Positions 1 through 43,631 of a stretch of 43,631 nt of DNA are shown here, in pieces. Under the pieces are notes generated by a model that did not search any database, was not told where the DNA came from, and worked only from the letters and a program-made list of their open reading frames with translations. The DNA comes from a virus, in the IMG/VR virus record IMGVR_UViG_3300008462_000474, positions 1-43,631 of that record. One strand, given 5' to 3'. Made by a program: the position numbers and the translations under genes. The stretch's first letter is position 1; each line of letters opens with the position of its first letter.

Positions 1-174
1 CCTGTTTAATTTGTGGGCAAATTTTTTAGAATCGATGCCTGATTTTTCTTGCAAAGCAATTTCTTCTTTCAAAGCTTTAAGAAAGCGTTCAGAAAGATTA
101 AAGTTTTTAGGGTAAAACATACGTTGCTCTCTTTTAATCATACCATATTGTTCCATTAACTCTTGAAATTTCAT
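1..174 (-). CDS. Unknown protein, 5' part of gene (runs off left edge)
   Basis: An ATG at 174 opens a minus-strand frame of 58 codons that reaches the left edge without a stop. The visible protein starts MKFQELMEQYGM and is rich in Lys, Glu and Phe, with an amphipathic helical look. I do not recognise the family. It diverges from the GMP reductase-like gene at 201 with only 26 bases between them, and neither start carries the TAARTA motif seen before the structural genes, so this pair may belong to another expression class. Codon content looks like genuine coding sequence, but the missing C-terminus limits any call. Confidence 0.6.
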   Translation of the reverse strand, partial: MKFQELMEQYGMIKREQRMFYPKNFNLSERFLKALKEEIALQEKSGIDSKKFAHKLNR

Positions 175-200
175 AAACGTAATATAGAATACTTATCTGT

Positions 201-1157
201 ATGACAGGCAATTACAATGAATACACTCATGCTCTTGGGTACAAAGATATCTATCTTGTACCTAATTATAGCGAACTTGCATCTCGTTCTCATGCAGATA
301 CATCTGTAAGAATTAAGGGCTTTAAGTTTACTTTACCGATTATGCCTTCAAATATGAAATCGGTAGTAGATTTAAAGACCTATCATTTGTATGATAGTCT
401 AGGTCTAGCACCTATTATGCATAGATTTGATATGAGTAGTGTTGATATACTTCGTCGTATTAGCACTGACTGGAAGGCTATTAGTATTGGTGTAAAGCCT
501 GAAGACAGAGATAATTTGGATGCGTGTAGACAGCTTTCTATTGACCCGTCTTGCGTATGTATTGATATTGCTCACGGCCATAGTTTGGCAATGATGGGAA
601 TGATTAAGTTTGTACGAGCGACATTTCCTAATACTATTATTATTGCAGGCAATGTTACTACCGGAGAAGCCTGTAAAGATCTAGCCGAATGGGGAGCTGA
701 TTTAGTTAAGGTCGGCATCGGGCCAGGCCAGGTCTGTTCAACTAAGAACAAGACTGGATTTCATATGCCTATGTTTACTGCGATAATGAGTTGTGCAGAC
801 GTATCCCCCGTACCGATTATTGCTGATGGCGGATTTCGTGAGAACGGTGATATTGCAAAAGCATTAGTTGCTGGTGCTACGTTCTGCATGATTGGTGGTA
901 TGTTTGCTGCCTGCTCGGATTCCCCAGCGACAATGGTGAACGGTAAAAAAGAGTATTACGGCAGTGCTTCTGAGAGAAACAAGGGATCCGTTAGGAACAT
1001 CGAGGGATTCACTACTCATCTAACACCTACTAACACTATTACTAGTAAAGTACGAGAAATTCAAGAAGACTTGCAGTCCGCTATTAGTTATGCCGGCGGA
1101 AAAGATCTTTCTGGGCTTGACCTTTCTAAAGTACAATATAGAATTGTTTCACCATGA
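201..1157 (+). CDS. guaC: GMP reductase / IMP dehydrogenase family enzyme (GuaC-like)
   Basis: A 318-residue TIM-barrel enzyme of the IMPDH/GMP reductase family. The catalytic loop reads [16 protein letters not shown] (about residues 173-187), with Cys179 as the expected nucleophile and Thr181 two residues on, as in GMP reductases. KTGF is closer to the GuaC type than to the IMPDH loop. IADGGF (207-212), IGGM (231-234) and EYYGSAS (251-257) match the phosphate-binding and flap segments. There is no CBS-domain insert, and the length fits GMP reductase (about 325-350). The family converts GMP to IMP with NADPH, releasing ammonia, so it would act in purine salvage in the host cytoplasm. It overlaps the next gene by 4 bases (ATGA). 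No TAARTA motif precedes the start. IMPDH-like activity cannot be excluded from sequence alone. Confidence 0.85.
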
Positions 1158-1504
1158 AAATATTGAGTAACGCTGAACACGCAAAGCTGCTAAAGGCTAA
1201 TCGAGACGCATATCAGGAGGGATATGATAAGGGTCGTTCTGATGCCCATGAATCAGATTTCATTCAAGACATTTCATTTAATGATGTCGAGTATGTATTT
1301 GATTTTCGCAACCCAGGAGTTAGAGTGTTTAGTATTGAACGTTCTGATGTCGGTACTGATAAAGAAGAAACTGTTATTGGTTACCTTGACGTAGAAGGTA
1401 TTGTAAGGCTATGGCATTTTCATTGCTCGCGGACCCACCACAATAAACTTGTTGAACAATGGAATCAAGCCAAGCAATCGCCTTTTGTAACTAAAAAGAA
1501 ATAA
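1154..1504 (+). CDS. Hypothetical protein, coupled to the GMP reductase-like gene
   Basis: A 116-residue protein of unknown family. The N-terminal 35 residues look helical and charged (HAKLLKANRDAYQEGYDKGR), followed by a segment with beta character (VEYVFDF, VRVFSIERSDV, EETVIGYLDVEGIVRLWHF) and a Lys-rich end. No signal peptide or membrane segment is visible. Its ATG overlaps the stop of the enzyme gene (ATGA), which implies translational coupling, and it is followed after 3 bases by the next gene, so the three form one transcription unit. A regulatory or accessory role to the enzyme is possible from context only. Confidence 0.7.
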   Translation: MKILSNAEHAKLLKANRDAYQEGYDKGRSDAHESDFIQDISFNDVEYVFDFRNPGVRVFSIERSDVGTDKEETVIGYLDVEGIVRLWHFHCSRTHHNKLVEQWNQAKQSPFVTKKK

Positions 1505-1507
1505 TTT

Positions 1508-1999
1508 ATGAGCAAAGAAGAATATGTACAACTCGAGGCTGTCAGGGAAGCTCTCGAAAAGGTAGTCAAGGACGAGAATGCTATTGAAAAGGTTCTCGAT
1601 CTTTTGAGTGATGCTACAGTAGCAGTGGATCAAGCAAAGCAAGCTGAAGAAGCAGAAGTTGCTGGTTCCGTCGCAGAAGACGAGGGTTCAGATGAACCCA
1701 AGATTAAGAAGCAATACGTTATCCTTGTTTCTGATAAGGATGGGGAAATTAAGCGAGATCTTGTTGGTTGGGTGCTTCAGATGCCCGAAAACGAAGATAG
1801 TCGAGACATCGTTGAAAGCATTAAGAAAGGCGCTTACAATTATAATGCTTCGAAGAAAGGCCGTAAGTACCCTGTTGGGTCTATTGGTTCGGCAATTGAA
1901 GGCTGTGGTAGTAAGTTCTTTAAGCCTTATAACATTAGTATTAAGACTAAAGAACCAGTACTCGTTATTACGACAAATAACGTTTTGCCTCGCTCATAA
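1508..1999 (+). CDS. Hypothetical protein with acidic linker
   Basis: A 163-residue protein that I do not recognise. Residues 1-45 form a predicted helix (EAVREALEKVVKDENAIEKVLDLL). Residues 46-65 are an acidic, Ala/Glu-rich linker. The rest is a compact domain beginning IKKQYVILVSDKDGEIKRDL, with alternating beta-like segments and a basic stretch (ASKKGRKYP). It is last in the short plus-strand operon and ends 7 bases before a strong bidirectional hairpin. The helix, flexible linker and small domain resemble an adaptor layout, but no function can be assigned. Confidence 0.7.
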   Translation: MSKEEYVQLEAVREALEKVVKDENAIEKVLDLLSDATVAVDQAKQAEEAEVAGSVAEDEGSDEPKIKKQYVILVSDKDGEIKRDLVGWVLQMPENEDSRDIVESIKKGAYNYNASKKGRKYPVGSIGSAIEGCGSKFFKPYNISIKTKEPVLVITTNNVLPRS

Positions 2000-2005
2000 A
2001 AACGA

Positions 2006-2029
2006 AAAGCCCCGAAAGGGGCTTTTTTT
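2006..2029. terminator. Bidirectional rho-independent terminator
   Basis: Perfect stem AAAAGCCCC / GGGGCTTTT with a GAAA tetraloop and a T run on the plus side; the A run before the stem supplies the T run on the minus strand. It fills the 28-base gap between two converging genes (stops at 1999 and 2028), so it can end both transcripts. Confidence 0.9.
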
Positions 2030-4226
2030 ATGGAGCTGGTACAAGTCTTGGTGTGACTACATTACTACCAGGGCCGTTAGGGAAGTTAGTTGGTAGACCA
2101 TCGGCCCCTACAGAAAATAGTACCGGTGGCGGAACTCCTATAGTCTGTATTCTACCATTTAATGGAGTTTCAGCTCCAATACCGTCCTTATCTGCATTAA
2201 GTGTGCCAATAGTATTAGCTGCGTGAGTTGAAAAGTCATTAGGGCCGATTGGTGTAGAGCTCTTAAGAGTAAGAGGTATATTTTTAAACGCGTGAGAGTG
2301 AGGCTGAGCAATAGTTAACGTACCTGCACCTAAAGTGTTAAGATTTAAAAAACTACCCGGAGCTACAGCTACAGCTATAACAGTAGGCTCAGTAGCTCCG
2401 CCACCAGGTAATACCGGTAATGAAGGTATTTCGAGTACTAAATTACCTAAAGCATCAGTGTTTAACACGGCCCATCCACTGCCCAAAGCTCCTGGTAGTC
2501 CGGTTGGATTAACTAAAGGACCGGTAGCTATTATCTGAGTATTTTCTGTAACTTGATATTCAATTGGTGCCGTAATATGATTGACAAATAACTCTCCTTC
2601 AACATAAGCTCCGCCGCCTATTATAACGTTTTTAGAAACCCCTACTGTACTATCAAACACTATTTGACCGCCTAGTAAATTTTTAAACTGTAACGCGTTT
2701 GCAGAAACGGTAATTATATCTCCGTTAATATCGATTTGACCATCTTTGGAACCTATATTAATCATTGCGTCAGCTCTTACATCAACAATAGAGCCTTGTA
2801 ATTTTATATTACCTAGAGTCTGTACTGTAGCACCGCCCGCCCCGGACTTAATATTGAGCCGGTTCATTGCAAAAATATCATAATTACCACCGGGAGTATC
2901 CGGTACATATAATTGCTGTATTGTAGGTATGCCGGTAGGTAAAGCAGCAAAATTACCCGCTAATAAATTAGGTTTTATTGAACCTATTATTTCTTTACCG
3001 GTTAAAGGTATATAAGGGAGTATAGAATAGGTAGCTGCAGTATTAAGTGTTAAACCGACAGTCGCTACTCTGTGCTTAGTAATAAACTCAAAACTGTTAC
3101 CCCCAAACCCCATTTTCTTTTCTTGCTCTGACAGACTAGTAGTAATTTGAGAAAGAGTATTTTGTATAGTTGTTGCAGAAACATCTCCAGTCAACTTAGA
3201 GTATAAACTATTCCACTGACTATTGGCCTGTATGTTAAAATTACCTACTTTTAACCAGTAGTCTCCTTGTACAATATGATCGTTATCTCTACCTATATAG
3301 ATGCTATTATGGCCATTAATTGTTTCAAATTTATCTTTTAATGTTAATAATTGAAAGTTTTTTGGATTGAATAAAGCAGTAAATTGATTGTTAAGTTCGT
3401 AGAAACCGCCGTTAAAATGAGTGACTTTATAAGATTCTCTATCAGTAGTGTTAATAATCTCTATTGCAGCGCCCCGCTGATTGAGTACTAATTTATTACG
3501 ATATGTAGAAGAGTCTATAGTGGGTTCTTTTTGTACTCTTTGAGTTTTATTTTCAAATGTGCCTGGATAATCAGGGTATGTATCATCTCCTGCTTTAAAT
3601 ATACTTTTAAACTCGTCTTCTCCAAAAGTAGTTCCCATATATACAGGATAATGAGGTATACCTTCTCTAAAAAATACCCAGACATGTGCGCCTACATTCG
3701 GCACAGAAAATAACCCTTTAGCTGCATTAGAATAAGTAGACGGTTTATAATTGTTAGAATATTGATTAAAATGCTGGCTGTTTATTTTAGCCGTATTACC
3801 AAAAGCATCGCTTACTGGATAGCTTTCATATAGAGCTCCTGGCTTATTACCTTTACCTTCAGGATCTATTTGAGTTGCAGATGAAGACGAGGTAAAATTA
3901 GTATTAGGCTGCCCATAAAATAAAGGAGCATCAGATACCGTATTTGTATCAGAGGGGGAATTATAGTAGTTTGCAGTAGACGCCCCCGCTATAGGGCTAC
4001 ACATTTCTGCCCACGGTAATGTATCTCTTAAGTCATCTATTACACTACTAAGATCCTCTCCGCCTGGAGTTCCGGGAAAACTAAATGAAAAGTCTTTTTT
4101 TAATTGATTCCATTTATTGTATATAGTACTAGATATGTGCGGTATCCAAACTTTAACTCTACCTCTATATTCAGGATCGTTATTTTGTACTACTATACCG
4201 AGATAAATAGAATTAAAAGTTTGCAT
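2028..4226 (-). CDS. 5: Baseplate central spike, gp5-like (OB-fold, no lysozyme domain seen)
   Basis: A 732-residue protein whose N-terminus (YLGIVVQNNDPEYRGRVKVW) matches the OB-fold opening of T4 gp5/VgrG spikes. VGAHVWVFFREGIPHYPVYMG (split here by an insertion of about 130 residues) completes the OB domain near residue 200. The middle holds repeated short strands such as GNIKLQG, VDVRADAMINIGSKDGQIDING, which suit a beta-helical or beta-prism spike. The C-terminal part contains PHSHAF and ends in a Pro/Gly-rich tail. T4 gp5 carries a lysozyme domain between these parts; I see no lysozyme motif here. The ATG overlaps the stop of the upstream gene by one base (TAATG). Expected role: trimeric membrane-piercing tip on the gp27-like hub encoded two genes upstream. 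Confidence 0.82.
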   Translation of the reverse strand: MQTFNSIYLGIVVQNNDPEYRGRVKVWIPHISSTIYNKWNQLKKDFSFSFPGTPGGEDLSSVIDDLRDTLPWAEMCSPIAGASTANYYNSPSDTNTVSDAPLFYGQPNTNFTSSSSATQIDPEGKGNKPGALYESYPVSDAFGNTAKINSQHFNQYSNNYKPSTYSNAAKGLFSVPNVGAHVWVFFREGIPHYPVYMGTTFGEDEFKSIFKAGDDTYPDYPGTFENKTQRVQKEPTIDSSTYRNKLVLNQRGAAIEIINTTDRESYKVTHFNGGFYELNNQFTALFNPKNFQLLTLKDKFETINGHNSIYIGRDNDHIVQGDYWLKVGNFNIQANSQWNSLYSKLTGDVSATTIQNTLSQITTSLSEQEKKMGFGGNSFEFITKHRVATVGLTLNTAATYSILPYIPLTGKEIIGSIKPNLLAGNFAALPTGIPTIQQLYVPDTPGGNYDIFAMNRLNIKSGAGGATVQTLGNIKLQGSIVDVRADAMINIGSKDGQIDINGDIITVSANALQFKNLLGGQIVFDSTVGVSKNVIIGGGAYVEGELFVNHITAPIEYQVTENTQIIATGPLVNPTGLPGALGSGWAVLNTDALGNLVLEIPSLPVLPGGGATEPTVIAVAVAPGSFLNLNTLGAGTLTIAQPHSHAFKNIPLTLKSSTPIGPNDFSTHAANTIGTLNADKDGIGAETPLNGRIQTIGVPPPVLFSVGADGLPTNFPNGPGSNVVTPRLVPAP

Positions 4227-5443
4227 TAATTACTAGGAGATTTAAATGTATTAACTTTAGTTATTGCTGTGTTACCCTTAATATTTTTCACTTGAGTGTT
4301 TATAATTACAGCTGAATTGTTATTAAGCCCTGTTAGCGCGTTATTAGATTGATATTTAAGCGTAGTTGCAACGTTACCCTTGCTTACGACTTTATTTAAA
4401 TCTTGTACTGCAGCTTTTGCTTGTTGCGCAGAGGTAGCAATACTTGTTATTTTTTGCGTCTCTGTATTAATTGTACCAATTACACTATCTACTCCCGCTC
4501 TTACTTGGTTAACAACATTAACTACAGGCGCGAGCGCTTGTTGAGCTGTACTTACTACAGATTTAACTGTTGTAACTGCTGCTTTAAGTCTACTTACTAC
4601 ATTTGATATAGCGGGTAGCCCCGGTATAAACGCGTTAAGTAGTTTGCTTAAAGAAGGTAGTTTTGGTAGTTTTAATACGAATTTATTAAGCTGATCTATA
4701 CCTTGAGAAAGAAGACGTCCAGGGGTTTTAATTATATTGTTAATTCTATCTACCGCGGTTGTTATACCTTCTATTTTAGCACCAGCTTTCCAGTCATTAG
4801 GAGTAATTAAATTACCTACCAATAGGATTGCAAAGGGTAATTTATTTTTAAGCAAGCCATACCCCGCTTCTACTGTCTGTCTAACTTTAGCCACGCTATT
4901 AGTAAAGGCTTGAATTTGATTAATAAGAGCTATATTAGATGGACCCATACCTGATGGGGTATACGTACTAAAGTTTGTTTTTACCTTAGCGTTTAGCGAG
5001 TTCATCTGCGCTAATACAATAGGTGGTACTTTTGAATTTAATAACGGATTTATTGGATCTGCATCCGTTGATACGTAACTTAATGAACCTACAGATTCAG
5101 AAAAATCTTGATACACGTCCGGATTAGTCGCTGTTAATTGCTGTTTAACTCGAGGGTGAGAGTAAAACATCGCGTCATCCCACCATCCGTCAAACCATTG
5201 TGGACTTAAACCGGACAAACCAACTGGTACTTCAAATACAGGATTTGGGGCATATATTGCTATACAGGGATCTCTAAGCTGTACAAAAAAATCGACCTTT
5301 GAACCTATAGGGTTAGATGAAAAATCCGCACTGTAATACGCTCTGGATAAGTCTGTTTCTTTTTCATACCCGGGTACAGAGTACTCTGGTAACACTATTC
5401 TAGTATTATAGTAATCAAACGTTTTTACAACTGCCTGAGCCAT
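4226..5443 (-). CDS. Baseplate hub-associated protein, helical, unknown family
   Basis: A 405-residue protein lying between the gp27-like hub and the gp5-like spike, so a baseplate role is likely. Residues 1-110 are mixed beta with Trp/Tyr-rich patches (PQWFDGWWDDAMFY). Residues 150-350 are long Val/Ala/Leu-rich helices with heptad-like spacing (VSRLKAAVTTVKSVVSTAQQ), and the tail is Asn/Ser/Thr-rich. No signal peptide is seen; the hydrophobic helical stretch (LPFAILLVGNLI) could be membrane-active. A TAAGTA motif sits 5 bases before the ATG, and its TAA is the stop of the hub gene. I do not recognise a T4 counterpart. It may plug or line the hub channel, which is inference. Confidence 0.72.
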   Translation of the reverse strand: MAQAVVKTFDYYNTRIVLPEYSVPGYEKETDLSRAYYSADFSSNPIGSKVDFFVQLRDPCIAIYAPNPVFEVPVGLSGLSPQWFDGWWDDAMFYSHPRVKQQLTATNPDVYQDFSESVGSLSYVSTDADPINPLLNSKVPPIVLAQMNSLNAKVKTNFSTYTPSGMGPSNIALINQIQAFTNSVAKVRQTVEAGYGLLKNKLPFAILLVGNLITPNDWKAGAKIEGITTAVDRINNIIKTPGRLLSQGIDQLNKFVLKLPKLPSLSKLLNAFIPGLPAISNVVSRLKAAVTTVKSVVSTAQQALAPVVNVVNQVRAGVDSVIGTINTETQKITSIATSAQQAKAAVQDLNKVVSKGNVATTLKYQSNNALTGLNNNSAVIINTQVKNIKGNTAITKVNTFKSPSN

Positions 5444-5448
5444 ATAGA

Positions 5449-5454
5449 TACTTA
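5449..5454 (-). promoter_or_regulatory. Late-promoter-like motif TAAGTA
   Basis: Preceded by C; 5-base gap to the ATG at 5443. The TAA is also the stop codon of the hub gene (5452-5454). Promoter function is inferred from the recurring motif. Confidence 0.6.
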
Positions 5455-6954
5455 GCCTACATCATCTGAAATAGGCATTCTATCATTAGTATGTAGTTTA
5501 ACCGTATACAAAGTGTTAGTATATTTTTCGTCGGTAAACGTATGAACAATTTTGTTAACATACCACTGACCAAGTAATTTATTATCAAAATTATTAGCGA
5601 TTGTATTTTGATTTTTATCTATCCCTATAAAACAGTTAGCCTGTCTGTAGGTTGTACCCGGCACTGTAAAGGCTAAACTTTGATTTAAAAACAACATACT
5701 TTTTAATAATAAGTTTCTACTATCAGCGTATCGCGCAACTTTGTCTCTTTGAAACGAATACGCTTGCTTAACTATTTTTGCGTCTTTTTTAGTTTTATTT
5801 AATGTTAATGCGGCAGTAGCATTCACCCCTAAACTATCTACATAGGTTTTTTGTATATAGTTTTTAACACTTTCTACTGTATTATCTACAAAGTCTACTT
5901 TAAATGTTTTATTTTTTAAGTCGTTTGAATAACAAGGATAATTTACAAAAAAATTCGTATTAGTATTTGTAGAACTATCTTCAAATTGATAATTTGTAAT
6001 TATACTATTAATATTAGAAAAATATTTTAAATCTGTGCTTTTAGGTATTTGTTGAAAAGACGGAATAATACTGTCATCAGATTGGCTGCTACCTGCTATT
6101 ATAAAATTTTCTCTGTGCAAGACTCCAGTTATAGAACGCTGCTGCACAGCTAATTTAAATAAATTATTGAAAGATTGTAAAAACCAGGTCTTGGTATAAC
6201 GATCTCTATATAATAAACAAGGATCCCCTTCTTGCTGATTGCCTGTTTTTTGGCTAGTGTGTCTATAAAGTAAATATTCTAAATCATCAATAGCATTATT
6301 ATTGGCTAAAGAATTATAAAAAATTTTACTTGCTCCTGTATCCCAACTAGTGCTAAATTTAGAATCTTCTCCTAATACAAACTGTATCAAATTTTTTATA
6401 GCTAAACCTGTAGGTATTTTTTTTTCTTCATCAGTTAGTAAGGACGGTATTAAATTAGAAGGTAAAAGATTATTTGTTGACCAATCTACATTTATTTCTG
6501 AAAATATTTGATAGTCTAATTCCCAAAAATTTAATTGAAGGTATTTGTCTCTTACCGTATTACCGGTAACTATATCTTTTTTATCGTATACTGCGAATAC
6601 AAATTCCATATTATAACTATCTGGCGAAAGTTCCGCATTTGAATGGTCATCTACTATAGGCGCTATTTTAATTGCTATTATATCTCTACCATCATTACGA
6701 AACACATAATTTGCATCTATAGGTACCGTGCCGTCTGGCCTTCTTTCAATTATATTGTCAGGATTGCGTATAACAAGGGTGCCGGTTTTATACCATAATA
6801 ACCCATCATCAATTATTTGTAAATTAACTAAATTCGCTGTGTTTATTGGAAACACCCGGCCATCGGGATTAAGTAAAGAAATATCGACTAAATACTTTTG
6901 ATTGTTATAGTATAAAGTATTTGTAGGTATTGGGGTTATTGTAGATCTGATCAT
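5452..6954 (-). CDS. 27: Baseplate hub protein, gp27-like
   Basis: A 500-residue protein with the pattern of the gp27 / phage late-control D hub family. The early part has strands such as YLVDISLLNPDG and GTLVIRNPD. The C-terminal part (LLGQWYVNKIVHTFTDEKYTNTLYTVKLHTND) is the typical closing barrel motif, with a Trp before a Val-x-x-x-x-His strand and a final Leu-His-Thr-Asn strand. It starts inside the stop of the upstream gp53-like gene (4-base ATGA overlap) and lies next but one to the spike gene, as expected for the trimeric hub that adapts tube to spike. T4 gp27 is about 390 residues; the extra length lies in the middle. Confidence 0.75.
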   Translation of the reverse strand: MIRSTITPIPTNTLYYNNQKYLVDISLLNPDGRVFPINTANLVNLQIIDDGLLWYKTGTLVIRNPDNIIERRPDGTVPIDANYVFRNDGRDIIAIKIAPIVDDHSNAELSPDSYNMEFVFAVYDKKDIVTGNTVRDKYLQLNFWELDYQIFSEINVDWSTNNLLPSNLIPSLLTDEEKKIPTGLAIKNLIQFVLGEDSKFSTSWDTGASKIFYNSLANNNAIDDLEYLLYRHTSQKTGNQQEGDPCLLYRDRYTKTWFLQSFNNLFKLAVQQRSITGVLHRENFIIAGSSQSDDSIIPSFQQIPKSTDLKYFSNINSIITNYQFEDSSTNTNTNFFVNYPCYSNDLKNKTFKVDFVDNTVESVKNYIQKTYVDSLGVNATAALTLNKTKKDAKIVKQAYSFQRDKVARYADSRNLLLKSMLFLNQSLAFTVPGTTYRQANCFIGIDKNQNTIANNFDNKLLGQWYVNKIVHTFTDEKYTNTLYTVKLHTNDRMPISDDVG

Positions 6955-7307
6955 TGCTGCTTTATACTTTGTAATACTTCAGTTACTATACGCGGGTCAA
7001 GTATTTTAAGCACAGTACCCGCTTTAGGAAATTCTATTGGATTGTCAATCTTATTAACACTACATATTAACCACCATAATTGAGGAGTTGCGTATTGTTT
7101 ATTAGAAATATCAGTCCAAGTGATGTTATCATACGGCACGGTGTAAGTTTGAAAATAACTATCAGCTAATACATCCGGAAAGTTTACTGTATTAAGCAAA
7201 TTATAAAAATAAACTTTTTTATCTTTGTAAACATTGAAAAGGTTTTCAAAGTTATACATGTCTAAAGGTTTTAATTCAGGTATATTGTTTTGCTTTTGAG
7301 GGTCCAT
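6951..7307 (-). CDS. 53: Baseplate wedge protein, gp53 / LysM-like
   Basis: A 118-residue protein. The segment YDNITWTDISNKQYATPQLWWLICSVNKIDNPIEFPKAG (split by turns) follows the gp53 pattern: start of a LysM-like fold, then a pairing helix with the Pro-Gln-Leu-(Trp/Tyr)-Trp motif and an Asn before an Asp-Pro turn. T4 gp53 has an equivalent NPQLYWVL segment. It is shorter than T4 gp53 (196 residues) and lacks its C-terminal part. T4 gp53 clips wedge subunits together around the hub. Here it sits between the tube-junction gene and the hub gene in one operon. A LysM-type linker protein of other contractile systems is the alternative. Confidence 0.65.
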   Translation of the reverse strand: MDPQKQNNIPELKPLDMYNFENLFNVYKDKKVYFYNLLNTVNFPDVLADSYFQTYTVPYDNITWTDISNKQYATPQLWWLICSVNKIDNPIEFPKAGTVLKILDPRIVTEVLQSIKQQ

Positions 7308-7316
7308 TTTAATATA

Positions 7317-8762
7317 TTAAGGGCCAAACCGTCCATTAGGAAAACCGCCACGCGGGATAAAAGCGCCTACTGTACCACCACCAGAAACCGGGCTACCAGC
7401 TCCGCCTGTAATGTCTTCTCTTATTTGTCTTTGAGTTACTCCGCTAGCATTTAACGAAGGATCTTGTTCGGCTCGTTCAGCCTTAAATACTTGTACTATA
7501 GTTTCTCCGTCTGCCCATCCAAATAAATTTTGAGTAGTTGTTAACAAGCTTCTAATAGTGAGAGTAACTTTATACGCTTCAGGTATTAATTTAACATTTG
7601 GCCCGCTTTCCGGGGGCACTGTATTGCCCGTTGCTAAATCTATATACCTCGTGGTGCCTTCATTAGTCACCGTTAGCTTTTCTATGTTTGCAACAGGAAA
7701 GCGTTTATAGCCAGGCACTTCAATTTCATAAATACATGGCGGATCTAATAAATTTATACCTCTACGGTTGGGTAAATTTTGATATGTAAGAACATATAAA
7801 AATTCCCAATTGTTTTGAGTTTGTTCTATACTAATTGTATTAAACAAATAGAAAGTTAAAGTAATACTATCTCCAGATTCTGGTGGAGAGTAGCCTTTTA
7901 TTTTTTCTCGGCCAGCACCAGGTTCCCCTCCTAAAGCCGCCGCTTCAACTACACTAGTTATTAAATCAATACCTCCCAGGGCAGCAGCTCCGCCACTTCC
8001 TTTTCCTATCATTTTTCTCGATTGTTCTAATAAATTTGTTATAGGAGCATTTTTACCGGGTTCAGTCCAGCTGGAATTAATACCGGTCATATTATCTATA
8101 CTAATATAAGGCAGTATATAGCTAATTTTTGTAGCTATACCGCTGTATAAATTAGAATAAGGATCTAACGCGTCTTTACCCCCTCTGCTTTTATCTATTT
8201 CTAGTTTAAGTCTACTAGGATCGCTAAACTGGCTGTACGCGTAGGCTCCTAATGCCGTTGTGCCTGCAGCGGCCGCGGCCCCGCCAAATATTTTAGCAAT
8301 TGTTGCTTTGCCTGCTTTAACTTCAGCGGCGCTTCCTGTAAGTGTAGCTCGGGCTAGGCGACCGAGTGGCCCTGGTAGCCGGCTTGCTATACCAGCTGCT
8401 GTATTTGTCAGTTGCCCTAAAAAAGCTTCTCCGCCTGCAATTGCTCCAGCCCCTAAAGCTAATTGAGCTAAAGGATTTTCTACATCTAATCTACCGAGAG
8501 CTTCTTGAAAGCCTCGCGCGCTATTAATATAAGACAAAAGTTCGGCAGAATATTTTAATCTATATTCAGTTAATTTTACTCGAGGTATTAATGACCGAGT
8601 CTTAGGGTTTGAAAGAGTCCAACAAAAATCTTTATGTACATTATATGTAGCTGCAGCTTTGTTATTTTTAGGTACTAAATACCTTGCCCCGTATTCGGAT
8701 TTAGATATAGCAAGATCCGGTATTTCATTTGCATAATCTACTTCTTTAAACCAAGAGGGCAT
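7317..8762 (-). CDS. Baseplate tube-junction protein, gp48/gp54-like, with Gly/Ala-rich insert
   Basis: A 481-residue protein. The C-terminal third (IYEIEVPGYKRFPVANIEKL, then LIPEAYKVTLTIRSLLTTTQN) has the tube-like beta pattern found in gp48/gp54 tail-tube initiators, where an insoluble strand pair ends in an Ile-Pro-x-Ala-Tyr/Trp motif. Residues about 95-185 form an unusual Gly/Ala-rich hydrophobic region (LALGAGAIAGGEAFLGQL, then AAAAAGTTALGAYAYSQF). The tail is Gly/Pro-rich. Position between the tape measure gene and the gp53-like gene matches T4 gene order for 48/54. It starts its own transcription unit, with TAAGTA 5 bases before the ATG. Family assignment is by pattern, not by close similarity. 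Confidence 0.6.
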   Translation of the reverse strand: MPSWFKEVDYANEIPDLAISKSEYGARYLVPKNNKAAATYNVHKDFCWTLSNPKTRSLIPRVKLTEYRLKYSAELLSYINSARGFQEALGRLDVENPLAQLALGAGAIAGGEAFLGQLTNTAAGIASRLPGPLGRLARATLTGSAAEVKAGKATIAKIFGGAAAAAGTTALGAYAYSQFSDPSRLKLEIDKSRGGKDALDPYSNLYSGIATKISYILPYISIDNMTGINSSWTEPGKNAPITNLLEQSRKMIGKGSGGAAALGGIDLITSVVEAAALGGEPGAGREKIKGYSPPESGDSITLTFYLFNTISIEQTQNNWEFLYVLTYQNLPNRRGINLLDPPCIYEIEVPGYKRFPVANIEKLTVTNEGTTRYIDLATGNTVPPESGPNVKLIPEAYKVTLTIRSLLTTTQNLFGWADGETIVQVFKAERAEQDPSLNASGVTQRQIREDITGGAGSPVSGGGTVGAFIPRGGFPNGRFGP

Positions 8763-8767
8763 AATAT

Positions 8768-8773
8768 TACTTA
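8768..8773 (-). promoter_or_regulatory. Late-promoter-like motif TAAGTA
   Basis: Preceded by G; exactly 5 bases before the ATG at 8762. No Shine-Dalgarno sequence in between. Confidence 0.6.
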
Positions 8774-8783
8774 CTACTAAATA

Positions 8784-10709
8784 TTAGCGATTGCCGCTTA
8801 GCTTTTCTATACTTTCTAAACGATTTTGCTGTATATCAGGAGGGGTAAGATATAAATCAATTTTGTTACCGCCTTGCATTACAGTGGTGCTATTAGAAGC
8901 AGCTGTAGCGGTATTAGTTTTAAGAGTTTCTGTCATTTGAGCTTCAAGTTTTTGTACGCTTTCGTTTATCCGTTCTGCAGCCGCGGCCATTTTGTCTAAA
9001 GCTTCAGATGTATTTGTATTATTTTCAGTTATTGTTTCAGTAATGGTATTATTAACTAACGTAGTCTGGCCTTGTATAAATCCTTTATTAAAAGCTTCGA
9101 GTTCTTTATTTTCTTGAGGTTGGTTTTCAGTTTCGACTGAAGAAGTAGTTTCTATATCTACATTATCGGTTTCTCCTGGTACTATTTTAAGCGGGGTATT
9201 TTCGCTGTCTGTTTCTAGAGAAGCGCCTCCGCTTTCTGCAAATGCATTAATTGCAGCTTCTGCGCCTTTTTTTCCGGCCCACACACCTGCTATGCCACCA
9301 ATGAGCCCGCCAATAGTAGCTAATATCGGGGATGCAAAAATTGCGCCCGGGCCCGCCAAGCCTCCTAATAACGCTCCAGCTTTAGCTCCTGCTAAAGTTC
9401 CCGCTAATGCACCTCCTGCTGTACCCGCACCGACCGTAACAGCTTCTCCAACAGACCCAGTTTGCTGGTAACGATCAGCTCCTTCATATGCTCCAGTTAT
9501 AAGCGAGCCCGCTACTCCAGCTCGAGTCACATAAGTAGGTGGTTTAGGGACTGGAGCTTTAAATACTTTAGGGCCTGGTGGAACTCGTGGCGGACGAGGT
9601 GGTTTGTCACTGGTAGGCGGTTTAGAGGGTTTAGGAGGCTCAGGTACTCGAGGAGGTGGATTTGGCTGTGGCGGGTTTGGACGGTTTGTTCGGGAACTCG
9701 GACCAGGGTAGAGATTAGTACTGGATCCACTTTCTCCGGCCATAAAAGCTGGTCCTGAATTTAGCTCTTCAAACAAATCTTTTAATTTATCGTACGCTTT
9801 TTGATCAATATCTACTATATTGACTTTAAATAAAGCCGTTTTTTGACGTTCTTCGTCTCGTGCTACTTCTTGAGGAGAAGGCGCATACCCAGGCAGTTTT
9901 TTTACAGGATAAGTAGAGCCAATAAGTTCTTTGTTAGTATTTTCACTTGTTTGAGCTGTCGTAGCTATCGGAGTGTTAGCAGCAGTTATAGCTTCTTTTA
10001 TTTGTCTTTGTATATCATTATCTTTAACTTTTTCTTCTTTTAAGCTTTTTATTTTTGCCTCTCGGGCTTCTTTTTCTTCTAGCTCAATTTCAGCTGTAGT
10101 TTTATCTAAATTTTTTCTGAAATATTTTTCTTGAGCTGCAGTTGCTTCTTCAGCTGCTTTTAGCACTTTTTTGAAGTCTTTATCAAATACAGACATCGTA
10201 TCTAGTTTACTTCTTAACTCAGATGCGTCTAAGCCTTTTTCATTTTTTATGTCTTTATCATATTTTGCTAATGCATCCTCTACAGCTTTATTTAATATCT
10301 GTTCACTTATTTCTTTTTTTCGGTTTTCTTTCTCTTTTTCTTCTTTCTCTAAACGAGCTTTTCTTTCTACCTCAAAATTTTTGTTTAACTCTTCTACGGA
10401 TTTATTTAAGATTTCAAATCCGTTTGTTAAAGTCTTATTATTGCTTTCAGTTATTGCTTTAGTATTATTTTCAGATAGACTTTTGTATTCAGCAAACTTA
10501 ACGATTAATTCGTTAACTTTTTTAGTAAAACTACCTTCGTTATTGGGGTCGAATATTTTTTGTAAATTATCATTTAGTTTTTGAATTTGAGAAGAATCCT
10601 CCGGTAAGCTAAAATCCCCGCCAGCAACTCCTACGTTGAGCTGATCCTCTTTAGATAATACTGCAAGCAGTCTTCTTAAGACGTCTTCGAGTTGTTCGTT
10701 TTCCGGCAT
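8784..10709 (-). CDS. Tail tape measure protein candidate (gp29-like role)
   Basis: A 641-residue protein. Residues about 1-260 are charged coiled coil (EELNKNFEVERKARLEKEEK). About 335-395 is a Pro-rich linker (PPRVPEPPKPSKPPTSDK). About 400-490 is a Gly/Ala-rich hydrophobic region (GGALAGTLAGAKAGALLGG, then LATIGGLIGGIAGVWAGKKG) that suits membrane insertion during DNA delivery. About 540-641 is Asn/Thr-rich helix. T4 gp29 has 590 residues; if length scales with tail length, this tail would be near T4 size. It lies between the chaperone-like pair and the gp48/54-like gene, the usual tape-measure place. TAAGTA lies 5 bases before the ATG. The role is inferred from architecture and position. 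Confidence 0.65.
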   Translation of the reverse strand: MPENEQLEDVLRRLLAVLSKEDQLNVGVAGGDFSLPEDSSQIQKLNDNLQKIFDPNNEGSFTKKVNELIVKFAEYKSLSENNTKAITESNNKTLTNGFEILNKSVEELNKNFEVERKARLEKEEKEKENRKKEISEQILNKAVEDALAKYDKDIKNEKGLDASELRSKLDTMSVFDKDFKKVLKAAEEATAAQEKYFRKNLDKTTAEIELEEKEAREAKIKSLKEEKVKDNDIQRQIKEAITAANTPIATTAQTSENTNKELIGSTYPVKKLPGYAPSPQEVARDEERQKTALFKVNIVDIDQKAYDKLKDLFEELNSGPAFMAGESGSSTNLYPGPSSRTNRPNPPQPNPPPRVPEPPKPSKPPTSDKPPRPPRVPPGPKVFKAPVPKPPTYVTRAGVAGSLITGAYEGADRYQQTGSVGEAVTVGAGTAGGALAGTLAGAKAGALLGGLAGPGAIFASPILATIGGLIGGIAGVWAGKKGAEAAINAFAESGGASLETDSENTPLKIVPGETDNVDIETTSSVETENQPQENKELEAFNKGFIQGQTTLVNNTITETITENNTNTSEALDKMAAAAERINESVQKLEAQMTETLKTNTATAASNSTTVMQGGNKIDLYLTPPDIQQNRLESIEKLSGNR

Positions 10710-10714
10710 CGAAA

Positions 10715-10720
10715 TACTTA
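10715..10720 (-). promoter_or_regulatory. Late-promoter-like motif TAAGTA
   Basis: Preceded by C; exactly 5 bases before the ATG at 10709. Confidence 0.6.
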
Positions 10721-10734
10721 GGCTGCCTCTGTAG

Positions 10735-11502
10735 TTATATTTCTACGAGAAACTCTGTATTAATATTCAAGACTATATCTGTCTCAATACCTTCTTTTTT
10801 AGCCTTTAAAGTTAATACCTCTGTATTTAAATTAAAAAGCATTCTAATAAACTCTCCTACTTTATTAATTAAATTTACTGGTAAAGTTTCAACAATTGCT
10901 ATTTGCTCTTGCGGCGTAAACTGTTTAAAATTTATCAAAACACCTTCTACATAAATTTCTTTTATGCATTTGCATGTTTCTCCTATATACATATCTCCTA
11001 ATGCCTCTACAAAATTTTTAACATCGTTTTTTGCAAGAGTTTGTTGATATCTCAGCTCTTTTTCGTGTTTATATTGTTCTATTATTTTAGGTACTTCTAT
11101 ATCAATTTTTATTTTATCAAACTCAATAGTCTTAGCCAAGTCTTGTATCTTAGCTAGTTTATCTATACTTTCTGCTACTGCAGCATCTCCGTATTCGGAT
11201 TTAATTATATCCCCGTGTAGAGTTTTACGGTATGCTAAAAGAATAGCTAGTCTATCTAGCACATTAAACTCCTTAGTTATATCCCAATCTAAACAATTCT
11301 CTGTTATAATTTCATATGTTGCTATAATAAACTTAGTACGAAAAACTAAATTATCATATCCAGCGTCGTATAGTTTTTTTTGCTGGGCTCCGGTAATAGG
11401 GCGAAAACCTACTTCTCTTTTTAAAGAAGGTATGTAGATTTGCAAAATATTTTTATTTGCATAATCTTTAAGGGTATCGAGTACATTTTGTATGTTATTC
11501 AT
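10735..11502 (-). CDS. Tail assembly chaperone / gp26-like baseplate protein (paralogue of next gene upstream)
   Basis: A 255-residue, mostly helical protein. Its first 110 residues align by eye with the 11505-12395 product: a strand with IPSLKREV versus LPSQKKFI, a helix, and the shared segment LDRLAILLAYRKT versus IDKLAIFLTIREV. This resembles the T4 gp26-type baseplate protein family, which in T4 is needed for hub assembly. It sits directly upstream of the tape measure gene, where tape measure chaperones are usually encoded. The start is 2 bases from the upstream stop, so it is translated from the same mRNA as its paralogue. No zinc or membrane motif is seen. Confidence 0.6.
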   Translation of the reverse strand: MNNIQNVLDTLKDYANKNILQIYIPSLKREVGFRPITGAQQKKLYDAGYDNLVFRTKFIIATYEIITENCLDWDITKEFNVLDRLAILLAYRKTLHGDIIKSEYGDAAVAESIDKLAKIQDLAKTIEFDKIKIDIEVPKIIEQYKHEKELRYQQTLAKNDVKNFVEALGDMYIGETCKCIKEIYVEGVLINFKQFTPQEQIAIVETLPVNLINKVGEFIRMLFNLNTEVLTLKAKKEGIETDIVLNINTEFLVEI

Positions 11503-11504
11503 AT

Positions 11505-12395
11505 TTAAAAGCCAAATTCGGTATTATGTTCAGTTTTTGGATTATTTTTTGTGTTGGTATTTTTTTTATTTTCTTCTAAAAAGTAATTCCAATATACTTG
11601 TATTTCTGCTGGGGTAATTGAATCTACATATTCAGCACTAAATTTACAATGAGTAACAACGTTATACATAGCTTTGTAAACATTATTAAGTTCTTCTATA
11701 AAAAGATACTCTAATAATTCGCACAATGCAGTAGAATCTATATTGCCTGTAATTTTATAAATTGTTTTACTTGTATGCGGGGATACTATTTTTATTAAAT
11801 TTTTTTCCGAATTATGTTTTTTTGCTTGAGCTATTTGCAAGCGGGCTTGTAGTAAATGACTAGCTGGTAAGTGTTCAATTATAATTTTTTTTTCGTCAAA
11901 CTTATAACTATCCAGTTTTATAATTTTTTCGGTAATTATTTCAGTAATACTCGCACAAAGATCTTCAGAATTATTTTCCGTTAATAGTATTGTTTCGTCT
12001 TTTATACCCGTAAACAAACTATGCTTTGTAGTTAAATTATCTGTTTTTACTGTTACTTCAGTTATTAATTCGTCTAAGGTTTTTTGTATATCGTTAATTG
12101 CTGTTTGATAGTTAAAACTCGCATTTGAATCCGGACAGGTACATTTTAAATTTAAATCAGGGCTCACACAAACTTCTCTTATAGTTAAAAAAATTGCAAG
12201 TTTATCAATAATTGTTAAATTTACTAGCTCTTTTACCTCTATTATTTCTTGCAAAATAAAATTGAACAATTCGATAGTCTTTAACTTATCTCCAACATAC
12301 AAAGATTTTACCAAATTTCTATATGTTTTATAGTTTAACTCTTTAACATATATAAATTTTTTTTGACTTGGTAAAAAAGCTTTTAACTTGAACAT
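11505..12395 (-). CDS. Tail assembly chaperone / gp26-like baseplate protein
   Basis: A 296-residue Lys/Glu/Ile-rich helical protein, paralogous to the 10735-11502 product in its N-terminal part (LPSQKKFIYVKELNYKTY, then IIDKLAIFLTIREVCVSPDL). A short Cys pair (KCTCPDS, about residue 104) sits where T4-type baseplate proteins of this class often carry Cys residues. The C-terminal 60 residues include a Trp-containing helix (PAEIQVYWNYFLEENKK) and a polar tail. It is 2 bases downstream of the tube-fold gene stop, hence coupled. A helper in tape measure or hub assembly is likely by family pattern and place; it may not be part of the virion. Confidence 0.55.
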   Translation of the reverse strand: MFKLKAFLPSQKKFIYVKELNYKTYRNLVKSLYVGDKLKTIELFNFILQEIIEVKELVNLTIIDKLAIFLTIREVCVSPDLNLKCTCPDSNASFNYQTAINDIQKTLDELITEVTVKTDNLTTKHSLFTGIKDETILLTENNSEDLCASITEIITEKIIKLDSYKFDEKKIIIEHLPASHLLQARLQIAQAKKHNSEKNLIKIVSPHTSKTIYKITGNIDSTALCELLEYLFIEELNNVYKAMYNVVTHCKFSAEYVDSITPAEIQVYWNYFLEENKKNTNTKNNPKTEHNTEFGF

Positions 12396-12397
12396 AA

Positions 12398-13126
12398 TTA
12401 CGATCTATCGCCATCAATATTGGTAATCTTGTATGATTTATATGTCCAATTCGTATTTACCACTCGTACATTGCCGTTTTCCCCGTAAGCATACGTAAAA
12501 TCCGGAACCGAAACTGGAGCGCAGTCAATATATGTAATTTGTTTGCGAGTAGAATTGCTATTTTTAGAAAACCCGTCTATATGCCATACCTCAAGATTTC
12601 CCTTCACTCTTTGATTTTCAGTTTGTCGGCCGAACAAGCCGAAGGTGCTTACTGCAAATAACCATGGTCTTAAAATATAATCCGTAAAGGAAATATTAGT
12701 TTCTATAAAACTTATTGTTAAATTATTAGGATCATTACGGCCCTTAATAACAGGCGCTGAAAGCAAATTACCGTGTACATTTGTATTAGTGCTTGGACCC
12801 ACTCTACCGCTAGCTAAAGTCTCTCCAGGTATTGTTACTCCGGTAGCAAATACTATCCGGCCATTAATTTTTTTATCTTCTTCTATAAATTTAATTAATT
12901 CCCCTCGTAAACCACGAATGTCTTCCCATTGAGCATTTTCATCGTAATAATCTTGTATAACATTATTAATAGCTAAATAAGGGATGCTATCAATCTTTAC
13001 TATAAAATTTGCTTCAGAAGGTATAGAAAAAGTATTATCTTCCCTCTGTAAATTATTTAATATTGAGGCTAGTTCCGAAGTACTACCTAATCCTTTCGGT
13101 CCGAGAGTTGGACTGTCAATAGGCAT
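12398..13126 (-). CDS. Tail tube-fold protein (possible tube initiator, gp54-like)
   Basis: A 242-residue protein with a tube-like order of strands: ANFIVKIDSIPYLAINNV, then TGVTIPGETLASGRVG, then NLTISFIETNISFTDYILRPW, then GNLEVWHIDG, ending in a hydrophobic strand VVNTNWTYKSYKITNI. The loop after SFTDYILRPW matches the position where gp19 proteins have the FxDW helix. It is more diverged than its neighbours at 13138, 13818 and 14648, so a role at the tube-baseplate junction is plausible. It shares an operon with the paralogue just upstream (12-base gap) and with the chaperone-like genes downstream. No upstream TAARTA motif. Confidence 0.6.
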   Translation of the reverse strand: MPIDSPTLGPKGLGSTSELASILNNLQREDNTFSIPSEANFIVKIDSIPYLAINNVIQDYYDENAQWEDIRGLRGELIKFIEEDKKINGRIVFATGVTIPGETLASGRVGPSTNTNVHGNLLSAPVIKGRNDPNNLTISFIETNISFTDYILRPWLFAVSTFGLFGRQTENQRVKGNLEVWHIDGFSKNSNSTRKQITYIDCAPVSVPDFTYAYGENGNVRVVNTNWTYKSYKITNIDGDRS

Positions 13127-13137
13127 ACTAATTAAAT

Positions 13138-13806
13138 TTAACGTCTAAACACTTGCCCTACTGCTTGAGTGGCGCGGGTTAAGCTACGAGCTGTATTAGT
13201 AATTGCGTTAAGTGTACCGAGCAGACCGCCTTGTTGCTGTTTGATTGAACTTCTATCAACTTCGCTTACCCAGTATTGATATGCAATTGTAGCTTTTATT
13301 TCTTGTATACTACCATTACCGGTCATTTTATAATCTATTGCTCCTAGATCAGTAATATAAGCCCCATAAAGACTATATGTACTAATTGTATACATTTGAT
13401 CGTCTAATAAAATTAAATCAATTACATTTTCTGTACCTGGTAAAGTAATATTATTATTTTGACTATTAAAGGGGCTAAATGTATTTGACATCGCACCTTC
13501 TAATCTTTGACGAAGCTCTAATGCTTGGTCTGCGTAAAAAGTTATACTCCAGCTTTCAGAATTAGGATAAGTAGCAGCTCCCGGTACGTTAAAGTTGAGC
13601 CCCATATACGGAGCTTTAATATTTTCTATTCTACGAGAAGGAAGAGCTGCACTTTTAACATATACCAAATCATCTTCACCAAATAAATCTTGCCCGCCAG
13701 CAACAATAAAACTATTAACTCTTAATTGGAAATCTCTAGAAAACTTTTTTTGAGTAGCTACTCTATAAAAGTTTGAAATATTTTGATTAGTCTGATAAGT
13801 TGCCAT
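13138..13806 (-). CDS. Tail tube protein paralogue (gp19 family)
   Basis: A 222-residue gp19-type protein closely related to the major tube protein at 14648. Shared elements in order: FYR(V)A near the start, FSRDFQLRV, EDDLVYVKSAALPSRRI, YMGLNFNVPGAATYPNS, SWSITFYAD, LYGAYITDLGAIDYKM and TIAYQYW. A 45-residue extra C-terminal tail (GGLLGTLNAITNTARSLTRA) is absent from the major protein and is predicted helical. It may form a specialised ring at one end of the tube. It opens a transcription unit with TAAGTA 8 bases before the ATG. Confidence 0.85.
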   Translation of the reverse strand: MATYQTNQNISNFYRVATQKKFSRDFQLRVNSFIVAGGQDLFGEDDLVYVKSAALPSRRIENIKAPYMGLNFNVPGAATYPNSESWSITFYADQALELRQRLEGAMSNTFSPFNSQNNNITLPGTENVIDLILLDDQMYTISTYSLYGAYITDLGAIDYKMTGNGSIQEIKATIAYQYWVSEVDRSSIKQQQGGLLGTLNAITNTARSLTRATQAVGQVFRR

Positions 13807-13814
13807 CTTAATAA

Positions 13815-13820
13815 TACTTA
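13815..13820 (-). promoter_or_regulatory. Late-promoter-like motif TAAGTA
   Basis: Preceded by C; 8 bases before the ATG at 13806. Its TAA is the stop codon of the upstream tube paralogue (13818-13820). Confidence 0.55.
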
Positions 13821-14594
13821 GGCTGTACCTGCTAGGTTAGGGTTTATTTGATTATTTACCGGTACAGCTGAACGCAATGTGTTTTTTATTAAAGCTGTAG
13901 TTTCATTAGAACCAATATATTGAAACGCAAATGTTGTAGTTATAGAAGCTATACCGCCTGCAGTGGTAGTATTATAAGCTATATCTCCGAGATTTATCGG
14001 AAAACAACCATACAGTTTATAATCTCTTACCGGCTGCATATTAAAAATATCTATTCTATCCTGTTTAGATCTTTTGTCTTTTATTTCTCTGTTTCCTCTT
14101 TCTAATTTACCCGCTCCTAACTGCACTGGTTTGTATAACGTTAAAGTTATATCCGTATGAGCGGTTTGATTAGATTTAAATCCGTGCTCATTATAAACTT
14201 GTTGACTCCAATACTCAAATATGTCTTTAATTAGATAGGTATCGTCGGAGTAAAAAGTAAGAGCCCAATTTAAAGAACTAGGGTAAGATGCTGCAATTGG
14301 TACGTTAAAGCTAAAATTTTTATAGTTTAATTTAGCCGTACTTATTTTTCTACTTGGTATACTACCTGCTTTTACATAAAGTAACTTACTTGGTGTAAAA
14401 AATCTGTTAATAGCTCTTTCTCCAGTTTGTAACTCTTTTATATTAGTTATATTAGTTACTCTAAATAAATTGTCTTTTGCAAACCCTAGCCGTTGAGCTG
14501 CTTGATAAAAGCCTTTTAAAGAATCGTCTGAGACAGATCCTCGTAACGGAGTTTCGTTTACTACAAATGGGGGCAGCTTAACAATATCAGCCAT
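13818..14594 (-). CDS. Tail tube protein paralogue (gp19 family), longer variant
   Basis: A 258-residue gp19-type protein. It keeps FYQAAQRLGFAKDNLFRVT, LLYVKAGSIPSRKI, FSFNVPIAASYPSS, WALTFYSDD, FEYWSQQVYNEHG, DYKLYGCFPINLGDIAYN and TTFAFQYI. Compared with the major tube protein it has a 20-residue N-terminal extension, a charged insert of about 25 residues (GKLERGNREIKDKRSKQDR) and a polar C-terminal tail. Insertions at loop positions suggest a terminal or junction ring rather than the repeating tube. It lies just after the terminator that follows the major tube gene and has its own TAAGTA 5 bases before the ATG. Confidence 0.82.
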   Translation of the reverse strand: MADIVKLPPFVVNETPLRGSVSDDSLKGFYQAAQRLGFAKDNLFRVTNITNIKELQTGERAINRFFTPSKLLYVKAGSIPSRKISTAKLNYKNFSFNVPIAASYPSSLNWALTFYSDDTYLIKDIFEYWSQQVYNEHGFKSNQTAHTDITLTLYKPVQLGAGKLERGNREIKDKRSKQDRIDIFNMQPVRDYKLYGCFPINLGDIAYNTTTAGGIASITTTFAFQYIGSNETTALIKNTLRSAVPVNNQINPNLAGTA

Positions 14595-14599
14595 ACAGA

Positions 14600-14605
14600 T
14601 ACTTA
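14600..14605 (-). promoter_or_regulatory. Late-promoter-like motif TAAGTA
   Basis: Preceded by A; exactly 5 bases before the ATG at 14594. It sits just downstream of the terminator of the tube gene, restarting transcription for the baseplate genes. Confidence 0.6.
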
Positions 14606-14617
14606 TCTCTGTACATT

Positions 14618-14640
14618 AAAAAACCCCCTTACGGGGGTTT
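14618..14640 (-). terminator. Rho-independent terminator after the major tail tube gene
   Basis: On the minus strand, stem AAACCCCC / GGGGGTTT with a 4-base loop (GTAA), followed by a run of six T including the stem end. It is 8 bases past the stop of the tube gene (14648). The plus strand lacks an equally long T run, so it mainly acts on the sheath-tube transcript. Confidence 0.88.
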
Positions 14641-14647
14641 GTGAGTT

Positions 14648-15169
14648 TTATTCGTGGCGCCAGTAGTGGTATGCTAGCGTTGCATTAAACGTTAGTGGTG
14701 TACCAGTACCTGCAACATTATATGCTACATTTCCTAAAGATACTACATAAACCCCGTATAATTTATACGTATTAACTATTTGTAATTTATCATCTACAAG
14801 GTTTAACTGAATTACTTTATCAACTCCGCGTGGAGATAAATCTCCAGTACTCGTAGCATCATCAAAAACTTTACCGATTTGCCAGTCTTCGAATTTTTTA
14901 CGAATGACCCCGTTTTTATCATTACGGAACGTCACAGCCCAAGCGTTACTACCTGGATACTTTACTGTACCCGGCACATTAAAGTCAAGCCCCATATAAG
15001 TTGCGGTTTGATTACTAATAGTGCGGTCAGGAAGATTAGCGGTGGTAATATAAACGAAATCGTCTTCGTTGAATGTATCTTCCCCGATAGAGACTACCCG
15101 TAACATATAGTCACGGGCAAAGTCTCTAGCTTGGGATACCCGAAAGAAGTCTTGTATTGTTTGAGCCAT
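14648..15169 (-). CDS. 19: Major tail tube protein (gp19-like)
   Basis: A 173-residue protein, close to T4 gp19 (163). Elements in order: FFRVSQARDFARDYMLRV, DDFVYITTANLPDRTI, YMGLDFNVPGTVKYPGS, WAVTFRND, KKFEDWQIG, LYGVYVVSLGNVAYN and a final ATLAYHYW. The Leu-Pro turn, the Asn-Val-Pro-Gly loop and the closing Tyr-x-Tyr-Trp are typical of the family. It is the shortest and cleanest of the tube-fold set, directly follows the sheath gene and is followed by a strong terminator, as expected for the abundant tube subunit. TAAATA lies 6 bases before the ATG. Confidence 0.92.
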   Translation of the reverse strand: MAQTIQDFFRVSQARDFARDYMLRVVSIGEDTFNEDDFVYITTANLPDRTISNQTATYMGLDFNVPGTVKYPGSNAWAVTFRNDKNGVIRKKFEDWQIGKVFDDATSTGDLSPRGVDKVIQLNLVDDKLQIVNTYKLYGVYVVSLGNVAYNVAGTGTPLTFNATLAYHYWRHE

Positions 15170-15175
15170 ATTGAA

Positions 15176-15181
15176 TATTTA
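15176..15181 (-). promoter_or_regulatory. Late-promoter-like motif TAAATA
   Basis: Preceded by C; 6 bases before the ATG at 15169. It gives the tube gene its own start signal besides readthrough from the sheath gene. Confidence 0.6.
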
Positions 15182-15189
15182 GGTTAAAC

Positions 15190-17448
15190 TTAGCTTATTA
15201 ACTCTTGGAAGTTTTGAGATGTTCTTGTGCAGTAGAAGTTGACCAAGATAAATTCGGCAGTACGAACTGGCTTGATATAAATGTCTACTACTAAAGTATT
15301 ATCATCAATTAACTCTGGAGTGTTGTTTGTAGTATTGCATACAATTAAGTAATCGAATAAGCCTTGAGTGTTCTTAGCAAGATCAAATACCGGGGTAATT
15401 GTATTAACTAAACGGCTACGAGTAAATGTAGTGTTTGGCTCGAATACGAAGAATTTAGCTGTATTAAACACAGACTTTTCTAAGTAGAGGAACAGACGGC
15501 GTACATTTAGACGATCAAATGCGCTTGGAGCTTTGAGTAAGGTCTTTTGACCCATTATTGTGTATCCTTCGTTAGGGAAGAACACTACTGGGTTTACAGA
15601 CACCTTATAGAGTAAGTCGCGTTGCTTTTGCTGAGGATTTACACCAAGGTCATTAATACCAGTAATAGTACCACGATTTAAACCTGCAGGCGCGCCCCAA
15701 GGGTAAGCAATTGCATCATTACGACTAAACGCTGCAGCTGCAAAACCAGAAAATGGCAACCAAACGTTTTTGTTTGTGTATTGATCAGTTGCTCTTGCCC
15801 AGTTACCGTAAGTTGTAGAGTAACTCGAATTTAAGTTACTATAAAGGTTACGCAATGGCCAGTAAATGTTTTGAGAGAAGTTTTTGCTCTTGTCATCTAA
15901 GGTCTTAAAGTTTTGACCTTGTACGAATACCCAACGTAACGGATCAGAAATGAATACTAAGTCTTTACGTTCATTTCTTGCAAAATTATCAAACTTTGTT
16001 GTAATGCCTACCCAAGCATTTACTGTATCGTTTGATACCGCATTACCAGTTGAGGATGTTAAGGCCTGTACGTTGGTTTTTAATGAGCCGCTCCAGTAGG
16101 TATCATCAAATGCAGCAGAACCAGCCGCTGCGATTGTTGAAATACCACCGTCAATTACTACATCAAGACTTAACGTGTCTGGGTTTTGAGCAAGATTCAA
16201 TATCTTGTCAACTTTAGTACTTACGTTGCCTACTACTTTTTGATTTTCTGTACCAAGTGTAGGAGAGTAAACCCCAAGAGCGTATAGGTTATTTGCAGCA
16301 GCGTGTCCACCGCCTGAAGCCGTATTGAATATACTTGAAGTAGATCTTAATACTCTTATAGCTTTATTAGCATTACCGTTACTATCTAACCAAGATGTAT
16401 TATCAGCGATATTTGGATTTACAAATATAGTTAAATTTGGGGAGGTATTATTTACAAGAGTGTTTATAAAATAGCTTTGTGGCTGGCCCCCGTTTGGATC
16501 TTGAATTTTGCGATCAGAATAGAACGAACCTGTATAGCCTTCTTGTAGTACGTATTCGAGAGTTAAAGCTGTAGGAGAGAAAGGCGAAACTCTTACTTTA
16601 AATAATGAAAATATCGCAGTATCTTGATACGCGGTGCCAGCTATATTAAACGAAGGAATATTTTCAATATCTTGAGAAACACTACCTACATTAGCAGTTG
16701 CAGTTGCACTTAGCTGAAACTGGTAACGAGTATTTGGTACTGCAGTGTATGCGCTGGTAGCAGCTGTTTGGGCTGCAATTGTATCGATTGTTAAAGCTGC
16801 ATCAAAATCAGTAGAAGGATTTAAGTTAGCATTATCTGCAAGATTAAAATAAAACCCTTCAAATTTTTCGTTAATTGTGGTTTTTGCTTTATTGAGCACA
16901 ATTAAACCAGCTGCACTTAATTCAGTAAAGCCTGTAAATACAGGCGCTGTACTTGCTGCTGCAGTTGCCCATTGTAGACCGCCTTGTAATACTAAATTGT
17001 ATTGGTCATCTGTAAGCTCAACTAATGTTGGTTGAGTTAAGTAGTAAGCACCAGCAGCGCTTAGTGCGGTGCCGTTTGCTACTGGAGCAGTTGCATCTGT
17101 TGCAGATGCTGCAACTACTGGAAATACTAACGCACTATACTTGCTAGAAAATCCTTCCCCAGCTTCAGCACCGTAAGGTAAGCGAGCGACATTTACAACT
17201 GCATTTGTGCCACCGGTAAAAAGCTGTCTTACAGAGTAGTAAAAATAGCGCTCTGCTGCATTGGTAGGAGTACCATATATTGTCTCAAAATCAGCAACAC
17301 TTGCTACGTTAAGAATTTCGTAGGTTGGACCTTGAGGCGCGAAACCGGTCACCAAGAAGCTTGTACCATTAGGAGCATTAAGTCTTGTGCTAAGATCGAT
17401 TTCGCGAATTTCTACGCCAGGAGATTGTATAGTACGAGTGTTGGCCAT
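15190..17448 (-). CDS. 18: Tail sheath protein (gp18-like)
   Basis: A 752-residue contractile sheath protein (T4 gp18: 659). The N-terminal arm reads SPGVEIREIDLSTRLNAPNG and then FLVTGFAPQGPTYE, the classic sheath opening. The C-terminal domain has the conserved run LRWVFVQGQNFKTLDDKSKN, then YPWGAPAGLNRGTI, INDLGVNPQQKQRDLLY, NEGYTIMGQKTL and RLNVRRLFLYLEKS, ending in the arm strand LVNFYCTRTSQNFQEL. Residues about 110-420 are a variable, surface-exposed insertion rich in Ala/Thr/Ser. The TAAATA motif lies 18 bases before the ATG, the longest gap among the genes carrying it, which would leave a short untranslated leader. Confidence 0.95.
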   Translation of the reverse strand: MANTRTIQSPGVEIREIDLSTRLNAPNGTSFLVTGFAPQGPTYEILNVASVADFETIYGTPTNAAERYFYYSVRQLFTGGTNAVVNVARLPYGAEAGEGFSSKYSALVFPVVAASATDATAPVANGTALSAAGAYYLTQPTLVELTDDQYNLVLQGGLQWATAAASTAPVFTGFTELSAAGLIVLNKAKTTINEKFEGFYFNLADNANLNPSTDFDAALTIDTIAAQTAATSAYTAVPNTRYQFQLSATATANVGSVSQDIENIPSFNIAGTAYQDTAIFSLFKVRVSPFSPTALTLEYVLQEGYTGSFYSDRKIQDPNGGQPQSYFINTLVNNTSPNLTIFVNPNIADNTSWLDSNGNANKAIRVLRSTSSIFNTASGGGHAAANNLYALGVYSPTLGTENQKVVGNVSTKVDKILNLAQNPDTLSLDVVIDGGISTIAAAGSAAFDDTYWSGSLKTNVQALTSSTGNAVSNDTVNAWVGITTKFDNFARNERKDLVFISDPLRWVFVQGQNFKTLDDKSKNFSQNIYWPLRNLYSNLNSSYSTTYGNWARATDQYTNKNVWLPFSGFAAAAFSRNDAIAYPWGAPAGLNRGTITGINDLGVNPQQKQRDLLYKVSVNPVVFFPNEGYTIMGQKTLLKAPSAFDRLNVRRLFLYLEKSVFNTAKFFVFEPNTTFTRSRLVNTITPVFDLAKNTQGLFDYLIVCNTTNNTPELIDDNTLVVDIYIKPVRTAEFILVNFYCTRTSQNFQELIS

Positions 17449-17466
17449 AAAGTTTTTGTATACTAT

Positions 17467-17472
17467 TATTTA
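17467..17472 (-). promoter_or_regulatory. Late-promoter-like motif TAAATA
   Basis: Preceded by C; 18 bases before the sheath ATG at 17448, an outlier in spacing. No clear Shine-Dalgarno sequence follows it. Confidence 0.5.
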
Positions 17473-17498
17473 GGCAAATTCAGAAGGGATTCCTGAGA

Positions 17499-18083
17499 TT
17501 ACTGAAGTAATTCGGCGCCTAATTGACTGAAAGCAAAAGTAAAACTTGACTCAATTTGAGTAGCGTCTTGGTAGCTATATTTAAACCCTTGCAGATTTGT
17601 AATAAATGCTTTATGGTAATCAAATTTAATTTTCTGATTATTATATTCATCTAAGCCAAAAACAGTAATCAGGGTCTGATATTCATGCATTGTAGCAGGG
17701 CCTTTTACTGCAAGCCCGTCTTTATTTGATATACCCATTTTGGAATGATTAATATAATCAAGCCACTTCCATAAAACCCACCAGTTATTATATCCGTTAT
17801 CTACCGCAAAATTAACTGTAACATTGTTATATTGCTCTCTTTGGTAAGTGGTGACTTTTAACGGCTGCCCGCCAAAATTTAATGCAACTGGATTTATTGC
17901 TATATCTGGCACAATATTGCCGTATACTGAATACTGTAAAGTATTTAAATCCAAATTATAACTTTTACGAACATCTCCTACTGGAGTATTTATAGACTTT
18001 AAAGGGTCAGGAATATTTAAGACAAGTATAAATTTGTCTTTTCTTGATTTATTTAAAATAGACTGTTGGGCTACGTCGCTCAT
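17499..18083 (-). CDS. Tail tube-fold structural protein
   Basis: A 194-residue protein with tube-like features: KFILVLNIPDPLKSI, LQYSVYGNIVPDIAIN, a GGQPLKVTTYQREQYNNVTV strand pair, a Trp-rich helix (NNWWVLWKWLDYIN) at the place of the gp19 FxDW helix, then HEYQTLITVFGLDE, KAFITNLQGFKYSY and a closing strand SSFTFAFSQLG. It is more diverged than the three clear gp19 paralogues. Its ATG overlaps the stop of the nucleotidyltransferase gene (ATGA), and it precedes the sheath gene. A tail-terminator or neck-proximal tube ring is possible by position. The fold call rests on strand pattern only. Confidence 0.6.
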   Translation of the reverse strand: MSDVAQQSILNKSRKDKFILVLNIPDPLKSINTPVGDVRKSYNLDLNTLQYSVYGNIVPDIAINPVALNFGGQPLKVTTYQREQYNNVTVNFAVDNGYNNWWVLWKWLDYINHSKMGISNKDGLAVKGPATMHEYQTLITVFGLDEYNNQKIKFDYHKAFITNLQGFKYSYQDATQIESSFTFAFSQLGAELLQ

Positions 18084-19138
18084 TTACCTTCTTTACTTAG
18101 GTAGTAATATTTATACACCGGATCAAAAGCAAGAGATATACCACTTGTACTTAAGCTTCTAGGCTCGTTATGTACTTTATCTAAATTAATACTATAAAAA
18201 GTTGCTATGGCGTTAGCTATATTTGGCGGTATATGAGTTTTTCCTTTTTTCTTTTTCTTTAAATTTTCTATAGCCGGAAAAGGGGTTTCTTGGTCAATAT
18301 GAGACCGCGCAACCATTGTTACAGACTTAGTGCTAGGTTTAGTTAATTTACTAACCCCGGCAGTTAAGCCTTGATGTCGTGGACCTCTGCTACCTTCGCC
18401 TCCAGTAGACATACCTGGTAACGCAAAAAACTGTTTAAAATTTTCTTGATTAAGAGACAGCTCTTTATCTCCTTTTGCTACCACACCAGTAACGAGTTTA
18501 TCTATCATACCACGCCGCCTTAATTCTTTAAAAGCTAAATTTTCTACAGAGAATTCTCCGCCGGCTTCGAGGCCGGCTTGTCTCATTTTTAATATTTTTT
18601 CTTTAACTCTTTCTGCACATTCTAAATTACAACTGTCACTTAAAGCATGGCTAATTAATTCAAGTATATGATCAACTTTTCGTTTAACCTCTGACTGATT
18701 AATTGGTTTTTCTTTTTCCGGTACTATTAACCACGAATCGTTTTTAATAGAATATACACCGGTTGCGTAATGTTGTTCGTTAATGTCTTGTACGTAGCAC
18801 TCTACATCAAAACCTTTTATTTTTATATCATGGTTGCTATTCCAAACAGTCTTTTTAGCTTTAAAATAATCTTTTAAAAAGTCTACATCCTGACCGTATT
18901 CAGTTAAATCAGTTAGTATATGTAGATCTATATCACTTTGAGGCGTATAATTATAATTTGCTAAAGAACCAGTAAACGTAATATCCTCTACATCAATATC
19001 TAACTCGAAAGACTCTAAAAATGCTTCTGCTACTTGTAGTAGTTTATCTTTTATAGCCGGAATAAGCTTACCGTCTCTCCATACTAATGGATTAAGAGTG
19101 TCATGATATTGAAAAGTAAGCTTTGCAGATGGTTCCAT
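18080..19138 (-). CDS. Nucleotidyltransferase-fold protein (DNA polymerase beta-like)
   Basis: A 352-residue protein whose N-terminal 115 residues carry the nucleotidyltransferase signature: FTGSLANYNYTPQSDIDLHI (Gly57-Ser58, then Asp69-x-Asp71) with a third acidic strand FDVECYVQD (Asp111, Glu113). These are the residues expected to bind metal and the triphosphate. Residues 150-215 are helical (KRKVDHILELISHALSD), and the C-terminal part is basic (NLKKKKKGKTHIPP). The substrate cannot be told: the fold covers tRNA, antibiotic and protein nucleotidylation enzymes. It heads the operon with the tube-fold and sheath genes, so it is expressed with virion genes. TAAATA lies 10 bases upstream within a palindrome shared with the divergent gene. 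Confidence 0.75.
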   Translation of the reverse strand: MEPSAKLTFQYHDTLNPLVWRDGKLIPAIKDKLLQVAEAFLESFELDIDVEDITFTGSLANYNYTPQSDIDLHILTDLTEYGQDVDFLKDYFKAKKTVWNSNHDIKIKGFDVECYVQDINEQHYATGVYSIKNDSWLIVPEKEKPINQSEVKRKVDHILELISHALSDSCNLECAERVKEKILKMRQAGLEAGGEFSVENLAFKELRRRGMIDKLVTGVVAKGDKELSLNQENFKQFFALPGMSTGGEGSRGPRHQGLTAGVSKLTKPSTKSVTMVARSHIDQETPFPAIENLKKKKKGKTHIPPNIANAIATFYSINLDKVHNEPRSLSTSGISLAFDPVYKYYYLSKEGK

Positions 19139-19144
19139 GTAACG

Positions 19145-19150
19145 TAAATA
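19145..19150 (+). promoter_or_regulatory. Late-promoter-like motif TAAATA
   Basis: Preceded by G; 8 bases before the ATG at 19159 of the flavodoxin-fold gene. Confidence 0.5.
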
Positions 19151-19154
19151 TTTA
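19149..19154 (-). promoter_or_regulatory. Late-promoter-like motif TAAATA
   Basis: Preceded by G; 10 bases before the ATG at 19138 of the nucleotidyltransferase gene. Confidence 0.5.
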
Positions 19155-19158
19155 CGTA

Positions 19159-19899
19159 ATGCCTGACTATTTAAAACTCTTCGAAGATATAGTTAACACT
19201 AATAATCCTGATATTTACCAGGAAAAACTTAACAATGCTATCGAATACCTTAAGAAAAAAGAAAAGGTATTATTTTTAACAACTTCCAATCGTTGGGAAG
19301 GAGATAAAGAAAAACCCAAGAGCACTATTTTAGCAGAGTTTATTAAATCCAAAGTGGGAGATAATGTAGAAATTATCGATGTTGCCAAACTTAACATTTA
19401 TATTTGCGAAGGTAACGTAAGCAAATCAGACGGCAATAATTGCGGGGTAAAAGACTCGGTATTGAAAGATAAAGAAAAAAATCCGAGTGGTAATCATAGA
19501 TGCTGGTGTTCAATTAATAATAAAGATGATGAACTATGGAAAATAAGTAAGCCACTCTTTGAGTCTGATGCAGTAGTATTTTTTGTAAGTGTGCGCTGGG
19601 GTCAAACTAATAGTGTATATCAAAAACTAATTGAACGTTTAGATTGGATAGAAAATAGACATACCACTCTTAAAGAAGATAATATTGTAGAAAATATTGA
19701 TGCGGGTATTATAGCTATAGGTCAAAACTGGAACGGTGAAACAGTTATTGACACTCAAAAGAAAGTATTAGACTTTTATGGGTTCAAAGTACCAGAAGAA
19801 CTTAGCTTTAACTGGCAATACACAAAAGACTCGGCAGATGAATCTCAAGAAAGTTATAAAAAAGCATTAAGCGCTTTTAAGAAAGTATTTGGACTTTAA
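19159..19899 (+). CDS. Flavodoxin-fold NAD(P)H-dependent oxidoreductase
   Basis: A 246-residue protein from the ATG at 19159. A longer start at 19123 exists but would run through the divergent gene start and the palindrome. After a 30-residue helical lead comes the first strand and phosphate loop VLFLTTSNRWEGDKEKPKST, then VEIIDVAKLNI, and the strand DAVVFFVSVRWGQTNSVYQK followed by LIERLDWIENR, the flavin-contacting part of the FMN_red/flavodoxin_2 type. A Cys/His-containing loop (NHRCWCSI) is unusual. Late segments include AGIIAIGQNW. Such enzymes reduce flavins or quinones. It is a single plus-strand gene between minus-strand genes and ends 3 bases from the opposing gene's stop, with no terminator seen. 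Confidence 0.75.
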   Translation: MPDYLKLFEDIVNTNNPDIYQEKLNNAIEYLKKKEKVLFLTTSNRWEGDKEKPKSTILAEFIKSKVGDNVEIIDVAKLNIYICEGNVSKSDGNNCGVKDSVLKDKEKNPSGNHRCWCSINNKDDELWKISKPLFESDAVVFFVSVRWGQTNSVYQKLIERLDWIENRHTTLKEDNIVENIDAGIIAIGQNWNGETVIDTQKKVLDFYGFKVPEELSFNWQYTKDSADESQESYKKALSAFKKVFGL

Positions 19900-19902
19900 C
19901 TT

Positions 19903-20622
19903 TTATTCCCAAACTACCATCTTCCAGCGCTCATTATCGATACCGAAAAAGCGACACTTCCACGCGCTTTGTTCAAAAAACTCTAAATGACCCCATTGAT
20001 CTTTATACTTAATCAACTGCTTTGCAGCATCATTCCAGTCTATACTTAAAAATACAGCTTCATGTTTTTTTTGCTTTTCGTAAATTTCATTGTAATTGAA
20101 TCCGTCATATTCGTAATGCAACACTTCTAGTACGTTCCCTTCTTTATCAGTGTAGTCCATAGAGAAGTCAAAACCCCACTTAGGTTTCATTTTAATAAGT
20201 TTATATATTAATGTATTTCTCGTAGCAAATGTCTTTAGCTGTTCTAAAGCTTCTCCAGTAAACGCTCGCCTTTCAAATAGTAAACAATGATTTAAATGTG
20301 CTCCCTCCCATACCCCGGTATCATTTCCGGAGTATAAATCAGTTGAACCAGTATACAAACTGTATACATCTTGAGTCATCCATTCTTTTTTAAGACAGTT
20401 TTGAGAAGGATAATGTTTCTGTAAACGTATTTGAGCTTCTTCTGCATACCATTGTTCAATTTCAGTCATTTCATAGCCGTTTTGTTCGAACAATGCTAAA
20501 AATTCAGGGCCTGGGTAAAGCAACTGTTTACCCGCTGTAGAAAATTGTTGAAATCTTGCTAAAGATTTGCTCCAGTAACCAGTAGGATCTAATTCGTTGC
20601 TAGTAAGCTTTAAACCGTTCAT
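19903..20622 (-). CDS. Conserved-looking hypothetical protein
   Basis: A 239-residue acidic, aromatic-rich protein from the ATG at 20622. A longer start at 20649 would add MHVAIIKYI. Notable parts are PGPEFLALFEQNGYEMTEIE, a His-rich turn WEGAHLNHCLLFERRAF, KPKWGFDFSMDYTDKEGN, and a Trp-rich end (WKCRFFGIDNERWKMVVW). I see no catalytic motif I can name. It sits back to back with the terminase gene. No exact TAARTA precedes either start; TATAAAATA lies 4 bases before the shorter one. Its function is unknown. Confidence 0.7.
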   Translation of the reverse strand: MNGLKLTSNELDPTGYWSKSLARFQQFSTAGKQLLYPGPEFLALFEQNGYEMTEIEQWYAEEAQIRLQKHYPSQNCLKKEWMTQDVYSLYTGSTDLYSGNDTGVWEGAHLNHCLLFERRAFTGEALEQLKTFATRNTLIYKLIKMKPKWGFDFSMDYTDKEGNVLEVLHYEYDGFNYNEIYEKQKKHEAVFLSIDWNDAAKQLIKYKDQWGHLEFFEQSAWKCRFFGIDNERWKMVVWE

Positions 20623-20658
20623 AATATATTTTATAATTGCAACATGCATTTTCCACAG

Positions 20659-20664
20659 TAAATA
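20659..20664 (+). promoter_or_regulatory. Late-promoter-like motif TAAATA
   Basis: Preceded by G; exactly 5 bases before the ATG at 20670. It supports that ATG as the terminase start rather than the one at 20637. Confidence 0.6.
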
Positions 20665-20669
20665 CCAGT

Positions 20670-22436
20670 ATGTCTAAAGGCGCTTCTAAAGAAACATTTT
20701 ATATGGGCAATAAAAATCTGCCCGTACCCGAGACTGAATTTCAATGGACGCCAGAAATGGTAGAAGATCTAGAAAGAGCTAGAAAGTCTATATTACATTT
20801 TTCTCGGTTTTTTTATATTGTAAGTCTAGATGAAGGTAAACAGCCTATTAAGCTTTATCCCTATCAAAAGCGTATATTAAAAGCGTTAGTAGAAAATAGA
20901 TTTAACGTAGTATTAGCTTCACGGCAAATTGGTAAAACCACAATTCTTACTATATTTGCTTTATGGATGGTGTGTTTTACTGATGACTATAGAGTATTAT
21001 TAATTGCAAATAAACAAGAAACTGCTAAAAACATATTTAAACGCATCAAGTTGGCGTATGAGATGTTACCTAACTATATGAAGCCCGGGGTAATTGCATA
21101 CGCAAAAGAAGGTATGGAACTAGCCAACGGCAGCTCAATAGGTATTAGTACAACAACTTCTGATGCTGCTCGTGGTGAATCTATTAACTGTCTACTTCTT
21201 GATGAAGCTGCGTTTATTCCACCTGAGTTTATGGATGACTTTTGGGAATCAGTGTTTCCTGTTATTTCGTCTTCTAAAAAGTCTAAAATTTTTATGTTAT
21301 CTACTCCTAATGGAGTCGGTAATTTGTTTTTCAATACCTATAACGATGCTACGCTCGGCAAAAACGGCTGGCACCATGAAAGAGTTGATTGGTTTGAAGT
21401 GCCTGGAAGAGATGAAAAATGGAAAGAAATGACTATAAGAGCATTAGGTTCTTTAGAGTCTTTTAATCAGGAATACGGTAATGAGTTTAGAGCAGCTGGG
21501 GAAAATGTTTTTGATAAAGAACAATTAGAAGAAATGGAAAATACCGCGTTAGAACCGGTATATACGGATGATGACGGACTATTAAAAGTGTATAAAGATA
21601 GAATTGACGGACATTATTACACTATAGGGGTTGACGTAGGGGAAGGTATAGGTAGAGCTAACTCAACTATACAAGTGGTGGACATTACAGATTTAACTCA
21701 AATAGAGCAAGTAGCTACATATGCTTATAATAAATTAGATCCGTTTAATTTTGCAGCTAAATTAATAGAAATAGCTGCTCAATGGAACAACCCGCCCATA
21801 CTTATTGAAAGAAATAATTGCGGTGCGCAAGTAGTAGACGCTTTAATACATACCCATCAGTATAATAATTTAGTAAAATATACCCCTAGTATGGGTTCAT
21901 TTACAGAAAAAGCCGAACAAGATAATAGAATGGGTATATATTCTCACACTAATAGTAAATTTAATTCTATGTCTAATTTTAGATACTGGATGAATGTATT
22001 AAAAGTAGTTAAGCTAAATGATAAAGAAACTATTGGAGAGTTTAAAACATATATACGACACCCCAACGGTATATGGAAAAAACAGTCTGATAAATATATG
22101 GATGATAGAGTAGAGGCTCTTATTTGGGCGCTTTTTATATTAGATAATAAAGTTGCAGAGCAGTTTTACGAAATTGTACAGCAAGACAGTAATGGTAAAA
22201 TATTAAAAATGGTACCAAATAACTGGGATCCTTTTGTAATGAGTATGCCAAAGCCTTCTGAAATGAATAGACGTCTTGATAAAAAAGAAGAAAATACAAT
22301 TATACCTCATAACCCTGTCGTTATACCTGAAACTGAAGAACAGGATGCAGATATAAATGAATTATTTGAACAAGGGTGGAGACTACCTAACGGTAGTACT
22401 GCTAACAGAATGTTTGATCAGAGATTTATACAATAA
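20670..22436 (+). CDS. 17: Terminase large subunit (gp17-like)
   Basis: A 588-residue DNA-packaging motor (T4 gp17: 610). ATPase half: adenine-binding YPYQKRIL (about 63-70), Walker A SRQIGKTT (84-91), Walker B CLLLDEA with Asp178 and catalytic Glu179, and coupling motif STP (211-213). Nuclease half: GVDVGEG (Asp322) opening the RNase H-like fold, IERNNCGAQVV, and the late acidic motif MDDRVEALIWALFI. All key residues are present. The start at 20670 is preferred because the TAAATA motif lies 5 bases upstream; an ATG at 20637 would add 11 residues and span the motif. The protein cuts concatemers and pumps DNA into proheads. A bidirectional terminator follows the stop directly. Confidence 0.96.
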   Translation: MSKGASKETFYMGNKNLPVPETEFQWTPEMVEDLERARKSILHFSRFFYIVSLDEGKQPIKLYPYQKRILKALVENRFNVVLASRQIGKTTILTIFALWMVCFTDDYRVLLIANKQETAKNIFKRIKLAYEMLPNYMKPGVIAYAKEGMELANGSSIGISTTTSDAARGESINCLLLDEAAFIPPEFMDDFWESVFPVISSSKKSKIFMLSTPNGVGNLFFNTYNDATLGKNGWHHERVDWFEVPGRDEKWKEMTIRALGSLESFNQEYGNEFRAAGENVFDKEQLEEMENTALEPVYTDDDGLLKVYKDRIDGHYYTIGVDVGEGIGRANSTIQVVDITDLTQIEQVATYAYNKLDPFNFAAKLIEIAAQWNNPPILIERNNCGAQVVDALIHTHQYNNLVKYTPSMGSFTEKAEQDNRMGIYSHTNSKFNSMSNFRYWMNVLKVVKLNDKETIGEFKTYIRHPNGIWKKQSDKYMDDRVEALIWALFILDNKVAEQFYEIVQQDSNGKILKMVPNNWDPFVMSMPKPSEMNRRLDKKEENTIIPHNPVVIPETEEQDADINELFEQGWRLPNGSTANRMFDQRFIQ

Positions 22437-22461
22437 AAAAGCCCGCTTAAAGCGGGCTTTT
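22436..22461. terminator. Bidirectional rho-independent terminator
   Basis: Stem AAAAGCCCGCT / AGCGGGCTTTT with a 3-base loop, flanked by A and T runs, directly after the terminase stop and 23 bases from the stop of the converging gene at 22484. Confidence 0.88.
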
Positions 22462-22483
22462 GAAGTCTATGCCTTTAAGACTA

Positions 22484-23551
22484 TTAATTAGCGAAAAGAT
22501 CTTTACCTGTCTTTAGATTACCGGTCTGATTGTTTCCAGTTGGTTTTTGTAGCCCTTTGTCAAAATCTTTTGCTTTCTTAGGAGTAGGATCTTGAACAGT
22601 GCCAGGAGCTCCTTGCTCAGAAGCAGATCCACCCTTTTGGGTTACTGTGCCTGTACCAACAGTCTTTAGCTTGTGACCATCTTTAAGTTGTTCTGATTTT
22701 GCTCCAGAACCTACACCAGCATGGCCGAGATCTTCAGCTTCTACTTCTTCCATAACTGGGGTTTCGTCTTCAGCACCCATCGCGCCTTCTTCGTCTCCTA
22801 AAGTACCAGTCTCAACGTCATGAGCAATGTCTTTTCTTAAGAAAGCTAATACTTTTTCGAGAGCTTCAACAGCTTCTTCGTGAGAGAGAGTTGTTTCTTC
22901 TGCTGGAGCCATATCTGTCTCAGCTCCTGTATCTAGACCTGCATCTGCAGCAGGCGCCACTGGAGTCATATCTTCCTCTTCGGATACGAAAGGAACATTG
23001 TTGACTGCATCTTCATATAGTTGATCGAATTTTGATTTAGGCATAGTAAATTGTTGTTTCTTATATTTATTAGATTTAGTAACGGTTTCTACGTTTTCTT
23101 CTACTTTTTCTTCTTTTTCCTCTTCACCATTTTCATCATTATGGTGTTTTTTGTTAAGATGGTTTTTATCTTCTGTTTCATCTTCTTCTTCGTTTTCCTC
23201 ATCAGCTTCTTTTAAAGGAACTTCTTTGTCACTGCCAGGAACTTTTACCTTCTCTCCGGGTTGTATACCGTCTTTTTTGGCATCAATAACGGCTTTAGCA
23301 AAAGCATTGCCTTCTTTTTTAGGCTTTTTCACAGGTTCAAAATTATCAGCCCCGTGTGGACCACTTTTTTTCTTATCAGCTAATTCAACTTTAGTGTCAG
23401 TACCAATATCTTGAGCTGACTCAGGAAGGTACATGGCAGTATTAGTAGGTAAAATGGTGGCGGGTTTCTTAGCTTCATCAACTTTAACAGTGTTTTGTTG
23501 AATAGAAGCATACAACTGATCTAACCCGGCAAGGCTTTTTATTTTGCTCAT
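22484..23551 (-). CDS. Acidic low-complexity protein, possible scaffold or internal virion protein
   Basis: A 355-residue protein from the ATG at 23551 (an in-frame ATG at 23569 lies upstream of the promoter-like motif). It is highly charged: EENEEEDETEDKNHLNKK and EEEKEEKVEENVETV in the middle, and Asp/Glu/Ala/Pro-rich from about 200 on. One compact helix is predicted (LSHEEAVEALEKVLAFLRKD). Two similar segments occur, LDQLYASIQQNT near the start and FDQLYEDAVNNV near residue 180. No enzyme motif is seen. Acidic proteins of this kind occur as prohead core or scaffold proteins in T4-like phages, and the neighbours are terminase and neck genes, but this remains a guess. Confidence 0.65.
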   Translation of the reverse strand: MSKIKSLAGLDQLYASIQQNTVKVDEAKKPATILPTNTAMYLPESAQDIGTDTKVELADKKKSGPHGADNFEPVKKPKKEGNAFAKAVIDAKKDGIQPGEKVKVPGSDKEVPLKEADEENEEEDETEDKNHLNKKHHNDENGEEEKEEKVEENVETVTKSNKYKKQQFTMPKSKFDQLYEDAVNNVPFVSEEEDMTPVAPAADAGLDTGAETDMAPAEETTLSHEEAVEALEKVLAFLRKDIAHDVETGTLGDEEGAMGAEDETPVMEEVEAEDLGHAGVGSGAKSEQLKDGHKLKTVGTGTVTQKGGSASEQGAPGTVQDPTPKKAKDFDKGLQKPTGNNQTGNLKTGKDLFAN

Positions 23552-23559
23552 TGTAATAT

Positions 23560-23565
23560 TATTTA
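23560..23565 (-). promoter_or_regulatory. Late-promoter-like motif TAAATA
   Basis: Preceded by C; 8 bases before the ATG at 23551. Confidence 0.55.
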
Positions 23566-23595
23566 GCAAATTTGTGATTAATTCTATAAATTCTG

Positions 23596-23601
23596 TAAAT
23601 A
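23596..23601 (+). promoter_or_regulatory. Late-promoter-like motif TAAATA
   Basis: Preceded by G; exactly 5 bases (all T) before the ATG at 23607. It supports that ATG over the in-frame ATG at 23544. Confidence 0.6.
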
Positions 23602-23606
23602 TTTTT

Positions 23607-24593
23607 ATGTCAATAGCGAAGTACTGTGTAGATACGGGCTACTATATTGCCCCTTCAGTTACCACTGGTAATACAGAATGCCTCTCAGGGGACCTTCGCT
23701 ATTTGGATATAAGCAAAACAGATACAGAACGTAATCTTTGGGAAAATTGGTGGGATGAACAAATACGGCAATATGGTATGCGTACTAGCTACTATATAAA
23801 TGCTTATACTCTTTCTGGACACGACTTTTTCTACGGAGAACAGCCTTTAGCTGGATTTCTTCCGCCGTTAAGCGTGGTAATGTGTCTTACTGTTAATAAT
23901 GATAGTATTATATTAAGTAAATTTGGTATACAAGGTAATGCGGATATTACAGCGGTTGTTTCTATTAAAGCATTTACCTCTTCTTTAACTGCATCTTCTT
24001 TAAGCGGCATAACATCTAGATATACATATGAACCTAAAGCAGGGGATTTAATTGAATTATCCGAATATGGTACTACTCGTCCAAACGGAAGAAGCGGGCA
24101 AATATATGAAATAACAGAACGAGTTGATCAAAGAGGTGGAGAAGCTAATCAATTAATGGGGCATTATGTTTGGATGATAAAAGGTAAACGTTATGATTAT
24201 ACCTTTGAACCTAATGCCCCACGAGAAGCTCTTAGCAAACAGGTATTTGATAATAAATACGATGGAATTGTGCCTCTTGATACCGGAACTCCTGGAGCGG
24301 ATGCTCGCATTATTGAAACCAAAGCATATTCTCAAAATGTGGATAAGCAAGGTAGAACAGTTGTGTATAATTACCAACAAAATACTAATGCTCCGCTTTC
24401 TGGATACTTAACATATGACGGCACTGATCCTAAAACTGGCCGACCAAATACCGGGGTGTATGGGGCGTATGATGATGGTGGTACTTTAGTAAATCTATAC
24501 GCAGGCGGCGGCGCTCATACCCCAAGCGCAAGTGCGCTTGGTTCTAATAATAGTGAAAATACATATCTCGGACTTCGTAGTCCTAATAACTAA
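23607..24593 (+). CDS. 14: Neck / head completion protein (gp14-like)
   Basis: A 328-residue protein from the ATG at 23607. Residues 45-135 parallel T4 gp14: an opening like GMRTSYYINAYTLSGHDFFYGE (T4: GIEMYYVPREYVNLDTLFGED), then SKFGIQGNADITAVVSI (T4: SKFGMQVDDEVTLSI) and EPKAGDLIEL (T4: EPKEGDLIYF), followed by a strand IYEITERVD. The C-terminal 90 residues are Gly/Asn/Thr-rich and extend past T4 gp14 (256 residues). T4 gp14 closes the filled head together with gp13 for tail joining. I see no gp13 gene in this window. Its stop TAA is part of the promoter-like motif of the following fiber gene. Confidence 0.82.
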   Translation: MSIAKYCVDTGYYIAPSVTTGNTECLSGDLRYLDISKTDTERNLWENWWDEQIRQYGMRTSYYINAYTLSGHDFFYGEQPLAGFLPPLSVVMCLTVNNDSIILSKFGIQGNADITAVVSIKAFTSSLTASSLSGITSRYTYEPKAGDLIELSEYGTTRPNGRSGQIYEITERVDQRGGEANQLMGHYVWMIKGKRYDYTFEPNAPREALSKQVFDNKYDGIVPLDTGTPGADARIIETKAYSQNVDKQGRTVVYNYQQNTNAPLSGYLTYDGTDPKTGRPNTGVYGAYDDGGTLVNLYAGGGAHTPSASALGSNNSENTYLGLRSPNN

Positions 24594-24596
24594 ATA
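24591..24596 (+). promoter_or_regulatory. Late-promoter-like motif TAAATA
   Basis: Preceded by C; 7 bases before the ATG at 24604. Its TAA is the stop codon of the neck gene. Confidence 0.55.
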
Positions 24597-24603
24597 ATAT
24601 TAT

Positions 24604-27600
24604 ATGGCTGACACACAGTATCCTACAATTGTATATCCTCACGAGCTACCTACTGTTCCTCAAGCTCAGCCAGGCGATTTACTTTTCTTAGAGCAAAAAA
24701 ACCCAGACGGTTCTTACACCACTTATTCTGTTGCAGTTTCAACAGTATCTGCAGTAGGACCTAAAGGAGATGAAGGCCTTTCAGGTTATTCAGGTGTATC
24801 TGGTTTTAGCGGTATAAGTGGTTTTAGTGGTCAAGGCGTATCGGGGTATTCTGGTTATAGTGGAGAAAGTACTTCAGGCTATTCAGGTATTTCAGGTTAC
24901 TCTGGTATAAGCGGGTACTCAGGCTACTCTGGTATTAGCGGCTATTCTGGTATTAGCGGTTTTAGTGGGTACAGTGGTTACAGTGGTATAAGTGGTTATA
25001 GTGGTATAAGTGGTTACAGCGGACCTTCTCCTACAGGGGTAGTTTACTATTATTCTACTTCTGCCGCTGATGTGAGCGGTTTACCGTTACCTCAAGGCTT
25101 ACCTACTCCTTACAATTACGGTTTATTATTCGACGCTCAAGAGGTAGGTTCAGAAATTTATCTTGATACTATTATAAACGATACGGATGGGCAAGCTTTA
25201 GTGTTTGCTGCTATTACACCTCCAAGTAAACCATTTAAAACTCTTATTAATATAGGTAATTGGTCGTTTGATACTTTCTATTCAGTTTCAGGTTTAAGCG
25301 CTGAGTATAGTACTACCAATTTTGTTTATAAAGTATTTAAAAGAGCGGTAGACAGCACTGAAACAGAATTATTTTCTGCTACGGGAGCCGCGTTAACTAA
25401 AACTCCATTTGCGACTTATCAAAGAACAAATTATTACATACAGTCTCCATTAGTATTAAATCAATCAGATAGACTTGTCTTTAAAGTATTCGTACAAACT
25501 ACTAACACTGAAGACACAGACGTAACATATTATTATCTCGGAGACACAAATTATAGTAGAGTAGTAACAAATATAACAATAGGGTTTGACGGTCAATCTG
25601 GCTTTTCTGGTATGTCTGGTTACAGCGGCATATCGGGGTATTCTGGTTTTAGTGGATCCGGAACCTCGGGGTATTCTGGTTTTAGTGGTCAAGGTACATC
25701 AGGTTATTCTGGTTATAGTGGTAATAGTACTTCTGGCTATTCTGGCTATAGTGGTATAAGTGGCTATTCTGGTCCTTCAGGCTATTCGGGTTATTCTGGT
25801 ATGTCGGGCTACTCTGGTTTTAGTGGAGCGAGCGGTTTTAGTGGCCAAGGCATTTCAGGGTACTCTGGTTTTAGTGGTAATAGTGCTTCTGGTTATTCAG
25901 GCTATAGCGGTATTAGTGGCTATTCTGGTATAAGTGGTTACTCAGGCTACTCAGGTTTTAGCGGTATATCAGGCTTTAGTGGTTATAGCGGTACTGGTAG
26001 CTCTGGTTATTCAGGTATTTCAGGTTATTCAGGTATAAGCGGCTATTCTGGTCTTTCAGGTCATTCTGGTTACAGCGGTATTTCAGGATACTCTGGAATA
26101 AGCGGCTATTCAGGTATATCAGGTCATTCTGGTTATAGTGGTATATCAGGTTTTAGCGGTCAAGGTACTTCTGGCTTTTCAGGGTACTCGGGCTTTAGCG
26201 GTATAAGTGGTTTTAGTGGTTTTAGTGGTTATTCAGGTGTATCAGGTTATTCTGGTTATAGTGGTATAAGCGGTTATTCCGGTATATCAGGTTTTAGCGG
26301 TCAAGGTACTTCAGGCTATTCTGGTTTTAGCGGTTACAGTGGTATATCTGGTTATACAGGGTTTAGCGGGGTGTCCGGTTATAGTGGTATTAGTGGTTAT
26401 AGCGGTATATCAGGCTTTAGTGGTTATTCAGGCGTATCAGGTTATTCTGGCTATAGCGGTATTAGTGGTTATTCGGGCTATAGTGGTTATTCGGGCTATA
26501 GCGGTATTTCTGGTTACTCTGGCAATTCAGGTTACAGTGGTTTGTCTGGTTATTCAGGTTTTAGCGGTATATCTGGTTATTCTGGTTTTAGCGGTATATC
26601 AGGTTTTAGTGGTCAGGGCACATCAGGGTATTCTGGTTATAGTGGTATAAGTGGTTACAGCGGCTTTTCCGGCTATAGCGGGTATAGTGGTATAAGCGGT
26701 TATTCAGGTTATAGTGGTATTTCTGGCTACTCCGGCTACTCCGGTATATCAGGTTATAGTGGTATTTCAGGCTTTAGCGGCTGGAGCGGTTACTCTGGCT
26801 ACAGTGGGTATAGCGGAGATAGCGGTATATCTGGCTATAGCGGGTATTCTGGTTATAGTGGTTATAGTGGAATAACCCCTCAGATTTGTACCGTATTTTT
26901 TCCAAATACGGGAGAATATTATTTTCAGTCAGTCGGGGAAACATTTTATCAAACCCCTATTACAGCAGGGTTAGCGTTTAACGCTGGTCAAACATTGTCT
27001 GTATACGCCGCCGGAGACAATATTGTTCAGTATATGTTTGTTCGCAGTTATGATAGCGTGACTGGTGCATTAAGTGCAATTGTAACGTATTCTCAGTCTC
27101 CTGGTTTTAAGACATATAATAATCTTGAAATATGTTTAGCAGGACAAGTAGGTATATCAGGGTATTCTGGTTATAGCGGTATTAGTGGTTATTCAGGTAT
27201 ATCAGGATTTAGCGGTCAAGGCATTTCAGGGTATTCTGGTTATTCAGGCTATAGCGGCATAAGCGGTTACTCAGGCTACAGCGGTATTTCTGGTTACTCT
27301 GGTTACTCTGGTATATCAGGCTATAGCGGTATAAGTGGTTATTCTGGTATATCTGGCTATTCTGGCTATAGCGGTATAAGTGGTTATTCTGGTATATCTG
27401 GCTATTCTGGCTATAGCGGTATAAGTGGCTATTCTGGTCCTTCAGGCTATTCAGGCTATTCAGGTTATTCTGGAGTATCAGGCTACTCTGGTTTTAGCGG
27501 CTATTCAGGTTACAGCGGTATTAGCGGTTATTCAGGCTATAGCGGTATTTCTGGCTACTCAGGTTTTAGCGGGATCAGCGGTTATTCCGGTTATTCAGGC

Positions 27601-29031
27601 TACAGCGGTATAAGTGGCTATAGTGGCTTGTCAGGTTACTCAGGTATAAGCGGTTTTTCTGGTGTGTCTGGTTATTCTGGTATAAGTGGTTACTCAGGTT
27701 TTAGTGGTATATCAGGATACAGCGGTCAAGACGGTCAAGGTTTAACCCCTGAAGCAAATAGATTATATGTTTCTAAAGACGGTAATGATAGTAATGACGG
27801 TCGAACTTTAGCTACACCTTTTCTCACCATTAAAAAAGCGGCGGCTTATGCTGCAGCTAATTTAGGTACAAAATACACTATAATCCTTATCAGTGGGGAT
27901 TATACTGAAGCAAACCCAATTTATCTTGCTCCTAATGTTTCGGTCATTGGAGATAATTTAAGAAGAGTTTCAGTACGCCCAACTAACAGACAATACGATG
28001 TGTTTTGGTGCACTAATAGTGTTTATGTTTGGGGTATTACTTTTAGAGATCATTTAGCGCCAGCCGCGGCTTGCGCATTTCCAAATCTTTCTAATGCTTC
28101 TTTAACTGCAATTGCATTTAATACTACCGGGTATGAAATTACACCTCCTGCTAGCAAGCCATTTATAACTACAAGCCCGTACATTCAAGGTAGTAGCTCT
28201 ATTACTTCAGGAGTAAGCGGTCTAAGCGCAGGCTGTGGTATTAGAGTAGACGGTAATTTAGCTACCGGCTATTTAAGAAGCTTTGTAACGGACTCATTTA
28301 CTCAATTTAACGAAGGTGGTATGGGTATCCATATCACTAATAATGGTTACGCGCAGCTAGTATCAACCTTTACTATTTGCTGCACTGAAGGGGTAAGAGC
28401 CGACAACGGCGGCACTTGCTCAATTAATACCTCTAACTGTTCTTTTGGTCTATCCGGTCTAGTTGCAGTAGGGTATTCTTCTACCCCGGTACTTACCGGT
28501 ATATTAGCGCTAGCAACTGATGGTACAGATACTATTGCAGTAAGCGCAATAACACCAAGATCTTTTCCTGCATATGATCTACCAATTGACAGGCCTTACG
28601 TAGGATTAGTATTTAAAATAGAAAATGATAATACTTTATACACTTTAGATTCTGTTACTTTAACAGATATTATAACGTACAAGTACAATATAATATCTAC
28701 TTCTAATATTACTAATATACTTTCAGCTGGTTCTAAAGTAAACTTTTATATAAGAAGTACAATTACTTCAAGCTCGCATACGATGGAATATGTAGGCTCT
28801 GGTGTAACACTTGCAACTGCAGTACCTTCTTTAGGCGGAGTTGGAAATCCTGATTTAGAAGCTGTACAAAGCGACGGAGGTGCCGTATACTATACAAGTA
28901 CTAATCAATTAGGTAACTTTAAAGTAGGTAGCGGATTTACAGTAGTGCAATCTACCGGAACTATTGAAGGCGAAACATTTAATAGATCTATATTATCATT
29001 AGTGACTCCCCTTACTCTTGCATTAGAGTAA
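24604..29031 (+). CDS. Giant collagen-like fiber protein with beta-helix C-terminus
   Basis: A 1475-residue fiber. Residues 1-51 form a polar N-terminal piece (HELPTVPQAQPGDLLFLEQ), probably for attachment. Gly-X-Ser repeat rods (mainly GYS, GIS, GFS) occupy about 52-143, 330-756 and 850-1046. They are separated by a beta-rich domain (about 145-329; WSFDTFYSVSGLS) related to one in the 29396 fiber, and by a small domain (757-849). The C-terminal 430 residues begin LYVSKDGNDSNDGRTLATPF, then LTIKKAAAYA and PNVSVIGDNLRRVSVRP, the pattern of a right-handed beta-helix (pectate lyase-like) as in phage tailspikes. Triplet repeats and a beta-helix favour a trimer. A polysaccharide-binding or cleaving tip is possible; no catalytic residues can be assigned. 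Confidence 0.88.
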   Translation: MADTQYPTIVYPHELPTVPQAQPGDLLFLEQKNPDGSYTTYSVAVSTVSAVGPKGDEGLSGYSGVSGFSGISGFSGQGVSGYSGYSGESTSGYSGISGYSGISGYSGYSGISGYSGISGFSGYSGYSGISGYSGISGYSGPSPTGVVYYYSTSAADVSGLPLPQGLPTPYNYGLLFDAQEVGSEIYLDTIINDTDGQALVFAAITPPSKPFKTLINIGNWSFDTFYSVSGLSAEYSTTNFVYKVFKRAVDSTETELFSATGAALTKTPFATYQRTNYYIQSPLVLNQSDRLVFKVFVQTTNTEDTDVTYYYLGDTNYSRVVTNITIGFDGQSGFSGMSGYSGISGYSGFSGSGTSGYSGFSGQGTSGYSGYSGNSTSGYSGYSGISGYSGPSGYSGYSGMSGYSGFSGASGFSGQGISGYSGFSGNSASGYSGYSGISGYSGISGYSGYSGFSGISGFSGYSGTGSSGYSGISGYSGISGYSGLSGHSGYSGISGYSGISGYSGISGHSGYSGISGFSGQGTSGFSGYSGFSGISGFSGFSGYSGVSGYSGYSGISGYSGISGFSGQGTSGYSGFSGYSGISGYTGFSGVSGYSGISGYSGISGFSGYSGVSGYSGYSGISGYSGYSGYSGYSGISGYSGNSGYSGLSGYSGFSGISGYSGFSGISGFSGQGTSGYSGYSGISGYSGFSGYSGYSGISGYSGYSGISGYSGYSGISGYSGISGFSGWSGYSGYSGYSGDSGISGYSGYSGYSGYSGITPQICTVFFPNTGEYYFQSVGETFYQTPITAGLAFNAGQTLSVYAAGDNIVQYMFVRSYDSVTGALSAIVTYSQSPGFKTYNNLEICLAGQVGISGYSGYSGISGYSGISGFSGQGISGYSGYSGYSGISGYSGYSGISGYSGYSGISGYSGISGYSGISGYSGYSGISGYSGISGYSGYSGISGYSGPSGYSGYSGYSGVSGYSGFSGYSGYSGISGYSGYSGISGYSGFSGISGYSGYSGYSGISGYSGLSGYSGISGFSGVSGYSGISGYSGFSGISGYSGQDGQGLTPEANRLYVSKDGNDSNDGRTLATPFLTIKKAAAYAAANLGTKYTIILISGDYTEANPIYLAPNVSVIGDNLRRVSVRPTNRQYDVFWCTNSVYVWGITFRDHLAPAAACAFPNLSNASLTAIAFNTTGYEITPPASKPFITTSPYIQGSSSITSGVSGLSAGCGIRVDGNLATGYLRSFVTDSFTQFNEGGMGIHITNNGYAQLVSTFTICCTEGVRADNGGTCSINTSNCSFGLSGLVAVGYSSTPVLTGILALATDGTDTIAVSAITPRSFPAYDLPIDRPYVGLVFKIENDNTLYTLDSVTLTDIITYKYNIISTSNITNILSAGSKVNFYIRSTITSSSHTMEYVGSGVTLATAVPSLGGVGNPDLEAVQSDGGAVYYTSTNQLGNFKVGSGFTVVQSTGTIEGETFNRSILSLVTPLTLALE
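24757..25035 (+). repeat. Gly-X-Ser collagen-like repeat block 1
   Basis: In-frame triplets starting GPKGDEGLS, then GYS/GIS/GFS with spacers GQG and GES. It encodes the first short rod of the 24604 fiber. Confidence 0.9.
25591..26871 (+). repeat. Gly-X-Ser collagen-like repeat block 2
   Basis: About 427 residues of nearly unbroken Gly-X-Ser triplets; X is Tyr, Phe or Ile in most. GQGTSGYSG and GTGSSG spacers recur. Confidence 0.95.
27151..27741 (+). repeat. Gly-X-Ser collagen-like repeat block 3
   Basis: About 197 residues of Gly-X-Ser triplets ending GQDGQG before the beta-helix domain. Confidence 0.93.
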
Positions 29032-29033
29032 AG

Positions 29034-29039
29034 TAAATA
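29034..29039 (+). promoter_or_regulatory. Late-promoter-like motif TAAATA
   Basis: Preceded by G; 9 bases before the ATG at 29049 and 2 bases after the stop of the first fiber gene. Confidence 0.5.
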
Positions 29040-29048
29040 TAATAGTAT

Positions 29049-29396
29049 ATGGCCTCGATACCATTAAACTATTTCAAAAGAGTAACTGCAGGCGCAACCA
29101 CCATTCCGACAGTAATTTATACAGCCCCTGCAAGCCGGGCAGGTATTATACTTTCTGCTGTTGCATCTAACATAACTAATAGTGTTCATACTATTACAGT
29201 AGGCATTTCAGCTGATAATGTATCCGGGTCCTATTATGACTTACTTAAAGGCTTTTCTGTACCTAATGGAGATGCGGTTAATGTAGCGGTTGGTAAACTA
29301 GTTTTAGGGACCGGGGATCAATTAATTATATCTGCCGCTAGTAACTCTGCAGTAAATTTCACTTTAAGCGTGTTAGAAGCTGTTAACACACAATAA
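29049..29396 (+). CDS. Small beta-rich virion protein candidate
   Basis: A 115-residue protein made almost wholly of short beta segments and turns (TIPTVIYTAPASRAGIILSA, HTITVGISADN, DQLIISAASNSAVNFTLSVL). No Cys, signal peptide or catalytic motif. It lies between two giant fibers, and the next gene's ATG overlaps its stop by one base (TAATG), so expression is coupled to the second fiber. A beta-sandwich adaptor or decoration protein is plausible; I do not recognise a named family. Confidence 0.75.
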   Translation: MASIPLNYFKRVTAGATTIPTVIYTAPASRAGIILSAVASNITNSVHTITVGISADNVSGSYYDLLKGFSVPNGDAVNVAVGKLVLGTGDQLIISAASNSAVNFTLSVLEAVNTQ

Positions 29397-32300
29397 TGGC
29401 CACGTACAATCAACCCCAACTTATAAGCGATAGGGTGCAGGTTATACCGCCTTTAAGTGCGGACTCGGCTCGCTATCAGTTTCTTAATTTAAAAAATGCT
29501 GAGCCTAATTTAGGAGTACCGTTAAGCGCGTCCGCTGGCGCAAATTATATTCCTATATCTAATGATTCTGGAGTAAGAAGTTTTACCACTAATAATTCTA
29601 TAGTACTTTCGGGGGATAAAGTAGGCTTTGGTAAATTACCAGTTTATGCAGTTGATGTTAATGGAGATGTTAATGTTACTGGAGAATTTCGCAAAAACGG
29701 AGAAATAGTCTCCGTCAGTGGCTATTCAGGTTACAGCGGTATATCTGGTTATTCCGGGTTTAGCGGTATATCGGGCTATTCAGGTTACAGCGGTGTATCA
29801 GGCTACTCAGGTTACAGCGGTATATCGGGCTACTCAGGCTATAGTGGTATATCGGGCTATTCAGGCTATAGTGGTATTAGTGGTTACTCAGGCTATAGTG
29901 GTATATCGGGCTATTCAGGCTATAGTGGTATTAGTGGTTACTCAGGCTATAGTGGTATTAGTGGTTACTCAGGCTATAGTGGTATATCGGGCTATTCAGG
30001 CTATAGTGGTATTAGTGGTTACTCAGGCTATAGTGGTATATCGGGCTACTCAGGCTATAGTGGTATTAGTGGTTACTCAGGTTATAGCGGTGCTGACGGT
30101 ATTTCTGGGTATTCTGGTATATCAGGCTACTCAGGTATATCAGGCTACTCAGGTATATCAGGCTACTCAGGCTATAGTGGTATTAGTGGTTACTCAGGTA
30201 TATCGGGGTATTCAGGTTATAGCGGTGCTGACGGTATTTCTGGGTATTCTGGTATATCAGGCTATAGCGGTATAAGTGGCTATAGCGGCATATCAGGCTA
30301 TTCTGGTTATTCGGGTATTTCTGGTTATTCGGGTATTTCTGGCTATTCTGGTTATAGCGGTATTATAGGAGAGTCTGGAACTTCTGGTTATTCTGGTATA
30401 TCAGGTTATAGTGGTATAAGTGGTTATTCAGGTTATAGTGGTATATCAGGCTATTCCGGGGAATCAGGTTATAGTGGTATATCAGGTTATAGCGGTATAT
30501 CAGGTTATTCTGGTTACAGCGGTACATCTGGTTATTCTGGTTATTCCGGTGTATCTGGTTATTCAGGTATTTCAGGCTATAGCGGCATAAGTGGTTACTC
30601 AGGTGTTTCTGGCTATAGTGGCTATAGCGGTATTAGTGGGTATAGTGGAGACGCTGGAACTTCAGGCTATAGTGGCGGTGTTGGGCAATCTGGTTATAGT
30701 GGTATTTCTGGTTATAGTGGTGCATCTGGTTTTAGCGGCTTTAGTGGTGCCCCAGCAGTTGGGGTAGTTTATTACCCGACTACTTCTGCAGCTGATATAG
30801 CTAATTTTAATTACTATGATGTAGTACCTCAATCAGGCGCTGAAACAACATCGACTACATTTATTGCTATTACTGACAATTATAAAACAGTAATTTCAAA
30901 TATTACTCTTACCGGAGAGCCCGGTACTACTAGTATACCTGTAGGTACTTGGGTCTTTGATACTTATTATAGTTTAGCGGGTTTAGGTTTAGGATTAGGT
31001 AAAGTAGTAAACCTTGCGTTTGAAATATTAAAATATAACGGCAGCACTTTAACAAGCTTATTTACGGCCTACAATGATGGGGCTATTACTACCAATGTTG
31101 CTTCAGGTTCACCTGCATCTTTATTAACAGAGTATGTAATTTCTACCCCAATTGCCTTAGATGCCACGGACCGTCTAGCGATTATAACTAAAGCTAGTAC
31201 AAACGATACTAATACTATACAGTTTAACTTCCATTATCTAGGCGCAGACCATTATAGCGCTGTACGAACCGGTATATACCGCGGAGCTGTAGGCACATCT
31301 GGTTTTAGCGGCTACAGCGGTATTAGTGGTTATAGTGGTATAAGTGGTTATTCTGGTCCTTCAGGTTATTCCGGTGGGTCTGGTTATAGTGGCTATAGTG
31401 GTATAAGTGGTTATTCTGGTACAAGTGGTTATTCCGGTATATCTGGTTATAGTGGACCTCAAGGTACAGTAGGCACTCAAGGCCCTACCGGTACGTCGGG
31501 TTATAGTGGTATATCAGGCTACTCTGGGCCACAAGGTGCTATTGGTACCTCAGGCTACTCAGGTATAAGTGGTTTTTCTGGTATATCTGGTTATAGCGGT
31601 TATTCAGGTATACCAGGCGACTCGGGCACATCAGGTTATTCTGGTATATCAGGCTACTCCGGTATAAGTGGTTTTTCTGGTATATCTGGTTATAGCGGTT
31701 ACTCCGGTATAAGTGGTTTTTCTGGTATATCTGGTTATAGCGGTTACTCTGGTATATCAGGCTATTCTGGTCCACAAGGTACAGCTGGCGCCCAAGGTAC
31801 TACTGGTACTCAAGGCATTACCGGAACATCTGGTTTTAGTGGTGTATCGGGGTATTCTGGTTTATCAGGGTATAGTGGTTACTCAGGTATAAGCGGCTTT
31901 AGCGGACCTCAAGGCACTACTGGTACTTCAGGCTTTAGCGGTATATCGGGTTATAGTGGTATAAGCGGCTTTAGCGGTCCTCAAGGCACTACTGGCACGC
32001 AAGGCACTACTGGTACTTCAGGCTATAGCGGTATAAGTGGTTATAGCGGTATATCTGGCTACTCTGGACCGCAAGGCACAACCGGTACTCAGGGTACTAC
32101 TGGCACTTCAGGCTTTAGTGGTATATCTGGCTATTCAGGCATATCAGGGTATAGTGGCCCACAAGGCACTACTGGTACATCAGGGTTTAGTGGTATAAGT
32201 GGTTATAGCGGTATATCTGGTTATTCGGGCCCGCAAGGTACTACTGGTACGCAAGGTACTACTGGTACATCTGGCTATAGCGGTATATCTGGTTATTCGG

Positions 32301-34759
32301 GCCCGCAAGGTACTACTGGTACGCAAGGTACTACTGGTACATCTGGCTATAGTGGTATATCAGGTTATTCGGGCCCGCAAGGTACTACTGGTACGCAAGG
32401 TACTACTGGTACATCAGGGTTTAGTGGTATATCGGGATACTCAGGTATATCAGGTTATTCGGGCCCGCAAGGCACAACCGGTACTCAGGGTACTACTGGC
32501 ACTTCAGGCTTTAGTGGTATATCTGGCTATTCAGGCATATCAGGGTATAGTGGCCCACAAGGCACTACTGGCGCACAAGGCGTAACCGGCACTCAGGGTA
32601 CTACTGGTACTTCAGGCTTTAGCGGTATATCTGGATATTCTGGACCGCAAGGTACTACTGGCGCACAAGGCGTAACCGGCACTCAGGGCACTACTGGTAC
32701 ATCAGGGTTTAGCGGTATATCAGGATATTCTGGCCCACAAGGTACTACTGGCACTCAAGGCACTACTGGCACTTCAGGCTTTAGCGGTATAAGTGGTTAT
32801 AGCGGTATATCTGGCTACTCTGGCCCACAAGGTACTACTGGCACGCAAGGCACTACTGGTACATCAGGGTTTAGCGGTATATCAGGATATTCTGGCCCAC
32901 AAGGTACTACTGGTACGCAAGGCACTACTGGCACTTCAGGCTTTAGCGGTATAAGTGGTTATAGCGGTATATCTGGCTACTCTGGCCCACAAGGTACTAC
33001 TGGCACTCAGGGTACTACTGGTACTTCAGGCTTTAGCGGTATATCAGGATATTCTGGCCCACAAGGTACTACTGGTACGCAAGGCACTACTGGTACGCAA
33101 GGTACTACTGGCACTTCAGGCTTTAGTGGTATAAGTGGTTATAGCGGTATATCTGGCTACTCTGGCCCACAAGGTACTACTGGCACTCAGGGTACTACTG
33201 GCACTCAGGGTACTACTGGTGCCCAAGGTATTACAGGCACGCAAGGCACTACTGGTACATCAGGGTTTAGCGGTATATCAGGATATTCTGGCCCACAAGG
33301 TACTACTGGCACTCAAGGCACTACTGGCACTTCAGGCTTTAGTGGTATATCTGGCTATTCCGGTGTTAAAGGTGCAACCGGCTCTCAAGGAGCAACTGGC
33401 GCACAAGGTACTACTGGCACTCAAGGCACTACTGGCACATCAGGCTTTAGTGGTATATCTGGTTATTCTGGCCCACAAGGTACTACTGGCGCTCAAGGCA
33501 CTACTGGCACTACTGGTGCCCAAGGTATTACCGGGACCCAAGGCACTACTGGCACTTCAGGCTTTAGCGGTATAAGTGGTTATAGCGGTATATCTGGCTA
33601 TTCCGGTGCAAAAGGTGCAACCGGCTCTCAAGGAGCAACTGGCGCGCAAGGCACTACTGGCACTACCGGTACCCAAGGCACTACTGGTGCCCAAGGCACA
33701 ACCGGCACTCAAGGTACTACTGGTACTTCAGGCTTTAGCGGCATAAGTGGTTACTCAGGTGTTTCTGGCTATTCCGGTGCAAAAGGTGCAACCGGCTCTC
33801 AAGGAGCAACTGGCGCGCAAGGCACTACTGGCACTACCGGTACCCAAGGCACAACTGGCGCACAAGGCACAACCGGCACTACCGGTACCCAAGGCACTAC
33901 TGGCGCACAAGGCACAACCGGCACTCAGGGTACTACTGGTACTTCAGGCTTCAGCGGTATAAGTGGTTATAGCGGTATATCTGGCTATTCTGGTGCCAAA
34001 GGTGCAACTGGCTCTCAAGGAGCAACTGGCGCGCAAGGCACTACCGGCACTACCGGTACCCAAGGCACAACTGGCGCACAAGGCGCAACCGGCACTCAGG
34101 GTACTACTGGTACATCGGGCTTTAGCGGTATATCTGGCTATTCTGGCGCCAAAGGCACAACTGGATCTCAAGGTGCGACCGGCACCCAAGGTAATACTGG
34201 CGCCCAAGGCACTACCGGTACCCAAGGTATAACTGGTACATCGGGCTTTAGCGGTATTTCAGGTTACTCTGGTGCATTTGCGGGCACTGGTACAACAAAT
34301 TATGTAGCTAAGTTTACTGGTGCAAGTTCATTAGGTAATAGTCAGATATTTGATAACGGTACAAACGTCGGTATTGGTACTCAAAGTGCCGCTTATAAAT
34401 TAGAAGTCAGTGGTTCATTTGCTGCAACTACTAAGTCTTTCGTAATTGATCACCCAACTAAGCCTGGTAAGAAATTAGTATACGGTGTTATAGAAGGCCC
34501 TGAGCATTCGGTCTTTATACGTGGTAAAACCACTACAAATGTAATACCTTTACCAGAGTATTGGTTTAATTTAGTAGACGAAGAAACAATTACCGTTCAA
34601 CTCACACCTATAGGCGCATTTCAAAAGCTTGTAGTCTTAGAAGCAAATAGTAGACAAGTCACTATTAAGAATGATAGTATGCTTGACTCTCTAATTGATT
34701 GCTACTTCTTCATACAAGCAGAACGTAAAGACATACCAAAATTAGTAACGGAGGTGTAA
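29396..34759 (+). CDS. Giant collagen-like fiber protein with SGFSG/QGTTG rods
   Basis: A 1787-residue fiber. Residues 1-108 are a globular N-terminus ending in a beta stretch (AVDVNGDVNVTGEFRKNGE) typical of fiber shafts. Residues 109-451 are a Gly-X-Ser rod. About 452-632 is a beta-rich domain (WVFDTYYSLAGLG, then DRLAIITKAS, HYLGADHYSAVRTG) related to one in the 24604 fiber. About 633-1626 is a second rod that changes from GYS/GIS triplets to modules of [19 protein letters not shown]. The end (SFVIDHPTKPGKKLVYGVIE, then GPEHSVFIRGKT) is a tip domain often found at the end of phage and bacterial surface fibers. Long identical DNA repeats suggest length variation. Probable trimeric adhesin. 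Confidence 0.88.
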   Translation: MATYNQPQLISDRVQVIPPLSADSARYQFLNLKNAEPNLGVPLSASAGANYIPISNDSGVRSFTTNNSIVLSGDKVGFGKLPVYAVDVNGDVNVTGEFRKNGEIVSVSGYSGYSGISGYSGFSGISGYSGYSGVSGYSGYSGISGYSGYSGISGYSGYSGISGYSGYSGISGYSGYSGISGYSGYSGISGYSGYSGISGYSGYSGISGYSGYSGISGYSGYSGISGYSGYSGADGISGYSGISGYSGISGYSGISGYSGYSGISGYSGISGYSGYSGADGISGYSGISGYSGISGYSGISGYSGYSGISGYSGISGYSGYSGIIGESGTSGYSGISGYSGISGYSGYSGISGYSGESGYSGISGYSGISGYSGYSGTSGYSGYSGVSGYSGISGYSGISGYSGVSGYSGYSGISGYSGDAGTSGYSGGVGQSGYSGISGYSGASGFSGFSGAPAVGVVYYPTTSAADIANFNYYDVVPQSGAETTSTTFIAITDNYKTVISNITLTGEPGTTSIPVGTWVFDTYYSLAGLGLGLGKVVNLAFEILKYNGSTLTSLFTAYNDGAITTNVASGSPASLLTEYVISTPIALDATDRLAIITKASTNDTNTIQFNFHYLGADHYSAVRTGIYRGAVGTSGFSGYSGISGYSGISGYSGPSGYSGGSGYSGYSGISGYSGTSGYSGISGYSGPQGTVGTQGPTGTSGYSGISGYSGPQGAIGTSGYSGISGFSGISGYSGYSGIPGDSGTSGYSGISGYSGISGFSGISGYSGYSGISGFSGISGYSGYSGISGYSGPQGTAGAQGTTGTQGITGTSGFSGVSGYSGLSGYSGYSGISGFSGPQGTTGTSGFSGISGYSGISGFSGPQGTTGTQGTTGTSGYSGISGYSGISGYSGPQGTTGTQGTTGTSGFSGISGYSGISGYSGPQGTTGTSGFSGISGYSGISGYSGPQGTTGTQGTTGTSGYSGISGYSGPQGTTGTQGTTGTSGYSGISGYSGPQGTTGTQGTTGTSGFSGISGYSGISGYSGPQGTTGTQGTTGTSGFSGISGYSGISGYSGPQGTTGAQGVTGTQGTTGTSGFSGISGYSGPQGTTGAQGVTGTQGTTGTSGFSGISGYSGPQGTTGTQGTTGTSGFSGISGYSGISGYSGPQGTTGTQGTTGTSGFSGISGYSGPQGTTGTQGTTGTSGFSGISGYSGISGYSGPQGTTGTQGTTGTSGFSGISGYSGPQGTTGTQGTTGTQGTTGTSGFSGISGYSGISGYSGPQGTTGTQGTTGTQGTTGAQGITGTQGTTGTSGFSGISGYSGPQGTTGTQGTTGTSGFSGISGYSGVKGATGSQGATGAQGTTGTQGTTGTSGFSGISGYSGPQGTTGAQGTTGTTGAQGITGTQGTTGTSGFSGISGYSGISGYSGAKGATGSQGATGAQGTTGTTGTQGTTGAQGTTGTQGTTGTSGFSGISGYSGVSGYSGAKGATGSQGATGAQGTTGTTGTQGTTGAQGTTGTTGTQGTTGAQGTTGTQGTTGTSGFSGISGYSGISGYSGAKGATGSQGATGAQGTTGTTGTQGTTGAQGATGTQGTTGTSGFSGISGYSGAKGTTGSQGATGTQGNTGAQGTTGTQGITGTSGFSGISGYSGAFAGTGTTNYVAKFTGASSLGNSQIFDNGTNVGIGTQSAAYKLEVSGSFAATTKSFVIDHPTKPGKKLVYGVIEGPEHSVFIRGKTTTNVIPLPEYWFNLVDEETITVQLTPIGAFQKLVVLEANSRQVTIKNDSMLDSLIDCYFFIQAERKDIPKLVTEV
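29720..30748 (+). repeat. Gly-X-Ser repeat block with near-identical 54-base units
   Basis: Triplet-coded rod. Between about 29820 and 30090 an 18-residue (54-base) unit with the pattern [18 protein letters not shown] recurs with nearly identical DNA. GADGIS spacers follow later. Confidence 0.93.
31292..34273 (+). repeat. Collagen-like repeat block, [13 protein letters not shown] modules
   Basis: About 990 residues of Gly triplets. Modules such as [19 protein letters not shown] alternate with SGISGYSG. From 33360 on, a [16 protein letters not shown] variant appears. Many copies are near identical at the DNA level. Confidence 0.93.
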
Positions 34760-34760
34760 C

Positions 34761-35456
34761 ATGGCAACAAACTATTCTCCAAGAGTAGTAACCGATGGCT
34801 TAGTGATGTGTTTAGATGCTGGTAATCAAAAAAGCTATTCAGGATCTGGTACTGCTTGGAATGATTTAAGCTTTACAGGTAACAATGCAACTTTAGTTAA
34901 TGGACCGACTTACAGTGGTGCAAATGGCGGAGCAATTACTACTGATACTGTTGATGATTATATTTCAGTTAATAATAGCTCTTCTTTACAATTAACAACT
35001 GGCTTTACAGTTGGTATGTGGGTTAAGTTTAATAATGCTATAGGGGTATCTTACAAAAATCTTATAGGAAAACCTACATATACTAAGTACGGAATAATTA
35101 TTGAGTGGTATGGTAATAATCCGTTATTACCAGATTTTATTTCAACAGGAGGCGCAAGAAATACTGGACCCGGGCTACTTTATCCTTCATTAACTAATTG
35201 GAATTATGTAGTACACTCTTACGATAAAAACGGAGGCGCCAATAACCAACGATTTCATGTATGGCATTCAGGAACATATACCAGCGCATATGCTACGCCC
35301 GGTGCGCTTAATATAGAAACATCGACAGACCCTCTTTATATAGGAGGAGCCGGAGCTGGTTTAACAATAAGTTGCGTGTGGGTTTATAATCGTGGTATAA
35401 CTAATAATGAAGTACTACAAAATTACAACGCAACTAGATCTCGCTTTGGATTATAA
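34761..35456 (+). CDS. LamG / concanavalin-like lectin-fold protein 1
   Basis: A 231-residue protein of the phage LamG (jelly-roll) type. The N-terminal signature is PRVVTDGLVMCLDAGNQKSY with SGSGTAWNDL, followed by the domain strands TDTVDDYISVNNSS, FTVGMWVKFNN and ISCVWVYNRGI, and the typical end NNEVLQNYNATRSRFGL. It has a good Shine-Dalgarno site (GGAGG) and starts 1 base after the stop of the giant fiber, so it is translated from the same mRNA. LamG folds bind sugars or act as fiber tips, so a receptor-binding or decoration role is likely. It is the first of five related genes. Confidence 0.82.
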   Translation: MATNYSPRVVTDGLVMCLDAGNQKSYSGSGTAWNDLSFTGNNATLVNGPTYSGANGGAITTDTVDDYISVNNSSSLQLTTGFTVGMWVKFNNAIGVSYKNLIGKPTYTKYGIIIEWYGNNPLLPDFISTGGARNTGPGLLYPSLTNWNYVVHSYDKNGGANNQRFHVWHSGTYTSAYATPGALNIETSTDPLYIGGAGAGLTISCVWVYNRGITNNEVLQNYNATRSRFGL

Positions 35457-35459
35457 TTT

Positions 35460-35729
35460 ATGTACAGCGCTCGTGAATTCATGATAATAAATTCTTCTCA
35501 AATCAGCGCTGTTGATTTTGAGCAAGTTTTAGAAACATCTCCAGAAACTTTAAGGTATTCTGTTGACAAATCACTAACCCTTTTTAAATGGGACAATAAT
35601 AAAACTAATGGTATCCCTTCAAGTATTGCTAATATACCTAGCGAGTATAAACAAGGGCCTTATAACTACGAAGAAATGATGATAGAGTTAAACTCTCCTG
35701 TCTGGACCCAGCCTACATCAGGTATATAA
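35460..35729 (+). CDS. Small protein in LamG cassette (fiber-associated, unknown)
   Basis: An 89-residue acidic protein; an alternative start at 35481 would give MIINSSQISAVDFEQV. Features: VDFEQVLETSPETLRYSVDKS, a LFKWDNN strand, PSEYKQGPYNYEEMMIEL and a closing Trp (SPVWTQP). Small genes with this kind of Tyr-x-x-Glu-Glu-Met helix and final Trp commonly neighbour fiber genes in T4-like phages, but the function is unknown. It could be a fiber assembly helper. Its stop TAA is the first half of the promoter-like motif of the next LamG gene. Confidence 0.65.
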   Translation: MYSAREFMIINSSQISAVDFEQVLETSPETLRYSVDKSLTLFKWDNNKTNGIPSSIANIPSEYKQGPYNYEEMMIELNSPVWTQPTSGI

Positions 35730-35732
35730 GTA
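35727..35732 (+). promoter_or_regulatory. Late-promoter-like motif TAAGTA
   Basis: Preceded by A; exactly 5 bases before the ATG at 35738. Its TAA is the stop codon of the small gene before it. Confidence 0.58.
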
Positions 35733-35737
35733 ATAAT

Positions 35738-36439
35738 ATGGGGTATAATAACGGACCAAAAATAGTAACAGATCGTTTAGGGCTGTATATTGACTCGGGT
35801 AATATTAAAAGCTATTCGGGAACTGGTACAGTATGGAATGATATGACTAATAACGGGTTAAATTTTTCTGGGTCTGCTTCTTATATAACCCCGTTAAGCG
35901 GAGCATCTGCTGGCTATACCTGGTCGACCGGGACGACAAATTTATTAGACACCGATCAACATTCAATATTTTTTAGAATACGGTTTAATTCTACTGCTGG
36001 TAATTCAACTGGTACTACTGGAAGCTGGGAAAAAATATTTACTTATGCTCCGGCTACAACTGATAGAAGCCCGGGGGTATGGAGATGGCCAAGTAATAGA
36101 TGGATACACTGGAGATACGATCCAGGCAATACCGGTTGCGATTTTGGGTATAATAGTATTACTTTAGATTCTAATAGTGAGTTTCCGTTAAACACGTGGT
36201 TTTATATAGGGGTAACTAAAAATGCAAATGAAACAATAAATTATGTTAACGGGAAACGAATAGGGGCACAGTACCCGACTAGCAATAAAACATCTGGTTC
36301 GTCGCCAATTTATATATTTGAATATTACACTAATCCGTTATGTAATGTTGATAATATGTTTATATACAATAAAGTTTTAACTGATTCAGAAGTATTACAA
36401 AACTACAACGCATTAAAAGGAAGGCTTGGTTTACCGTGA
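35738..36439 (+). CDS. LamG / concanavalin-like lectin-fold protein 2
   Basis: A 233-residue LamG paralogue. It starts NNGPKIVTDRLGLYIDSGNI (KSYSGTGTVWNDM follows), continues with strands HSIFFRIRFNS, NTWFYIGVTKNANETINYVN and SPIYIFEYYT, and ends EVLQNYNALKGRLGLP. It begins a new transcription unit in the middle of the cassette. The codons for its LKGR end form an AAAGGAAGG site 11 bases before the GTG of the next gene, and the genes overlap by 4 bases (GTGA). The core differs from the other members mainly in the middle loops, as expected if binding specificity varies. Confidence 0.82.
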   Translation: MGYNNGPKIVTDRLGLYIDSGNIKSYSGTGTVWNDMTNNGLNFSGSASYITPLSGASAGYTWSTGTTNLLDTDQHSIFFRIRFNSTAGNSTGTTGSWEKIFTYAPATTDRSPGVWRWPSNRWIHWRYDPGNTGCDFGYNSITLDSNSEFPLNTWFYIGVTKNANETINYVNGKRIGAQYPTSNKTSGSSPIYIFEYYTNPLCNVDNMFIYNKVLTDSEVLQNYNALKGRLGLP

Positions 36440-37143
36440 GTATATTTGGAGGGCCTAAAGTTGTTACTGACAATTTAATACTTTGCTTGGATGCAGGTAA
36501 TAAAAAAAGCTATCCTGGTTCTGGTACTGTATGGTACGATTTAACTCCAAACAATAATAATTTTAATATAATTGCTACCGCATATAATGCAGCAGGTTAT
36601 ATGGACTTTAACGGGGCATACGGTTGTGCTAAAAATAGTACAGATATATCTTTATCCGATGCTACTGGTGTAACGTATCATATTGTTACTCGAGTTAAAA
36701 ATTCGACTGCTGAATGGAGAACTCTTACTCGCTCCTACGATGCCGATCACCAAGTCATTATAGAAAGCGGCGGTTGGAATATAGGTATGTATGATAATAA
36801 TGGTGCCGGGTTCTTAGGTACAGGTTTTTCCCAGCAAAATTTACCAGGCAACGGCACTACCACCTGGATACAAATATACTGGAGGTGGCAGTCCTCTTCT
36901 CCGTATTATCAATTTAGTTACAATGACTCTCCTACAGTAACTAGAGGTACCATTGCTGACGCTAATTCTAGATACAATAGAGGTTTTGGATCTTTAGGGG
37001 CTTATCATAATGGTAGTACTGACCCTGCTAATTCGTCTCAGTACTGGGGAGATATAGCATACTTTGCGGCTTATAATAGGTTTTTAAATAATTCAGAACT
37101 ACTTCAAAATTATAATGCATTAAAAGGAAGGTTTAAACTATGA
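36436..37143 (+). CDS. LamG / concanavalin-like lectin-fold protein 3 (GTG start)
   Basis: A 235-residue LamG paralogue with a GTG start overlapping the previous stop. Opening: GGPKVVTDNLILCLDAGNKK, then SYPGSGTVWYDL. Domain strands: VTYHIVTRVKNSTAEWRTL, QVIIESGGWNIGMYDN and TTWIQIYWRWQSSSPYYQFS. It ends ELLQNYNALKGRFKL. The AAAGGAAGG codons of the LKGR end lie 8 bases before the ATG of the next small gene (ATGA overlap). GTG with a strong upstream Shine-Dalgarno site indicates that translation depends on coupling. Confidence 0.8.
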   Translation: MSIFGGPKVVTDNLILCLDAGNKKSYPGSGTVWYDLTPNNNNFNIIATAYNAAGYMDFNGAYGCAKNSTDISLSDATGVTYHIVTRVKNSTAEWRTLTRSYDADHQVIIESGGWNIGMYDNNGAGFLGTGFSQQNLPGNGTTTWIQIYWRWQSSSPYYQFSYNDSPTVTRGTIADANSRYNRGFGSLGAYHNGSTDPANSSQYWGDIAYFAAYNRFLNNSELLQNYNALKGRFKL

Positions 37144-37331
37144 CCACTAAAGCAGACGTAAAACAGATGTGCGATGCAATAATTGGACAGTTATTCTGGT
37201 TAGATACTGAACCAGATAGCGAACTGATACAGCAAATGAAAATATATCGTCAAAGTTTAATTAATTACCCCAACACCTATGTAGAAGGTACTATGACTAT
37301 ATTCCCTTTAGACCCTAGAATAAAAATATGA
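37140..37331 (+). CDS. Small tail assembly chaperone-like protein
   Basis: A 63-residue protein. The helix IIGQLFWLDTEPDSELIQQM, then KIYRQSLINYPN, resembles the Trp...Trp/Tyr-Arg-Gln-x-Leu-x-x-x-Pro pattern of phage tail assembly chaperones (Phage_tail_APC / fiber assembly type), and it ends in a short Pro-rich strand. It overlaps both neighbours by 4 bases, so it is locked into the LamG cassette. A role in folding or attaching the LamG proteins is reasonable. The match is short and unproven. Confidence 0.6.
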   Translation: MTTKADVKQMCDAIIGQLFWLDTEPDSELIQQMKIYRQSLINYPNTYVEGTMTIFPLDPRIKI

Positions 37332-37972
37332 GTATAGCCGGCGGCCCAAAAATAGTTACAGATGGCCTAGTACTATACTGGGATATGGCTGAACCTGACT
37401 GCTACCCGGGGTCCGGTACTACTATATACGATTTATGTCGTAATTATGACGGCACTCTTTTTAATTCTCCTACTTTTTCAAGAGCTAACGGTGGTATATT
37501 AACATTTAATGGTAGTAGTAGTTATGTAACTGGTACCACTGCTAATTTTTCTACTACAAATTGCACGGTCATGGGTGCTGCAAAATATAACGGGTCGAAT
37601 GGCCGTATGATAAACGGCGCCAACAATAACTGGTTGATGGGCCATTGGGGTAATTCAGTAGGTAATTTTTACGCAGAAGGCTGGATAACCGGGGTGGGGG
37701 CCGGTGGTACCGATAATAACTGGAAAATATATACTACTTTAAATAATTATAGTTCTGATTCTTGGGGATTTTATATTAATGGTGCTCCAAATACTTTGGC
37801 CAGCACAGGCGGATCTCAGGGACCGAACGGTATTGCTATAGCAAGATATAACCCAGGAGCTACAGAATACTCAGATGGCAGCTTTTCTTTTTTAATGATT
37901 TACAATAGACTATTAAATGCATCTGAAATATTACAAAATTATAACGCTTTAAAAGGACGGTTTAATATATGA
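37328..37972 (+). CDS. LamG / concanavalin-like lectin-fold protein 4 (divergent)
   Basis: A 214-residue LamG protein, the shortest and most diverged of the set. The opening motif is GGPKIVTDGLVLYWDMAEPD (CYPGSGTTIYDL follows), with DMAEPD where the others have DAGNxK. Strands: GGILTFNGSSSYVTG, CTVMGAAKYNG and DSWGFYINGAPN, and it ends EILQNYNALKGRFNI. The AAAGGACGG codons of the LKGR end lie 8 bases before the next ATG, with a 4-base overlap. No separate promoter-like motif. Confidence 0.8.
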   Translation: MSIAGGPKIVTDGLVLYWDMAEPDCYPGSGTTIYDLCRNYDGTLFNSPTFSRANGGILTFNGSSSYVTGTTANFSTTNCTVMGAAKYNGSNGRMINGANNNWLMGHWGNSVGNFYAEGWITGVGAGGTDNNWKIYTTLNNYSSDSWGFYINGAPNTLASTGGSQGPNGIAIARYNPGATEYSDGSFSFLMIYNRLLNASEILQNYNALKGRFNI

Positions 37973-38685
37973 GTTACAATAACGGACCTAAAATAGTTAC
38001 CGATAATTTAGTGTTATATTTAGATGCAGGTAACACTAAAAGCTATCCTCAGCCAAATGAAGCCTGGGTAGATTTAAGTAATAGCGGTAACAATGCTAAC
38101 GGCGCCGGCTTTCCCGGCGCCAGTAGCCCGGTATTTTCTACTGATGGTAAAGGTTGTTTTGATTTCAGCGGGACTACAGGGGGTAGCGCAGCTGCAGCCT
38201 CAACAGGTTTTACGTTTGCTTCTAATATGGTACCTACTACAGGTAACTTTACTTTTGAATGCTGGATTAAAAACCCGCCCGCGGCAGGTCAGACAGGTTT
38301 GTTTAGTAATGCTAGTGGCGGGGATGGGTATAGATTTGGACCTGGGTATGATGGTACATATGTGCTAATAGGTCCAAATTATACAGAATTCAGTATATCT
38401 TGGAATGGCAATTTAAATTCAGCTTTATGGTACCATGTAGTAACAACGTGGGACAGAACTAGTGCGTATAGAATTAATGCCTTTTTAAACGGGGTTTATA
38501 AAAATTATGGTAGTATTCCAACAACTCAAACTGCTATGCAAAATGGTGCACCAGGTATAGTAAGAAGCCCTTGTTGTGGGGTTTATACCGGCAAATTAGC
38601 TATATTTAAAGTGTATACTAGAATTCTTAATGATAGGGAAATCCTCCAAAATTACAATGCAACTAAGTCGCGATTTGGACTCTAA
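37969..38685 (+). CDS. LamG / concanavalin-like lectin-fold protein 5
   Basis: A 238-residue LamG protein, last of the cassette. It starts NNGPKIVTDNLVLYLDAGNT (KSYPQPNEAWVDL follows), with a well-formed jelly-roll: NFTFECWIKNPPAAGQ, LWYHVVTTWDRTSAYRINAF, GKLAIFKVYTRIL. It ends EILQNYNATKSRFGL. Unlike members 2 to 4 its end lacks the Shine-Dalgarno-forming LKGR codons, and the next gene has its own late-promoter-like motif instead. A GC-rich hairpin lies at 38101-38121 within the gene. Confidence 0.83.
   Translation: MSYNNGPKIVTDNLVLYLDAGNTKSYPQPNEAWVDLSNSGNNANGAGFPGASSPVFSTDGKGCFDFSGTTGGSAAAASTGFTFASNMVPTTGNFTFECWIKNPPAAGQTGLFSNASGGDGYRFGPGYDGTYVLIGPNYTEFSISWNGNLNSALWYHVVTTWDRTSAYRINAFLNGVYKNYGSIPTTQTAMQNGAPGIVRSPCCGVYTGKLAIFKVYTRILNDREILQNYNATKSRFGL
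38101..38121. other. GC-rich hairpin inside the LamG 5 gene
   Basis: Perfect stem GGCGCCGG / CCGGCGCC with a 5-base loop, in otherwise AT-rich coding DNA. No T run follows, so it is not a standard terminator. Confidence 0.6.
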
Positions 38686-38689
38686 ACTA

Positions 38690-38695
38690 TAAATA
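38690..38695 (+). promoter_or_regulatory. Late-promoter-like motif, full TATAAATA
   Basis: TATAAATA at 38688-38695 equals the T4 late promoter octamer. The ATG at 38702 follows after 6 bases, so a T4-like start site would lie 1 base before the AUG. Confidence 0.65.
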
Positions 38696-38701
38696 TATAC
38701 A

Positions 38702-40141
38702 ATGCCAGATATTATCATATCTCCTCAGCGCGGTACTAGTAATAATCCAAGTGTACAATTTGTTGGATTATCTGCGGTTAACAATCTTACCCCATCTGGT
38801 TCATCTATACGTCTTGAAGTTTTACCGGAAGGTCAAGTTGCGTTTATAGGTTCTGCGGGTTCTCTTTTTAGTATTACTGATTCTCTTACTGGTTCGTTAA
38901 TGGCGGTAAGCGACCAATCTGGTCTTCCTATATTAGAAGTTTTTAGTACAGATAGAGTAGTAGCGGGTAAATACAATACTAATGCATTTGTAGTATCTGG
39001 TAATAACGTGGGTATACGTAAAAACCCTGACACTTTTAATCATACTTTAGATGTTAACGGGTTTGTCAATACCACTCGGGGTTATTATTTGAGTGGTAGT
39101 CCTGTTTCTATACAAGGCACGACTGGCACGCAAGGTACAACTGGTACGCAAGGCACAACCGGTTCAACTGGTCTTCAAGGTATTACTGGTGCTCAAGGTG
39201 CTACCGGCACCCAGGGTATTAAAGGCGCGACTGGCTCTCAAGGTGCAACAGGCACTACTGGTGCTCAAGGTGCTACCGGCACCCAGGGTATTAAAGGCGC
39301 GACTGGCTCTCAAGGCGCAACAGGCACTACTGGTGCTCAAGGTACAACTGGTACTCAAGGTATTAAAGGCGCGACTGGCTCTCAAGGAGCGACAGGCACT
39401 ACTGGTACATCTGGTTTTAGCGGTATATCAGGCTTTTCTGGTGCAAAAGGCACAACTGGATCTCAAGGTGCGACCGGCACTACTGGTGCTCAAGGCACAA
39501 CTGGCGCTCAAGGCACAACTGGTGGTACAGGCGGTACAGGCACATCAGGGTTTAGTGGTATATCTGGTTATTCTGGTACCAAAGGCTCCCAAGGTACTAC
39601 CGGTACAACCGGTACCCAAGGCTCGACTGGCGTAAGCCCGGGGGGTACAACAAATTATATACCTAGATTTTCTGGCTCAACTACAATAGATAATAGTTAT
39701 ATTTATCAAGGCTCAACGCCAGGCACATTCGTAAATAGTTCTGCTTCTGTTTTTTACGCGGGCACGTACTTTACTGTAGCATCTAACGGGGATGTTACTT
39801 CTACCTCATTTACTTCAACATCTACTCGCTCTTCGAAGACTAATATTAGACCTCTTGCCAATATAATTACCGACCCTCTTAATACAGTCTCTGCTCTTTC
39901 TGCAATAGTATACGACAATATAAATGATACTGGAGATGTTGACTTAATCGGTTTAGTAGCTGAAGATGTATTACCATATGTACCTCAGGTAGTAATGACT
40001 AAATTAAACGAAAGTAATGAAGAGGTTTGCGTGGGTATAGAGTATAGTCGTTTAACTGCTTTATTAGTTGAAGCGGTTAAGTCCTTAACTAATAAAGTTA
40101 ACACTTTACAGTCTCAGCTAGCTAGCCTAAGCGCAAGTTAG
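38702..40141 (+). CDS. Collagen-like fiber protein with C-terminal S74 intramolecular chaperone
   Basis: A 479-residue fiber. Residues 1-137 form a beta-rich N-terminal domain with repeats such as [17 protein letters not shown]. Residues about 138-310 are Gly-Thr-Thr/Gly-Ala-Gln triplets including three 24-residue tandem copies. After a beta segment ([19 protein letters not shown]) comes an S74 endosialidase-type chaperone: [12 protein letters not shown] with candidate Ser374 and Lys379, then [49 protein letters not shown] and a final coiled coil. Such domains help trimerise fibers and then cut themselves off, so the mature fiber would end near residue 373. A full TATAAATA motif lies 6 bases before the ATG. 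Confidence 0.88.
39116..39633 (+). repeat. Collagen-like repeats with three 72-base tandem copies
   Basis: Gly-triplet rod. Copies of a 72-base unit lie at 39188-39259, 39260-39331 and 39332-39403. Copies 1 and 2 differ at one base; copy 3 differs at several. Confidence 0.92.
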
Positions 40142-40144
40142 CAA

Positions 40145-40150
40145 TAAATA
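40145..40150 (+). promoter_or_regulatory. Late-promoter-like motif TAAATA
   Basis: Preceded by A; 7 bases before the TTG at 40158. Confidence 0.45.
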
Positions 40151-40157
40151 GTAAGGC

Positions 40158-40388
40158 TTGGCTAACTTAAAGGAAAGTTTTTTTAGTTTATCTGAAACTC
40201 TAATCAATACTATTAGAGTGTATAAAGAACGTGGCGCTGTAATAGCAGAAGAAAGTAAGCAAGAAACGCGTATTAAACAATGTATAAATTGCGCGGATTT
40301 TATAGAAGGTAGATGTAATAAATGTGGTTGTTTTATGAATGTAAAAGTAAGATTAGAAGCTGCAAAATGCCCGGTAGGTAAATGGTAA
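40158..40388 (+). CDS. Small zinc-ribbon-like protein (TTG start)
   Basis: A 76-residue protein. TTG at 40158 is the only sensible start, as the next in-frame ATG would lose the Cys motif. The N-terminal 40 residues are helical (SETLINTIRVYKERGAVIAE). The C-terminal half has six Cys: CINC (42, 45), then C53, C56, C58 and C71, with the pattern CxxC-x7-CxxCxC and an end ECP-like AKCPVGKW. This arrangement fits a small metal-binding ribbon common in marine T4-like phages. Function is unknown. It lies between two fiber-related genes and starts under a TAAATA motif. Confidence 0.72.
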   Translation: MANLKESFFSLSETLINTIRVYKERGAVIAEESKQETRIKQCINCADFIEGRCNKCGCFMNVKVRLEAAKCPVGKW

Positions 40389-40403
40389 ACCAAGCTTTCG
40401 CAG

Positions 40404-40409
40404 TAAATA
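40404..40409 (+). promoter_or_regulatory. Late-promoter-like motif TAAATA
   Basis: Preceded by G; 6 bases before the ATG at 40416. Confidence 0.58.
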
Positions 40410-40415
40410 TTAACA

Positions 40416-41444
40416 ATGCCTGTTGTTAATATACAATCTTTAACTAAACCTACTACTTTAACTGTAGAGACTGATACAGGCAATCCGTATTCTTTTCAGG
40501 AATGGAAGCTTAATCATAATAACATAGATGCCCGGGCTCAAATAGAACAGTATAATGTTTATTTAAAAGATTGGTATAAAAAAAGAGCTGCTAAACCTCA
40601 AGCGATTAATTTATACGTTAAGACTTTATATATAAATTTTCTTAAACAGTTAGGTTTAACTGCTCGTAACGAAGAAGAACAACAGTTTTTTAGTTCGGTC
40701 AATTTTGATGATAATTTAGATTTACAAACAGCTATTACTTTTTACGCTCGTAAGTTAAAAGACGTATCTAGATACCTAGCAGAACGTCGTAATAGCGTTG
40801 TTTATACCAAATTAAAAAATAACTTACTCGGTACTAGTAGTTATTTAGAGAGATTATTCTACAACTATATTCTCAGCGTTTATACTCAGCGTCCTGATTC
40901 AAATAGAACCGGATTAATTATAACTAATGGAGATTTAGTACAGTATTTACCTAACTTAGAGGACATAACGGATACCTTTACCATAGAGATAGAAGAATTA
41001 TACGACACAGCAAATTATTTAGATAGAGACCCTAGTGTTAATATATCCCAGTATACTACATTTGCAGCAGAGACTAGTGCTAAGCTTTATGAGACATCTT
41101 ACTATGAAATTCCTGCAGAGTATTTGCTCGGTTTAATTATTGATGCATTAAATGCAGCTAATACTCTAAATCCTTGTTATGGGGTAACCGGGTTTGCAGG
41201 TACAAATGTAAGTAATAGCAGTATGGCTAGCAGCAATGTTTATGTATACACAGGAGATGGAGCTACAACTACATACAATATAGGTACTATTACTAAGAGT
41301 GACGTAAGCCTTTATAGAGTTTCAATCGATGGATTATCTCAAACCCCGGGCACTGCATACACAATTAGCGTACAAAATAGTAGCATAATTTTCTCTGAAC
41401 CAGTACCTGCTGGCGCGGAAATAAGCATAATAGTACCGGCATAA
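40416..41444 (+). CDS. Baseplate/fiber connector candidate
   Basis: A 342-residue protein. Residues 20-250 are mostly helical and polar (QAINLYVKTLYINFLKQLGL, LQTAITFYARKLKDVSRYLA, TSSYLERLFYNYI), like the N-terminal parts of large baseplate wedge proteins in T4-like phages. The last 70 residues are a small beta domain (YVYTGDGATTTYNIGTI, VSLYRVSIDGLSQTPGTAYT, IIFSEPVPAGAEISIIV) common at the ends of phage fiber and baseplate subunits. It ends 1 base before the next collagen-like fiber gene, suggesting that the two products join. Exact identity is not clear. Confidence 0.65.
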   Translation: MPVVNIQSLTKPTTLTVETDTGNPYSFQEWKLNHNNIDARAQIEQYNVYLKDWYKKRAAKPQAINLYVKTLYINFLKQLGLTARNEEEQQFFSSVNFDDNLDLQTAITFYARKLKDVSRYLAERRNSVVYTKLKNNLLGTSSYLERLFYNYILSVYTQRPDSNRTGLIITNGDLVQYLPNLEDITDTFTIEIEELYDTANYLDRDPSVNISQYTTFAAETSAKLYETSYYEIPAEYLLGLIIDALNAANTLNPCYGVTGFAGTNVSNSSMASSNVYVYTGDGATTTYNIGTITKSDVSLYRVSIDGLSQTPGTAYTISVQNSSIIFSEPVPAGAEISIIVPA

Positions 41445-41445
41445 C

Positions 41446-43631
41446 ATGGCTTTAACAAGACTCAACACCCCGGATATGGTTCCGCCGCTGAAAAATCTCA
41501 GCGTGCAAGGAGTACAAGGTATACAAGGCCCTTCTGGTTCAGGCACCAGCGGAAGTGGTAGTGGGGCTCAAGGATCTGCTGGCTCTCAAGGTGCTACTGG
41601 ATCCCAGGGCCCATCAGGGGGCGGCGGTGGCGGTTCTCAAGGCACTCAAGGTACAATTGGTACTCAGGGTACTACAGGAGCTGGTACCCAAGGTACAACA
41701 GGTGCAGGCACTCAAGGCACTACTGGCGCGCAAGGAGTAAATGGCACTCAAGGTAGTGCCGGTACCCAAGGTACAACAGGTGCAGGCACTCAAGGCGCAA
41801 CTGGCGCTCAAGGAGTAGATGGTACTCAAGGTAGTGCTGGTACTCAAGGTACTACAGGTGCAGGCACTCAAGGCGCAACTGGCGCGTCTGGTTTTTCTGG
41901 TATATCTGGTTATTCAGGCGTACAGGGTACAGCCGGCGGCGGCGGCAGTGGAGAATCAGTAAAACAAACAATAACTTATAGCAATAGTTTTTCTACTGGA
42001 AATGCTATAAGAAAAACAAACTCAGGTTGGAGCTTAGCTCAGGCAGACGACGTAATAGATGCAGAAGCCACAGGTATAGTAGAAACTGCATCTGGGTCTG
42101 ATTTTACTATAGTGTACAGTGGCTATATAAACGGCCTTACCGGGCTTACTGAAGGAGACGTGTATTTTGTTTCTCCTTCGACTGCAGGTGCTCTTACTAA
42201 TACTACTCCAACAACCAACGGAGAGATATCTAAACCTATATTAATAGCTACTTCGTCTACTACTGGTATAGTAGTAAACATGCGTGGTATACAGATTACT
42301 AACGCGACAGTACAAGGTGTACAAGGAGTACAAGGTCCTTCTGGTGGAGGTGGTGGTGGCACGCAAGGTTCCCAAGGAGCGCAAGGCATATCTGGTTTTT
42401 CAGGTATAAAAGGAACACAGGGCACTACTGGGGCTCAAGGCTCTATTGGTATTCAAGGTACACAAGGGGCTACCGGTGCAGGTACTCAAGGAATTGCAGG
42501 GGCTTCTGGTTTTTCTGGCATTAAAGGAGCTCAAGGTTCGACTGGTACTCAAGGCACTATTGGCGCCGGTACTCAAGGTGTTACTGGTACATCAGGATTT
42601 TCTGGAGAAATCGGGACTCAAGGTATAAAAGGTGCACAGGGCACAAATGGTACAGCAGGTACTTCTGGTTATTCTGGTCCTCGAGGAGTACAAGGAGTAC
42701 AAGGCGCTACCGGAACCCAAGGATCTAATGGTACACAAGGTATATCAGGTTATTCTGGTGTGCAGGGTCCTGTTGGAAGTGGTGCACAAGGTATACAAGG
42801 TATATCAGGTTATTCTGGCACTCAAGGCGCGTTAGGGGTCCAGGGATCCCAAGGTATATCGGGATATTCTGGCCCTAAAGGAGACGTTGGCTCGCAAGGT
42901 ACTACAGGTATTTCTGGTTTTTCTGGTGCAAAAGGTACTACTGGTACTCAAGGAACTAAAGGAGATACCGGGACACAAGGTACTCAAGGCGTCTCTGGTT
43001 TTTCTGGTGCAAAAGGTACTACTGGTACTCAAGGAGCAATAGGCACTCAAGGAACTAAAGGCGAAACTGGCACGCAAGGCACTACTGGTACATCTGGTTT
43101 TAGCGGTATATCAGGCTTTTCTGGTGCAAAAGGAGCGACTGGTACGCAAGGCGCTACTGGCGCTCAAGGCACAACTGGCGCTCAAGGCACAACTGGCGCT
43201 CAAGGCACAACAGGCACGCAAGGTATATCCGGTTTTTCAGGCGTTAAAGGCGCCCAAGGTACTACCGGCGCTGGTACACAAGGTACAACAGGCGCTCAAG
43301 GCACAACAGGAACACAAGGTATTACTGGAACCGGTACTCAAGGTACAACAGGCACGCAAGGTACAACAGGAACACAAGGTATATCCGGTTTTTCAGGCGT
43401 TAAAGGCGCCCAAGGTACTACCGGCGCTGGTACACAAGGTACAACAGGCGCGCAAGGTACAACAGGCACCCAGGGTATATCCGGTTTTTCAGGCGTTAAA
43501 GGCGCCCAAGGTACTACCGGCGCTGGTACCCAAGGTACAACAGGTACCCAGGGTATATCTGGTTTTTCAGGCGCACAAGGTACAACAGGCGCACAAGGTA
43601 TTACTGGAGCTGGTACCCAGGGTACAACAGG
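41446..43631 (+). CDS. Collagen-like fiber protein, incomplete (runs off right edge)
   Basis: The ATG at 41446 opens 728 complete codons with no stop before the right edge. The N-terminal 20 residues are MALTRLNTPDMVPPLKNLSV. Then come Gly-triplet rods (41509-41952 and from 42316 on) around a beta-rich domain (about residues 168-287: SGWSLAQADDVIDAEATGIV, DFTIVYSGYINGLTGLTEGD, VYFVSPSTAGALT). This resembles a small domain often inserted in phage fibers. The rods are mostly GTQ/GTT/GAQ triplets with GFSG spacers and repeated GAGTQG interruptions. The C-terminus, and so the tip type, is unseen. The start is coupled to the connector gene (1-base gap). Confidence 0.85.
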   Translation, partial: MALTRLNTPDMVPPLKNLSVQGVQGIQGPSGSGTSGSGSGAQGSAGSQGATGSQGPSGGGGGGSQGTQGTIGTQGTTGAGTQGTTGAGTQGTTGAQGVNGTQGSAGTQGTTGAGTQGATGAQGVDGTQGSAGTQGTTGAGTQGATGASGFSGISGYSGVQGTAGGGGSGESVKQTITYSNSFSTGNAIRKTNSGWSLAQADDVIDAEATGIVETASGSDFTIVYSGYINGLTGLTEGDVYFVSPSTAGALTNTTPTTNGEISKPILIATSSTTGIVVNMRGIQITNATVQGVQGVQGPSGGGGGGTQGSQGAQGISGFSGIKGTQGTTGAQGSIGIQGTQGATGAGTQGIAGASGFSGIKGAQGSTGTQGTIGAGTQGVTGTSGFSGEIGTQGIKGAQGTNGTAGTSGYSGPRGVQGVQGATGTQGSNGTQGISGYSGVQGPVGSGAQGIQGISGYSGTQGALGVQGSQGISGYSGPKGDVGSQGTTGISGFSGAKGTTGTQGTKGDTGTQGTQGVSGFSGAKGTTGTQGAIGTQGTKGETGTQGTTGTSGFSGISGFSGAKGATGTQGATGAQGTTGAQGTTGAQGTTGTQGISGFSGVKGAQGTTGAGTQGTTGAQGTTGTQGITGTGTQGTTGTQGTTGTQGISGFSGVKGAQGTTGAGTQGTTGAQGTTGTQGISGFSGVKGAQGTTGAGTQGTTGTQGISGFSGAQGTTGAQGITGAGTQGTT
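41509..41952 (+). repeat. Collagen-like repeat block of the last fiber, part 1
   Basis: Gly triplets with GTQGTTGAGTQG units and poly-Gly stretches at both ends. The unit at about 41690-41870 occurs in near-identical copies. Confidence 0.9.
42316..43631 (+). repeat. Collagen-like repeat block of the last fiber, part 2 (continues)
   Basis: Gly triplets to the right edge. A long near-identical DNA segment ([18 protein letters not shown], then TQGTTG) starts at 43222, 43378 and 43474. Confidence 0.92.

Follow-up and report, generated by a model that had tools for sequence, protein, structure and literature searches.

A probable T4-type late promoter core set close to start codons in uncultured T4-like phages, with predicted leaderless late mRNAs

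Late transcription in phage T4 is a textbook system, with the late promoter core positioned well ahead of the gene's start. A 43,631-nt stretch from an uncultured T4-like bacterial virus (IMG/VR record IMGVR_UViG_3300008462_000474; hereafter the window) carries the hexamer TAAATA or TAAGTA (TAARTA) only a few bases before many of its start codons, raising the question of whether the late mRNAs of this virus begin at the AUG itself.

Position of the motif at gene starts

TAARTA was found at a gap (bases between motif and start codon) of no more than 18 at 18 of the 35 gene starts in the window (Table 1), and the coordinates and gaps given for these sites in the preliminary description were all correct. 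Gaps of 4–12 occurred at 17/35 starts and a gap of exactly 5 at seven, compared with a mean of 0.9 and a maximum of 5 for the former, and a maximum of 3 for the latter, when the upstream 40-mers were shuffled 2000 times. Two starts, 19159 (with the motif) and 20622 (without), were picked by eye and lie downstream of another ATG in the same frame; when first ATGs were called mechanically, the count at gaps 4–12 was 16/35. At these gaps the motif preceded 2 of the 112 ATGs that are internal and in frame and 8 of the 378 that are out of frame, and it was not common overall (102 sites versus 174 expected by shuffling). An equal frequency before internal ATGs, which the preliminary description had named as a refuting result, was not seen. 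The second codon is, as had been described, nearly always Ala, Pro or Ser (16 of the 18 motif genes), while the reported preference for C or G before the motif holds in the window (15/18 sites) but not in the wider family, where A is the commonest base at this position. The overlapping sites at 19145..19150 (+) and 19149..19154 (-) form a palindrome that serves a divergent gene pair with a spacing of 20 bases.

Table 1 TAARTA sites close to gene starts in the window (gap in bases).
Motif	Position	Strand	Gap	ATG	Gene or remark
TAAGTA	5449..5454	-	5	5443	TAA doubles as stop codon of upstream gene
TAAGTA	8768..8773	-	5	8762	
TAAGTA	10715..10720	-	5	10709	
TAAGTA	13815..13820	-	8	13806	Tail tube family
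TAAGTA	14600..14605	-	5	14594	Tail tube family
TAAATA	15176..15181	-	6	15169	Tail tube family
TAAATA	17467..17472	-	18	17448	Tail sheath; longest gap of the 18
TAAGTA	18094..18099	-	10	18083	Tail tube family
TAAATA	19145..19150	+	8	19159	Second ATG of frame; palindrome half
TAAATA	19149..19154	-	10	19138	Palindrome half
TAAATA	20659..20664	+	5	20670	Terminase large subunit
TAAATA	23560..23565	-	8	23551	
TAAATA	23596..23601	+	5	23607	Head closure Hc2-like
TAAATA	24591..24596	+	7	24604	1475-aa gene
TAAATA	29034..29039	+	9	29049	
TAAGTA	35727..35732	+	5	35738	
TAAATA	38690..38695	+	6	38702	Tail-fibre-like
TAAATA	40404..40409	+	6	40416	Weak tail-fibre match

The pattern recurs in related viruses. 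Across the window and 12 relatives, 25–52% of first ATGs per record had the motif at gaps 4–12, compared with 0.2–2.0% of in-frame internal and 0.1–2.1% of out-of-frame control ATGs. Gaps were pooled for the window and 11 IMG/VR relatives (the pooled family; 818 deduplicated first-ATG starts); the twelfth relative, G004, was left out of these counts after its smeared gap distribution was seen, and G012 and G014–G019 lay outside the whole-record set. The pooled distribution has an abrupt lower limit, with nine starts at gaps 0–4 (a single one at gap 4), 108 at gap 5, 69 at gap 6 and 32 at gap 7, and 209 of the 284 motif starts of gaps 4–12 fall at gaps 5–7. A further set drawn from 159 loci (677 non-redundant starts), which overlaps the pooled-family contigs and contains copies of the window, gave 18 starts at gaps 0–4 and 246 at gaps 5–9. 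Other permutations of TAAATA peaked near the start only where they overlapped the motif, and the TAAGTA variant made up 30% of gap-5 sites in the pooled family. In G004 the gaps are blurred (five at 0–4, four at 5, seven at 6 and 21 at 7–13), although its gp55 shares 84% identity with the G003 protein.

For the tail sheath gene, the gap is 5 in G001, G003, G006 and G010, 6 in G007 and G013, 7 in G008 and 16 in G005 and G009; conservation of the sheath N-terminus with Mosig, P-RSM4 and HTVC008M suggests that these start codons are real. Within the pooled family the motif is scarce where genes overlap (7/170) or abut (7/103 at a distance of 0–4 bases), and it precedes 48 of the 72 genes lying 5–11 bases from their neighbour.

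Late-gene specificity and predicted transcription start

Gene class was compared for the 107 nameable genes among the 818, whose early or late expression we take from what is known of their T4 counterparts. The motif was present at gaps 4–12 in 48 of 72 late homologues, 0 of 32 early homologues and 0 of 3 uvsW genes; one early homologue, gp55 of G008, has it at a gap of 19. No −35 signal was evident (≤0.09 bits at every position from −50 to −20 in 120 gap-5 starts). The late core of T4, Aeh1 and cyanophages equals the family motif (PMC1524935, PMC2984593); the two bases before TAARTA vary in the family (A 42–51%, T 20–28%; the last six match the core by selection), and the first T of the core is poorly conserved in other T4-like phages too (PMC1524935).

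A homologue of gp55 was found in 4 of 20 records (the window and 19 related contigs), the window fragment being without one. Two of these homologues, searched singly, matched T4 gp55 of PDB 7d7c, as did an alignment of eight gp55s, four of them annotated as such. The gp45 clamp was found in 6/20 records, all of them relatives and none the window fragment. For gp33, PHROG 254 gave 0/20 records with a profile that matched nowhere, so that this absence says little; PF16805 gave 0/10 family records versus 2/2 pelagiphages, the protein being short and the records possibly fragments; and the best match to a small home-made profile was weak (E 0.26). Of the three factors that the preliminary description suggested looking for, gp55 and gp45 were found in some relatives and gp33 was not found. 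By these sequence criteria TAARTA behaves as a T4-type late promoter core, presumably recognised by gp55.

The T4 late core occupies positions −13 to −6 (PMC1524935), which makes the sixth base downstream of it the first of the RNA. This base (motif+6) was a purine at 60 of 62 sites in six leadered control phages (T4, S-CRM01, P-RSM4, Syn9, Aeh1 and OC), chosen after eight had been viewed; all eight together gave 70/80, the low values being those of pf16 (3/7) and AG-345-E02 (7/11). OLIVR5, SP-9-14, phiM12 and S-PM2 were outside this scoring, and all control phages except Mosig and HTVC008M were represented by single chosen stretches of ~49 kb. In the family, motif+6 most commonly coincides with the first base of the AUG. 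It is a purine at 29 of 32 gap-7 sites and A or T equally often at gap 6, while at gaps 8–25 the purine excess is modest (77/115, and 68/115 at the next base). When in-frame start candidates were compared, a gap of 5 occurred at 108 of 817 ATG, 10 of 78 GTG and 0 of 117 TTG codons, though many of these GTG and TTG codons will not be true starts; its occurrence at GTG and not at TTG fits a purine at +1. With this geometry, late mRNAs are strongly predicted to begin at, or within a few nucleotides of, the start codon.

Shine–Dalgarno words precede 9% of starts in the window versus 6% in the background, in keeping with the earlier observation that motif starts lack such sites, and 5–11% versus 4–13% across the window and 12 relatives; the value for T4 is 63% (49-kb stretch). 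However, leadered cyanophages are also low (16–27%; S-PM2, 1/36), and the lack of Shine–Dalgarno sites is therefore not decisive for leaderlessness. Within the window, the start at 34761, which follows close behind its neighbour gene, has GGAGG.

The best explanation, in which we have high confidence, is that these sites are T4-type late cores read by gp55, with the start codon at or just behind +1. TAARTA would act as a −10-like core read by host RNA polymerase carrying the phage gp55 sigma, RNA would begin at the sixth base after it, as in T4, and the start codon would have been shifted onto or close behind that base. The mRNA of a gap-5 gene would then start with the A of AUG, and gaps of 6–12 would leave a leader of ~1–7 nt, too short for a Shine–Dalgarno site. 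TAARTA-N5-ATG would thus form a 14-base module that combines promoter and translation start, with ribosomes probably entering at the leaderless mRNA end. About two thirds of recognised late genes have a motif of their own, and the genes abutting or overlapping a neighbour, mostly without the motif, presumably share that neighbour's transcript. The reading of these sites as late promoters of leaderless genes, already put forward in the preliminary description, gains support from the late specificity, the presence of gp55 in four relatives, the abrupt limit at gap 5, the purine at motif+6 in six control phages, the lack of a Shine–Dalgarno excess and the recurrence of the pattern in relatives and in a cultured pelagiphage. 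Points that speak against it are the blurred gaps of G004, the failure to detect gp33, the 16 records in which no gp55 was found, the weak purine signal at gaps 6 and 8–25 in the family and the two control phages that do not show the purine signature.

Alternative explanations

The motif could be a genuine T4-type late promoter while most late mRNA is either initiated at promoters further upstream or processed, the leaderless form being minor. The closely packed genes, where read-through is expected, the sheath gaps of 16–18 in 3 of 10 contigs (including the window) and the caution that processing may have produced some of the late 5′ ends mapped in T4 (PMC2988020) all point this way. However, read-through leaves the jump from 1 to 108 starts between gaps 4 and 5 unexplained, and 13 of the 42 divergent gene pairs with starts ≤80 bases apart, which have no same-strand gene immediately upstream, carry the motif on both sides, making this explanation unlikely; four divergent pairs with start codons only 18–28 bases apart also have both motifs.

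TAARTA is also AT-rich and similar to a bacterial −10 element, and instead of a gp55 promoter it could be a promoter element of host type. T4 early genes use host sigma, yet none of the 32 early homologues has the motif at gaps 4–12. Together with the identity of the motif to the late core of T4, Aeh1 and cyanophages and the lack of a −35 signal, this makes a host-type element very unlikely.

Some hosts translate without Shine–Dalgarno sites, and the tight spacing to the start codon would suit a translation signal like the adenines found upstream of Bacteroidetes genes. For example, Flavobacterium uses A at −3, −6, −12 and −13 (PMC6847099), and A is frequent before family starts that lack the motif (51% at −3). 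However, early genes must also be translated, and none of the 32 has the motif at gaps 4–12; moreover, it is an exact hexamer and not base composition that is enriched, and in leadered T4-like phages the same core lies ~12–40 bases from the start, so we regard this reading as highly improbable. Chance in AT-rich DNA, or the TAA stops of upstream genes, is rejected by the shuffles, the non-start ATG controls (0.1–2.1% versus 25–52% of first ATGs) and the stop-free counts, since although 48 of the 209 motif genes that follow a gene on the same strand share the TAA of the motif with its stop codon, removing these genes still leaves 86 starts at gap 5 and one at gap 4, and first-ATG calling favours gaps 0, 3, 6 and 9 (in-frame TAA), against a peak at 5.

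Comparison with known systems and implications

The family sites resemble T4 late promoters in having the core TAAATA, which in T4 lies within TATAAATA, no −35 element, an AT-rich stretch just downstream of the core, late genes behind them and gp55 and gp45 homologues. They differ in that 12 of 13 T4 motif starts have gaps of 12–35 and one a gap of 1 (49 kb), whereas family gaps are 5 or slightly more; in addition, T4 has gp33, not found in the family, and TAAGTA is frequent in the family. The late promoters of S-PM2 (NATAAATA), S-CRM01 and Aeh1 share the core with free upstream bases, and Aeh1 CTAAATA has the C found before TAAATA at many window sites, but the gaps are again longer (S-CRM01, 14–25 and two at 38; Aeh1, 18–39; S-PM2, 28–35; 49-kb stretches).

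A gap of exactly 5 is also found in HTVC008M, a cultured pelagiphage (11/176 starts), and in Mosig (6/165). In HTVC008M, Shine–Dalgarno sites accompany 1 of 13 starts at gaps 5–7 versus 89 of 163 other starts, and eight further motifs lie at gaps 0–4. Both phages differ from the family in their mixed style, other late genes having a longer leader and a Shine–Dalgarno site. Melnitz, a pelagiphage relative for which 15 late promoters have been published (PMC9004378), is mostly leadered (1/64 starts at gap 5; 49 kb), and a published attempt at predicting pelagimyophage late promoters is described as unsuccessful (PMC7029224).

Leaderless mRNAs of mycobacteria and some phages likewise have a 5′-terminal start codon and no Shine–Dalgarno site (PMC4633059), though no case with a T4-type late sigma was found among the accounts listed. 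A passing remark in the AR9 paper describes phage transcripts as often leaderless, AR9's own leaders being 26–491 nt (PMC5312081). The phiKZ late promoter TATG also has a string resembling ATG where transcription starts, but it is read by a phage-encoded polymerase and the RNA starts at the G (PMC4666361), so that an AUG there would be missing from the RNA. Among the literature matches listed, none described T4-type late genes as leaderless.

It is likely that a whole lineage of T4-like phages has merged late promoter and translation start. Most of the late structural genes that bear a promoter would then give leaderless or near-leaderless mRNA via gp55, Shine–Dalgarno initiation having been abandoned, and pelagiphages would be intermediate, with some late genes leaderless and others retaining a leader and a Shine–Dalgarno site. 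If so, replication-coupled late transcription would be tied to a different mode of translation start, pointing to hosts whose ribosomes accept leaderless mRNA. When genome contigs were scanned with a terminase alignment, one relative (44% identity) was found, on a contig of a Verrucomicrobia MAG with 54% G+C in the part retrieved; this was too weak to assign a host. Neither psbA (PF00124) nor ribosomal S21 (PF01165) was found in the 12 family records, and Rfam at gathering thresholds gave nothing in the window. With the fused arrangement as a simple rule, both gene starts and late promoters could be called in many uncultured phages, and the cultured HTVC008M makes the leaderless prediction testable at once.

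Late-promoter motif before gene starts

The preliminary description listed 18 window gene starts preceded by TAARTA (TAAATA or TAAGTA), the core of T4-type late promoters, and every one of these motif–start pairs was recovered as stated. With the gap defined as the number of bases between motif and start codon, the motif lay at gaps 4–12 before 17/35 window starts, including seven at exactly gap 5, while shuffled upstream DNA of these starts gave a mean of 0.9 and a maximum of 5 over the same gaps (2000 trials). One of the 17, the start at 19159, was picked by eye, and mechanical first-ATG calling gave 16/35. Before internal ATGs, where that description had considered that the motif might be equally common, it was rare both in frame (2/112) and out of frame (8/378).

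TAARTA near gap 5 is a lineage-wide pattern. In 12 IMG/VR contigs related to the window, each open frame with at least 80 codons was assigned its first ATG as start, a mechanical rule blind to the motif. Among 818 distinct starts from the window and 11 of these relatives (together with the window, the family), gaps 0–4 held 3, 3, 1, 1 and 1 starts, gap 5 held 108, and gaps 6–11 held 69, 32, 18, 20, 19 and 12. A wider, overlapping set, drawn from 159 loci and comprising 677 non-redundant starts, had 18 of them at gaps 0–4 and 118, 69, 25, 17 and 17 at gaps 5–9. First-ATG calling favours gaps divisible by three, at which the TAA of the motif is an in-frame stop, and the gap-5 excess is therefore not an artefact of the method. 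Permuted versions of the motif's six letters showed a near-start peak only where they overlapped the motif itself. The twelfth relative, G004, was excluded from the 818-start pool; it had five starts at gaps 0–4, with the rest smeared across gaps 5–13.

The identification of the family motif as a T4-type late promoter is well supported. Homologues from annotated phages named 107/818 genes, and among these the motif occurred at gaps 4–12 before 48/72 late structural genes, but before 0/32 early genes (replication, repair and gp55) and 0/3 uvsW genes (late versus early p = 7e-12, for related contigs that are not independent), with early and late labels assigned from T4 biology. One gp55 gene had the motif at gap 19. 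The family core is the same as the late core of T4 (TATAAATA, at −13 to −6), S-PM2 (NATAAATA) and Aeh1 (CTAAATA) (PMC1524935, PMC2984593). No conservation was found at the −35 place upstream of the family motif, which agrees with T4 late promoters (PMC2988020).

Many family genes appear to have a late promoter of their own. When the preceding gene on the same strand ended 5–19 bases away, 67% of genes had the motif at gaps 4–12; the share was 56% for distances of 20–39 bases, 48% for 40–79 bases and approximately 20% beyond, versus only 4–7% of overlapping or abutting genes. The TAA of the motif formed the stop codon of the preceding gene in 48/209 cases. Where two divergent genes had their starts no more than 80 bases apart, both sides carried the motif in 13/42 pairs, the four closest of these being 18–28 bases apart. 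Compact pairs resembling the palindromic one in the window (see table) were also seen in relatives.

Predicted transcription start and leaders

From the T4 position of the core (PMC1524935), +1 is the sixth base past it. Six longer-gap control phages (leadered T4-like phages) had a purine at this base in 60/62 sites, with the runner-up among eleven positions at 48/62, though the preference was weaker in two further controls, pf16 (3/7) and AG-345-E02 (7/11). At family gap-5 starts this base coincides with the A of the ATG; at gap 7 it was A in 27/32, at gap 6 A and T were equally frequent, and at gaps 8–25 a purine occurred in 77/115, a modest excess. The gap-5 peak was also seen with GTG candidates (10/78) and was absent with TTG candidates (0/117). 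T directly preceded the ATG in 84% of gap-5 starts versus 47% of starts without the motif. The abrupt lower limit at gap 5 is expected if a smaller gap would exclude the AUG from the RNA. This geometry strongly predicts that late mRNAs of the family are leaderless or nearly so.

Shine-Dalgarno-like words were at background in the window and all 12 relatives (5–11% versus 4–13%). Frequencies were 43–66% in T4, OC, OLIVR5, SP-9-14, Aeh1, pf16, Mosig and HTVC008M, 38% in phiM12, 16–27% in S-CRM01, Syn9, AG-345-E02 and P-RSM4, and 1/36 in S-PM2. As some leadered phages are also low in such words, their lack alone is no mark of leaderless mRNA. A ribosome-binding leader in the family would have scant space and no surplus of sites. 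The family ATGs look like real starts: the sheath N-terminus is similar to its counterparts in Mosig, P-RSM4 and HTVC008M, and there is an excess of small second residues (144/209 at gaps 5–7 versus 204/467 without the motif).

Predicted leaderless and leadered starts in pelagiphages

Both kinds of late start seem to coexist in the cultured pelagiphage HTVC008M, judging from its gap and Shine-Dalgarno counts. Its 176 starts included 8 at gaps 0–4, 11 at gap 5, 4 at gaps 6–8 and none at gaps 9–17, followed by nine at gaps 18–28, in seven of which a Shine-Dalgarno-like word could be recognised by eye. At gaps 5–7 such words preceded 1/13 starts, versus 89/163 others (p = 0.001), so that one phage would use both styles. 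The gap-5 genes include 13944–16007 and 18392–18916 on the minus strand and those at 19456, 31132, 49760 and 75830, whose mRNAs are predicted to begin at the A of the ATG; for the gap-18 genes at 36520 and 46310 the predicted 5' end is about 13 bases before the start codon. Gap 5 was found at 6/165 starts in Mosig and at 1/64 in the related Melnitz, which is mostly leadered (49 kb examined) and for which 15 late promoters have been published (PMC9004378). A pelagimyophage study reported that published late-promoter methods gave unsatisfactory results for these phages (PMC7029224).

Among the literature matches listed, which cover open-licence papers and exclude most subscription journals, no report of leaderless T4-type late genes was found. 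A passing remark in PMC5312081 describes leaderless transcripts as frequent among phages generally, and the novelty therefore lies in the T4-type late system rather than in leaderless phage mRNA itself.

Window genes and late transcription proteins

The window, a 43,631-base IMG/VR virus record, comes from a distant T4-type myovirus and carries structural genes, including tail sheath, four tail tube family genes, terminase large subunit, head closure, baseplate hub and collagen-like fibres. Two contigs among the matches listed encode a terminase and sheath 100% identical to those of the window. Matching records in the 'phages' collection (2591 for the sheath, 2524 for the terminase) were all below 60% identity; the best ones included Pelagibacter phage Mosig, for the sheath, as well as cyanophages. 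More than one tail tube family gene was also present in several relatives.

Features of the window and of a Verrucomicrobia-binned contig
Location	Feature	Remarks
Window 201–1157	Gene resembling phage dehydrogenase family (PHROG 9582)	Without late motif
Window 13138–15169 and 17499–18083	Tail tube family (PHROG 45), four genes	Near single sheath gene
Window 18080–19138	Predicted nucleotidyltransferase domain gene (PF01909; PHROG 36119)	Between tail tube gene and divergent promoter
Window 19138–19159	Palindrome CGTAAATATTTACG	Late-promoter core on each strand; two divergent genes, start codons 20 bases apart
L254:777–2522	T4-like terminase, 44% identity to that of the window	Contig binned as Verrucomicrobia; fetched part 54% G+C

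Homologues of gp55 and gp45 were identified in 4/20 and 6/20 records, respectively, neither being in the window fragment, and no gp33 homologue was found in the family records searched. An alignment revealed a conserved central block common to family gp55 proteins and annotated gp55s, and two family gp55s tried singly matched T4 gp55 of PDB 7d7c (E 4e-9 and 1e-5). Although the gp55 proteins of G004 and the relative G003 share 84% identity, G004 has blurred motif-to-ATG spacing. The aligned gp55 proteins of G003, G004, G006 and G008 have a lysine-rich N-terminal extension, which is long in the first three but shorter in G008. Their C-terminus differs from that of cyanophage gp55.
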